64,000 nt of DNA from Tetradesmus obliquus. Taxonomy: Eukaryota > Chlorophyta > Chlorophyceae > Sphaeropleales > Scenedesmaceae. The stretch's first letter is position 1; each line of letters opens with the position of its first letter. Where the stretch lies: assembly GCA_030272155.1 (NCBI GenBank), contig CP126201.1:4202501-4266500 (forward strand), in the 5' to 3' direction. The translations under genes and the position numbers were made by a program. The notes below the pieces were generated by a model, which did not search any database, was not told the DNA's origin, and saw only the letters and a program-made list of their open reading frames with translations. This document shows positions 1-64,000 of this stretch, in pieces.

Positions 1-63
1 TCCTTATCGTCAGCAGCGCTAAGTGAGTGCTCGTCGGATACCTGCGTGTGTTTTCATTTGCAG

Positions 64-2186
64 GTAATCCAGCGTGCCAACAACAACGCCTATGGTGAGG
101 AGGCGGCCACCGGCGCCGCAGCAGCTGTTGCTTTGAATGTCCGGAAGTAATGCAGGCAGTGCGCATGTGCGCAGTGTATGGTGGTACAAGCATGCTGTCA
201 ACACGCTGTGCGTACTGCAGTACTAGAATGAGCACTGCGCAAAGTGCTTGCATTCGTCGCACACTTGGCTACTTGACAGCTGACCCATGCAGCACCTGCC
301 CTACATGCGGTCTTGCCTATTTGCTGCTGCTGCTGATGCTGATGCTGCTGGTGCTGCTGCTGCCTGTGCCCCTTCCACCCTCAGGCCTGGCTGCTGGCGT
401 GTTCAGCAACAACATTGATGAGGTCAACACACTCTCCCGCGGCATCAAGAGCGGTGAGGCAGCAGCAGACAGACGCCTCATTAGAATTGCAGATAGTGCA
501 TCATAGTAGGTTGTAATGCATTACAACCTACTATGATGCATCCATATGGATGCGCAAGAATGTTTTTGGAGGTCGACACACTCTCCCGCGGCATCAAGAG
601 CTGTGAGCGCAGCAATATGTTACTGCAATGCATGTTAAGAACGTGATGCACAGGAACCACTACATCGAGGTCAGCACCCTTTCCCGTGGCTTCAAGAGCG
701 GTGAGAGCCAGCAGGCGTATGCAGCAGTGCTGAAGGCTGCTGCACAGCGTTGAGCAACATGATGCGAAGAACTTGGTGACAGTACACTGGGGTGACTGTG
801 CACCAGCATGCTGCCGTGACACAGCTACGGTCAGGATGTGGCAGACAGCTGTGGCGTCGTGCTGTATCAGGCCGCTCTTTACGCTGTCTCAGAGCCCACA
901 GGTGTCCACAGCACATGCACTCAGTGAGCATGTATGCGCAGGCTGTGGGCCAGAAGCTGCTGTGCGTAAAAAGCGCAGCACACTCTGCTACTTTCTGTGC
1001 AGCGCAGCACACTTTGCAATGCACACATCTTGATTCTCCCTGTCTGACTTTCTGCACTCGCCACCCCTGCTGCTGTACTTCAAATGTGTGCAGGCACGGT
1101 CTGGGTGAACTGCTACAACCTGTGAGTGGTGCAGCAGCAGCTCAGCGCTTGCTTGCATTCGCCACCAGACACAGCGTTCTTGCATTCGCACTTGCGTGCC
1201 GTACGTGCACGTGCATTCGTGCCGCCAGACACAGCCGCATGAAGCATGCAACAGCGGATGCAGCGTGTGCTGTACGTGGCAGCTGCTGCAGCAGTGCATG
1301 TGCCACCAGCCATCTATCTGCTGCGGCATGTGCCTGAGGAGCAGCCTCATTTTGCAACGCAAACAGTGCTGCATAGACGCTCCTGCATAGCTGGCGGCTG
1401 CTGCTGCCTGCCGCGTGCACCCAACGCATCAAACAACTTCAATGCACCTCACAACACCCCCACCCGCCATTTACTTGCTGCAGCTACGACAGCGCAGTGC
1501 CGTTTGGCGGCTACAAGGACAGCGGCCTGGGCAGGGAGAAGGTGCGCCTGCTGCTGCTGCTGCTGCTGCTGCTGGCACATAGTGTGTTGTAGCTATTGCT
1601 CTAGCAGTGCTTCAGGAGTGGGAGTGCTTGTGTACACCTGCAACACTGCTGCTGCTGCTGCTGCTGTGGTGGTGGTGGTGGTGGTGGTGCGGGCGATGTT
1701 CTCCCGGAGGCTGATCCTGATGCAAACAATGCTCAGCTGAGGCGCGCCGTACAGCGTATGGCTGCTGATGCTGTGATGCTGCCGCGGCAGCCTCTGCACT
1801 GCTATGCTTGAGCGCTCGTTGCTCTCTGCTGCTGCTGCAAGCGTCCTCACTCTCTGGCCATGGCTGCCTGTCTTTGCTTTGCGTTCCTGCAGGGGGAGTA
1901 TGCTCTGTCCAACTACACACAGGTGTGAGGAAGCTGTCAGCATGACATACTACGCTGCCCGCACAGCATGCAGTGCACAGTACAAGTGCATGGTGCTGTC
2001 TGGCAGCGGTGCAGTCGGGTCTTTCATGCGTGTTTGCTTGTGAGCAGGGACAGCCATGTTCCTTGTATTCCTACCTCTGTGTGTGTTCATGTCATAGCTG
2101 CTATGTAACAAGCTGATGTAACCCTGCTGACCTGGCTGCAGGTCAAGGCTGTGTACCAGCCCCTGGTCAACCCCGCCTGGAGGTGA
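64..2186 (+). CDS. ALDH: Aldehyde dehydrogenase (ALDH1/ALDH2-like), 3' part only
   Basis: NAD(P)-dependent oxidation of aldehydes to carboxylic acids. Only the C-terminal ~87 residues lie in the window. Exons with matching phases: 64-94, 385-453, 1094-1121, 1484-1541, 1893-1922, 2142-2186. They encode the conserved blocks VIQRANNNAYG, LAAGVFSNNIDEVNTLSRG, GTVWVNCYN, PFGGYKDSGLGREK, GEYALSNYTQ and VKAVYQPLVNPAWR-stop, which are the ALDH1/2 oligomerisation and C-terminal segments in family order. The catalytic Cys and Glu lie upstream of the window. ALDH2 (mitochondrial) and cytosolic ALDH1 types cannot be separated without the N-terminus. The intron after the second exon holds two decayed copies of that exon's 3' end and a perfect palindrome. 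A TGTAA motif at 2985-2989 is a possible polyadenylation signal, giving a 3' UTR of about 800 bases. Confidence 0.93.
497..540. repeat. Perfect 44-bp palindrome in ALDH intron
   Basis: The two 22-base arms, starting TGCATCATAGTAGG, are exact reverse complements with no loop. The site sits in the intron between the exons at 385-453 and 1094-1121. It could be a hairpin or cruciform site, or the remnant of a very small inverted-repeat element. No flanking target duplication is obvious. Confidence 0.9.
568..706 (+). repeat. Two decayed copies of the ALDH exon 3' end
   Basis: Copies begin at about 570 and 668, after the true block at 421. They still read EVDTLSRGIKS and EVSTLSRGFKSG against EVNTLSRGIKSG in the real exon. 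The first has lost the GGTGAG donor context; the second keeps it. They are intronic relics of an exon-edge duplication. Confidence 0.85.
1650..1690. repeat. (CTG)n/(GTG)n simple repeat in ALDH intron
   Basis: A run of CTG triplets passes directly into a run of about nine GTG triplets within the intron between 1542 and 1892. It is low-complexity sequence. The ORFs across it, rich in His or Val, are repeat artefacts. Confidence 0.85.
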
Positions 2187-2325
2187 ACTTCACTGTCGCG
2201 CCGGGAAGAAAGGGCATGAAGTTCACACCTTGAAGATGGGCCTGAACGTCACTCCCGCACCAGCAAGGCATGAACTTCACAGCGTGAAGATGGGCATGGA
2301 GTGCAAGCTGGGAGGTGAAGTTCAC
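2183..2325. repeat. Five spaced GTGAASTTCAC-like near-palindromes
   Basis: Eleven-base near-palindromes occur at 2183-2193, 2216-2226, 2242-2252, 2270-2280 and 2315-2325, interspersed with GAAGATGGG. The first overlaps the ALDH stop codon. They look like a degenerate tandem array of about 30-50 bp in the proximal 3' UTR. Confidence 0.7.
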
Positions 2326-3775
2326 GCTAGGAAAGGGGGGCGAGGGCCTGCAGTGCATGCAGTGGAGGCGCGTCACACACTTTCAATCTGGAGGCGCATG
2401 GGATGATTCCCTGTATGCTGTTGCGCAGGCACCGTGCAGCATGTGTTGACACAAAGTTTTGGCTCGTAGCTGCATAGCTTGCAGTGAGGTTGTTGGCTAC
2501 AGTTGCGCAGCTGACCAGTGTTTGTTGAGTTGCCAGCACATTGCATATGAATGATAATGGCTGCTTGTTTGTGCTTGACAGTTTGGACTCACGCTGCATG
2601 CCGCGTGGTGTGTTGCTCGTGCATTACGCAGCTGTTATATACTATGACCTTTGGTCAAAGCTTGTTGTGGCTTTTTCGTGAGTATTGCTTGTGTATAATA
2701 CAGGGGAGATTTTGAGGCTGCCGGTTTGCAGCCGTCGCCCTTTTTCCATCTATGAGGAAGCGGGACGCCTTCTTGCAGCAAGTATGAGTAGTATCATCAC
2801 AGCAGTTTTCAAAAGCTGTCAAACGTGAGTGCAGTGCCAGGTATGGCATGCGCAGCTGAGCAGCAGCACTGCCCGTGATCTGCGCTCGCACTTCATTTTG
2901 TCGTCATGCTCGTGGCATGCAGTTTTGTTGTGTATCGTAAGTAAGGGTATGCTGTCGCCTTTGGCCTGCATTCTTGCCTGTGTATGTAAGATCATCATGG
3001 CATGTTTGCTGGAAGCATCTGTGGTTGCTTGCTGCAGCTGTGGCACGTGGAGCCGCTGCTACAGCCCAAATGTCGGCTTTACTCATTATAGTGAACCTTG
3101 CATCATCTTGCTCATAGATGCGCCTAATGCAGTGCAACCTAGGCACGTTTGTTGTGGGTGGTGCGCATGACATTGAGGCGTCTGGCGGTGGCTGGGGTCA
3201 GCACGCCTGCTACAGAGGCAACCGAAACCAGTATGGCTTGCTTAGGTGAGATGGTTGGCTCCCTGAAGTTATGACTTTGAACCTTCATGGAACTCTTTTC
3301 AAACATGTTGTTTACCCTTAGGATGAGTCTGAGTACACCAGGTTGGCTGTTTGGCTGTCCAGGCCAGGTGCCGAAGCTCAAGTCAGTTCAAATTCACGGC
3401 GGCTGACTGCAGCTCTCACTTTTCAGCTATCAGCACACATGCAGAGACACCGTGAGACACCGCAGAGACGCCGTGATTGGTGAGGTGGAGTTGTTACATG
3501 TGATAGCCATGAGCAACTGATGGTACTCGCTGCTGCCACCCTCGCTGTGCTCTTAGCCTCTGCCCAGCTGCTGCTTCTGCGCACTGGGCAGCAGCAGCTA
3601 AGCGTGCATGCACGCATGCGCGCCTGAATCAAAGAGCACCCCACCAAAACGCACCAACTGATGCTGTTACAAACCTTGGCAACATACAACCTGCTGTTAC
3701 TGCTGGATACATACATAGCTTGATAATATACAAGGTTGCCCACAATGTTTAATCCATGCTGGCACTGCTGCCACG
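2187..3775. other. Intergenic: ALDH 3' UTR and upstream of the ubiquitin-like gene
   Basis: No gene is supported here. The first part holds the near-palindrome array and probable 3' UTR up to the TGTAA at 2985-2989. The rest should contain the promoter and 5' UTR of the downstream gene. Short ORFs on both strands lack recognisable motifs. Confidence 0.6.
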
Positions 3776-5328
3776 GTGGCTGCATGCGCACACCTCACCA
3801 CGCCATGCCATTTGTACACCATGTCAGCCGTCTGCTGCAGCTGGCGCTGGGTCACCAGCAGCACTGCTCCTCGAAATGCAGCACCAGTCAGCACTGCAGC
3901 ACCATCTGCTCCGCAGCTAACAGCGCGGCCTCCTCCTGACACCCTCTTGAACTATCAGGCGGAGCTGTCGCCGCTGGCAGACCTGAGCAGCCTGGCTGGC
4001 AAGCCATTGCTGAGTGTGGTGGCGTGCAAGAAGGCCCCGCTAAAAGCAGTGCTCGACAGCTCAGCACCACAGTTTGACATCAAGGTCAAGACACTAACAG
4101 GCCAGTGGCTGCCCTTGAAAGTGCGTGGCAATATGTTGGTGGAGGAGTTCAAGGGAATGGTGGAGGATGCTGAAGGTGCGCAAATCTAGACGATTCATGA
4201 GCTGTTACATCGTGGTTCTTCAGTGTTAATTGGCCACTGAGGCTTGCATGCAGTGCTCCCCGCCTGGCCCCTGCCATGCATCAATACAAGTCCCCGCAGG
4301 CCGCACGCAAGACATTGCCTGCTTTTGGTTGTGTTTTGTTTGTTTCAGGACTTCCAATGTTCTGTTGTTGACTGCAGGCATCCCACCTGGCCAGCAGCGA
4401 CACATATTCAAAGGGATTCACCTACAGGACGGCCGCACCATGAGCGACTACGGCGTAGAAAGCGCAGCAGCAGAGCTGGCAGCGCAGGGGCAGGTGCCTG
4501 TGCTGCTCCTGATGCTGCCGCTGCGTGGCGGCATGTACCACCAGACCAGCGGGCGGCACGACAATGAGAGCATGAGTGCAGAGCCGCTCACACAGAGGTG
4601 GGTCCTACGCTGCTGCGCTGCTACTGCAGCTGATGATGATGCTCATGCTGGTGCTGCTGCTTTGGCAGCTACAGTCGCTAAGGTCGCTTGTAGAGTGCTG
4701 CCATTGTGCTGCTCCTGATGCTGCCGCTGCGTGGCGCCTTGTACCACCAGACCAGCGGGCGGCACGACAATGAGAGCATGAGTTCAGAGCCGCTCACACA
4801 GAGGTGGGTCCTACGCTGCTGCGCTGCTACTGCAGCTGATGATGATGCTCATGCTGGTGCTGCTGCTTTGGCAGCTACAGTCGCTAAGGTCGCTTGTAGA
4901 GTGCTGCCATTGTGCTGCTCCTGATGCTGCGCTGCATGGCGGCATGTACCACCAGACCAGCGGGCGGCACGACAATGAGAGCATGAGTTCAGAGCCGCCC
5001 ACACAGAGGTGGGTCCTACGCTGCTGCGCTGCTACTGCAGCTGATGATGATGCTCATGCTGGTGCTGCTGCTTTGGCAGCTACAGTCGTCAAGGTCGCTT
5101 GTAGAGTGCTGCCATTGGAGTTACTCACTTCAGCTTCCTCAGCATCTGTTCTGCTGCAGGTTTGGCAGGGTGCAATGTGTGATACTCATCGTTATTGCTG
5201 CGACGATCTGCTGACTGCACTGCAGGTGACAGTGGCAGTGCCAGGGTTTGGCGAGCTGCAGGTTACAGTGCCGGTTGACGTGTCAGGCCCAGAGTTGCTG
5301 CAGCTGGTGCAGCAGCGGGTGCAAACAG

Positions 5329-5367
<39 letters not shown>

Positions 5368-5771
5368 CGCCACAAGCAGCAGCAGAAGTCATTGACTTGG
5401 TGTCGTCAGAAGAGGAAGATGATGCTGTGGCTGGAGACGCAAGTTTGCAGCCGCATGAAGCAGCAGCAGCAGCAGCAGCAGCAGCAGTGAAGCAGGATGA
5501 ACGTCACAGCAAGAGCAGCGCTGCTAGCCGCCCAGCAGAGGCTGCTGCGGGTTTGAATGGCGCTGCATTGTGCTCTGCGATATTGTTGCAGCAGCTGATC
5601 GTCAATTGTAGCATGCGGCTGACATGCTTTGAGGTGTGCACAGGCAGCAGCAGTAGCAGTAGCAGCAGTGATGACATGAGCTGGCACCAACACCGCTGTT
5701 GTGGGTGGTTATGCGCAGTGTACGGTATGTGCAGCATGCGCTTGCACGCCTGTGATGCAGCAGTGCTTTGA
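3776..5771 (+). CDS. Ubiquitin-like domain protein with SUMO-interacting motif
   Basis: Exon 3776-4175 joins exon 4378-4597 in phase. Together they encode a full beta-grasp ubiquitin-like domain: IKVKTLTGQWLPLKV, then EGIPPGQQRHIFKGIHLQDG, then RTMSDYGVES, ending in LMLPLRGG. These align with ubiquitin's VKTLTGK, EGIPPDQQRLIF, DGRTLSDYN and LRLRGG. The chain continues past the Gly-Gly (MYHQTSGRHDNE), so any use as a conjugatable modifier would need processing. A 3' exon, probably from 5226, encodes VTVAVPGFGELQVTV, polyAla, the SUMO-interacting motif VIDLVSSEEEDD and a polySer end. Start uncertain (3776, or Met at 3821). The 206-bp triplication at 4500-5117 obscures the join: the donor after 4597 is phase 2, while acceptors at 5160, 5226 and 5262 are phase 0. 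The third copy, however, reads in frame into the tail without splicing. Suggested role is a ubiquitin/SUMO pathway adaptor (inference). Confidence 0.78.
4500..5117 (+). repeat. 206-bp exon+intron unit, three tandem copies
   Basis: Units start at 4500, 4706 and 4912. Each carries the end of the ubiquitin-like exon (LLLMLPLRG, then the TSGRHDNESMS segment), the CAGAG/GTGGGT donor and the following intron. The third copy has a one-base loss before the Gly-Gly codons. Because 206 is not a multiple of 3, each copy sits in a different frame. Confidence 0.93.
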
Positions 5772-7034
5772 AGCAGCAGCATCTTGGCAGAGGTCATCTC
5801 TGCTTGGCTACCAGCGCGCGAAGCGACCTGCAGTGAGCGCATGCAGATGCTCAGCAGCAGCAAGCAGATAGTCTGCTGTGCCCTAGTTCGAAGTGTCCAT
5901 GTAGCAGAATAACCTTGAGACCAGGGACCAGCCAAGGCTGCACGTTGGCAGGCTGCCATGCGTGGTGCAGACTCCGACAAAGTAGGGTCATGACGCGGTT
6001 TGCATGTTTGTCTCCCAATTATACTATATTTGGATGTTGTTTGACCCTTGAGATCTGCGATGAAACTGCAAACTATGGGCTATCCGAAGAGCATGTCTAA
6101 AACAGGTTGATGTGGAGACTTGTGAATCCATGCACCGTGCACCGTGGTGACTCACCGGCGTGACGCCACACCAGCACTGACAAAGAAGGGTCAGGAAGGG
6201 CGGCCTGCTATACCGTTTACCTGTGACAGGTGCTTCAGCTCGGTAACTCGATCCAAGCCAGGTGTCCTTCAGACATACAGCACATGCCTGTGGACTCGCA
6301 AGCTGGTGTGTGCGGTCCAACAGAAGCTACACAGAAACCTTGCAGCTTTAACTGTGCTGCTTGCAGTGCATTGCCAATGCGGCCGTCATGTAGCATCTCA
6401 CCCAATGGGCATGCATGCGCAGCGGCTGTGGTAAATATCAGGCATGGTGCAACACCGTTGACTGGATGCTGGACAGCAATGCACCCATTTCATTAATACA
6501 CTGGCATCTTACACTGCACATGAGCACCACCGCCACCTGCACATGCTGCCTACACATATGGCAGCACCTGCCTCTGGCTCCTACGCCATGTCCCACTGGT
6601 CTCGCTCAATTAGCGGCCATATTGCTGCGCTCTGCCACCAAGCAGACACACATGCGTGTGCGCTCTTGCACATTACATCCACGCTGCCGCCGCCCACAGT
6701 TGGCTGTGTCACCATGGAAAGGCACAAAGTATAAGACAAGCCGTTGATTCACTTAGTCATGCAGCAACACCGACTCGGGAGAGCAATTGAGCAGTACCAC
6801 CAAGCACAACACAGGCAGCTGCCTGCATGGGTGCGGACAGTGCGCCACTGCCGCGTCTGTAAGCCTGTTCAAGCAGCACGTGCAACAACTCCGCTCAAAC
6901 CAAGCAAAGTCATCTCCATCATATGCTACTGTGATGACAATTCTCATGGGGCACTACTGACACCAAGCTGGCATTCTGGCGACACATGTAACAGCCGCGT
7001 GCACCGCAGCTATGCTGATAGATGTGTCGGCAGA
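5772..7034. other. Convergent 3' intergenic region
   Basis: This lies between the stops of the (+) ubiquitin-like gene and the (-) gene at 7035. A minus-strand TGTAA (TTACA at 6673-6677) is a plausible poly(A) signal for the latter, and a plus-strand TGTAA lies near 6857. No coding potential was recognised. Confidence 0.6.
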
Positions 7035-7512
7035 TCATAACAGCGTGAAAAGCGGCTGGGCTTTGCCAATCCCCTGTTTGATAGCGCTCAGCAGCTTTGG
7101 CTGCAGCTGGTCAGGCATGTCCTTCCAGTAGCTCCTAGCAGTGTTGGTGGCCAACTCCAGCACTTGCTGAGCAGCAGGAACCTGATACATGTGGAACTGC
7201 TCGCGCACGGAGGCTACCAACAAAGCTGCCAGCTCAGTAACAAGCTTTTCCTGCTGCTGCACGTCTGCAACATGACCGCTGAGGTGTGCCTTCAACTTCC
7301 GAGACTGCTCAGAAGCCTCGGCTTGCTGTTTCTGCAGCTTCTTGATTTCCTCATTGGCCATGCGCAGGGCGGTTAGGCTGGGCCAATGCTTGCTCAGCTG
7401 GCTACCCAGCTGGCTGGTCATGACATCAAAGTCCTTGCCTGCAGCCTCATAGGCCTCACAGAAGCTGCTGTAGCGCGCCCAGGCATCATCAAGCAGCCCA
7501 TACACCTGGCGG

Positions 7513-7546
<34 letters not shown>

Positions 7547-10418
7547 GGTGGAGGCACATGGCTGCTGTTGGGCACATGCAGGTGTCATGTGTGTTAATCC
7601 CATGTGTGTTATGCAGAGTACAGTCCGCACGGTGCTGGAAGCAGACAGGCAGATGCCTGGCACCCTTGAGCCCCACACTAGTGCAGGGTGCACATGATCC
7701 TTGGAGGTAAACATGCACATGTAACCAGCTTTGCCCCTCTGATGGTGCTGTGTGCGCAAAGGTGTTGCAGAGCAGCCCAGAGCATACTCCACGCATCCAC
7801 TGGTGTGACAGTATGCGATGCAATCGTGCAGGTGTCATGCCACATGATGCAGCACAGCATCAGCACACAATCCTTGAGTATGTGAAGACTTTTTGTTTAC
7901 TTGCGGGCTTTGTTGAAGCAAGAGGTCTAGGGCTGGCACTCTTACCTCATCGCTGCTGAGCAGTGGCATCAAGGCCTCAAACACAGAGGACTGCGGCGCA
8001 TCCGGTGCCGGTGTGCGCAGCAGTAGTGGCAGCTTTTGGCTGGAGCCTGTGGCACCTTCAGCAAGCCTGCACAGTTCCAAACAGCATGCAGCAAGGCGGG
8101 AAGCTTGGGGGCCAGGTCCCGGAAGGTTTGTCGCTACATTGTGTCAGGCATTACTAGCTGAAGCGGCCTGATGACACACTTAATTTACGACAACACAGCA
8201 GTTCACCCACGCACAACATGCTGATGTTTCCCAAGCATGCAATGTAACATCTTGTCTCGTGTATCATCCGCGCAGCTGGGCAACCTGGAACGCCTGGGTT
8301 TCAACAACTTTTACCTTTGCACTCGCTTGTTATGGGGAGCGCGTCAGCACGTAAGGCAATGTACTATAAACAGTACACAGCAGCTCACTTGTATGTCTTG
8401 ATGGGCTGCAGGCTCTTGACATGTGTGCCCGGCTCCTCCAGCAGCTGCCTCACCGTTGCCTGCAGCTGCTGTGCCTGCTCCTCGCTGGCGTTGGAAGGCA
8501 GGGACACCACGGGCAGCAGCGCCACGTGCTCACTCATATGGGACATCACAACCAGGTCGTACTTGGATGGGCCGTGCGGGGGCAGGAAGTAGAAGCAGGC
8601 GGTGGTGCTGTGCTGCAGGCAGCCGCAGGCGAGGCTCCTGTAGCAGCAGGCGCATGAATAGACCAGGTGAGGAAACCGGGAACCATATCAAATTGCCGCA
8701 CAGCGTCTGCTGCACAGCGGCCCAGCTGCCTTGCTAAAGCTACACAGGTGCCTCAGTGGTTGGTTATTGCCAAGCTGTCAGACATGATCCAACGACATGG
8801 CAGCAGCAAGTCTGGCTCAGCAAACGCAGCATACTTGTTGATACCCACACAAACTGCAAAGTGCAGGCGCGCAAATATTCTGGTACCAGCTGCATAGCAC
8901 TGGTTGACGATTTGGTGCGGCACTCACTTGTTCATGCCCCTGCTGCCGCACAGTTGTTTGTAGTCTTTCGACTGCTGATGCAGCAGGTGGCTGAGCAGCG
9001 CCTCTAAGTGGTGAGAAGCATTGAGTGTTGAACCCTGGCCGGGGGAGTCCTGCAGCGGGAAGACAGCCAATGCTGACTCAGCAGCTTGCAACTTGAATCC
9101 ATGCTTTAGCGCTGCAGGCGTGGTTACGTCAGAACATTACCGCAGCAAAGAAGCAAGCAATGCTGCTGCAGCTGATGACCAGGGCCCCTGCCATATTGGC
9201 ACATGCAAACTAGCAACATCAGCCACAAAGCAGTAGCAGCAGCACGCACCACCTGGACCCACCTGGAACCTGTACACCATCTCCCTGCACGCCTCAGGCA
9301 GCAGCACAGGAGGCAGCTGCGTGGCCCAGGCAGCAGGGTCCTCCAAAAACATCCTATGCAGGTCAATAGGGCCGCTGGCAGTAGCAGCAGCATCGCCATC
9401 AGCGCCGGCAATTGATGCCTTGGCCTTTGATGGGCCGTCAGCAGGTGGTGGTGTGGTCTTGTCGCTGGCGGGTGAGGTTGCCTCCCCATTGTCCTCAGCT
9501 GAGGGCACATTGGCATCTTCGGCGTAGTAGGGAGCCTTGCCGAGGTAGTGGCTGCTGCCCGCCAGCAGCACATTGACGTGTGTGGTGATGGGCCGCATGC
9601 TGAGCTTGGGCTTGAGCTGGGCAGCAGATGCGCTGGCTGCCAGGCCGGCAGCAGACCAGGAGTCCTGCAAGTCGAGGCCTGACAGGGGCTGGCTGCCTGC
9701 AGGTAGCAGTTTGTAATGCAGGGCAGCCGGCAAGGGTCAGCAGTTTGCTGTGTAGGGACTCCCTAACATGATGTTTGTAAGCACTAACAGCATGCTTATT
9801 GCTGCGTGCAATGCAACAAAGCAGTGTGCACAGCAACACGTTGCTGCTAGCTTTGTTCAAGGTAGTGATTGCAATGCGCAATCTGCCGAGGTCCCCATAC
9901 CACATAGTGTTATTCACGCTGCACAGGCAGCAGCAGCCACCCGTCTTCACCCAAGCTCAGAGTATCTGTGCTGTATACACACCTGACTGCAGGCCACGGC
10001 CACGGCTGTGGCTGCTCTTGTGTCGATGTGCCACAGTGTGTCTGCTGCACACATGTGATGGGGTTGAGCTGTGCAGGCATCTGTTTTGTGATAAGGTGCA
10101 CGTGAAGTGCTGCCGTGTCAGAGACAGCATGCTGCTGTTGGTTATCAGACAGAAGTATGGTCCTGTGCAGGGCTGAGGTGCAGTGCAGGGTGCGATGCTG
10201 CAGGTAACGACGATTGAGGTGTCGCTGTCACCGTTAAGGATGTACGCACCGAAGGCATTGGCGGAAATACCGATAACCACGGGTGTGGAGTATGTCTTAT
10301 CCGTGCCGTAGTAGCAAAACATGGTATCCGTGCCAGATCTGCGATACATTGGATGGGCAAGGTCCAAGGGACCTGGCTCGGACATCACAACAGACACAGT
10401 GAAACGGTGCGATTGCAT
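7035..10418 (-). CDS. Unrecognised 521-residue protein with C-terminal coiled coil
   Basis: Six exons agree in phase: 10250-10418, 9263-9696, 8928-9049, 8389-8637, 7946-8066, 7035-7505. The start ATG at 10418 is immediately preceded by an in-frame TGA. I do not recognise the family. The N-terminal ~60 residues look globular (GTDTMFCYYGTDKTYS). A Ser/Ala/Pro-rich linker follows, then helical segments (HHLEALLSHLLHQQSKDYK), a compact block (CFYFLPPHGPSKYDLVVMSH) and a final ~155-residue exon with a coiled coil (ANEEIKKLQKQQAEASEQ), ending in KAQPLFTLL. There is no signal peptide or membrane segment. CTG/CAG runs are confined to introns, unlike in neighbouring genes. It may be a cytosolic scaffold (inference). 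Confidence 0.72.
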
Positions 10419-10843
10419 TCACAACTGTGAATTCATTTTGATCAACACGCATGGCTGCCTCGACTACGTCAAATTGTGATGCCCGGCAGCAGTACAAGTG
10501 TGCGCGTGCCGTGCGGTGGCAGGCCAGCGTTCACATGAAGCACACACACCGAGCAATGCCAAGGCAGGCAAAAGAAGGGGATCACCGATGCCTGCAAGAC
10601 ACCCATCAAGATCCAGGACAGTTTGACAGAGGTACTGTCCGTGCCAGTGCTGCAATGTAACCTCTTGCTGCTACTGCAATTCAAGCAGCTGTACAGGCAT
10701 ATATGGAGTCACGAAAAGCAACAGTACAGCACACGTCGCCATCCATGAAGCAGTCCGAAGGCCACAGTGGGAAGCAGCAAGTGGCATACCACTTGCTGCT
10801 TGGGATGCTTTATCACGACTGCATTCATCTGTGCAGTGAAAAG
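10419..10843. other. Intergenic between two (-) genes
   Basis: About 425 bases hold the probable promoter/5' UTR of the gene starting at 10418 and the 3' UTR of the transporter ending at 10844. No further feature is supported. Confidence 0.6.
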
Positions 10844-11179
10844 CTAGCTGCCCAAGCTGTCAGCAGCTGCATTGTCTGCAGCCACTCGCTGCAGACCTGG
10901 AAGCTCCATGCTGCTGCTGCCGCTCATGCCAGCAACCCCATCAACAGTGCTGACGCCATCTGCAGCAGCTGCTGCTGATGATGATGGTTCAACATCCCAG
11001 CTTCCAACCACATCAAGCAGCCTGCCGCTCCCGCAGTGAGCCGGGTTGGCGCAAGCAGCACCATCAACAGCAGCAGCAGCTGCAGCCGGACCCTCACTCA
11101 ACACGCCTGCATCAACACCAGATTCTTCAGCTACCATCAGCACTGTATCACACGCTGCTGCTGCAGCTCCAGCTCCAGC

Positions 11180-11215
<36 letters not shown>

Positions 11216-12063
11216 CTCTTGCCCCAAGCTGCCCACCCTACTGGGAGAGCCAGTGCTGCCAGGGCTCATCCCAGCCAAGCTCTCCCACCCATCTAAACCC
11301 TCTGCCGTTCCTGCAAACCCTAACCCCCCGCCCCCAGCTAAACCCCCGGACCGCTGCCGCCCCATTGACCAAGCACCGAGCAGGGATCCACTTCTCGGTG
11401 TAACGGGCGTCATCTGGCTCTGAGAGGGAACTGGGGTTATGCCATATAACCTCTCCCGCTGATCACGGAAGCTTCCGCGGGCCAAGCTGCGCAGGTATGC
11501 TGCTGCATCGATGTCCATGTGTGCTGTGAAGCGCCGCCCGGCTGCTGCATGTGCTCCGGATGCGAATGAGCCAGCCACAGAGGGTGGCCGGTCCATCATG
11601 ATGAGGGCTGCCTCATCTTGCAGCTGCCTGCGCTGCCGCTCATTGTCTCCTTTGGAATAGGTCACAGCAGCTGCAGCGGTGAAGAGGCACATGCATGCGC
11701 AGGCGGGTGTCAAGTCGATGTCTTGCCTGCATGTCTTGCATGCAGATCCGGAGTCAAGTCCATGGTCTACGGCACCAGCGCCAGGCTCCATTTGCTTGCA
11801 GGCGGGATGCAACCACATGCATATGTCCATGGCCAACACACGCAGCTTCGCTCGATCCAGCAAACTGTATCCGAACACTAATCCTGTTTTGTCTGGTGCT
11901 GTTACTCACCAAGCACGAGAATGAGGAAGCCAGCAGCTTGCAGGAAGGACCAGCCCAGCCACGGCTCCCCTGGAAGCTGGCTGGCCACATCCACCAGCTG
12001 AGCAGGCCCAGGGTTCAACACAGCCCCTAAACCCAGGAGCCCTGCCGCAGCTGTTTCCTGCAA

Positions 12064-12108
<45 letters not shown>

Positions 12109-15100
12109 AAGCCCTGCACCATGCTGCTGCTGCCACAAGCTCTGCCACAAGGTGTGAAAGCCTTGCCGCTGCTGCTGGTGTGGCAGCAGCCCTGTGCTGC
12201 TGTCACTTCCAGAGGGGAAGTGAACCAAGCTACTGCCTGCTGAAAGTCCAGCAGCAGGCACCCCTGCTGCTGCTGCTGATGCTGTTGTGCTGCTTGTGTG
12301 GTTGCCAGGCAGCATCGGCTGCAGCTGGTCAGAGGCATCTGGCACAAATGCTGAAGCTACTGCAAAGATGAGCAGGTTGATGATCCACACAAACAGTGTA
12401 CGCACTGCCTGCAGCAGCGCTGTGTCCACTGCACTGAGCTCCCCTGCAGCAGCAACAGGACACACATGCACAATATAAAAAGTGCAAGGCACGACCTGCA
12501 ACTAAAGCATGCAATTGCGCACCGCTTCTGCATGACAAAAGCACACCACGCATACTTAATACCATACAATGACACGTGTTCAAAACCTGCGCACCTGTTG
12601 TGACCATGCCGCAGATGTTGTATGCTGCCAGCGAGCCTGTGTAAGCCAGCAGCAGCAGCTGCAGCAGCGGCCTGCTGCCCACCATGACCAGGCTGTCCCA
12701 GCTGTCCTCGGCCAGGCCCCAGCCCTCAGGCGCGGCGCTGACTTGCGCCAGCGGCAGCACCACACACAGCTGCAGCGCAAAAGCAGCAGCAACGCAATGG
12801 GGTGAGTCAGAACTGGGCTGTCCCAGCTGTCCTCAGCCAGGCCCCAGCCCTCAGGCCGCTGACCTGAGCCAGCGGCAGCACCACACACAGCTGCAGCAAA
12901 CAAGAAAGGACAGATGACAGCCAGAGCATGTTGAGCATCAGCCTCCAGTAGTGGCACCAGCGCTCAGGCGCTGCGCTGGTCTGAGCCAATGGCAGCAGCA
13001 CACACAGCTGCAGCGCAAGGGCAGCAGTACATAACAATATGGTCAGTTGGAACCAGGCTGTACCAGCTGTCCTCGGCCAGGCCCCAGCCCTCAGGAGCGG
13101 AGCTGACCTGGGCCAGCGGCAGCAGCACAAACAGCTGCAGTAAAGCAGAGAGGCAGCAAGTTGCATGTCAGACTTGGGATGTTACCAGCGGCACTGAGTT
13201 GAAGTGCCAGGCCCCAGCCCTCAGGTGCTGCATTGACGCGATCCAATGGCAGCACCACACACAGCTGCGGCGCAAGGGCAGCAGTGAACAACAAAGTCAG
13301 TTGAAACCAGGGTGTCCCAGCTGTCCTCAGCCAGGCCCCACCCTTGCGGCGCGGCGCTGACTTGCGCCAATGGCAGCACCACACACAGCTGCAGCACAAA
13401 CGCAGCAGCAAAGCAGCAGGGTGAGTCAGAACTGGGCTGTCCCAGCTGTCCTCTGCCAGGCCCCAGCCCTCAGGCGCTGCACTGACTTGGGCCAGCGGCA
13501 GCACCACACACAGCTGCAGCGCAAAAGCGGCAGCAACGCAACAGGGTTAGTCAGAACCAGGCTGTCCCAGCTGTCCTCGGCCAGCCACGACCCTTCAGGC
13601 GCTGCATTGACTTGGGCCAGCGGCAGCACCACACACAGCTGCAGCAGGCAACACAACAGAGGCAGCAGCAACATAGGTTCGGAACTACTGGAAAATGCAC
13701 TATCAGCTGCAGCGTCTGCCACGCCGAGCACCCTAAACACTGCCCATCTCAACGTGTGTGGACAGCCCATCCGTGCCCCACTGTCCCAGCCATGCCCCCA
13801 ACCTTCACTCACCGTCAGCACAAAGCCAAGCAGCCCCTCCGCGCCCACCACCTTGAGGGGTGACAGCTGCAGCCGGCTGTAGTATCAGCCCTGGTCGATC
13901 AACCAGCTGGCAGCACAACAGGCGACCTGGGAGCTCTGTCCTAGCAGCGACTTGGGGTTGCACCAACATCTGCAGTGTCTGCCCTTCCCTTCTCAACGCT
14001 GTTTGAATACCACATACATGCCCCACTGCATGACAAATACCCCAGTCCTTACTCACCGTCAAGACGAAACCAAGCAGCCCCTCAGCGCCCACCACCTTCA
14101 AGGGTGACAGCTGCAGCCGGCTGTAGTACCAGCCCTGGTCGATCAGCAGCTGCCCCGCAGCAAGCATTTGAGAGGCCAGTATGAGGCCGATGCCTGCTGC
14201 CATGGCTCCCCTGCTGCTGGGGGCGCTGCTGCCACCGAAACCAGAGGCCAGCGCAGCAGCAGCGACCATGCAGAGGCCAGTCTGTGGAGTGCAGCGCAGC
14301 AGAGCGGGGCGAAAAGTGGGTGGGTCAGTTGTCGGGGCTTCCTGCCAGCACAGTTGTGGCACCGCACAAACGCTATGATTGCAGATAAGATCAGCAGTTG
14401 CCCCGCAGCAAGCATCTGAGAGGCCAGTATGAGGCCTATCCCTGCTGCCATGGCGCCCCTGCTGCTGGGGGCGCTGCTGCCACCGAAAGCAGAGGCCAGC
14501 GCAGCAGCAGCAACCATGCACAGGCCCGTTTGTGGAATGCTGCGCAGCACAGCAGGGCAGGTAGTAGTTGAGTCAGTTATCGGGGTCTCCTGCAAGCAGA
14601 GCCGTGGCACTGCACAATCGGCTATGCTTGCAGAGAAGATCAGCAGCTGCATGCCTCGCAAAACCTGAGCCGCCCAGCTGGCCTGAACAGGTGCTGGATC
14701 AGCAGCTTGCACCGCACAAAGAGTGTGGACGCCTCAGCACAACATACCCTGGCGTACGCTGCTTAGCCTTCGTGTTTAAGGGACAAGTCAAAGCAATGCA
14801 TGCTGTAGCACCAAAGCTCACCATGCAGCCGGCGAGGCCTGTCAGGTGGTAGCGGTTCATGCGCTTGCCCCACAGGCACAAATTCAGAACACATATTGCA
14901 CACTAAATACTCACCATACACCCCGCGAGGCCAGTCAGGTGGTAGCGGTTCATGCGCTTTCCCCACAGGCACACGCCCATCAGTGCCGCAAAGGGCAGCA
15001 GCGACTGCCGCAGCATCTGAGTGGCGGATGCAGTCACTGCCAGCAGCCCCACATTCAGCAGTGCTGCGCCAGCCAGGTCAAACAGAGTGGGCACGGCCAG

Positions 15101-17362
15101 CAGCAGCAGCTGCTTATCCAGCAGGCGGAAGCGCAGCGTCGCTGCTGCTGTTGTGCTGCTGGATGCGAAGGGGGACTGCAGGACTCTGGGCGCTTGGTAC
15201 ACCTGTGGCAAGCCAGGCAAGGGGAAGAAAGCGGGAACATGAGCATCAGGGAGGGCAGGGGCTGATGCCGCTATGGGCTCAGCACGACAACCGATGTAAC
15301 TGTCCAGTGCGCTAATGCACCCACGCAAGTCCTCCACGGACTAATTCGGACACACTGAGCCGCAGTGACCTGTCACAGCAATTGCGGCTGCGCGCATGTT
15401 GCTGGCCACAGTCTGTCTTCTGCGCTGCTTGCTCATGCACTGCAGCTAGCTCAAGCACTGCAGCTAGCTCAAGCACTGCAGCTAGCTCAAGCACTGCAGC
15501 TAGCTCAAGCACTGCAGCTAGCTCAAGCACTGCAGCTAGCTCGTGCTCTAAGGCCAGCTCATGCTGTGCTGTGCTGTGCGGTGCTGTGCTGTGCTGTGTG
15601 GCCCCACCTCATCATCGTCTGCGTCAAACTTCAGCAACGGCGCGTAAAGCGGCTGGCAGGGATTCTATCGCAACCTTCACAACCAACAGACTGCATGTAC
15701 ATGCCCCACCTCATCATCGTCCGCGTCAAACTGCAGCAGCGGCGTGTAAAGCGGCTGGTACGGCTCGTACGTCAGCCGGCGCCGCGTGCTGCTGCTGCGC
15801 GCGATGAGGCGCGCCAGGTACTTGCTGCGGCGCCGCAGGCTGCGCGCGAGGTCCAGGAACAGCGACAGCGGCAGGTTGAGCGACATGCCTGCAGCATAAC
15901 AGGTTGTGGTTGCTGCAGGTTCTTGTGGTAAGGTGATAGTGCTTGCAGGCTATGAGCAGCAAGCAGTGTTCAGCAAGCCTGATGAGCTAGCTCCACCAGG
16001 CTTCGGCTGCAGCTCAAGCACAAAAATAACAGAGCACAACAGTAAGGCAATTAACAGTGGGACCGCAGGCTGCGCGAGAGGTCCAGGAACAGCGACAGCG
16101 GCAGGTTGACATGCCTGCAGGACAAAAGGTTGTAATCGCAGCATGTTGTTGTGGTGGGGCTACGGCAATTGCAGGCTACGGGCAGCAAGCAGTAATCTGC
16201 AAGCCTGATGAGCTAGCTCCACCCGGCTTCGGCTGCACTTCAAGCACAGGGGCAGGGGATAACAAGGCCAAACAGTAGGGCAATGAACAGTGGGACTGCA
16301 GGCTGCGCGCGAGGTCCAGGAACAGCGACAGCGGCAGGTCGAGCGGCATGCCTGCAGGGCAGCGGGTTGCAGTGGCAGTTGCAGGACAGCGGGTTGCAGT
16401 GGCAGTTGCAGCAGTTGCAGGACTTGAGCAGCGTGGAAGCTGGTAGGCTGCGGGGCTGCACGCTGCCTAAGCATGTATGCTGCCGACAGCAACATGGAGC
16501 CACGTAGAGGCTTAGCTACAGATGCAGCCTGACGTGTAAGTCATGGCAATCTGTGAGCCTTGGCGTGGTCCCGCAGTCCTGCAGCACTTGCCGCGACAGC
16601 TTCTGACCTCTGAGCTGCGCACTGCTACAAGCACGACACAGGCTGCTGGCAACTACGCAAGCAGCTTGACCACGTCTTCTACTGCTTGTGGCTCGCTGAT
16701 TACGTCAAATTGTATTGCAGCTGGCGATCTAGAGTTGAAAATTTTAAGGGCACATGTTACTTTTGCCGCGCAAAGCCCTCACCCGCAAACATGAGCAGCA
16801 CCAGGAACCAGGGCTTGCCAAAAGGGCGCGTGGTGCCATCTCTGCCCACAGCTTCCACCTCATACGCTGCAGACACCAGACAATGTACATCATCACATTT
16901 AACCAGGAGATGTGCCAGCATGGCTGAGACAGGTCGTGTGGGGGTTGACTCAGGCAGCACCAACACCTGGTCTGCCACTAGGGTTCCTGCTGAGCTCTGA
17001 AGCTAGCTGGCAGGTAGCTGACCAGCCTTGCCTGCTGCGCAGCACTTGCAGGACGGCTGCTGAGATACCACAGCTGCAATTTGGCGCGCACCAAGCTTGC
17101 CCAGTGTAGAGATGAGGGTGCCAAAGAAGATCAGGCCAGTCACTGCCAGCTGCTTCACCCTGGGGTGTATCTGCTTTGGCACGTAAGTTGGCTCGTCCAC
17201 AAGGCTGTGAACCTCATCTACAAGAGCGAAGCCATATGTCGCTGCTGTCTCAGCTACACGCTGGAAAGATGCTTGGAAAGGGCTGTTGAACGAGTTGCTG
17301 GCAGTGGCCATAGCAGGGCTACGTGCCTGAGGTGCTACATGATCGACGTTTGATGTTGACAA
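10844..17362 (-). CDS. SLC35F6: SLC35F6-like drug/metabolite (EamA) transporter
   Basis: Multi-pass transporter of the drug/metabolite superfamily, SLC35F6 branch; substrate not predictable. Eight exons agree in phase: 17092-17362, 16783-16866, 15710-15888, 14915-15202, 14057-14281, 12595-12769, 11910-12443, 10844-11670, giving about 860 residues. Diagnostic blocks in order: VKQLAVTGLIFFGTLISTLG; GRDGTTRPFGKPWFLVLLMF; LLLLAVPTLFDLAGAALLNV with ASATQMLRQSLLPFAALMG; LKVVGAEGLLGFVL; PLLQLLLLAYTGSLAAYNIC; GELSAVDTALLQAVRTLFVW; LGWSFLQAAGFLILVLG. These match SLC35F6 helices, including its TSFQMLRGS-like and RAVGTEGLFGF-like motifs. Unusual parts are a ~140-residue low-complexity insert with polySer before the last helix and a ~270-residue Ala/Gly-rich tail. 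Introns are packed with partial copies of exons 3, 4, 5 and 6. The start could instead be the Met at 17308. Confidence 0.93.
12690..13650 (-). repeat. 125-bp exon-6 edge array, about eight copies
   Basis: The real exon 6 5' part (CVVLPLAQV, then PEGWGLAEDSWDS) is followed upstream on the minus strand by degenerate repeats. The marker CTGTCCCAG falls at 12693, 12818, 13058 (variant), 13312 (variant), 13437 and 13562, with truncated copies near 12950 and 13200. The cleanest spacings are exactly 125 bp. Each copy includes a CTGCAG acceptor and the start of the exon followed by intron sequence. Only the copy at 12595-12769 continues into the next transmembrane segment. Confidence 0.92.
13808..14540 (-). 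repeat. About 245-bp duplications flanking transporter exon 5
   Basis: Exon 5 (14057-14281) is bracketed by a copy of its 3' half (about 13808-13905, GAEGLLGFVLTV) and one of its 5' half (about 14411-14540, MAAGIGLILASQML). Offsets are 245-248 bp. In the upstream copy the CCACAG acceptor has become CCACAA, so it should not be spliced in. Confidence 0.88.
14817..14975 (-). repeat. Tandem copy of transporter exon 4 end
   Basis: The block encoding the HEPLPPDRPR-frame copy of GKRMNRYHLTGLAG, with its donor, is repeated about 95 bp downstream (14817-14882 against 14911-14975). The copy lies in the intron after the real donor at 14915. Confidence 0.85.
15437..15545. repeat. 18-bp tandem repeat, six copies
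   Basis: The unit CACTGCAGCTAGCTCAAG is repeated head to tail in a transporter intron. Each unit contains the palindromes CTGCAG and AGCTAGCT. It is followed by a GTGCTGTGCT-type simple repeat to about 15600. Confidence 0.93.
15604..16360 (-). repeat. Partial copies of transporter exon 3
   Basis: Exon 3 is 15710-15888. Its 3' end (LLQFDADDDE) recurs at about 15604-15655. Its 5' end (LPLSLFLDLARS with its CTGCAG acceptor) recurs at about 16061-16121 and 16293-16357, spaced about 230 bp with matching intron sequence between (GATGAGCTAGCTCCACC is shared). Confidence 0.9.
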
Positions 17363-18210
17363 GGATCACCCAAGTGCGACTGGACAGCCCGTTTCAAGCT
17401 TCGTGCAGCGTGCTTGATGCTCCCACAAGCTCTAGCAAGGCTGAAGCTTCACGAGTGGCAAATGACCCAGGAAAAGCTTCACCATCAACTTAAATTGATA
17501 GAAATCAACAGCAGCTGAGAAGTCATTGATCCCCAAGTCTACACAGAGTGTTACTTGTGCAGTACGCCGTCGATCGATTTTCATCAGGTGCTGCGGCCTC
17601 ATTGGGTGACAAATATTTAAGCAGTAGCTTCTTGTAGCATTCAAGCCTGGCAGCACATCGAACCTTGCTCACGGGGGCGTGAGAGTCGCCCAGGCATCGC
17701 TCCTTGGACTGTGTGCCGTAGCATAAGTTAAAACTTGTAACATCACACGAGCTTACCATTAACGACTTATAAGATCGTGGAGGTGCGCCCGTGGTGTCGA
17801 TGCGCAGCCACCGGCACTCTCCGCATGTGCCTGGCTATGTCCTGGGACGTCACAGCTGGTGATCTGAGGCTTGAATAAGCACTAAACAAACTCTGAAATG
17901 CAATGCCGACCTTACGTCTGCAGGGAACCTTGTTGATTTCAACAGCAGCAGTCTCGCAGCACAGCAGGGTGAGCCGAACTGACCTGCTACAGCAGGCTAA
18001 GCCATGCACAAGCACTTGAAGCCTAAAGATATCAACGTTTGCGTGCTCACCTGCATCTCAGCCTCAGCACAGCTGCTTTGGATGCAAGCTCTACTGCTGT
18101 TTGCTTGCGTTCGACTGCTGCATGCATTCTGCATTGATCATCTCTTTGCAAGCTCAGCAAGCTCAGCAACATTGTAATCACAAAACCACCGTGCCATAAC
18201 CCCTTCTCGT
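17363..18210. promoter_or_regulatory. Head-to-head intergenic region, transporter / OPR gene
   Basis: About 850 bases separate the minus-strand transporter start from the plus-strand OPR start, so both promoters must lie here. It is less GC-rich than its flanks. No convincing TATA box or repeated operator was seen. Confidence 0.55.
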
Positions 18211-21200
18211 GTGTGTCCAATGCTACTGCAGCTCCTCTGCAGCAGCTGGTGCAATGCAGTAAGCAGTAACAGCAGCCAGCTGCCTTTGCAGCCCCTGTGC
18301 ACCAGGCCAATGGCAGCAGCACACTGCATGCCATCGCCTCTGCACAGGACACCAGCAGCAGCAGCGGCACGCAGTGGCAGCAGTGCAACTGGCGCTGCTG
18401 ACTTGCGGCAGCCGCGTTCGTTGGTCCGGTCAGCAGCTGCAGCAGCAGCAGCATGCCCGTTTCCAGACCACAATGCAGCAGCGGCTGCACGCGTGGGCCA
18501 AACTGGCAGCAGCAGCAGCAGCAGCAGCCAGCGGGCTCAGCAGCGCAGTCCCAGCCCAAATACTCGCAACAGCAGTGGCCATCACACCACAGGGCATGGT
18601 CAGGCAATTGACTTGCTGATCAACTTGCGGCGAAGCAGCAGCAGCCAGGACCCACAGCAACCAGGCAGCCCAGCAGCAGCAGCAGCAGCAGCAGAGCACA
18701 GCCAGCAGCAGCAGCAGCAGCATGGTGCTATTGGCGCAGAGGCATTCTTATATGCTGCCGAGGGTTCAGGGTCGGGTTTCATCGGCCCGATTAGCACCCA
18801 GATCCGGCACTCAGTGGAAGAGGCACTGAAAGCCATTGTACACATACCAGGCAGCAGCAGCAGCAGCAGCAGTGGCAGCAGCAGGCAGCCGCAATGGCAA
18901 GGCCTATATCAGATCGAGTGGGAGCAGCAGCAGCTGCAGTGGCAGCAGCAGCAGCAACAGCGGCAGCAGCTGCTGCAGGATGCTGTGATCGAGCAGCAGC
19001 AGCACTGGCAGCAGCAGGAGCCTGCAGGCGGCTTGGTGCAGCAATCCAACATCAGTCATACACATGCTGCTGCTGGCCAGGCAGCAGTGGATGTTGCGCA
19101 GCACGCCGCCAGCAGCAGCAGCAGCAGTGATGCAGCAGCAGTGGCGCCACATGCCCTGACTCGCCAGATCCAGGGCTGCAAGGACCCTGCTGTGCTAGAG
19201 CTGCTGCTGCTGCAGCAATGGCCGCGGTTAGACCACATCCATGTAGCAGCAGCATTCACTCAGCTGGCACGCATTACTCGCAACAGCAGCAGCAGCAGCA
19301 GCAGCTTCAGTGCTGCGACGCTGCAGCAGCTGCAGCAGCTGGCAGCAGCGCAGCTGCCAGCAATGCAAAGCAGGCACGTCTCCAGCATCCTCTGGGCTAG
19401 CGCCGCACTTAACCTAAACCCTCCAGAGCGCTGGACCCTAGGGTTTATGGACAGGGCCCAGCTGCTGTTCGCACAGGGCACTGCGCCGCAGGGTTTTGCA
19501 AACATCCTGTGGGCGCTTGCAAACCTGCGGGGAAGCCCTAGCGAGCCTTGGATGCGTGATTTCTTTGCAGCCTCGCAGCAGCAGCTAGCAAACTTCCAGG
19601 CGCAGGAGCTCAGCAGTATGCTATGGGCACTTGGCAGTTTGGGAATGCAGCCGCCGGCAGCATGGCTGGCTGCTTTTGTGACTGCTTCGACTGCCAAGAT
19701 GGCTGTGTGCTCCGCTCAGGCGTTAAGTAACATGTTATGGGCAGCCGCCAAGCTGGGTTTAGTGCTGCCTGAGCCCTGGCTGGAGGCAGTGGCGTATGCA
19801 ACGCAGATGCGTGCAGCAGATTTCACACCACTAGGGCTGTCAAACCTGCTGTGGGCAGCAGCAAAGCTGTCCGGAAAGCAGCAGCAGCAGCAGCAGCAGC
19901 GGACGCAGCGGCTGGGTATGGGTAGTGTGAACCCGATTGCACTGTCCAGCAGCAGCAGCAGCAGCGGTGAGGGCGCCAGCTGGCTGCAGCCACTGCTGGC
20001 AGCAGCAATGCCGCAGCTGGGGCAGTACAATGCACACTGCCTGTCCAATGTTGTGTGGTCACTCGCAGTACTGGAGCACCACGGCAGTCCTGCATTCGTG
20101 GCAGCAGCAGCGCAGCAGCTGATGCGCAAAGCAGACAAGCTGTCGGCGGCTGGTGCCGCGTCAGCAGTCTGGGGTTTAGCACGGCTTGGGGTTTTGCCGG
20201 ATCCTGAGCTTCAGCTGGCGCCGCTGCTGCAGCAGCTGCAGCAGGTGCTGCCGCAGGCGAAGGCGCAGCACCTGGTGTATGTTGCTGCTGCCATGGCATA
20301 CTTCAAGCAGCAGCAGCATGTACTCATGCAGCAGCAGCAGCAGCAGCAGGAGCTTGAGGCCCAGCAGCAGCAGCAGCAGCAGTCACCTGGCAGTGTAGAG
20401 CTGCTGTCAGTTGAGCTGCTGCAGCAGTACCTAGCCTCCTGCCAGCAGCAGCTGCAGCAGCAGCAGTTTGCGCCAGGTCAGCTCTGCCAGCTAGGCCGCT
20501 GGCTGGCAGCAGCAGCAGTGCGGCCGCAACAACCTTGGACAGACGCCTACCTGTCATACATCGTGCAGCAACTGGCTCGGCTAAGCCCTGGCCACCACCT
20601 TGTGGTTTTGCAAACCCTAGGCGCCTGGCAGCTTAAACCCCATGCCGGCTGGGCTGCAATGTTCTTGGCTGCAGTGGCAGCTGAGCAGGCAGTGGCAAGG
20701 TACTCAGCAGGCCACATTGGGGCACTGCTGCAGGGTTTTGCGGTTGCTGGGGTTCAGCCGCAGCAGCAGCAGCTGGAGCTTCTGCTGCAGCAGGTGCTGC
20801 TGGCAGCGCAGGAGCCTGAGCGGTTCAACCAAACCAGCAGCAGCAGCAGCAGCAGTGATCAGAGCAGTGCCGTGGCCTCACAAGCAGCCGCCGCAGCAGC
20901 AGCTGTGCTCCAAGGGTTGTGTGGGCTGCGGTTTAGGCCGCCAGAGCGCTGGCTGCAGCGGTTTTGGCAGCCTGGGGAGCAGGGTTTTCTGGTAGGTGCT
21001 GACCCAGCCTCTCTAGCAAGCCTTGCAGTTGCATTGCAGCTACCAGAGCTTGGGCAGCTGCAGATAAGGCCTAGTAAGCTTTGGGGTGCCGGATACCATG
21101 CAGCAGTAGCAGCAGTATTGTTGCAAGACCCTGCTGCGGGTGGTTTCACTGCACGGCAGGCAGCAGCAGTGCTGGCAGCGCTCGGGGCGACCAAGCGGCA

Positions 21201-24004
21201 GCCGAAGGAGCAGCAGCAGCTGCTGCTGCAGCAGCTGATGGCTGTAGCTGGCGGCGGGCTGCAGCAGATGCCGTATGCTGAGGCTGTAGCAGCCTGGTGG
21301 GCTCTGGTGGAGTTCCAAGTGCTGGCAGAGACAGTACCCCTGCACATGCTGCAGCTGCAGCAGCAGCAGCAGCTGGCTGGGCCCGAGCAGCAGCAGCAGC
21401 AGCAGCACTGGCTGCAGCAGCTGCTGCTAGACCCAGCAGCAGCGCAGCATCTGCCCAAGCTGCAGCATCACAGCCTGCTGCAGCTGTCAGACGCCCTAGG
21501 CCGTCTGCAGCAGCCGACTCCAGCTGCATGGGCAGCTGCTTATGTTGCTGCTGTGTCACCGCAGCTACCCAGCCTGCAGCCGCACCAGCTGCTGTCTGTG
21601 CTGTGTGCTGTGCCATCTCTGGGAGGTGCAGCACAGCACCCGGAGCTAACCTCCGCACTGCTAGATTCCCTGCAGCCTCACTTGCAGCGGCTCTCTCCAA
21701 AGCAGCTCTCAGAAGCTCTAGCAGCAGTACAGCGCTGCGGTGCATTGCCACACCAAAGCTGGCTCGACGGTGCTGTAGCAGCAGCAGCAGCAAAGCTCGA
21801 CACATTCCTGGGCCGGCAGCTGATCAGCGTACTGGCCTCACTCGCCAGATTACGCTTCTGCCCGGATGCAGCTTTCCTAGCCGCCGCAACAGATGCAGCA
21901 GTAGATAGATGCGGCCCTGGCGTGCCGGCAAGCTGCCTTGTTGAGCTGCTGTGGGCGCTTGCGGCACTTAGGGTGCAGCCGGGTGCTGCATGGTTGGCCC
22001 GTTGGGAGGCGAGGATGCTTGAGAAGGGGCCGGAGCGGCTGGATGGGGCGCAGCTGGCAAGGCTGGGCTGGTGCCTGGCTGCACTGCAGGTGAGGCAGAG
22101 ATTGATTAATTGCTGTGCGAAATGTTGGGGAGAGTGCTTTTTATGCGCCCAGAATCTAGTTGGTGGCGTTGTGCTCGGCATGTGTTTTGTGTCTATGCTA
22201 GCTGGCGCAGCCTGGGGCTACATGGCTGGCTAGGTGGGAGGTGAGGATGCTTGAGAAGGGGCCTGAGAGGCTGGATGGGGCCTGAGAAGCTAGGCTGGGC
22301 TGGTGCCTGGCCGCACTGCAGGTGAGGATCACAAGGGGTAAGATTGATGTGACACATTGGGAAGGTGCTTTTCATGTACCCAGTTTTAGTGAAGTTTCGT
22401 TGTGCTGGGCATGTGCTTCGTGTCTAGGCAAGCTTGTGTGCAGCCTGGTGCTGCTTGGCTGGCTCGCTGGGAGGCGAGGATGCTAGAGAAGGTGGCAGGT
22501 GAGGGTGGCAATGCACAGGGTGGGTGCTGAATAACATCCTCGACTCGATGTTTGGCGGTGTGTGCAGCATGCGGGGTGCACCATTTGCTGCTTGAGAGCT
22601 TTCGCACTCGCCTGTGCAGGCGTTTGAACACCAGATAGCATGCTGACTAGCCTCCCCCTTGTGCTGCTGCTGCTGCTGCTGCTGCCTGCTCAGGCCAAGC
22701 CCGGGCAGCTGCTGATGGCACGCTACCTGGTGGCAGCAGGGGGGCAGCTGGAGCACATGGAGCCGCGCAGGTGAGGGCACAGAAGCAACAATACTGAGCA
22801 GACAGCCACACACAGAGACAGATGAGCACGCCACTGCAGCGACACTTGCAGTTTACAAAATACAGCTACGCACACCAATGTATAGTGCTTGAAGTGGTGT
22901 GCTTTGCACCAGCTGTCTCACACACACACCCTGCAACACACAGAGTGCCTTGCTTAAGCCTGCTTTCTTGCACTCACCCACTGTACAAATAACCCAACTG
23001 TATTTCCATCTCTGTTCGTTCTTTTTCTTTCCTTCCGCAGCCTCTCAGACACGCTGTGGGCGTGCGCCATGCTGGATGAGAAGCCCGCCAAGCCATGGCT
23101 GGACTGCTTCTTAGCAGAGAGCCGCAAGCACCTGCCAGCCTTCCCTGCGGGAGCACTAGTTACAGTGCTGTGGTCCCTGGCACTGCTACAGCACAGGCCT
23201 CCAAGCGATTGGATGGGCAGATGCCTCACAGCAGTAGGCAGCATGCTTGAGGCCAGCAGGGCAGCAGCAGCAGCAGCGGCAGCTGGGCGGCTTGACGGCA
23301 GCAGCAGCAGCAGGCTGCTGCAGCGGCCGCAGCTGCCGGGCACGCATGGTGCTTCCTGGGGGGGTGCTGCTGCTGCAGATGCGCCGAATATGCAGCAGCA
23401 GCAGCAGCAGCAGCTGAGTCCGCAGCAGGTGACTAGGCTTGCATGGGCACTAGCTACACTGGATTGCCAGCTGCCAGGTCAGCTGATGCAGCAGCTCGTG
23501 GAGCGAGCTGAGTCACTCGTGGGTCAACTCGACTCGGACAGCCTGGCTCAACTCGTGTGGGCACTGGATCGGCTAGATGACACCCCAGAGAAGATGTGGG
23601 TGCGGCAGTTTGCTGCTACAGCACGGTCTCACCTGCTATCGAGCCACTCAGGCGGTTTTGCAGCTGGAGGGTTTAGGCCGCAGGGTTTGACTGGCGCGGC
23701 AGGGTTCTCCCTGCCAGGGTTTGGGGTTCAGCAGGGGGCGCCAGCAGGGTTTAAGCACGCCGCAAGCCAGTTGGTGCTGTTGAAGCCTTCGCGTCCTGCT
23801 ACAGGCCAGCACAGTGCAGCAGCAGCAGCAGCAGGCATGCCAGCTGGCATGAGCCGGGGAGCAGCAGCAGCAGCAGCTGCAGGCATCACAGTGCAGCAGG
23901 AGATTGTGCAGGAGCTGCAGCGGGCAGGGTTTGGGGCTGTGCGGGGTGCCAGACAGCAGGAGGTGCTGGCAAAGCTGCGGCAGCTGCGGCAGGCCTCTGA
24001 GTAG
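18211..24004 (+). CDS. Octotricopeptide-repeat (OPR) protein, probably organelle-targeted
   Basis: Exons 18211-22089, 22694-22770 and 23041-24004 agree in phase and give about 1640 residues. Helical repeats of roughly 38 residues carry the OPR signature of a PP-x-W core plus an LWA block: PPERWTLGFMDRAQLLF, SNMLWAAAKLGLVLPEPWLE, LSNLLWAAAKLSG, LSDTLWACAMLDEKPAKPWL, LVTVLWSLALLQHRPPSDW. OPR proteins bind single organelle mRNAs in green algae and control their stability, processing or translation (Tbc2/Tda1 type). The N-terminus is Ser/Ala-rich and Arg-containing with almost no acidic residues, compatible with a chloroplast or mitochondrial transit peptide. Long polyGln and polySer tracts interrupt the repeats, and there is no obvious RAP domain. 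The first intron carries tandem copies of the exon 1 end. A TGTAA at 24247-24251 would give a 3' UTR of about 245 bases. The organelle RNA target is unknown. Confidence 0.92.
22011..22500 (+). repeat. 232-bp duplications of the OPR exon 1 3' edge
   Basis: GAGGATGCT anchors lie at 22011, 22243 and 22476. The real copy encodes WEARMLEKGPERLDG through LGWCLAALQ and the donor at 22090. The second repeats exon and intron with a small internal deletion and an in-frame stop. The third is truncated after about 60 bp. Confidence 0.92.
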
Positions 24005-24925
24005 GCTTGTTACATTGTTACATGCAGCGTTTGGCCAGGGTTTGGGCTTGCTGGCGCAGCTTGCTGTATATAGCTGCCTCCAGCGTTGAAAAGTGTCAAG
24101 AATGAAGCAAGAACCCTTTTCATTATAGCTGCATCCGGTGTGCACATAGCTGCGCTCACAGCAGCTGTGAACGTTAGTAGGGCGCTGTTTGGGTATTGAG
24201 GAGCTTTGACATTTGTCTGACTGCAGCGGTACATTGACCGGTGTTGTGTAACAGTGCCGCTTGGTGCGTCATGTTTGTTTTCATATTCATGTGCTTCTGG
24301 TGCCACCACGTCGACTGTGACGCAACGCATTGGTGTTGCTGATGTCATCAGGTTTACGCATTAGTTGGTGTGCAAGCGGTGTGCTGCTGCATGTGTCATG
24401 AGCATCATCATTCACGCATACATAACAGTAGCACCGTGCAACGGCTGCTGCTGGATGCCCAGCCATGTTGGTGCAGTGCTGGTGGTGGTTGATGCAATGC
24501 CCAGTGACTTCAGGAAATGTCACCGCAGTGCGGCTGTAAGCTTGTTGGGATGATGGTGGCCTTCTTGCTTTTGCGGCGGGCGATGTCCTCGTCATGTAAC
24601 ATCCAGCTTGTGCTGCTCAACACAACGTGTCACCACAACTCAAGAGCGAGTCGTTGATTGCCCGACTGGGCGTGGCTCTCTCCCTTCCTGAGAGATGGTG
24701 CTACGGTGTTGCCATACCAGAACCCTTAAGCCAGGTTGCTGTGACAACTTAGCTGCGCGCACTGCTCAGCATGCAATAACGCGGTGGCCAACTATTGCCT
24801 GCAAGCCGCGGATCGACTTGAGACGCTTTCCCGCGCTGCCTGCTCCACCATTGACAGGTGCCCACACCCCGCATTTGAATTTCAAGCGTGTACTTTTGAG
24901 CCTGCTACCCCGTCACCTGCATTGT
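24005..24925. other. Intergenic: OPR 3' UTR and UNG upstream region
   Basis: Same-strand spacer. TGTAA at 24247-24251 marks the likely OPR transcript end; the remainder should hold the UNG promoter. An open stretch upstream of 24926 is in frame with UNG back to 24695, so an earlier UNG start cannot be excluded. Confidence 0.6.
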
Positions 24926-26468
24926 ATGACACCATTTTGCCGATCTCTGCTCGGTCATTCTGTAGCACCACGCACAAGAGTTGCAGGCCTGCGCAGCAGC
25001 AACATTTTCCTTCACAGCCTCGAACACAACAGAAGCCTCAGCATGACCTCTGGCAAGCGAGGGCCTCTGGACCAGTACTTCACCAGAACCGCAGCTCCAA
25101 GCAGCAAGAAGGTCAAAGCTGCTGCTGCAGACGGTCCAGCGGTGAGGATTGGGCCTGTGATGGGGCTGCAGCTCATGGTGCTTGCTGCTTGCAGCACTAC
25201 AGGCCTATGCTGCAGCAGCACAGCTCTAACGCAGTACTCAATGCAAACTATCTCAAGTCTTTCATAAATCCTTCGCACATTTGTTTGCAAATAGGATGGA
25301 GCAAAGGATGTGGCAGCTGCTGCAGCAGATGGCAAGCCAGCATTGCAGGGCTCTCCTGTCCCCTCTACGGCAGCGCAGCAACAGCAGCAAGCAGCAGCAG
25401 CAGCAGCAGCAGCAGGAGGCTCTGGCAGCAGCAAATCCGATCCAACAGCAGCAAGCGCAGGCTCCAGTGCTGCTGCAGGGCCTGCTGCTGCTGCTGCTCC
25501 TGCTGGCGCCTTGGGTGTGCTCATGTCTGCTGCACGAGGCAAGGCCCAACAGCAGCAGCAGCAGCAGCAGGGCGCCGGGCTTGCAGGACGGCAGCAGCTC
25601 AGCATGCAAGAGATGCAGGATCTGGCCAGCAGGTGGGCAGCAGCAGCATATGCAATGTAACATGTACGGTCATAATGCACATTTTCTGCCTGGGGCGATG
25701 GCTTGCTGCGCCTGAAATTTTGTGCTTGGCAAGAGCTGGCCAGCAGGTGGGCAGCAGCAGCAGCAGATGTGCTGGCACATGCATGGTGCAGTTGTTATAT
25801 TTTTAAAGGGTTTGGTGGCTAAGGTCACAGTACATTGTGCAACACCTGGCCATCGGCACTGCAGACGCAAGTTCTGCTTTTGTGACAAAGAAGCACGAAG
25901 AACAAGCAGCATCTAACACATGTGTAACACATCTGTTACAGCATCTGATACTCGCAGGATCAACGAGCTTGCCATGCTGAACTGCTGTATGTTCACTTTG
26001 TTGTGCCAACACACTGCAGGAACAAGGCAGCAGCGCTGGCAGCAGTGCAGGCAGCTGCGCAGGCAGGGCAGCAGCCGCAGCTGAAATCACTGCTGGTGGA
26101 GCCCTCCTGGCTGCAGGTGGGAGCAGCAGCACAGCTGCGTACATGAGTATTGTGTCTTGTGTGTACAGGTTGCTGCAGCACTACCTGCTGATACAGTCGC
26201 GGCTTTAATGCTGGCACTATGCTTGCGTGGCTGGGGGCCAGCAGCTGCAGCTTGACAGCAGCTGCAGCTTGACAGCAGCTGCAGCTTGACAGCAGCACAA
26301 TGGCAAGCAGCACGTGAACAGCAGCACACAGCAGCCATGCTTGCAGGTGCTGAATCCCGAGTTTCACAAGCCTACGTTGAGCTGCCGCAGTAGATATACT
26401 TGCTGCGAAGGCAGCAGTCAATGTTTTCTACGCAAACAAACACGCCTAGGGATTGGCTTATAGTCGGC

Positions 26469-26514
<46 letters not shown>

Positions 26515-29326
26515 CACTCTGCAGGTGCTGGCACCTGAGTTTGACAAGCCATATGCTGCGCAGCTGCAAAGCTTCCTGCAGCAGGAGTGGGCGGCAGGCA
26601 CGGTGTATCCACCCAAGGAGTGCATATTTGCGGCATTCAACTCAGTGCCGTTTGACCAGGTTTGATCAATAGTTTGACCAATGGTTTGACTGATGGTTTG
26701 ACCAGCAGCTGCTTATACTGCCTATGCCGACACTAGTTGCCTGCAAATGATGCGTGTGCTGTTTGTGCCTGTGTGTGCTTGTGGTCCGTGCAGAGCACAT
26801 TTTTGAGGGTTGATGGTTGAGCTACAGCGGCTCCTGACAAGCTCTGTATGTGTGTGCAACTGCTCGTGTGCTGTTTTACCGGCTGCAGGTGCGCGTGGTC
26901 ATCCTGGGTCAGGACCCCTACATAAACCAAGGTGAGCTGCAGACAGCTGCGGCGTTGCCTTTGATGAACAGGCCCCAGCCCACAGTATTTCTTGGGTGCT
27001 GTGTATGCACGAAATCCTCACTTGCCCCTGTTGCGGATGCCGCCTTTGGTTTCAACGATACCCTGCATTTACCACCGCGCACAGGCGAGGCCATGTGTAT
27101 GCAATCCTCACTTGCCCCTGTTGCATTTACCACCGCGCACAGGCGAGGCCATGTGTATGCAATCCTCACTTGCCCCTGTTGCATTTACCACCGCGCACAG
27201 GCGAGGCCATGTGTATGCAATCCTTACTTGCCCCTGTTGCATTTTACACCGCGCACAGGCGAGGCCATGTGTATGCAATCCTCACTTGCCCCTGTTGCAT
27301 TTACCACCGCGCACAGGCGAGGCCATGGGCCTGTCCTTCAGCGTGCCGCGTGGCGTGCGTGTGCCGCCCAGCCTGGCCAACATGTACAAGGAGCTGGCAG
27401 CAGACCTGGGCTGCACCACACCAAACCACGGCTGCTTGGAAAAGGTGTGTTGATGCTGTGTGCAGCAGCTTTGTGGTTGTGGCAGTGGCTGGCATGGCGC
27501 GTATCTTCCTGCCTGTACGGCACGAGCTGGCGGCTGAACTGCGGCGGTGTGCCGGAAACCACTGCTGCTTGGACACCGTGTGCTGTGCATTATGTGTCAT
27601 GCGATGATGCATGCAGTTGCTTCCTGGTTACTGATGTACAAGGAGGTGGCGGCAGACCTCGGCTGCGCCACGCCAATCCACGGCTGCTTGGAAAAGGTGC
27701 GGCACAGGATTGGTGTTAAAGAAATGCATGGTGCTGGTGATTTCACCTGGCTTGTTACCTGGCATGAATACCGCCCAGCCTGGCCAACATGTACAAGGAG
27801 CTGGCAGCGGACCTGGGGTGCACCACACCAAACCACGGCTGCTTGGAAAAGGTGCGGCACAGGATTGGTGTCAAAGAATTGCATGGTGCTGGTGATTTCA
27901 TCTGGCTTGTTACCTGTGGTAGTGTGCCGCCCAGCCTGGCCAACATGTACAACAAACGTTTGGATCCGCTGGCGTGTGACCCACAGTTGCTTGCATTGAT
28001 CCTTGCAGTGGACGCGTCAGGGCGTGCTGCTGCTCAACGCCTGCCTCACAGCTGCCCTGACTGCCCTGACTGCCTGTGTTTGGTGGCGTTATTGCTTTTT
28101 GCTCGAGCTGAGCTGGTGATGATTGCTATGTACTGCTGCACACCTGCAGTGGACGCGCCAGGGCGTGCTGCTGCTCAACGCGTGCCTCAGCGTGCGCGCC
28201 AAGGCCTCCAACAGCCACGCGGGCAAGGGCTGGGAGGGCGTCACCAGCGCAGCGCTGGCAGCGCTGGCGCAGCGGCGCAGCGGCATCGTGTTCCTGCTGT
28301 GGGGCAAGTGAGTATGCAGTTTGTTGAGTATGTGGTTTGTTTGTTTGGTTGCTTGTTGATGCTGATGAGGCCCTTCATTGTGCGCGTGCTTCCAGTCTGA
28401 CCCCTCAGCTGTCGCAGGGTGGTGTGCTGCTGCTGTGGCTGTGCTGATTAATGAATGCTGTTGATGCTGATGAGGCCATGCGAAATCCTATGCTGTGGTG
28501 TAGCAGCAGGTGCTGCAGACGCGGCTGTGTGGATGGCGCGCCGGTGTGTTATAGGTGCTGCCTACTGATGCAGTTACTGCCTTGTCATATCTTGTGGCAT
28601 GGTGCGGCAGTGTGGCGTTTTGCTGGCGTTGTGCCAGTGTAGGCACGTGTTGTGTTTCGTCAGGTGTGTGCTGCCTCCTGGTGCTGTGCTGCAGGTTTGC
28701 GCAGGACCGCTGCGCCCAGCTGGTCATTGGAGGCATGTAAGCACGCTAGCGAGGTATCTTACTAGGATTAAGCTTGATAATGGTTTGTTTGATGTGGTGC
28801 CCGTGCCGTTGCTGACCTGCAGGTTTGCGCAGGACCGCTGCGCCAAGTTGGACATGCGGCGGCACCACGTGCTGAAGAGCGTGCACCCCTCGCCTCTGTC
28901 AGCACACAGGGTGAGAGCAGCTGGCTAGAGCAATGCAAGACACTTCCGTTTGTGTGATATGCAGCTCATGATGATTTTGTATGGTGCAGCATGCAACAGT
29001 GAAGTGCCTGCATGCATCCGCCAGCAGCTTCATGTGGCATGAGCAGCTGCACGCGGCTCACAGGCTGCGTTTGCAAAGCAGCGATGGCTGCGGACACTTG
29101 ACAGCCGCAGTCAAGTTCCGCATTCACCCAAAACGTCCTAAGAGAAAAGGCCAGCCATGCTTGCTGCACGATCTCTTTTGTTTGACTGTGCTTATCTGCG
29201 TGTGCCTGTGCTGCTGCTGCTGCTGCTGGTCAGGGCTTCCTGGGCTGCAGGCACTTCTCAGCCACCAACAAGCTGCTGCAGGAGTCTGGGCTGCCAGCCA
29301 TCGACTGGCAGATAGACAGCGTGTGA
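24926..29326 (+). CDS. UNG: Uracil-DNA glycosylase, family 1
   Basis: Removes uracil from DNA to start base-excision repair. Nine exons agree in phase: 24926-25141, 25295-25632, 26020-26116, 26525-26659, 26889-26931, 27317-27444, 28150-28307, 28823-28910, 29234-29326 (431 residues). The catalytic domain is complete: [21 protein letters not shown] (catalytic Asp), [66 protein letters not shown] (catalytic His and minor-groove loop), [15 protein letters not shown] and IDW near the end. The loop after GQDPY reads INQGEAMG where most family members have HGPxQAHG. Two starts are plausible. Met 24926 gives an Arg/Ser-rich, mitochondrial-like leader; Met 25043 gives [15 protein letters not shown], resembling the PCNA-binding N-terminus of nuclear UNG2. 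Exon 2 is polyGln/polyAla. Partial copies of exons 4, 6, 7 and 8 sit in its introns. Confidence 0.97.
26240..26295. repeat. 18-bp tandem repeat, three copies
   Basis: The unit GCAGCTGCAGCTTGACA repeats three times in a UNG intron between exons 3 and 4. Confidence 0.8.
26344..26392 (+). repeat. Decayed copy of UNG exon 4 start
   Basis: It reads VLNPEFHKP after a GCAG acceptor, against VLAPEFDKP at 26525, with an offset of about 177 bp. After the match the frame runs into a stop, so it is probably not an alternative exon. Confidence 0.8.
26468..26514. repeat. (CTG)15-type triplet run before UNG exon 4
   Basis: An uninterrupted CTG run of about 15 units lies just upstream of the acceptor at 26523-26524, in the position of the polypyrimidine tract. 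Confidence 0.9.
27077..27316 (+). repeat. 58-bp repeat carrying the UNG exon 6 acceptor, five copies
   Basis: GCGCACAG occurs at 27077, 27135, 27193, 27251 and 27309, exactly 58 bp apart. Every copy has the 3' splice site followed by GCGAGGCCATG, the first codons of exon 6. Only the last copy continues into the coding exon. Confidence 0.95.
27525..27960 (+). repeat. Copies of UNG exon 6 3' half
   Basis: The block [10 protein letters not shown], then NHGCLEK and the donor, ends the real exon at 27444. It recurs at about 27640-27694 and 27772-27851 (154 bp apart), degenerately near 27520-27580 and truncated at 27928-27955. They lie in the intron before exon 7. Confidence 0.9.
28004..28062 (+). 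repeat. Partial copy of UNG exon 7 start
   Basis: TGCAG followed by [14 protein letters not shown], 141 bp upstream of the true exon 7 at 28150. The copy diverges after about 45 bases. Confidence 0.85.
28689..28740 (+). repeat. Partial copy of UNG exon 8 start
   Basis: CTGCAG followed by FAQDRCAQL, 128 bp upstream of the true exon 8 at 28823 (FAQDRCAKL). Inclusion would reach a stop within about 15 codons. Confidence 0.85.
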
Positions 29327-29890
29327 GCAGGCATGTCTGGCAACTTCAGGTGCAGCAGGCAGCGCTTCCACGCACAGTGTGGCAGTAGGGGCAAGCGGCA
29401 GGGGCTGCAATGTCGACTTGCGTTGTGCCCGGATGTAGGTGTGCCCAGTAACACCGTGGTATGGCTGGCTGCTAGTGTGATTGAGCCAAGCGTCCAGTGG
29501 GGAAACAGCGGCTGCAAATGCCACTGGAAGGGACACACCCTGAGGTGCTGCAATGTTGTGCAGTGGACTGCATGGCATGTGTCTGTTATGACGCAGTGCT
29601 CGGCAGGGTTCTGCCTGGACGGGTGGTTGGTGGCCCCTAGCAATGTTGAGCAACAGCGTGGCTGTTCTTAGGCAGTAGTTGAGGGTTGTCAGCACGGTGC
29701 GTTGTTGCTGTTAGCATTTCAACCCGGTTTTTCTGGTAACCACCCAGCCAGGTCAACAAGTCAACTTCACTACAGCACACCTCAAGAGCTGGCACCATAA
29801 CGATTAAAGCATTTGCTCAGTGTCACGCATCGGTCAAAGCTGCAAAAGTTCGTGGCATGTAGAGACGCAGCAATCGCTGGAAGTCGCATT
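29327..29890. other. Intergenic between UNG and GID4
   Basis: A short same-strand spacer of about 560 bases. No TGTAA motif was seen in it, so the UNG transcript end is not marked. It must contain the GID4 promoter. Confidence 0.55.
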
Positions 29891-32322
29891 ATGGTGTCCA
29901 CCAGGCAAACGCAACAACAGCGGCACTCATGGGCAGACGATTACGATAACCGTCAACAACAAGTGTTCATCCGGCAGCTGCGTATGCTGGTGAGATGCAG
30001 CGGCACATGTAGGGCTTGCAGTTTGTGCGATCGATGCAGTTACCTACCCTGTATCCGCCTGACTGCAAAAGCCATTAATCTGTATTTAGAGCTATAAACT
30101 GCGTCATGCCACGCTCAGTGTACCACCTGCACCGCACACTGCTGCTGCTGCTGCTGACCCAATGCTGTTGCTGCATGTTTGTACACAGTACCAGCGCAGC
30201 TTGAGGATGCGCTCAGCGCTTCCACTTCCAGAGCCACTGCCTCGGCTTCAATTAGACGGAACAAACCTGCCACGTCGCTGGGGCCCTAGTGCAGCCCCAG
30301 CAGCTGCAGCTGCAGCCGCAGCAACAACAGCAGCAGCGCCTGCAGCTTTAGCGCTGGGTGCAGGCGCCAGCACAGACGACCCATGCCCTACCCAGTTGCC
30401 TGGTCAGCTTGCAGGAGCAGCTGCTGCAGCAGCAGCAGTGGCATCAGGCGCTGATGCTGGTACCGCTCAGGCTGCAGGAGCCACTGTGGCAGTGGCAGCA
30501 GCAGCACCTGCACCTGCAGCAGCTGCAGCCCAGCAGATTTGGCAGCAGGATGACGACGACGATGACAGTGACGATGAGCCACCAGGTGTGAGGTTTATCA
30601 CGTGTGCTAATCAGCACACACATTCCTGGGACACCAACCCGCTGTGTTTAAGCGTATGGACGACGCATATGTGCTTGTTATGGTTGTGCTGTGCCAGCAC
30701 AGCAACATGCACTTCAATGCCAGCAGAAATAATAAACACATCTGTCCCAGCTCAGGTGACTCGACCCTGCACGGCGTAGCTGCCCTTCCTGCAAGCTGCT
30801 CAGAGTGCCCGCACCGCACTGCTTGCAGGACTGGCCATCACTGGGGACGAAGATGACGACGAGGATGCAGAGCAGGATGAAGAGTACGGGGAGGATGGCG
30901 ATGATGACGTGGACATGACAGAGGGCAGCGATCAGCAGGAAGATGATGACGAAGATGAGGAAGAGGATGAGGATGCATGGGATGCTGCACCGGCTCCAGG
31001 AGCAGCAGCAACACATGTTATCAGGCAGGCCTGGGACAGGGCCGGCAGGCGCGCTGCCGCAGCTCCGCAGCAGCAGCAGCAGCAACCACAGCAGCAGCAG
31101 CAACCACAGCAGCAGCAGGAGCTGGGCTTCAGCGCAGCCGTGCCGCTGCTGATGCCTGAGCAGTGGCAGCGGCCGGGCGCCTGCAGCTTCCTGCGGCATG
31201 GTGTTACTTTTGAGGGCTTCCAGCGGCTGTGCACGCAGCAGGGTGCGCGGCGGCGAGAGGAGCAGTGGACAGTCAGCGTAGTGATACAGGTGAGGCAGGG
31301 TTTGCTTGACTGCTGGTGGTGCGCGGCAAAGCTCTGGCAAGGCTGGTTGCTGGACACGCCGCTTGAAATTGCCTGCAGCTTCGGACTCTGGCTGGCGCGC
31401 GGCTTGCCTGCATGTGGCAGTAGTTGTGACGCTGTACATAAGCCTTGTCAAGCAATGTCCTGATCTGCTGACTTGCTGCTGCTGGTGCTGCTGACTTGCT
31501 GCTGTTGGCCTGCAGGATGTGGATCTCGCGCGCGGCTACGTGGCGGGCACCATGCAGGCGCGCAACGTGCCGGGCATGCAGCAGCCGATAGAGACGTTCT
31601 GGGAGGGCAGCATCGTGGATGACGTGAACCACACCTTCTACACACGGGCCTGGGGCGCCAGCAGGGACACAGACCTGCAGCACTGGGCCAAGTTTGACGG
31701 CTGGCCCGCAATCAAGTGAGTGAACCGAATGCAATTTCTGGGTTGGTTGCTGCCAGTAGTGGGTTTGAAGTTGATCGTGCGTGTGGGCGGCTTATGCGTG
31801 TGCATTACGCCTGTCCAGGCATTCCCTGTCGCCACACATGACGGCACACATGCCCACACATGTCCTGCTGTATTTGTTACTTGCTTCGACCCGGCCTGCA
31901 GGTCAGCAGTGGTGCAGCACAGCGGGCGCTGCGGGCAGCTGGCGCGGCACCCGGTCATCTACATGCGCTGGAAGGAGCAGTTCTTCGTGCAGAGCTGCCA
32001 GCAGGACTGCGGGCTCACCATCGCAGGCTTCTACTATGTGGCGCTGCACCGGCTCACCGGGCAGCTGCGGGGCTTCTACTATGACCCCTGCAGCAGCCCC
32101 TTCCAGGAGCTGAACCTGCGCGTGTGCAGCAGCAGCAGCAACAGCAGTGGCAGCAGCAGTGTGGGTGCAAGCGGTGAAGGTGCCAGCAGCAGTGGCAGCG
32201 GGCGGCGCGGCAGCAGGCGCGCAGGCCAAGCAGCAGCAGCAGCTGCAGAGGGTGCGGCGGATGCTGGCAGCAGCGCGGCTGCTGTGGGTGGTGTATCCTT
32301 CTCCAGCTACAGCTTTGCTTGA
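29891..32322 (+). CDS. GID4: GID4 (VID24-type) substrate receptor of the GID/CTLH E3 ligase
   Basis: Recognises Pro/N-degrons and similar N-termini and recruits substrates to the GID/CTLH ubiquitin ligase; cytosol/nucleus. Exons: 29891-29989, 30189-30585, 30829-31289, 31516-31715, 31902-32322, phases consistent, about 525 residues. The beta-barrel shows all family blocks: FLRHGVTFEGFQRL, WTVSVVIQDVDLARGYVAGT, TFWEGSIVDDVNHTFYTRAW, HWAKFDGWPA, YMRWKEQFFV, DCGLTIAGFYYVALHRLTG and GFYYDPCSSPFQELNL. The barrel starts near residue 255. Before it lies an algal extension of polyAla, two acidic runs (DDDDDDSDDEPP and a longer Asp/Glu block) and polyGln. The C-terminus is Ser/Ala-rich. The exon 3 acceptor could instead be at 30795/30796, which is also in phase. 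TGTAA at 32473-32477 is a likely poly(A) signal. Confidence 0.96.
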
Positions 32323-34277
32323 CCAGCGGAGGCTCAGTGCTGAACATTGCAGATGCACTTGCATGAGGAGGCGTTGCATTGCGCGCTGCTCAGGTCTGCT
32401 GCGGTTGGCGCACATGTTGCATTCTGGTTATGCATTTAAACCACCTCCTGGACACCCTTCATGACGATGGGCTGTAACACGAAACCTACCCAGGCCCTCA
32501 TCTTGGCCTGTCCTGTACTTGAGCATTGTCCAGAAGCATGGCATTATTATTTGGTATGCGATTGCCACTGCAGTTTCTCTATCAGTGTGCAGCAGGTGCT
32601 ATGTTATGTACACAGTTCCTGGTGAGTACCCCATACCAACTTGGCTTGGGGCGGCAGATCTATGTGTGCCGGCAGATGACACCTGCACTGTTGCATGGCT
32701 GCGTGCAATGCCGCACCTCTGTGCTGCCAGCAGCTATAGCTGCATGCCTGTGCATGAGGGTAGGGATGACAGTGGGCAGCAGCATCAGCTGGTGCTGCCC
32801 ATACTTGCATAATAGCATTTGATAAGGGGCACGCCGTGTTGCGTGCGTCAGGCAGTGCTGCATAAGCACTGCAGCTTCTGATTTCTCTGTGCTATCGAAG
32901 GCTGCCACACTCTTCAGGCATGGCGGCCATGCAACTGCCGTCAGGCCACTTGGCCTGACATCCGATGGAGTCCATGGCAGTGGCACAACTGAAATAAGCA
33001 CCTGCTGGCGTGCTGTTTGGTGGCACGACTTCAGTGGCATCATTCAGGCAGGATCAATGGATCCGCGGTAGTCACTTGGATGCTACTGCCGCAGTGCGGC
33101 ACCGGTCAATCATAATGGAGGTGCTCAAGCTTCCTGTTGCTGCAACTCTATATTTGGTGCGGTGCATGACATTGCTGGCCTCATTCTGTGGTAACATGGC
33201 GATTGCATGAGGCGCTTGTCATTGCCGTTGCAACATCCGAGTTTGTGAGTGTAAACAGTCTAAGTGAAGTTCAATCATTACTGTGACTGCGTCCAAGCTA
33301 AACTGAGTCCAAGTCAAGGATGTTGTAAGCTTGCAGACCCAGGTCAGCCCCATCTGATAGCACTGCAAACAAAAGGCATGAAAGGGACGCGAGCTCCTGC
33401 TGCTCAGCATGCTTTGCATGTGCCTTGCCTGGCCATGGCAATGATGATGACAAGTTTTAAAACAACAACAAACCCTACCTTCAGCAGTACTAGTTTGCGC
33501 AACTGGTGCCATTGGTGCAGCATACTCATGGCCACGTATGATCAGGCTGCATGACTACTGCATGCAGACAGCATCGGAAATACTGTTGCAGCACACGTCA
33601 GCTAGCATTCAACTGACACATGCGTCGATCAGTGGCGACGCTGCGGCACGGTTTTCACAAATGCAACCCGTTTTACTAAAATGTAGGTCAACCACAAGAC
33701 ACACGGCTGCTCATGCTTTTTAGGTGCAGGTTCTGTGGTGCTGTGACCTCATACACAAGCGCGAGTACTGCAAGCCGACATGGCCCGTCACTGCTGCTGT
33801 GACAGCAGCCTGAACCTAAAGGCAAGCGAGGCACAACATCAGCATAGGAGACACCGCACGCAAGCACTTGCCAGCCAGCACCAGCAGCGCAGCGTTGGTG
33901 CTTGCCATGCATCTATCCACACACACACAAAATGCCACCCCAACGGCACAGCACGATCTGCCAGCGCTGTTGATGCAACTGCTGCCCGCAGTGTGTAGCC
34001 AGCATCGCTGCTGGTGCTGCTGGAGCCACCCACAGCCGACACAGCTGCTGCTGCTGCTGCATGCGCCAGCGGGCACCTGAACTCATTGCGTTGGTGCTGC
34101 TGCTACTCCTGTTGGATCAAAAACTTGCTGACCCGTGCTGCTAAGCTGCTGCTTGCAGCGCACAGCGTCTTTGCAGCAACACACTTACTGCACTGCATAG
34201 CACTGTGATGGTGGCCTAGCGCAGCTCATGTTCCAGCCAACCTGCTGCACAACAATCCTGCAAGCCTGCCGCTTGCT
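32323..34277. other. Intergenic, about 2 kb, nothing recognised
   Basis: Begins with the GID4 3' UTR to about 32490. The remainder has short ORFs on both strands but no family motif, no exon chain with consistent phases and no repeats beyond short CTG runs. A small unrecognised gene or non-coding RNA could be missed here. Confidence 0.5.
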
Positions 34278-35262
34278 TCATTGCGGCTTGCCGTTTGCTG
34301 CTGCTGGCGCCTGCTGCAGTTGCTGCAGCTCCTTATCGAGCGTGGCCTCTACTTCTGCTGCACTGGGAGTCATGAGTGGCTCAACCACTGGCACTTCTTC
34401 CCCAGGCACTGGCACATCATTGGGCCGGCTGATGCTGAGGCTGATGTTTTGTTCCTTTTTGAAGCTGGAGGCCTTGCTGGGAGGCGCGCCTTGCAGGAGA
34501 GTGAGGCAGGGGTGAGGCAGCAAGTCCGTGCGCAGAGCAGCAGCAGTTGGTTTAGGTTCAGGTGGAGCAGGAGAGCAGCTGGTGGTTGATGTAGCATTGC
34601 TGTGCTGCTAGATTCCGAATATATATACTTGTCAACAAGCGTGCATAACAGTCTGCTCTGCAACTGTGCAACACAAGAGACAGTGGCTGCATGCATGTCT
34701 GCACATGCAGGTTGTGTACTGCTGCTTTCTCCTCAGAGCATGGCATTGCAAGCGACAGGTTGGGCTTTATGAAAAGATCATCAAAATAGCGGGTATTAGG
34801 AAACAAAAGCATTGCGTTGCGTGGCCTGTGTGTGCTGTGGTGGTCAGTCAGCAGCTCAAACAGCTGCTGCAACGCAAGGTTGCGCTTACCTGGGTTTGTA
34901 GCGTCCATTCTGCTTGATTCTACGATGTAGATTTGTCAAACAAGCAGCAAACCACTTCAAGGAAAGGAAGACGGCCAAATGTAGAAGCCAGCAAGGACGC
35001 AATGATTGCAATGCGACAGTCGAAGTGTGCATTTAAGGGAAATCACTGAAAGGATCTACACCTGTTCGGAGGGGCTGATCAAGTCCGCAGTCAGTTGACG
35101 GGAGTTGGGGGTTGCGAGAGCTTCAAACACCGTTATACCTGATGAATGACCACGTAAACGAACAAGCTGTCTGAAATATTTTCCGTCAAATGTGAATGGA
35201 GAAGAAACTGCTTGGCTTGCCACAGCACACATCTCAAGACCACAAGCCAGGCAGTAGCACAA
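34278..35262 (-). CDS. Weak hypothetical gene, unrecognised
   Basis: Three open segments look protein-like but are not firmly joined. The first, about 35058-35262, starts at a Met and includes SPFTFDGKYFRQLVRLRGHS, ending SPSEQ at a CAG/GTG donor. The second, about 34560-34908, includes ELLTDHHSTHRPRNAMLLFP and YFDDLFIKPNLSLAMP. The third, 34278 to about 34485, includes KKEQNISLSISRPNDVPVPG and ends ANGKPQ-stop. The base composition is less GC-rich than in neighbouring exons. No family is recognised, exon phases could not all be reconciled, and it may be two genes or a decayed one. Confidence 0.3.
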
Positions 35263-36633
35263 TGTGCAGCTTCAAACTGTGAAGTTCACATGCATGGTGT
35301 GTACGCACAGCCAAGCACGCCAGGTAAGGCCCTTCGCTGAAGGATGTGACTTATAACTAATCAACAAACGCGGACAGTGTGAGAGCTTTCTGTTTAAAAT
35401 GAAGGTGACCAGGCAATACTCTGTGTTGGTGCATGTTCAACTCGCTGGTGCACCAGCAGCCACGTGGCTGCTGCTGCAGCACTGCTGCTGAATACGATGT
35501 TAGGCCTGCTGCAGCTGCTGCCCCATCTGCTGCAGGCATGTTGCTCTGCCCTGCAGCCGCCTCAAGATGCGTTGATGCAGTCAAACACACTCACGAGTGT
35601 TATGTGTTATGTTACCTTGCATACGCCACTCAACCAAGGAGTGGGAGCCCCAATCAGGAGCCAACCAAAAGGCCCAAAGGGGCAGGAAACATCGAAGAAC
35701 AACTCATGATTGTCCAGAACATTTACTGGGAGCAGTAGCAGCAGCAGGCCCTGTGCATTGCACAAATATGCAATGCTGCTGCCGCAGCATGCTGCGCAGC
35801 AAACTCAGCAGCAGCGCTGGGCGTGCTGCCTCCGCTGCACCACATCGCCGTGTTTTCCAATGCCACTGCTGCATCTGATTAGCTGTGCCGCTGCCAATAT
35901 GTAAGGGCTGGTATTTTTGCTGCTGCAATTGCCAATTTTTGCCAGCATTCAGCCCACACTTGTCTGGATGAGTCAGCACACAACAGCTCAGCGCGGACTG
36001 AGCACAGCAACGCTCAACAATTCAGCTAGAGCTGATCCAAAAACTCAATGTCTGGTCACGCTAGCTGGAAAGTCCTGTTGGCACACAACCACTGTGCCAC
36101 GTCTCACGCTGAGAAAACCCAAGCTCAATTAAGTCAGAGTGTGTGTTGTAGCCCGAAGTGGCAGCGCTGGCTGCTCGCTTGAGCAATGCTGCATATGTGT
36201 GCGTGTACGCAGTCATCACAACCAACATAGACCAGAAGGCCCAAGCCGGCATGCCACAGGTTACGCCATGCGTGGTGCACCACTCAATATTGAAGTTAGT
36301 ATAGGCAATTTCATACAGGAAAGAAGGTGAGCAGCACACCACACACACGCATAAGTTCAAGCCGGCGCAAGGCACAGCACCCTGAGATTTGTTGGAGGCA
36401 TTCTGTCCAACAGCTGGCTGATACACGCAGAATGCGTGCATGCACCAACATGCAACTCAAAACCAATGCACAATCATGTTTCCAAGGCTCTTTGGAGCGA
36501 TGCCCCACTCAATTGACTAAGCCTGGGACAGCACATCAATCATGAGAGACAGTCACAACCCACGCAGGCCCCTAGGGGTGACACCAACATGACCATTAAC
36601 AGCTGCCGGCCGCTCAAACTTATATCACCATCA
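35263..36633. other. Region without a confident gene
   Basis: Contains a minus-strand open segment at about 36134-36330 that looks membrane-like (MPAWAFWSMLVVMTAYTHTY). It has no usable AG acceptor upstream, so I did not attach it to the membrane-protein gene ending at 36634. Another minus-strand open segment at 35357-35590 and a plus-strand one at 35433-35738 have no recognisable features. Confidence 0.45.
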
Positions 36634-38919
36634 TCATGACCCACTGCGGGTGGTCCTGCGCTGCATCAGCATACAAGCATCGCTGCGGCTGGTCACCTCC
36701 CGCTGAAGTGTGCCCATGCAGGTTGTAGACTGTGTGGCACCTGCAGCCAACAACACAGCTGGCGGCCGCTCAAACAGCCACGTGTACATCCACACCCTGC
36801 ATAGCACTCGACCCATGCTGCCTGCCTGCCATGCATGAGCATGCTGCCACTGCTGAAATAGGCCGAGTGACACGGAACACAAACTGCTCAAATGAGTTTG
36901 CAACGCCCTTGGCTTTCAGGCAACGAGCAGTACTGTGCACGCAGTAGCATACCTCCAACAGCCACACAGCATTAAACGCGAGGAATGAGGCGGCAAAGAA
37001 CAGAGACATTTTGCCCCAATTCACTGCCAAGTAGGTGTTGACAGCTGTCTGGAAGATTGCATTGTGCGTGACTGTGTAAATCAGCTGGAAGCGAGTCACG
37101 CGGATGCTGCGTGCCGCCCACAACCTCGCCTGCTGCTGCTGCTGCTGCTGCTGGCTGCCTTTTGTCGCAATGCCGTGCACCCCTTGGCCGGCTGCATTTA
37201 GGCTGCTTGCCAGGATGTGTGTGTTGAGAGATACATACACCACAAACTCGCAGAACACATTCCCCAGGTACAACCAGCCGACAAACAGCTGGTAGGGGTT
37301 GTGCACCATGGTTAGAATGTAAGCCACATCAGCTATTGTGAGCACATGATGGAAATACAACAGCCATGTGAAGCCTTGCGCCTTCGCAGCAAGTTCAACG
37401 ATGTACAGGCAGGAGAGAAAGACTGCCTGCGTATATACTACACCTAAGGCAGCTGCACTGCTGATATTCAGAGCGCCAATGCGCCAATCCACTGCAAAGG
37501 ACATCGTAGCAACCCAGACGATGAAAGAGGCGAGTAACACAAGGCCTACCATGCTATTAATAGGTATCCAGATGGACATTGCCGATGCGCTGATGCCATG
37601 CTTGCGGCGCATGTAGCTGCCACACACGGTGTACAACACGCGCAGCAGCAGCAGCAACACCACTGCAGATGCACCAACCATGTAGAGCCGATATGAGGCT
37701 AGCTTGTCATTGTGGCTCATTCCCTGTGGCACCCAGGCATCCTTGCAGGTGGAAGGCCCACCCCAGCAGTGCAGATGAGCAGACTCAGATGCTGGCTGCA
37801 GCGCTGCAGGCTGCAGCAGGGGGCTGTCTGAAGTTCCTGCAAGCAAAAAGGCAGGGAGGCAGTGCAGGAAAGCAGGCAGTCAGGCCATCAGGATGCATGT
37901 AGGCTGCAGTGCATGGCTGTCTGGAAGTGCTGCCAACTGTTGTACACATGTGAGCCCAGCTGCTGCACATTATGATCGGCATGTTGATTGGAACCTGCAG
38001 GTGATGATGTTGGCACGACTTCGTTAGCAGCCATATTTTAAGACGATTGTTTTGCTTCCTGGCGAATCTAGTGCCTTAGAGACTGAGTACTCTGAGCTTG
38101 TGGAGGTCTCTGACACTTGATGTTTGTCACCCCCCTCCCCCCCTTCTTTTGCAAGATTGATTGGATTCTTGCTGGACCCCATGAGCCTTGTCTGGCTCCT
38201 TTGTGGGTGGGCCTGTGGCCCTACTTTGGTAACTGGTAACTGGTAACTGGTAAACCATGAAGCACTGCTGTGCACAGGATTGTCCATGATGGGTTCAACC
38301 CATTACCAAGATGTTGCTGGGAACTTGCTTTGCTGGCAACGTTGCTGTTGCAGCTGCCACTGCAGCAATTCTTCCACCTATCACGATTTATGGCATCTAC
38401 ATGGGTCAGGCACATGTGTATCGTGCTGTACGGTGCGCTGTGACAGGTGGCAGCAGGATAGCCTGTACAGTACATGCATGTGCGCAAATGCGGCATGTTA
38501 AACACAACTGTGCTGCTCTAGAAGCTCCTGATGATGTGTTCACAACATCTATAGCTGATGATATGAGCATGTATAGTCTGCTGATGCTGCAGGGAACTGA
38601 ACGTTTGGGAACGAGGTAGCCAGGCCATGTGCACGTCCATACGAAACTCACCCAAGTGTGATGCTTCCGTAGTTGCAGCTTTGACAACAGAAGGAGGTGC
38701 AACACTCGTGAAGTTTGGATCTGCCGCCTCAGACTGCACAGCAGCACCCTGACGTTCGGCAGCACCAGCACCAGCTGCGGTTACGACTCCATTCGCTGGC
38801 CTGCAACGCGAGCCATACCAAGTTAGTACGCATTAGCATACAAATAGCCTACTCAGCTCACATATTACACACCCGATGACACCGAGCACAGACAGCGCCA
38901 GTGCCAATCGCAGCAGCAT
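36634..38919 (-). CDS. Multi-pass membrane protein with signal peptide (TLC-like?)
   Basis: Exons with consistent phases: 38873-38919, 38652-38800, 36953-37836, 36634-36852 (about 432 residues). The first exon encodes MLLRLALALSVLGVIG, a classic signal-peptide core. A short Ala/Ser-rich lumenal segment with CWGGPSTC follows, then about six to seven hydrophobic helices, among them ASAVVLLLLLRVLYTVC, SMVGLVLLASFIVWVATMSF, AQAVFLSC-type, TWLLYFHHVLTIADVAYIL, LFVGWLYLGNVFCEFVVYV and SLFFAASFLAFNAVWLL. The FHHVLTI block recalls the HH pair of TLC (TRAM-LAG1-CLN8) proteins, but the match is weak. A polyGln loop lies between two helices. An alternative first exon at 37995-38034 (MAANEVVPTSSPAG) also joins the third exon in phase, so two isoforms, one without signal peptide, are possible. 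Likely an endomembrane protein. Confidence 0.6.
38224..38252. repeat. 7-bp tandem repeat GTAACTG
   Basis: About four units in the intron of the membrane-protein gene. Minor. Confidence 0.8.
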
Positions 38920-39546
38920 GACGGACCGAAGCAATACGGTAACGATGGAGATGTGGCTACGCGAATGCTGCAAGTGCCGCTCTCAGTTTTTCAGTATTCA
39001 ATATTTCAATACTCAAGGAGAAGCGAGTCCAAAGAAAGCTCCGAGGCTCAGATGAGCGGTTCCATGATGCGCAGTCAACCAAGTCAACTGTGGTTTTGCG
39101 TGGGCACCTACTGTGACACACAGTCACTGCCATAGACTCATTGCAGTTTCAACTGCTGACGTGTCATGTAGGTACCTCTCCCAGCACTGCTGCTGCAGAT
39201 GCACTGACAGCTGCTGCTTGCTCAGCGTGTACAAGCGGCTGACTGCCAGTCGGTGAGCAGCGCGCGCACGTGTCCCGAGAGCGCCCTGTGTCATCATCAT
39301 CAAATTTACCCATCACACCACAGCAATACAATTTCAAGAAAGGTTGCAGATACTTGACTGAAATCAAACAAAGACAAAGGGCTGTGCAAATTTGAGCTCC
39401 CGGTGTGCTGCCTCCAGTTTGGTGTCATTTTCATCATCTAATCCCCCACCAGCCCTTAGCAGTCCAGCTCCTGCTGCTGCAGCTGCAGTGCAGGCTGCCA
39501 GCCCCAGCAACCAACAACTGGCAGGGCTTTGCACAGTGTGCTTGTT
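38920..39546. other. Intergenic between membrane-protein gene and CABIN1 end
   Basis: Holds the promoter of the minus-strand membrane-protein gene and the 3' UTR of CABIN1. An AT-rich patch at about 38985-39015 with an imperfect palindrome (AGTATTCAATATTTCAATACT region) lies about 70-90 bases upstream of the start. Confidence 0.5.
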
Positions 39547-39864
39547 TCAGCTTGCTGGTGGCTGCTGCTGGAGGGCCTGCTGAATCTGCTGCTGCACCCG
39601 CTGCAGTAAGTCGCCCTGACCTGCAGACGCCTCAGGTGCGTCTGCTGCAGTCGACTCCACACATGAATGTGGCCCACTGGCAGCAGCAGCAGCAGGGGCA
39701 GATCCCGTGCCCTGAACAGAAGAGTCATGCTGCTGCTGCAGCGGCATACTCAGCAGCAGCGCTGCCTGCGCTGACCTGGTGGTGTGCAAAGCCGCAGCTG
39801 CATCTCTTCCTTCCAGGCCTGCTGCCTGTGCATGGGGGCCGCTACGGTCCACTGCTGCAGCCGC

Positions 39865-39895
<31 letters not shown>

Positions 39896-41220
39896 GAACC
39901 AAACGAGCTTGCCAGCGCATCCATAGCTGTCGGTGATGCAGCCGCTGCTGCTGGCGCTGCAGTGTGCAAGATCTGCAGGGCAGCAGCATGCACAGCGGGC
40001 CCCGGACCTGCTGCTGCTGCTGCTGCTGTGGAGCCTGCTTGCTGCTGGCTCTGCCTGTTAGCTTCGCTAGCCACAGCAGCAGCAGCAGCAGCAGCAGCAC
40101 TAGTTCCCGCTGCATTGCCATGTGCAGCTGATGCAGGCTGCCCTGAGGCTGCCGCTGCTGCTGCTGCTGTGCCAAGTGGTGCGCTTGGCGGCGCTGCTGG
40201 TGCAGCTACCATGGCCGCCAGAGCAGCATTCAGCCCTTGCAGTGCTTGCGGCGAGAAACCTGCAACGCTAACGCCAGGTGCACCCGCTTGCTGCAGCTGC
40301 TGCTGCCCTTGTTGGCGCCGCTGCTGCTGCATCAGCTGTTGCAGCGCCTCAGCAAACGCAGGAATAAGGACCCTTTCAGGCAGGCCACCCTGCTGCTGCT
40401 GCTGCTGCTGCTGAGCTCGAGCCTCATGTGCCAGCCCTGTCCCTGCCGACGGCGGCCTCAGCCCTGCAGCAGCAGCTTGCTGCAGCATGCGTTGCTGCAC
40501 CATCACCACTTGGCGCTGTGCATTATGTGGCAGCGCAGCGCTCTGCAGCGCATTCTGCTGCATGGCCGGCTGCACCATCATCAACAGCTGGCCTTGTGCA
40601 TTCTGTGGCAGCGCAGCACCCTGCTGCATGGCTTGCAGTGCAGCGAAACGTGCAGCTGGCGCGAGTCCTTGCATCTGCAGCACCGTGCTTAAGCTGGACA
40701 CAGGCAGCTGTGATAGCTCCGCCCTTGAGTTCGGCGGCTGAGCCACTTGCACACCAAGCATCTGCAGCATGGAAGCACACAGGATGTCGGGGCTTCCCTG
40801 CATTGCAACCGGCACAGGCTGCTGCTGCTGCTGCTGCTGTGGCTGCTGCTGCTGCTGCTGCTGCTGCGCCTCAAGTGCAGACGCTGCCGGCCCTTGCAGC
40901 AGCCGTAGCCCTGCAGCAAGTGCCTGCTGCAGCTGTGAGCGCTGCACCCGCACCACCGCCGCGCCGTGCTGCTCCTGTGGGGCCGCAGCATTGCGCAGTG
41001 TTAACTGCCGCAGCGCCCCCTCCAACGTTGTCTGCTGCTGGTGTGGCGGCAGCTGCCGCACATAATCCAGCAGCGAGCTCAAGCTGGGCAGCGGCAGCTG
41101 CAGCAGCAATGCGCCTGCATCTGCTGCCAGCTGATTTAACTGCAAGCCCAGTGACTCATGCAGCTGCTGCAGCTTGAGGGCCCGCAAGGCTGCAGGACTC
41201 GCCAGCATCGCCACCTCCTC

Positions 41221-41260
<40 letters not shown>

Positions 41261-42833
41261 GCAGGGTCCGCTGCATCCTCCTGCACCTGCATCTCGCCGG
41301 CTGCCTCGCCTGTTGCCGCCGCTGCTGCTGCTGCTGCTGCTGCTGCTGCCCTGCTCTGCTGCACTGCCGCCTCTGTCGCCTGCCCCTTCAGCAGATCCTG
41401 CAAGCAAGCCACACTGCCATGCAGCACCTTGCCAGCAGCTACCTCTGTACCCGGCTGACTCGCACTGCTGCTGCTGCTGCTGCTGGCTTTGGATGCATAG
41501 TCCGCAACAGCTGCTGCAGGCAGGCCTGCTGCTCTGCCAGCTGCCTCAACCAGCCTCCAAGTAAGACCACAGAGGGCCCTGATATACTGCTTGCCCTCTG
41601 CTTGATCTAACAAATGCCCTCCAAAGCCGCTCTTTGCAAGCTCCTGTGTGCTTTTCAGCAGCGGCAGCAGTGCAGCTGCTGCTGCCCGCCTGCACGGGTC
41701 GTTGAACAGCACCGGCTGCTTGGTGTGCAGCGCAGCAGCAGAGCCGCCAGCAGCAAAGGACGCGAGGGCGCCTTTTGCTGCTGCCCTGCGCTCGCGCTGC
41801 TGCCGCTTGTCTGAGGGCGTTATTGCGGCTGCTGCTGCACCCGTCGGCGTTGCTGCTGCTGCTGCAGGAGCAGGCGTGCTGGCCTTGCTAGGCGTCACTG
41901 GCAGTGGCGTCACACCCCTGCTGCCAAGTGCTGCTGCTGCTGCTGCCTCGTCGTCTTCCTCCTCCTCTTCTTGTTCTGCCGCTGCTGCTGCTGTTGGGGG
42001 CGGCGGCGGACTGCCACCCAAGCTCTCCTGGCCAGCCCCCTGCCTCTGGCCATCCTGCTGCTGCTGCTGCTGCTGCTGCTGTTTCAGCTGCAGTGACTGT
42101 AGCTCTGGCAGCTTCCCTTGCCCCAGCAGCTCCTCAACCAGCCCCTCAGCTGCACCTGCCAGCTCCTGATGTGCCTGCAGCAGCGGCTGCACTGCAGACC
42201 GCGACAAAGCTTGCAGCTGCACCACATAAGCCTGCAAAGAGACTGAGAGCTTGAGCTCTCTGGCCTTAGGGAAGGGCTTCAGCTGCTTTGCTGCATCTTT
42301 GAGAGCATCCAGGGCAGCTGCAGCAGCAGCAAAGGCCTCAGCAGATGAGGCTGCTGCTGCACTGCCACAGCCTGCAGCATCGGCTGCTGTCGAAGTACCT
42401 GCAGCAGCAGCATCCACAGCCGCTGCTGCTGCTGCTGCTGCTGCTTTCAGCTGCTGCTGCTGGCACTGCTGCTGCCGCTGCACCAGCTGCGCCAGGTGCG
42501 CATGCGCCAGGAACTGCAGCAGCTGCTCAGCCTCGCTGTTGCTGAGGCCTGCAAAGTCACCGCTCAACTCTGCTGCTGCTGCTGCTGCTGCTGGTAGTGG
42601 TGCTGCTGCCGGCAGGCCTGGCTGATCACCAGCACTGCTCAATCCTGCTGCTGCCGCTGCTGCTGCTGCTGGCGGGCCAGGCTCATCAGCAGCAGCAAAC
42701 TGCTGTGCAGCTGCCAGCAGCTCCCCCAGCTTCAGCAGCTGAAGGGGAGGCGGCCTGCCCCTGTTGCTGACTTTTTGAGGCACGAGTGCCACCCCCAAGT
42801 AGTCGACATACAGCTGGAAGGCAGCAGCCAGAA

Positions 42834-42883
<50 letters not shown>

Positions 42884-42939
42884 GGTTTGCTGCTGTCTGT
42901 GAGGCAGGTGAGGAAAGTCTGCAGGCGACATGCTGCCTG

Positions 42940-42970
<31 letters not shown>

Positions 42971-45900
42971 TTTGGAGTAAAGCGCAGCTTGAAAGCCTGC
43001 ATGCGGCTGCCAGCTGCTGACGGGGTGGGGCTGCTGCTGCTGCTGCCAGCACCTCCAGCGCCTCCAGTAGCAGCAGCAGCAGCAGCAACTGGCGCCGGTG
43101 TGGCGCTCGGCGCTGCTGCTGCCACCCCTGCTGCTGCTGCTGCTGCTGCTGCTGCGAGCTGCACCACACCAAGCCTGCTCACCACTGCTGGAACCGCTGC
43201 AGGCTTCACCCCTGCAACACTGCCATCATCACCAGCATTTCCTTGCACAGCCGGCGCTGCTGCTGCTGCTGCTGCTGCACTGCGGGCCTCCCATGCTGCC
43301 TTGTACTGCTGCAGCACAGGGCCCAGCTGCTGCAGCAGCTGCCGCAGCATTAGGCCTGCTGCTAAACCACCCAGGTCCTTGTGCCTGAACCCTGGCTCTG
43401 CTATGTCATTGATCTGACCTACACCGCGGCTGGCAAGCAGGCTCTGCAGTGTGGCTGACAGGCCTGGCAGGTCCCCTTGTGCAGACAGCACCTGCGCACA
43501 TGGCACAGCACAGAACAAAAGAGTTGTGAGTGTTAGAGCGCAGGGTTGGCTTGGCTGCAGCACCCCAGCAGGCTCTGCAGTGTGGCTGATTAGGCCGGCA
43601 GATCACCCTGCGCAGACAGCACCTGCGCACATGGCACAGCCCAGAACAAAAGAGTTGTCAGCGTTACAGCGTAGGGTTGGCTTGGCTGCAGCACCCCAGC
43701 AGGCTCTGCAGTGTGGCTGATTAGGCCGGCAGATCACCCTTCGCAGACAGCACCTGCGCACATGGCACAGCACAGAACAAAAGAGTTGTCACTGTTGAAG
43801 CATAGGGTTGGCTTGGCTGCACCACCCCAGCAGGCTCCGCAGTGCAGCTGACAGGCCCGCCAGGTCACCCTGCGCAGACAGCACCTGCACACAACGCACA
43901 GAACAGAGAGGAGTCATCCCATGCGGCCGCCACTAAGAAATGTGCCTACTGGAAAACACATCATCCAGCCACACCGTAAGCACAGGTACGCTTGCAGCAG
44001 CTTCCATGGATCACAGCAGCATGCCAGCGCAAGGGCCTCACCCTCAGGTGCAGCAGCAGCACCCGCCGCAGCCGTGTGTTGGTGGCACGGCTGCTCTCCT
44101 CCTCACCCCACCCCCTGAAGTACACCGGACGGCTGCCCCAGCACGTCTCTGCAGCACTGCTGTCAACACCAGCGGCTGCAGCAGTTCCTGCTGCCGTCTG
44201 TGCTGATGCTGCCAGCTCCTCTGCAATGCCAACACCAGCAGCAGGCACTGTTGCTGCCAGCTCTTTACGCAGTGCTGCGTCATCGCTGCCAGCAGCTGGC
44301 ATCAGTGTGCTGCAGCCCTGCTGCTGCTGCTGCCGCCGCTGCAGCCGCCGCCGCTGCCGCCGCAGCTGCTGTTGGCTGGGTGTGTGGCTCGCCTTGACCC
44401 GTCCGCTGCGCATGAGCATGACCAGGGAGAAGGGGCAGCCGTCGCCCAGCTTCAGCAGCTTGGACAGAGCCGCCAGCGCGGCATCAAACCTGCAGCAGCC
44501 GCAAAGCAGCAAACAGCAGCCGTTCAAGATAGCTTTAAAGAATTATTCAAGATAGCTGTTGCTGCCCAGCATCAGGAGCTTGGACAGCCCGGCACGCGCA
44601 GCATCGAATTTGCAGCAGCATACAGCAGCAGATAGCAGGCGTTCGGGAACTGTCACCGCCACTCTTGCAGAAAACGTCAGCACCTTGGACATCACCGCGA
44701 GCGCAGCCGCAACTCCGCAGCAGAAGCCTGCAGGAGCAACAACCCACCTGCCCAGCATGTACAGGCCTTTGACCAGGCTGTAGCGTGCAGGAGCCAGCGG
44801 ATCCATGTAGCAGCCCTGGCACTCTGCTACCATGTGCAGCAGGCTACACAGATGCCACGTAACACACAAGAAACACCCGCCAGGCTTGGCACTCCACAAC
44901 TGGTCGCCTCGTTCCGACCAACCTGTCCAGCATCAATGGCATGACTGGCATGATGCATGATTAGCACAATCTGTTCCTCCACGCCACGTTATGAACCCAC
45001 CTGCCCAGCATGTACAGCCCTTTAGCCAGGCTGTAGCGTGCAGGGGCCAGCGGGTCCATGTAGCAGCCCTGGCACTCGCACAGTGCCCCGCTGGCATCCT
45101 GCACCAGCAGCTCAACAGCCAGCCTCCACAGCTGCACTGCAGGCTGCGCCACACCCTGCTGCTGCTGTTGCTGCAGTTGATCTGACAGCTGCTGCTTGCT
45201 CAGAGGCTCCTTGAGGAGTGCCTGTAGCTGCACCAGCAGCAGCTGCTGCTGAGTTGCTGCTGGCTCCACCTGCTGCTGCTGCTGCTGCGCAAGCTGCTGC
45301 AGCAACGGCTGCACTTGCTCTCCGACCGCTGGATCAAAGCACCACTTGCCTACCATCTGCAGCACTGCCAGCAGCTCATCCAGTGGCGAGGAGCCTCCCT
45401 GCATTGCATTTGCTGCAGCCGCTGCACTCCCTGCATTGCTGCAGCTCAATCTATGCCCTGATCTTGCCACTGCTGCTGCCAGCAGCTTCAGCCGCATGCC
45501 ATGCAGCTTCACAAAAGGCTGCAGGAATGCTGTGCCACAGTGCTGCTGGCTGCGGCTAAGCCAGCAGGCTGCTGCATAGTGCTGCAGGCAGGTGGCTTGC
45601 CAGCCTGGCTGCTGCAACTTGCAGGACAGCTGGCCTAGAAACAGGTGGGACTGCCAGCTGGAGCTGGTGTTTGCTTGCTGCACTTGCAGGAAGCACGACT
45701 GCACAGCAAAAGAAGAAGGCGAAGCACAGAGGAGACAGGCAGCAGCAGGAGCAGGGTGCACAAGGTACTCAGTGGCCACCGTGGCACCAGTGGAAGCTGA
45801 GGCATTGAACCAAGGTCACATTAAAGCAGGCTGCTGCAGCTTGCAGGGCAGCTGGCCCAGCTGCAAGTGGGACTGCCAGCTGGTGCTGGTGTTTGCTTGC

Positions 45901-48292
45901 TGCGCTTGCAGGAAGCAGGACTGAAGAAAACAACGGCAACGAGGGACAGGGGGTAGAATATGTTTAGCAGCCACCATGGGGAGGCAAGCTATCATTACAG
46001 GCTGGGACAAGTGGGTGTGTAGCCTGGCACACAACACGCTTTACATCAACCACAGTAAGAACGGGTGATGTAGGCGTCAATGCTGTGCATGCTGAATCAC
46101 AGTCACGCAGCAGCAAGCCTATCCTCGCCCTATCGGAAACATGCATGCGATGCACCCTCATCCTATGTCTACTGATACTGTGGCCCATCACCTGTGCTGC
46201 GCTCAGCAGCTGCAGCCGGCCAGCATCTCTCAACGGCTTGAACCTCCACGGCTCATGCCAGGGAGCAAGGCACAAAGCGGCATCCCGCAGCAGCAGCCCC
46301 AGGCTGCTGAGGCAGCTGTTCATGCCCCGCACATCACCCTCATCCCGCCGCTGCTGCTGCATCAGACGCGCAGCTACAACTGTGGCACGAAGCGCGCGGC
46401 GGCTGAAGCGCTGCAGCAGCAGCAGCTGCTGCTGGCGGGTGCTGCTGCCAGGAGCAGGGCTGCCTCTGGCCGCCGCCGCTGCTGCTGCTGCTGCTGGCGA
46501 GACTGGTGCTGCGTTGTCTGCAGAAGCATTGGTAGCGGCGAGTGCTGCTGCAGCTGCTCGCCACTCAGACACGGGTGCTGCACCTGCTGCCTCTTCCAGC
46601 AGACGCTCCTGCGGCACAGATAACAGCGCATGACACCAAAATGGTGTGAGCAGTGTGATATCGCAACACACACGCACACACCATCTGTTTGCCTCCTTCA
46701 GCAGCCAATCCTGCAGCAGAGTCGGCAGCGCAGGGCCTGGCAGTGTTGAGTAGAGGTGATGATCTTGAGGGTAATGACCCACAGAACATTGCCTGTGCAG
46801 AGCTGTATAACATCCAGGCCTGGTACCATGCAGCAAGTCGCAAGCGCGTCCAGCAGCCGAGATGGATGCGACTTGATGTCATAAGTGCATTCCTGGTGCC
46901 ACCAGGCAGTGCCACACAGTGACAAACGCATGGACGGATGGGATGGGATGGGATGCAATCTCTTCGAGCACCACTCACATCGCCGCAGCAGGCACCACCA
47001 GCACTGCACACCCTCAGCAGGCAGGCAGCATGCACACACCTCAGCCACTCGCTCCGACCCCAGCTTTCTCACCGTCGCAAACAGGTACAGCTCAGCCAGG
47101 CGTTGCCACGTGGCAGCACGTCCTCAAAAACAGCAGGCAGCACGCATGTCAGCACCCATGCCAGCACAAGTGCAACACAGCCCAACACAAACCTTTCCCC
47201 GCCCCACTCACCGTGACACACTACACGCCTTCACACAGTATGCCTGCCACACAAAACAGCTTCTGCCAACAGCGCTTCCAATGTCTTCCTATGTTTTCCG
47301 ACCCCGCTCACCATCACAAACAGGTACAGCTCAGCCAGCCGTTGCCACGTGGCAGCAGCAGCAGGCCGCACAGCTAGATCCAGCAGCAGCAGCAGCTCCT
47401 GCTGCAGCACCTCACCCAGCCCAGGCCCACCCTCGTCACTTGTTAATGACACTGTTACGCGGCCGCCGCTGCTGCTGCTGCTGCCAGCCGCCACGTCAGC
47501 GTCTGCTGAGTCATCATCCTCGTCATCATCATCGTCAGATGACGCCCCATCATCAGCGCAGCCGGCAGCAGGCAGCAGTCGAGGCAGCTGGAATGCTGCT
47601 GCATGGTACAGCAGCGCGTGAAGCTCCTGCAACGGGTCCGCTGCTGCTGCTGCTGCAGCTGGCACTTGTATCTGGGTGCTGCTGGACCCAGCTAGCTGTG
47701 ATCGCTGCTGCTGCTGCTGCTGCAGGGGAAGGCTACTTGGCAGGTTCAGCACCAGCTGCAGATCTGCCGTGCTCCAGCCATGCACACCATTTGCAGCAGC
47801 AGCAGCGCCAGCAGCAGGGGCAGCAGCAGCAGCAGCAGGGCCATCTGGCCCTAGGCTGCCTGCATTGCCTGCCTCCACAGGATGCATCTCCACATCAGCA
47901 GCATCAGCAGAGCCACTACCCATAAGCAAAGACCTTGCTCCCTGCTGCTGCTGCTGCTGATGCTGCAGTTGAGGAATGCCATCTATGCCGAGCAACCCCA
48001 CAGCATCAACCGATGCAGAGACAGCAGCTCCATCCAGCACTGCTGCTACCCTGGCAGCAGCAGCAGCAACCAGAGCCACGGGAGGGCCCGGCAGGCGCTG
48101 CTGCAGCTGCTTCAGCAGTGGCAGCTGCTGCTGCCAGAACTGCTGCTCTGCCTCAAAGGCAGTGCTGGGCTGCTGCAACCGCAGCTGCTGCTGCTTGTTT
48201 GTTGCTTCTTCGTCGTCTGTGTCGCTGTCGCTGCCGCTGCCGCTGCCACTGCCACTGCTGGCGCTGCTGCCATGCCCTGCAGCTGCTGCCAC

Positions 48293-48339
<47 letters not shown>

Positions 48340-49653
48340 GGCCATTTGCCTGTGGCTGCTCACCTTGGCTTGCCAGGTGCTGCTGCTGCTGGTTCTGCTG
48401 CTGGCTTGCTGCAGGCAATGCAAGGCCAGCAGAGCCCCCTGCTGCAGAACCAGCTGCAGCTGCAGCTGCTGTTGCTGCTGCTGCTGCTGTGTGCGCAAGC
48501 TGCAGCAAGCGCTCCTTGGTGCTGCAGGCTGCAGCCGCTGCTGCATACTGCCCGTTGGCGCGCGGATTGTGTGCAATCTCTGCTGGCAAGGCTCTTACTG
48601 ACACATACCTCCACACCCGCAGCAGCTCCATTGCACTGCTGCTGCTGCTGCTGCTGTTGTTGCCCTGTGGTGGATGTACCCTTGCATTGAACAGCCTACT
48701 CTGCTCACCCTCAGTGCTACCATCCTGCTGCTGCTCCGCTTGCTGCTGCTGCTGCTGGCGAGAGCCCTTGGCAGCAGCTGCTGAGGAGGTGAGTGCAGCA
48801 TGTGCTGCCTTGACTGCTGCAGTTGCCACAGCTGCTGCATCAGGCATACTTGGCGGTGATGCAGGCACACCAGCAGCCGCAACAACTGCGCCATCTGCTG
48901 CTGCTGCTGCTGCCTCACCAGCTACTACGGCAGCAGCAGATGTGACCGCCGCTGCTGCTGCTGCTGCTGCCATGGCCTGCACCACAGGGCCCTGGCCGAA
49001 GTCATGGCTCCTCCAGGGCACTTCAAACCCATGCAGATCCAGCAGCAGCTGCGCAAGAGCCAGGTCCACCGCCCGCTGCTGCTGCTGCTGCTGCTGCTGG
49101 GGCACACCCTGACTCTGCTGCTGCTTCCAGAACACCAGCAGCAGCCGATCCCACGCCACCTTCAGGAACTTCTCTACCTCAGCAGCTGCAGCAAACTTCA
49201 GGGCTAGCAGCCCATACATGCCCTCGACTAGACCCAGCACACTTGCTGCATCTCCCAAAACTGCAGGGTCCAGCTCATGCACTGCAACAGCAGCCACTGC
49301 TGCCTCCAGCAGCAGGGCTTTATCCTTAGTACTGCGGGTGCTGAGGTCTCTGTGGCGCGCCGGCGGCTCCGCTGCCGCTGCTGCTGCTGCCGCAGCCGCG
49401 CGGCGGGTGGCGGTAGCTCCGGCAGCAGCAGCAGCCGCAGCAGCAGTAGCAGCTGCGCTGCGCTCCCGGGTGTCTGCTGCTTCTGTGCCAGATTCAACTG
49501 CAGCAGCAGACGCGACGCGCTGCCGTTTAGAAGCACGTGTCGGCGCTGCCGCTGCTGCTGCTGCAGGATCAGCAGCTGCATCTTCAACTGCCGCTGCTGC
49601 AGCTGGCGCGTGTTCTTTGCTAGGTGCGTCCTTCGCCACGGCTGCATCTGCAC

Positions 49654-49684
<31 letters not shown>

Positions 49685-50071
49685 GTCAGCAGCAGCTGCT
49701 GCAGCAGATGCCGCCACCACTGGCAGTACCAGTGAAGGGCTGTGCACTGCCAGCAGCTGCAGCAGCTGCTGTTGCACCTGCCGCAGCAGCAGCAGCACCT
49801 CTGGGTGCCCCTGCAACTCCTGCAGCAGCAGCTGTTCACTACGCTGCACCTGCTCAGCTGCCTTTGCTGCTGCCAGTGCTGCTGCTGCCTCCTGCAGTGC
49901 TGCTGCTTCCACCTGCTCTTTCTGGCGCTGCTTTTCAGCCGCCTCAGCTGCAGCAGCCTCTGCAGCTGCTGCTGCTGCCGCCGCTGCTGCTGCTTCACTG
50001 TCCTGGTCGAGCTCCATGTGGTCTCCTTGACTGCCTGCTGCTGCCACATCAGCAGGTACAGGACAGTCACG

Positions 50072-50114
<43 letters not shown>

Positions 50115-51995
50115 GCATCTTGCATTTCCACATCAGCAGCAGAAGCAGCTGCCACAGGCAGCCCCTCCTGTGCAGGTTTGGCTGACGCTGCCGCATCTGT
50201 GTTTGCTCCAGCTGCGGCTGCCTCCTGCTGCTGTTGCTGCTGCTCTGGCTGCTTTTGACGCTGCTGCTGCTGCTGCTGCTGCTGCTTATGGTGGTGCTGC
50301 TGATGCTTCGCACTGCCACTACCAGCAGCAGCCGCCTGCTGCTGCTGCTGCTTGGTAGCACTCTCGGGCTTTAGACAGGCGAGCCAAAACCTTGACAGCT
50401 CCTCCAGCTTTGCTTTCAGCTCTTTATCCACACTGCTGCTGCTGCTGCCACTCTGAGGGCGTGGCAGCCTACCAGCACCACTGACTGCTGCTGCTGCTGT
50501 TGCCGCTGCTGCCCTGCCATGCTGTGCATGTTGAGGGCTGGTGGGGACAGCATGATGTGCTGCTGCTGCTGCTGCTGCCTTGCTTGCTGCTGCTGCACTG
50601 GCATGCTGGCAGTGCAGCAGCATCCAGTGCTGCAGCTGCAGCAGGATGCAGTGTACCTCCAGCCGCCTATACTGCTGCTGCTGCTGCTGCTGCTGAGGTG
50701 CTGCTGCAGCTGAGGCTGCCGCTGCCTGTACAGAGGACACAGGCTGCTGCTGCTGCTGCTGCATGCTTGATGCTGCTGCTGCCTTGCTGGCTGCCTTCTG
50801 TATTGTGGCCAGGCCCGCAAGCTGCTGCTGAGACAGCTCACCTGCACAGCACCAGGCAAGAAGTAGCAGTGGTGGCAGCAGCAGCACGCGGCGTTGTGTG
50901 AGAGCAGCAGGGCAGCATTGGGACAGATATCAAATAGAAGTCACATGTTTGACAAACCACCACATGATACCCTGCAATGTGCACCCCACGCCTCGGCCAG
51001 GCTGCAAACTGCAAAAATCAGGTATTCAATTTGGTTGCATGTAGTTCTGCCACCACAGCAGCAGCCGCGCTGCAGCTCACCTGGCTTGGCGCCGTCCAAG
51101 CAGCGCTGCCGGAGGGAGGCAGCCACCTCATCAGCAATGCACTGCAGCTGCCTGACCAGCTCCATGCACTGCTGCTGCTGCTGCTGCTGCTGCTCATCTT
51201 CTTGCTGCTGCTGTTGCTGTTGTTCCTGGCCAGCAGGTCCTGCCGCTAGCAGCATCACGTCCTGCGGCAGCTGCTGCTGCTGCTGCCGATGTTGTGGCGA
51301 AAGTGCTTGCCGCTGCTGCTGCTGCAGTGCTGCCAGCAGCTGGTCCATCTGCTGCAGCTGCTGCTGCGCGTCAGCCACCTGCATTGTCAGCCACATGCAG
51401 TCCAGCATGCTCTGCACAGCAGCCCTGCTGATACTACCACCATGGCGGCAGCCCGGCAGCTGCACAACACAGCCGCCGCCAGTCACCTGCTGCTGCTGCT
51501 GCTGCTGTGGGGTTGCTGTGGCTTCAAACCACTGCAGGCAGTGCCGGCCTGCAGCATCTGCTGCCTGCAGCTCTCCTCTGGCCTGGTGCAGGCGAGCTGC
51601 TGCCCACCAGCGCCGCAGCTCTGCAGGATCAGCAGCACCTACTGCTGCTGCTGCTGCTGATGTACTCGGCAAAGTTGGCATGGGAACATTCTGATCAGCT
51701 TCCTGTTCGCTGCTGCTGTGCATGCGCTGCATGAACCACTGGAACACGGACTCCTCCTGCTGGCCCTGCTGCTGCTGCTGCTGCTGCTGTTGTTCGGCCG
51801 ACTGGTTCTGTGTGCTGGTGCTCACGCCGGCAGCGCCAGTGCCAGCACTGCTGCAGGATGCTGCTGCCACAAAGTTGTTAGCGATGCTGCTGACTGTGTA
51901 CATGGCAGCACCTGGCAGCTTCAGCACTGGGCCCCACTCCTCCCAATACACAGTCGGCAGCTCCCTAGCATTGGCTCGGTGCATACCCATGTCCC

Positions 51996-52030
<35 letters not shown>

Positions 52031-53279
52031 GTGAGGCCTAGTCCTGTGATGCTGGGTCCCCAACATGTGGGCCCCAGAGCAGCAGCAGCAGCAGCAGCAC
52101 CCGCAGATCCTGCAGGTGCGTCGGCCTGCTGCTGCTGCTGCTGCCACCACAGCTGCTTCAGCAGATCCAAACCAGTCAGGCCGCCCTGCTGGCCAACAGC
52201 AGGACCCCAGAACCCACTATTGTCTGGATCCTGCACCCCTGCTGCTGCTGCTGCTGCTGTGGCTGCTGCTGCTGCTGGGGTGCTGCTGCTTGCACTTGGC
52301 CTGCCCAAGCTTCCAGCCGTGCCTGCTGTGACATATCCCTGCAAATGCTGCTGACAGGCCTGCATGTGCAGCGATGCCTGTTCATCTACCAGCTGCTGCC
52401 GTGCCTCTGCCTGCTGCCGTGCTGCAAGCCTGCTGCTTGGGCCGCCACTTGCAGCAGCAGCAGCAGCAGCAGCAGGGCCAGCAAACAAGCCCCCAGCATC
52501 AGCATCAGCAGCAGCAGTGTTGCCCACAGGCGCCCCTGCAGCGCCAGTTGCTGTGCCTGGCGGCCGCTGCTTTGGAGGCCGGCCAAGGCGAGGCCGCTTG
52601 GCTGGGCCACCTGCTGCTGCTGCTGCTGCAGCTGCTGCTGTAGCAGCAGCCTCAGGCTGGCTGGCAGGGTCGCCATCAGCAGCAGCAACAGCAGCAGCTG
52701 CGGCTGTTTCAATTGGTGCACAGCTGCCATGTTCAGCAGCGGTAGCTTCAGCAGTAGAAAGCAGGGCTCGCTTCCTGCTTGCTGCTGCCGCCTTCTTAGC
52801 ACCCCCAAATGCACCAGCAGCAGCTCCAGATGCTGCTGCTGCTGCTGCAGCGGGACCTGCACCAGCTGCACCGGCTGCCTGCATCACCTCACTGCTGCTG
52901 CTGCTGCTGCCATATGCTAGGTGGGCGGGCACATAGCCACACTCCTTGATTGACAGTGCAGCATCCAGGTGCAGCTCTGCCAGCACCAGGTGCTGCTGCT
53001 GACTCAGCCGGCGCTGTGAAAACGACTGTGAAGAATACTTCACGCCCAACTTCACAGCCAACTTCAGCAGCAGCCCAGCCACCTCACCAGGCAGCTGTAG
53101 CGCTTCTGCAGCACTAAGCAGGCGATCCAGCAGCTGCTGGGCCAACTGCAACGGGTATGTGGGGTGCTGCTGGGCCAGATCCTGCAGCAGCTGCTGCTCA
53201 TACTGCTCCCAGGACTCTGTGCTGGACTCTGTGGGTGCTGCAACAGGCTCTGTCAGGTTGCAAGCAGAGCTTGACATCC

Positions 53280-53311
<32 letters not shown>

Positions 53312-53936
53312 GGCGCACTTTGCTGTGGCAGCAGCACGCCAGTTACACTGCTGCTCGCAGCGTGCTCAGCTGCTGCACCCTCACCAGCAACCCCAGCAGC
53401 AGCAGCAGCAGCAACCCCAGCAGCAGCAGCTGCTGCAGGCGCAGGCAGCCACCTACCCACTGCTGCTTGCACCAGCTGCAGCGGCTGCAGCACGGGCTGC
53501 TTGGCATGCGCCCCTCTGCTGTGCTTGCCGGCTGCCCTACCCCTGCCAGACCCAGCAGCAGCAGCAGTATGCTGCCGCCGGGACGGGTGACCCTGCTGTG
53601 GCTTCGCACCAGTAGCAGCAGCAGCAGCAGCAGCAGCAGCAGTGCCTGCAGCTGCACTTCCACTGCCACTGCCAGGCTCCTGGGCTGCCAGTTCTGATGG
53701 GTCGGCAGCAGCAGCAGCAGCCAGCAGCTGCTGATTGCTGATACGGCCGCCAGCAGGTGCATCAGCACCATCTTGATTGTGCCCATTACATGCTGGGAAA
53801 TCTTGCTGCTGCTGCTGCTGCTGCTGCATGTCCTGCTGGTCTGAGTTTTGCTGCTGCGACACGTTCTCACTGCTGTGTACAGCATCTGTCATGACAGCAT
53901 CAGCGTCCTGCTGTGGTTGATCAGCATCTGATGCGT

Positions 53937-53969
<33 letters not shown>

Positions 53970-56656
53970 AGGCATGTGCATCAGCTGGAGCGTCTGCTGC
54001 TGCGACGTGACGATGCCCGCAGACCATCAGACCATGCGTTGCAGCCTCTGCTGCACTTGCAGCGTCTGCTGCACCAGCTGCGTCTGCTGCATCGGCTGCC
54101 TGCACTGCTGCTGCGGCATTGGCAGGTGCTGCTGCTGCTGCTGCTGCAGGGAAAACTGCAGGAACAGCCGTGGCCATGGCTGCTGCTGCTGCCAAACCAG
54201 GCTGCTGCTGCAGCACCACAGCCACCCTTCGCAGTGGAGGTATGCTGCTGCTGCTGCTGCTGCTGCTGTCGCTGCTGTCGGCTGCATCCAGGCACACAGC
54301 ACGTGCTGCTCCTGCATTAGCTGAAGCAGGAGTGCCACCAGCCTGAGCTCCAGCAGCTGCACGGTTAGCAGCATCACCAGCACCAGCAGCACCAGCAGCA
54401 GCAGCGCCTTTCTTGCCAGCCGCTGCTCCGGCCTTCCCTGCCGCCACTGGTGCTGCTGCTGGCGCAGCCTGTGCTTCACTAGCTTTGCTGTTGTTGGCAC
54501 TCTTCCTGCTGCTGCTGCTGCTGCTTCTCAGCACCACGCACTGCCTGGCCAGCAGATCCACCAGCTGCTGCAGCAGCAGCTGCAGTCCACTGACATGCAG
54601 CGGGACAACCTCAGTTACAAGCTGCTGCTGCCGCTGCTGCTCCTGGTCAGCTTGCTGCTGCGCGTGCTGCTTCGCCTGCTGTGCCAAGTGTGAGGCCAGC
54701 TGCCGCACTTCCGGCACCCAAATTGCCACATCTTCTGGACTGAGCAACGCTGCTGCAACATTGTCTACGTCTGCTGCTGCAGGTGCAGCTGGAGCCGGGC
54801 GTTCCTGGATTGTTCTGAGCCTGTGCAATGCATATGGACACATGCCAGGACAGTGTCATTGCTACTGAGGCTGATAACAAGCAGAGGTGCGTGTTGACCG
54901 CTGTTGCGCATGGCTTGCCAGCAAGTTACCAGCGACGCCAGCCGCCGCTGGCACAGAGCAGCCTACACAACACCTGGTCAGCGCCGCGCCGCTAGCACGC
55001 CGCAGCTCAAACACCAACTCACTAGTTGCGCAAGCAGCTAGCGCATCCGCATCATGAAACAATGGTTGCAGCATCCAAACTCTATCAGCCTATTGATACT
55101 GCCAATGCTTGATCTTATTATCTCACTCACCAGGGATGCCAGCCGCCGCTAGCTCTCCGCAGCTCGCTCAGCACGCCCGCTGCGCCCCGCCAGTCGTGCT
55201 GCGCCGCCAGCATCACTACTAGCCGCTCCAGCAGCAGCACCGAGTCAGGCGCGAGCCTCAGCCCCACACCCGCAGCATACACAGCCAGGTGCAGCTGCCC
55301 CTGCTGCGCAAGCACCAGGCTTGCTTCCTCCCAGGCTTTAGGGTTTGTGGGGTTGTGGCTGAGCGCATCACACCAGGCTTGTAGAGCTTCCGGGGTGCTG
55401 CCTAAAAGTGGTGCGAGGTTGAGCAATACTTTGTAACGCATACCTTGCAGAGCACGCGACTGCGGGGCTGCTGCTGCTGCTGCTGCTGCTGCTGTGGCTG
55501 CTGCAGGTTTTCCTGCAGGATAGGAAGAGGAGAAGCGGCAAAACAGTCCAGGCATGAGCAGCAGGATGGCTTGAACGCGCTGGCGGCAGCTGAACATGCA
55601 GCTGCAGCAATGCAAAACATATGATATCTTGCTGTCGCGTCCCAACACTGTTGCCGCATGCATTGTTCCTTCTTGCAGGGAGCATTTGGCCAGTCCCTGC
55701 GACCCACGCGCTTGCAGGAAAGCAGTGGGTGCGCAGCAGCAAATTGCACGGCTGTATCTGTTGCACCAGAGCTGTTACTTCTGCGGCTGTCGCTGCTAAT
55801 TGATTACCTGCACTGCTGCCTGCTGCTGCTGCTGCTGCTGCTGCAACCGCCTGCTCCTGCAGCAATGGCTCCTGCAGCAGCTGCTGCAGAATGGTTTTTG
55901 CTGCATCCCGCTGTCCTGCAGTGATGAGCTGCACTGCAGTGTTGTGCTGCTGAACCTGCAGCAGCAATAAACAACAGGTAGCATAATGTGAATGTTTGTG
56001 ATGCACAGTGTCTGCAGGTGCAATGTGTGCAGTACTGCAGCTGCAACAGCCAAAGCCACTGCAGCTGCAGCTGCACATAGTGCAGGATCCAGAACTCAAA
56101 TGCAGTGGCTTGGGAATGACCCTTCACTTTTCTATAATGATAGCACTGCTGATAGGCGATGATGTCAGATGTGCGCTGCTCATGGGTACTGGCAGCAGCT
56201 CATGCTGCGCTGCTAGACACTGTATGTGCTGCCCGGCCCTGCAGCCTTGAAGCGCCATACTATGCTGTGCTGAGGTGCCAAAGCAAAGGGCACGGCCAAG
56301 CCAACATGCACCTGTTACCTTGGAAACGTTCACTGCCCTGTCAACTGCTGCACACAGCAGGCAGCAGGCAATCACAGCTTGATGCAAGGCCCACACAGCA
56401 TGCCACGCTAGGCCTTCACTCACCAGGCGAGACTCCAAAGCCTCGATCTTCTCCGTTTCTTCAGCCTTCTCATTCTGCGTAAATGAGGTGGTGCTGGTGT
56501 TTTCTCTCTCGTATGCAAGTGCAGCATTGCCTGCTGCTGCTGAACTGCTGCATGAAGCATGCACTGCTGCTGCTTATGCAAGCTGCTTGCGGGCGAGCAG
56601 CTTACCTTTGATTCCCTAGCGTTTATTGCGGCAAACCCCCTCCTCCGGTTTGACAT
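39547..56656 (-). CDS. CABIN1: CABIN1/HIR3-like HIR histone-chaperone subunit, very large
   Basis: CABIN1 with HIRA and ubinuclein forms the HIR chaperone depositing H3.3-H4 independently of replication. Exons: 56606-56656, 56424-56474, 55808-55955, 55131-55512, 51081-54820, 47312-50841, about 46676-46710, 46192-46608, 45001-45677, 44042-44489, 39547-43491 (about 4470 residues; human ~2220). The start MSNRRRGFAAINARES resembles CABIN1 N-termini. TPRs follow: YKVLLNLAPLLGSTPEALQA, WEEASLVLAQQGQLHLAVYA. Mid and C-terminal matches include RWWAAARLHQARGELQAAD, LLRVWRYVSVRALP, SHLFLGQLSCKLQQPGWQA, ARYSLAKGLYMLGRFDAALA, VYFRGWGEEE with LRRVLLLHL, GFRHKDLGGLAAGLML and FQLYVDYLGVALVPQ. PolyGln/Ala/Ser tracts and acidic DDDDDEDDDSADAD inflate the large exons. 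The 46.7-kb mini-exon joins in phase only with a donor after 46676. Confidence 0.9.
42830..42885. repeat. (CTG)n run encoding polyGln in CABIN1
   Basis: One of the longest triplet runs in the last exon, coding for about 17 glutamines on the minus strand. Similar runs lie at 41221-41265, 48295-48340, 50068-50112 and 53281-53310. All stay in the Gln, Ala or Ser frame. Confidence 0.85.
43438..43895 (-). repeat. 131-bp repeat of the CABIN1 last-exon 5' edge, four copies
   Basis: CAGGCTCTGCAG anchors at 43438, 43569, 43700 and 43831, exactly 131 bp apart. Each unit has the GCGCAG acceptor and the first ~20 codons (VLSAQGDLPGLSATLQSLL); only the copy entering the exon at 43491 continues. Other copies contain a stop in the exon frame. 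Confidence 0.94.
44451..45085 (-). repeat. Duplicated exon ends at the CABIN1 ARYSLAKGLY/FDAALA junction
   Basis: The end of the exon finishing at 45001 (CYMDPLAPARYSLAKG) is copied at about 44748-44830. The start of the next exon (44489, FDAALAALSKLLKLG) is copied at about 44569-44617 (FDAARAGLSKLLMLG). The intron therefore contains a second near-complete donor/acceptor pair in the same order. Confidence 0.88.
45590..45925 (-). repeat. 222-bp duplication of a CABIN1 exon start
   Basis: The block QANTSSSWQSHLFLGQLSCK at 45677 and below has an upstream copy (on the minus strand) at about 45825-45900 reading QANTSTSWQSHLQLGQLPCK. GTGTTTGCTTGCTGC is shared at 45667 and 45889. Both keep an acceptor. 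The copy soon meets a stop in frame. Confidence 0.9.
47070..47120 (-). repeat. Copy of a CABIN1 exon end
   Basis: Repeats RLAELYLF and the adjacent donor seen at 47312-47360, offset 239 bp into the following intron. Confidence 0.88.
54900..55030 (-). repeat. Degenerate copies of a CABIN1 exon end
   Basis: The segment encoding LRRASGGWH with its donor at 55131 recurs imperfectly at about 54910-54930 and 54985-55020 in the next intron. Confidence 0.65.
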
Positions 56657-57625
56657 GGCGGTGCTGTACGCCAAGCAGGGGAGCCAACACTACGGTGATG
56701 GCTTGCCAGCTGCTGCTCCCGCGCATCAAAGGTAGACGTTGCTGTAATTGATCACTTGTGTCTTCGACATAAAGATTTCACAATCATCCATTTGGGACAC
56801 GGCGGGGTCAGTCTCTTACGCTCTGAAAGTTCAAAATTCTGTTCACGTCCCGACCTGTGCTTCGACCTCCGCGACATGCCACTCCAGGATACAGAGCTAG
56901 ACATCGGAATAGCAGACTCCTCAGCCTATATGGCACATGCGCCGGTCAAAAACCCTTGTTGTCTGACGAGGGTTGGCAGCGCCCTTGCAGAGAGCAGGAG
57001 CAACACAGCAGACTTGGTTCTTATGCTGAACGAATGCTGCACATGGGTCGTTGGGAGGCACCTCACAACATCCGCCTGACATGCTTCAGTTATTACGTTG
57101 GACAGTGGAAACCTGCAGCTGGCAGCAGTGGCAGCCAGCGCTGAGCAAACACTCTGCTCACAGTAATATAGTTCAATATACGGCGTAGTACGAAAACTTA
57201 GCATTGGAGCAGGATCAGTCACCCACCAACCGCGGCCAACGCAGCCATTGCTGTCAAGGGGGTGAATCCATCAGCAACTCTGCAACCAACTACCAACGAG
57301 ACGTAGCCTAAAATCACCAGAGTCAACACCTTCCTCTGTGATGCAACCAATCAGCAACTGCAATCGCCAGATCCTTGAGGTGCCACGACGACGTGTGGTG
57401 CCAGGCATCCTGCGCCCTGCATGGCTGCTGCAGCAGCAGTGCTGCTGGCACACAATGCATATACAATAGCACTGAGATGCATATAGAAGCACTGACATGC
57501 AGATGTTGCATCGTTCAACACACACTACATGATGTAGCCAGCAAGCTGTGCACAAGATGCTGCTTGGACGTGCTGTAGCAGCAATGGATGAACCACGCCA
57601 ATGCCGCTTACTGGATTCACCCCAA

Positions 57626-57790
57626 TACTGTAGTACGACTACGAGCCCGCCAAGAACCCCAACACGGCTCATGGGGCCCAAAAACAACCGATTTAAATAC
57701 GCCGCCCTGTACTGTAGTACGGCCACAAGCCCGCCAAGAGCGCCCAACATGGCTCACGGGGCCCAAGAACAACCGATTAACAGCTAGAAC
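57626..57790. repeat. 84-bp tandem duplication, two copies
   Basis: TACTGTAGTACG at 57626 and 57710 begins two diverged copies, each ending AACAACCGATT. The anchor itself is a near-palindrome. Confidence 0.85.
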
Positions 57791-58144
57791 AACAGGAAGC
57801 CTCAGCAGGCTTTGAGTAGCAGCATGCACATCACTCTAGATCACATCAACCAACAACAGATCACTGCTGCTCAGCATCCACCGTACCCATCATCAGCACC
57901 AACACTGTGCCAACCTGCATCCTGTACCACTAACTCCCTGGGCAACACACACCCTCCCAAATGAAGCCGCACGCAGCTCATGTAGTCCAGCAGATCAGGT
58001 GACAGGATCATCAACAGTCCAGAATCAAGCAAAATCCAATTCAAATCAAGCGCCACCAGCATCAGCATGCATGGGGCATCAGGGTGCACAATGCATGGCA
58101 TGCACAAGGCGCAGCTGCAGCCATCAGGTACTGAATCACAAAGT

Positions 58145-58411
58145 GCATGCACGACATCATGTATGTGGTGCGCATGTCAGCATGCACGACATCATGTATG
58201 TGGTGCGCATGTCAGCATGCACGACATCATGTATGTGGTGCGCATGTCAGCATGCACGACATCATGTATGTGGTGCGCATGTCAGCATGCACGACATCAT
58301 GTATGTGGTGCGCATGTCAGCATGCACGACATCATGTATGTGGTGCGCATGTCAGCATGCACGACATCATGTATGTGGTGCGCATATCAGCATGCACGAC
58401 ATGTGCATGTC
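58145..58411. repeat. 35-bp minisatellite, seven copies plus a partial
   Basis: Head-to-tail units beginning GCATGCACGACATCATG, nearly identical, directly adjacent with no unique spacers. All three forward frames stay open because the 35-base unit cycles through them. It is intergenic. Confidence 0.95.
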
Positions 58412-58915
58412 GAGGCCGCAGAAATGTTGCCAGGTGTCAAGGTGTCATTGCAACGCGTGCATTGTAGCTTGTCAAGGAGGCATGGACATTGCGGCAAAAG
58501 ATCCCAACCCACAAACCCTCTTCCCTCATCTTGCACGCCATAATCAGCCGGGGATGCTGTAGAACTGATAGAATGTGACGAGGGTGCATGAAAGCATTGA
58601 TGTATGGGTACGATTCAGGGGCAAAAGACCAGAGGACGTAAAGCATGGAGCACTGCTGGGGGCAAAGTGTGCGGGAGGTACCAGTCATGCAGTATCACTG
58701 GGTACAGAGATGCACGTGGATGTGCTCAAGCGACATGATCCTGCAGCGGTTGCTGATGCACACAAGCAACATTTTTCCAATGCCCAACAAAGCAGGACAA
58801 AAACAGTCATGAAACTATCAGATGGCTTCGAGCTGCAGCCTGCAACACCAGCTATTAAATCACCACACCCATCCCGTGCAAAGCCACATGCGTGAGGGAA
58901 GCATTGCGCCTCATC

Positions 58916-59249
58916 TCACCACCACAGCCGTGACGCGTCGCACCAGGTGTTGGCAAAGTCCAGTCCATACAGCTTGCTCCAGTAGCTGTATGCCTCTGGC
59001 GGCACCTTGCCACCCACAGGCGCAAACACAGTGCCATCTGGCGCCCCAAACTCTCCTGCAGGCAGCTTGATGGGGCCGACATTGACTGCTGACAGCAGCA
59101 GCACAGCCTGCGGGGTCAGTTTGGTGGTGCTGTTGGTGCCGTTGCTGCTGGTGGTGTTGGTGAAGGGAGGATAGGGGGATAGCACCAGCCATGGATCGCT
59201 CTCAAACACACCTGACAGCAGCAGCGGCAGTTTTGGCACCAGCGACAGT

Positions 59250-59291
<42 letters not shown>

Positions 59292-61819
59292 GTCATACTA
59301 CTACATCCTATCGCTGCCAGCGATGTTCACGCGTATCCAGATCCCGCCCAGCAGCGCACAGCATGTTACACGTCAATGGCATCTCTAGCATGTCACCACT
59401 CATGCGTCTATCCGACAACATGCTTGTGGTGGCACATGTTCCAGTTCAATGCCGGCTAGTGCGAAAAGACAATAAAAGTTGTAACATAACCACCCTGTGG
59501 CCGGCACCCACCTGCAGTGAACATCTCCATCCGGTAGGAGCTGATGCGCTCATCCCACCGCGCCCACACCTGCTTGCACATGCAGCAGCCAGGCAGCATG
59601 CCTCAGGAGGAAAAAGCATTGAATGTGACTGCATGCGTTTCACATGCGGTGCCTCGCATGACATTGAGCCGCAGCTGAGCAGCGGGATGGTCCCACGCAT
59701 GTTGCCGCCCCCCCCTTCCCCCAAATAGAAGCTGCTGCCTGCTCAACATAACACTGCTGCTGCTGCTGCCGCTGCCGCTGCTGCTGCCGCTGCTGCTGCC
59801 GCTGCTGCTGCTGCTGCAGCTGCTGCTGGGCCCGCACCTGCTTGCGCGTCCACCTGACCAAGGGCTTTCCACCTGGCATGGACTTGAGCTCATTTGGAAA
59901 TGCACGCCTCGAAATGTTGACGTTCACCGTGTATTCCAGGGTGCGGGACGTCTTGCCGGTTACGTTGTTGGTGGCAGTGAAGGTGCGCAGCTGCAAGCGG
60001 CGGGCGGGTTGCAAACAGCGCATCAAGCGAGTGTGTGAGGCACAGCAGTGGAGGCTTACGGGCGGTTTTAATTACTCTGTTCGAGGCCCGCAACTGCAAG
60101 ACATGGCTGGTGTGTAGCAGAGGCAAGCCAACTGCACACAATCCTGAAGTAACATGGCACATACCGCTCAGTGACCGCGCAGCGCTGCCGTAACATCTAC
60201 ACAGCACACCTCGGCTGCTGCATGCCATCCAGGCCCTATCTGTTAACATATCTTTGTTAGATTAGACGTTGTTATGTTCATTTAGATTAGATTCCCCTCT
60301 CACCCACCTTGAATCCCCTCAGGCACCACCCGAAGTGTGCGTGCATCACAAACTCCCAGCGCTTGTTGGATGCAGCCATGGCATCAAACACAGCCTCAAA
60401 CTCCGCCTTGCTGCTCCTGAATACTTTCTTGTTGCTGTCTGACCAGGGCCAGGGGGTGCAGCCTTTGGGGGAGATGCCTGTGAGGCAGGTGCTGTTCTGG
60501 GCACACCTGCAGCACAACGCATCCTTGCTCCATGATGAGTTTTGCTGCGGGCACAAAGCTCGCGTTGTTTAAGGATGGCTAGGATGAACTGAGCCATACA
60601 CTGCAACTCAACTGGCAAACAGTTTGACGCTACTACATGTAGGCTGAATGACATGAGTACGGCGCTTTGGTTCCGATTTAGCACCGCTTGCTTGCACGAG
60701 GCAGCACCAGAGCAGCATACCATAGAGCAGCTGCCAATGCTGCTGGCTAGGTATCTTGGGACTGTGCCATACTAACTGCTGCTGATACCAGCCTGTTACT
60801 GCGCTGCTGCCACCATTTTTGCTGCTGCTGCTGCTGCTGGCTGCAGCGACAATTGAATTGTGCACCAGCTATGCCAATCACACCGCTGAGCCGCTGAATG
60901 TCCTCTACAAGCATACCATACAGATGACGCATTGCTGAAACACTGCCTGTCAGCAGCAGCAGCATGCAAATGCACCCACCGAGTGAGGTCGTAGAAGCGG
61001 GCATTGTCCTTGTACCAGTAGCTGGCAATGTTCACACACTGATCCATCAGTGGAGGGATGGGCTTGGTGGGGTTGTATGATTGGGGCTTGGGGTTGCACT
61101 GGCTGACCAGCTGTACCAGGGAGGTACTAGACCTGCAGCAGCAGCAGCAGCAGCAGAAGCAGCACTTGTTGCGTTGGGCAGGCAGCAGTTGAGGTGGGCA
61201 CACCAGCACGTGCTGTCACATCTTGCGTTGAGAAACACTGCTCATTTGCAGCGCTGTGTACCACAAGGCACCGCAGAGCAAGTGCATGCTGTCATCTTCC
61301 TATAACGATCTTCTTGATACATGCTGCCTGCATGGCTGCTGCGTGTGCACACATGCACACGTGGGCCACTCTGCATATTTTGGACATTGTGTTGAGCACA
61401 GTTGTGCTAAGCAGCGTCAGCTGCAGAACAGCTGGGCGTGCAAAGACAAGGTATTTTCGGAAATGCTGTAGAAAAACAATCCCAATTCACCTGCAGGCTT
61501 GCAGGGCGAATACAGCGGCCTGGCACTCGGTGTCACCCAAGCAGGCCCCAGTAGGCTGGCCACACTTTGCCAGCAGACAGTTCTGGTCGATGCCCTGTGC
61601 TGCAGGCAGTACTGCAGCCACAGCTGCAGCCACTGCTTCATTGAGCTGCTGGGCGCTGGTCGTGTCGAGGTTTGCCGGGTTGTCACCCTGTTGCAGGAGG
61701 TGGCGTGTGGGGGTCCTGACAGCAGCTGTGAGTACGCTGCTTGTCAGCAAAACCAGCAGGGCCAACACCAGACCTGTGCAGCGGACGGCATGCAAAACAG
61801 ACAAATTTTGGTTTTCCAA
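58916..61819 (-). CDS. Secreted or lumenal Cys-containing protein, family unrecognised
   Basis: Exons with consistent phases: about 61491-61819, 60980-61132, 60308-60506, 59838-59990, 59512-59569, 58916-59211. A hydrophobic leader (LVLALLVLLTSSVLTAA) suggests secretion or an organelle lumen. A Cys-rich part follows: CLLAKCGQPTGACLGDTEC, VFALQAC, CNPKPQSYNP, CVNIASYWYKDNARFYDL. Further blocks are CLTGISPKGCTPWPWSDSNK, RWEFVMHAHFGWCLRG, RTLEYTVNVNISRRAFPNEL, ARWDERISSYRMEMFTAG and a final exon with several N-glycosylation sequons (NTTSSNGTNSTT) ending NTWCDASRLWW. The spacing in the first Cys block loosely recalls the Cys-rich N-domain of violaxanthin de-epoxidase, but the rest does not match, so no function is assigned. 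No in-frame ATG exists in the first segment after an upstream stop. The true start is therefore probably in another exon near 61800-61930. Confidence 0.68.
59243..59290. repeat. (CAG)n run in intron of the secreted-protein gene
   Basis: About 13 CAG triplets just upstream (minus strand) of the last exon's acceptor. A second interrupted run lies at 59755-59825 directly after a donor. Confidence 0.9.
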
Positions 61820-63164
61820 AGGTCAGCAACGGCATTGCAGCAGCTTAGCGTCGCTGTACGAGCCAATATAAACGACGGTTCACCGCCACGTGGCAATAAG
61901 CGGGCGATGCCAGATCTCAGCGGTCCCACCGAATAACTATGCTGTAACTACCTGGAAATCGCACTCCAGCCATGCGAGGTGTCACACTCGGCATGTGAGG
62001 CGATCTCTCCCACTTTGGCCGTGAAGATGCTGTTCCTCGTGCTGCGAGCAGAAGTCCCTGCCACATCGCCAAGGACACCATAAACCGAAATAAGCCGTGC
62101 TAATGCTGACCCTGATGTTGTACTTCACCAGCTTCGCCAGTCACCAGAAGGGTTGAGGGCTTTTTATTTGAAGAACAGGCATGTTTCACAAGGGTGCCAG
62201 CACTCCGAACACTGCTCGCGCATCCCGCAGCCCGTGTTCAGTGCTTGTCAATTGTATTCTTCACCCCGTCCGTGGTATTGCCTGATCTTTTGGCAGCTGC
62301 CAAAGCTGGGAGAAACCAATCAGTCTGCAAAGCAGCAGATGATCGCACCCCACCATGATTACCACAGTTCAGACAGTGAGTGACATTAAATTCAACACAG
62401 GCACTGCGTCAACACAACGCCAGGTGGCACCCACTGGGTGTATGCATCCATGAAGTAGGATAATCCGCACTGGCAAGATGCCACATCATGTGGCTGCCAC
62501 CGCCGCGGCCCGTGGCACAGCCGCAACCCAAGCGTAGATCAAACATGCAACACTACGCACTACGCACTGTACATCTGTAGCTTCCTTGAATAGATCTTGC
62601 CCATGCATGTAACCACACAACGTCAGCTACAAGACACATAAGCTGGCAGCCCCGCAAAGCTGCCACGGCTGGTTGCGCAAGACTGTCCCAGCATTTGCGT
62701 TTCCGGCATGCTTCACCCCTGGCATCAAACACACTAACAGCTGCTGCTGTGACCGCCACTGCCAGTTGGACAGCTGCCATATGTCATGAGCTTGGTGTGA
62801 TGCGCTTTGCTGAAGCTGCACGCCTGCCGGTGCTGCTTCTGCACACACCACCAACCAGTACATGCAACCAGCCGTAGCTGTCTCCAGCATATGACTATGG
62901 CTACGGTGCTGTGCCTGCTTCCGCCTTGTGCAGCAGGTGCCGTTAAGCACCATTGATTGCTGCTGTATCAAACTGCATGGCAGCAGTAGGCTGCTGCCGT
63001 TACAGCTGCTGCTGCACCCCTGTCCAAGCCGGCTCTCAAAGACATATCCAGCTCAGCCGTGGAGCAGCTGCCGATTGCTGCTGCTGGCACAGCCCTGGCT
63101 GCTGCAATTCACTGCCAGCAGGGCCCTTTGCCGCCGCCACTGCCGCTGCTGCTGCTGCTGCCGC
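61820..63164. other. Intergenic between the secreted-protein gene and NDUFA13
   Basis: Contains the 5' region of the (-) gene ending at 58916 and the 3' UTR of NDUFA13. TTACA at 63000-63004 is a minus-strand TGTAA about 160 bases past the NDUFA13 stop. No coding feature was recognised. Confidence 0.55.
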
Positions 63165-63699
63165 CTACTTCAGGACAGGGTCATCAATGCCGAAGGGCGC
63201 TGGGGGAGGGATCCAGCGGCCAGTGGCGCTGTTGCTCTTGCCCACCTCCCAGCCAGGCACCTGCGGCATTTGAGTACATAAGTACGTCAGTACAGAGTTT
63301 TCTGCGCAGCTGAGAGAAGCACCCTTTTTGTGCAATGGGTGCCGCAGTACAGAGCAAGAACGGAAACACAGATGTGCAAGTCAATGCGCAGGCTGCGGTG
63401 ATGCTCGCAGCAACCCTTCCTACGCTTACTGCAACCATATGCTCTGCTGGCTGAAGGTGTGCACATAAACTGCTGCGCATCAGCAGCCACACGCTCTGTG
63501 TGAAACTTTGTAATAAGGTGAGCAGCATCTCCTGCTGCTGAGCACTGTTAGCTGTTGGTGCTGCTGCAGCTATCACCACTAGCTGCATGCATATAGACTG
63601 CTGCCTGCTGCTGCTTGCATACAACTGCTGCTGCCACCACTCACGTCTTTCATGATGCGCGCCTCTGCCTCCCGTGCCCTCTTCTCGTGAGCTACCCAC
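63165..63699 (-). CDS. NDUFA13: NADH dehydrogenase complex I subunit NDUFA13 (GRIM-19), 3' part
   Basis: Accessory subunit of mitochondrial complex I. Two exons are visible: 63645-63699 (WVAHEKRAREAEARIMKD) and 63165-63260 (VPGWEVGKSNSATGRWIPPP, then APFGIDDPVLK-stop). The EARIMKDVPGW-x-VG block is diagnostic of the family, and the plant homologues end shortly after the WxPP motif as here. The upstream exons, including the transmembrane helix, were not found in 63700-64000 and probably lie beyond the window. The first visible exon begins in phase 2. Confidence 0.93.
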
Positions 63700-64000
63700 C
63701 TACAGCAGCAACACAATTCACATTGCAAATTGCAGCTCAGCACAACGCGCAGCTACCAGCAGCCAGCATGCAGAAGCACTAATACGCAACACCTTGCAAT
63801 TGAGTCGTGCACTGCTCCATCACTGCTTGCCTGCAACCCCTGGGACACATTTACAAACACATCAGCTCCCTGATGAGCTCCCTCAACTCTACAACTTTGT
63901 TGAAGCAGATTTGCAATTGCTTCGTCCTAAGTGTCCAGGCCAGAGGGTGCCGCGTGATCACGCATTAACCCCCCAAGATTATGCGCCCTAAACCCTGGCA
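63700..64000. other. NDUFA13 intron or upstream sequence
   Basis: No exon with a matching phase was found on the minus strand. Probably intron. Confidence 0.5.

Follow-up and report, generated by a model that had tools for sequence, protein, structure and literature searches.

Copies of exon ends, each carrying its splice signal and lying dead in the neighbouring intron, are far commoner in this alga than chance or ordinary tandem repeats would make them. An earlier note on the window (the whole 64-kb stretch of DNA analysed here) had described repeats at exon borders in six named genes, and we found them in all six. The exon-edge repeats are real and not special to the window: 16 of 23 other loci from the same genome hold at least one repeat cluster, which bears out the suggestion of a process reaching beyond the six genes (the seven loci lacking one are L009, L013, L014, L019, L020, L023 and L027). 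The description of the copies as ending inside the exon, shifted in frame and left in the intron also stands, while the proposed causes, taken up below, fared less well.

The sample comprised 294 kb in 24 sequences, namely the window and 23 loci, out of a genome of 104.66 Mb in 17 contigs. The loci were drawn as 20 spaced 10-kb pieces and five more, from which L011 (all N) and L033 were excluded. L033 (positions 1-10000, G000:C16:1100001-1110000) consists entirely of a satellite array with a 1689-bp tandem unit at an identity of at least 99.9%. Also kept out of the counts were L001-L002, which overlap the window, and L003-L008, which had been chosen by CTG-repeat matches; L031 was additionally excluded from the k-mer tests. 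Repeats were located by a tandem-repeat scan and by self-comparison of the window. Exon borders are ab initio predictions from a gene finder trained on these data, whose unsupervised training drifted onto CAG/CTG repeats and, with repeat masking, still did so in later rounds; the final version used fixed acceptor, start and length models. Its gene ends are unreliable and it calls many of the intronic copies (hereafter decoys) as exons, and its predicted exons agree with homology where tested (ALDH, ubiquitin-like, UNG). Annotation beyond these three genes is unproven, since six of eight other proteins searched against Pfam gave nothing, or only sub-threshold hits of relevance.

Three of the gene names given in the earlier note are supported: spliced exons of the ALDH gene match PF00171 (6e-25), exons of the ubiquitin-like gene match PF00240 (1.7e-13), and UNG matches 45 distinct PDB sequences. 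The repeats in these genes are as follows.

385..453, plus strand: ALDH source exon (predicted), the end of which is the source of the copies
420..464, plus strand: ALDH exon edge, source segment, with 34 bp of exon and 11 bp of intron shared
569..614, plus strand: first ALDH decoy, a copy of 420-464 at 93% identity
667..705, plus strand: second ALDH decoy, a copy of 420-458 at 87%
4499..5117, plus strand: ubiquitin-like gene, a 206-bp unit in three copies (97.6%), tandem across the donor at 4597 and including intron; abutting class
27064..27327, plus strand: UNG intron array, 58 bp in 4.6 copies, the last entering the exon at 27317-27444 by 11 bp
27364..27447, plus strand: UNG exon edge, source segment, with 81 bp of exon and 3 bp of intron shared with 27771-27854
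27634..27699, plus strand: UNG decoy B, 91% identical to the source, with intron in common with decoy C
27771..27854, plus strand: UNG decoy C, 97.6% identical to the source over 84 bp
28004..28189, plus strand: UNG acceptor edge, 28145-28189 copied upstream to 28004-28048 (96%; 40 bp of exon, 5 bp of intron)
28667..28855, plus strand: UNG acceptor edge, 28793-28855 copied upstream to 28667-28727 (83%; 33 bp of exon, 30 bp of intron)

The UNG repeats at 27359-27952 on the plus strand show both patterns side by side: source and decoy C are 97.6% identical but have only 3 bp of intron in common, whereas the two decoys, 89% identical to each other, have about 100 bp of intron in common. The UNG decoys match nothing in two aligned PDB UNG sequences (in the best match, residues 100-118 serve twice), and the residues that flank them are contiguous in both. 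In the ALDH intron, a perfect 44-bp palindrome lies at 497-540, between the source and the first decoy; a search of the genome for a second place of this palindrome found none.

The remaining names are less secure. Hits for the transporter and OPR genes fell below curated cut-offs (EamA, E 0.017, and FAST_1, E 8.6e-4, with one further exon of each giving no hit), and CABIN1 was not confirmed. Two exons of the large minus-strand gene that the earlier note called CABIN1, a prediction that is possibly merged, gave no hit when searched against Pfam. The repeats in these genes are listed here.

12687..13668, minus strand: transporter-like gene, array of about 125 bp in 7.7 copies on the acceptor side of predicted exon 12595-12769
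13740..14650, minus strand: transporter-like gene, duplications around predicted exon 14057-14228
14817..14973, minus strand: transporter-like gene, donor edge, 14910-14973 copied to 14817-14880 (92%; 52 bp of exon, 12 bp of intron)
15601..15758, minus strand: transporter-like gene, donor edge, 15703-15758 copied to 15601-15656 (93%; 49 bp of exon, 7 bp of intron)
15833..16378, minus strand: transporter-like gene, acceptor edge of predicted exon 15710-15888, with upstream copies as an array and as a separated pair, 15835-15894/16298-16357 (97%)
21972..22508, plus strand: OPR-like gene, 232-bp duplication (77%)
43436..43907, minus strand: large minus-strand gene, array of 131 bp in 3.6 copies; abutting class
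44444..44644, minus strand: large minus-strand gene, acceptor edge, 44444-44525 copied to 44564-44644 (78%; 46 bp of exon, 36 bp of intron)
44741..45077, minus strand: large minus-strand gene, donor edge, 44994-45077 copied to 44741-44824 (94%; 77 bp of exon, 7 bp of intron)
47068..47357, minus strand: large minus-strand gene, donor edge, 47307-47357 copied to 47068-47118 (94%; 46 bp of exon, 5 bp of intron)

Two further repeats in the window lie away from predicted exons: a separated 95-bp direct repeat (45607-45923, 89%), which may mark an unpredicted exon edge, and a 35-bp unit in 7.4 copies at 99% (58145-58402).

Close direct repeats form 81 clusters in the 294 kb and fall into two classes. 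In 23 clusters the copies abut, as the word "tandem" used for them earlier implies, but the other 58 are separated pairs. The abutting arrays overlap predicted exon edges in 16 cases against 15.6 expected when positions are randomly shifted, so that the expected enrichment of tandem arrays at exon borders did not materialize; it is the second, commoner class that is enriched, with 43 of the separated clusters overlapping an exon edge against 18.8 expected. The remaining separated clusters comprise six that are exonic without an edge (11.7 expected), one mixed (2.7) and eight outside exons (24.8). Source and copy are mostly offset by 60-600 bp, and the separated copies lie 16-209 bp apart, with one at 432 bp (gap lengths, like per-position identities and abutting-array periods, were taken from the first 20 sequences, 254 kb). 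Matches inside loci at offsets of 60-400 bp number 128 direct and one inverted, and matches between loci number six. A minisatellite array class was considered and set aside for the 58 clusters whose copies do not lie head to tail, and on the ground that donor-side intron is shared less than neutral decay allows (the acceptor side is mixed); the other 23 clusters qualify for it. The only inverted repeats inside loci are four imperfect self-palindromes of 55-121 bp (L016 5576-5675, L022 2785-2870, L026 5655-5709 and L030 175-294), the palindrome at window positions 497-540 and one 35-bp pair in L021. A 110-bp repeat is common to two contigs at 96% (L012 2073-2181 and L023 7093-7202).

The anatomy of the copies was read from clusters with an edge-spanning separated pair, taking the first such pair of each; there are 58 of these (35 donor-type, 23 acceptor-type), a different set from the 58 separated clusters counted above. 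The copy sits in the intron next to the edge it came from: 33 of 35 donor clusters have the copy downstream of the source, and 19 of 23 acceptor clusters have it upstream. In donor-type clusters the copy includes 23-99 bp of the exon edge, with an exon median of 47 bp and an intron median of 8 bp; the corresponding medians for acceptor copies are 46 and 11 bp, and both kinds are truncated within the exon. The earlier view that adjoining intron was copied along with the exon edge therefore applies to abutting arrays such as 4499-5117 and not to the 25 of 35 donor-type and 12 of 23 acceptor-type clusters in which the intron part is at most 12 bp, although triplet masking shortens the measured intron part in some clusters (L016 cluster 6, L029 cluster 7). 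The border is less sharp on the acceptor side than on the donor side. Across 25 donor pairs from the first 20 sequences, identity is 0.76-1.0 at positions +1 to +5, 0.64 at +6, about 0.44 at +7 to +21 and about 0.29 beyond.

The same border appears in a test that is independent of where alignments end, in which 14-mers at 975 predicted edges were followed for recurrence within 400 bp. Those from donor exon ends recur downstream in 12% of cases and those from the intron, from +6 on, in 2.9-4.6%; the control rates are 0.4-0.8% when the region of another gene is scanned and 0-0.3% for the opposite strand. Acceptor edges behave alike, at about 11% on the exon side against 3.4-4.3%. Counted per donor (n=445), a nearby copy exists for the exon side only at 62, for the intron side only at 6 and for both at 17 (p 8e-13), and exact 20-mers give 23, 3 and 4 respectively (n=422). 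Pseudo-donors are without the exon-side bias of real donors, the same three counts being 7, 4 and 8 for those in introns (n=281) and 3, 9 and 2 for those in exons (n=186). Exon-end 14-mers also recur on the wrong side, at 8% upstream of the exon for donors and 6-8% downstream for acceptors, which decoys called as exons could explain.

The copies are close to dead. All 21 indels found in them shift the frame, and the splice dinucleotides, though largely kept (GT in 41 of 45, AG in 43 of 48), are intact about as often as neutral change at the observed divergence would leave them; they provide the decoy splice sites that the earlier note had foreseen in introns. Within families of at least two copies, the changes confined to one copy comprise 52 synonymous, 84 nonsynonymous and two stops, where 28, 69 and 3% would be neutral, and changes unique to the source are 17 synonymous and seven nonsynonymous. 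Decoy pairs with alignable intron have diverged equally in both parts, by 7.7% in exon and 7.5% in intron on the donor side (12 pairs) and by 15.4% and 13.1% on the acceptor side (14 pairs). Mismatches are unclustered, with 2 of 70 cases beyond the 95th percentile. From the neutral-like changes, the equal divergence and the unclustered mismatches we conclude that the copies are near death and show no sign of gene conversion. Copy-unique changes nevertheless lean synonymous (38% versus 28%), and differences between source and copy (265 synonymous, 190 nonsynonymous and seven stops overall) fall in third positions 258 times against 101 expected from composition, an excess not fully explained by a neutral copy and a constrained source, so that some decoys may be constrained.

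This lean, together with the mostly intact dinucleotides and the many decoys that the gene finder calls as exons, is what might be expected if the copies worked as alternative or mutually exclusive exons or as splice regulators. We consider such a role very improbable, given the uniform frameshifts, the near-neutral copy-unique changes and the contiguity, in the two aligned PDB sequences, of the residues flanking the UNG decoys. Tandem or mutually exclusive exon duplication was rejected as a class on the same loss of reading frame and on the truncation of the copies within the exon. An assembly artefact from merged haplotypes, to which the clustering of copies in some genes could be ascribed, is likewise extremely unlikely: identities vary within one locus (79-100% in L016), the copies carry frameshifts and the sequences used hold no N.

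Locality, direction, topology, near-neutrality and the border at the donor splice site are direct observations. From them we tentatively favour, as a reading about as apt to be wrong as right, local same-strand copying that re-inserts exon edges into the adjoining intron, most likely through break repair or a short backward template switch. During repair of a break, or during replication, a short backward switch of template would copy the exon edge on the same strand, and about 35-110 bp of it with its splice site would be re-inserted into the adjoining intron at a distance of some 75-325 bp. Left untranslated, the copy would drift, dead, as a decoy; tandem amplification of decoys along with intron may follow. 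Most donor-type tracts end no more than about 12 bp from the splice site, the intron therefore not being duplicated, with a mixed picture on the acceptor side. We infer the part played by repair or template switching; that the tract stops at the splice site owing to breaks or polymerase stalling at exon borders is our guess.

Ordinary tandem duplication by slippage or unequal exchange could yield a similar picture if it spanned borders and the intron half then diverged, with similarity in the exon half kept longer because selection froze the source exon. The periods of the abutting arrays do overlap the offsets of the separated pairs, clear abutting examples exist (4499-5117), and partial intron similarity remains, more of it on the acceptor side. 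However, in simulations of tandem duplication and decay, run for four ages with two indel rates, separated pairs retaining no more than 12 bp of intron numbered only 1 of 38 to 7 of 37, against the 25 of 35 observed (the simulations scored the best pair per case and the observed counts used the first). Exon-side hits were accompanied by intron-side hits at a rate of 0.46-0.94 in the simulations and of 0.22 (14-mers) or 0.16 (24-mers) in the data. Simulated duplications thus share intron far more often than the real copies do, which tells against plain tandem duplication and against the slippage proposed in the earlier note. Where the exon parts of a donor pair differ by no more than 5%, intron similarity is at chance level in 12 of 15 cases, while all four decoy-decoy donor pairs at 0-2% have intron in common, and the UNG family, where the closer pair shares the less intron, points the same way. 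As a general account, tandem duplication is in our judgement unlikely, though it deserves serious weight.

For a part of the material it is probably correct. Intron similarity reaches p<=0.05 in 30 of 51 acceptor and 13 of 48 donor source-copy pairs (pairs of the same family not being independent), and five acceptor pairs at 0-2% exon divergence have intron scores of 15-52 where chance gives about 9. Past the end of the common tract the intron side keeps a weak residual similarity, greater than in permuted pairs (p 0.03 for donors, 0.0014 for acceptors); the inner exon side shows no such excess (p 0.73 and 0.999). Because of the acceptor intron sharing and this residual similarity, some cases, a larger share of them on the acceptor side, are probably ordinary duplications that took intron along. 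Decoy-decoy donor pairs at 2-5% divergence have clearly common intron in only 2 of 6 cases.

Old tandem duplications might also have had their exon parts kept alike by gene conversion, or by repeated unequal exchange, between source and decoy. This would set the border where homology is held and would explain the weak residual intron similarity, but the mismatches of the copies are unclustered and decoy exon and intron have diverged equally (in a test that keeps only pairs with alignable intron), and we rate it as distinctly improbable. Somewhat less improbable, yet still doubtful, is that the transcription or splicing machinery sets the template or the break, by a paused polymerase, an R-loop or a pre-mRNA repair template, so that an exon end with only the few intronic bases of the splice signal is what gets copied into the next intron.

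If the edge were a long flanking repeat left by a staggered break at the exon border, with fill-in from either end and filler DNA at the join as in Daphnia, direct repeats with unshared sequence between them would follow; the splice site is indeed nearly always part of the repeat, as it would have to be for the gene to survive. The intervening stretches do not look like templated filler: all six searched were without a second place in the genome, in a search that skips very common words. Staggered breaks also predict neither the short intron part nor the scarcity of intron-only pairs (8 versus 24.8 expected), which makes them, to our minds, a very doubtful origin. No mobile element was seen, the six stretches having no second place, and an introner was rejected on this ground and because the copies are gene-specific exon ends; filler templated elsewhere in the genome was rejected on the single-place result. 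On this result the intervening stretches resemble ordinary intron, not filler or a mobile element.

Returning to what might favour local copying at particular sites, the CAG/CTG-rich borders suspected earlier are not supported as a trigger. Triplet runs occur near 8 of 56 copies and near 141 of 1059 random intron spots, and they are carried by 8 of 62 edges with a copy and 186 of 914 other edges, although loci rich in triplet runs do carry more copies (rho 0.57, p 0.0055, 22 loci). Genes differ in how densely they carry copies (chi2/df 1.81, p 0.002, 36 genes), and this density bears no relation to GC3, a proxy for expression (rho -0.02, 36 genes). The loci without an edge-spanning cluster include L015, L013 and L023, which, from their translated exons, we take to encode HSP90, an eRF3/EF1-like protein and glycogen phosphorylase. 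The densest case is L029 700-5400, a single gene model where the families of most copied edges number 3-6 members. No close paralogue of L029 or L028 was seen among the matches listed, only short, largely triplet-like hits; those of L028 on other contigs (3575-3648, 5455-5584, 6901-6950) are perhaps dispersed elements or triplet runs. The intron enlargement suggested in the earlier note gains no support, as introns hosting a copy have a median length of 206.5 against 262.5 (p 0.11), a comparison weakened because decoys called as exons split introns.

The phenomenon works like repair-mediated proximal duplication, and differs from the published descriptions, as excerpted here, in its choice of source and in where the tract ends. 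A human set from 2009 holds 824 proximal duplications, averaging 162 bp and lying within 5 kb, which were attributed to break repair and can include exons and splice sites; in the text we drew on, two duplicated exons lack coding constraint and one exon was copied in the opposite orientation (PMC2671141). The algal copies resemble these in being short and local, near their source on the same chromosome, but are direct and mostly within about 325 bp, and they strongly over-represent exon edges, where only 4 of the 824 human donors are of partial exon/intron type (PMC2671141). The introns ascribed to staggered breaks in Daphnia likewise have internal direct repeats and repeat the terminal bases of the adjacent exon, although over 4-12 bp in new introns according to the excerpt, as opposed to tens of bp with a splice site in introns of many sampled genes (PMC4202315). 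Duplications at breaks with 3' overhangs are also short, local and direct products of break repair, and are described as tandem, unlike algal copies separated by unshared intron (PMC8355091). Intron gain by tandem genomic duplication duplicates splice-site sequence within genes too, but, in the portion of the review used, an exonic AGGT segment gives rise to a new intron, whereas in the alga an existing edge enters an existing intron (PMC3443670). Rogers and Bendich (2025) report direct repeats at intron/exon borders, of 4-30 bp (mean 11.4) at the two borders of one intron, an arrangement and scale, as given in the extract, that differ from ours (PMC11782384). In a literature search made largely on titles and the beginnings of abstracts, we recognised no published description of exon-edge-limited copies in introns. 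Patch-mediated duplication in rice, paired-nick work in Arabidopsis and the first Daphnia intron paper belong to the background of the subject.

If the sample is typical, its 43 separated exon-edge clusters in 294 kb would extrapolate, roughly, to about 15,000 in the 104.66-Mb genome. Such copies would keep supplying decoy splice sites and would be a trap for gene predictors, and they would offer raw material for alternative splicing and intron turnover. They would also record where DNA is re-copied relative to splice sites. The prediction from a border there is that some mutational process takes notice of exon ends. Should the machinery of transcription and splicing itself set what is copied, splicing would leave a direct mutational signature in the DNA of this alga.
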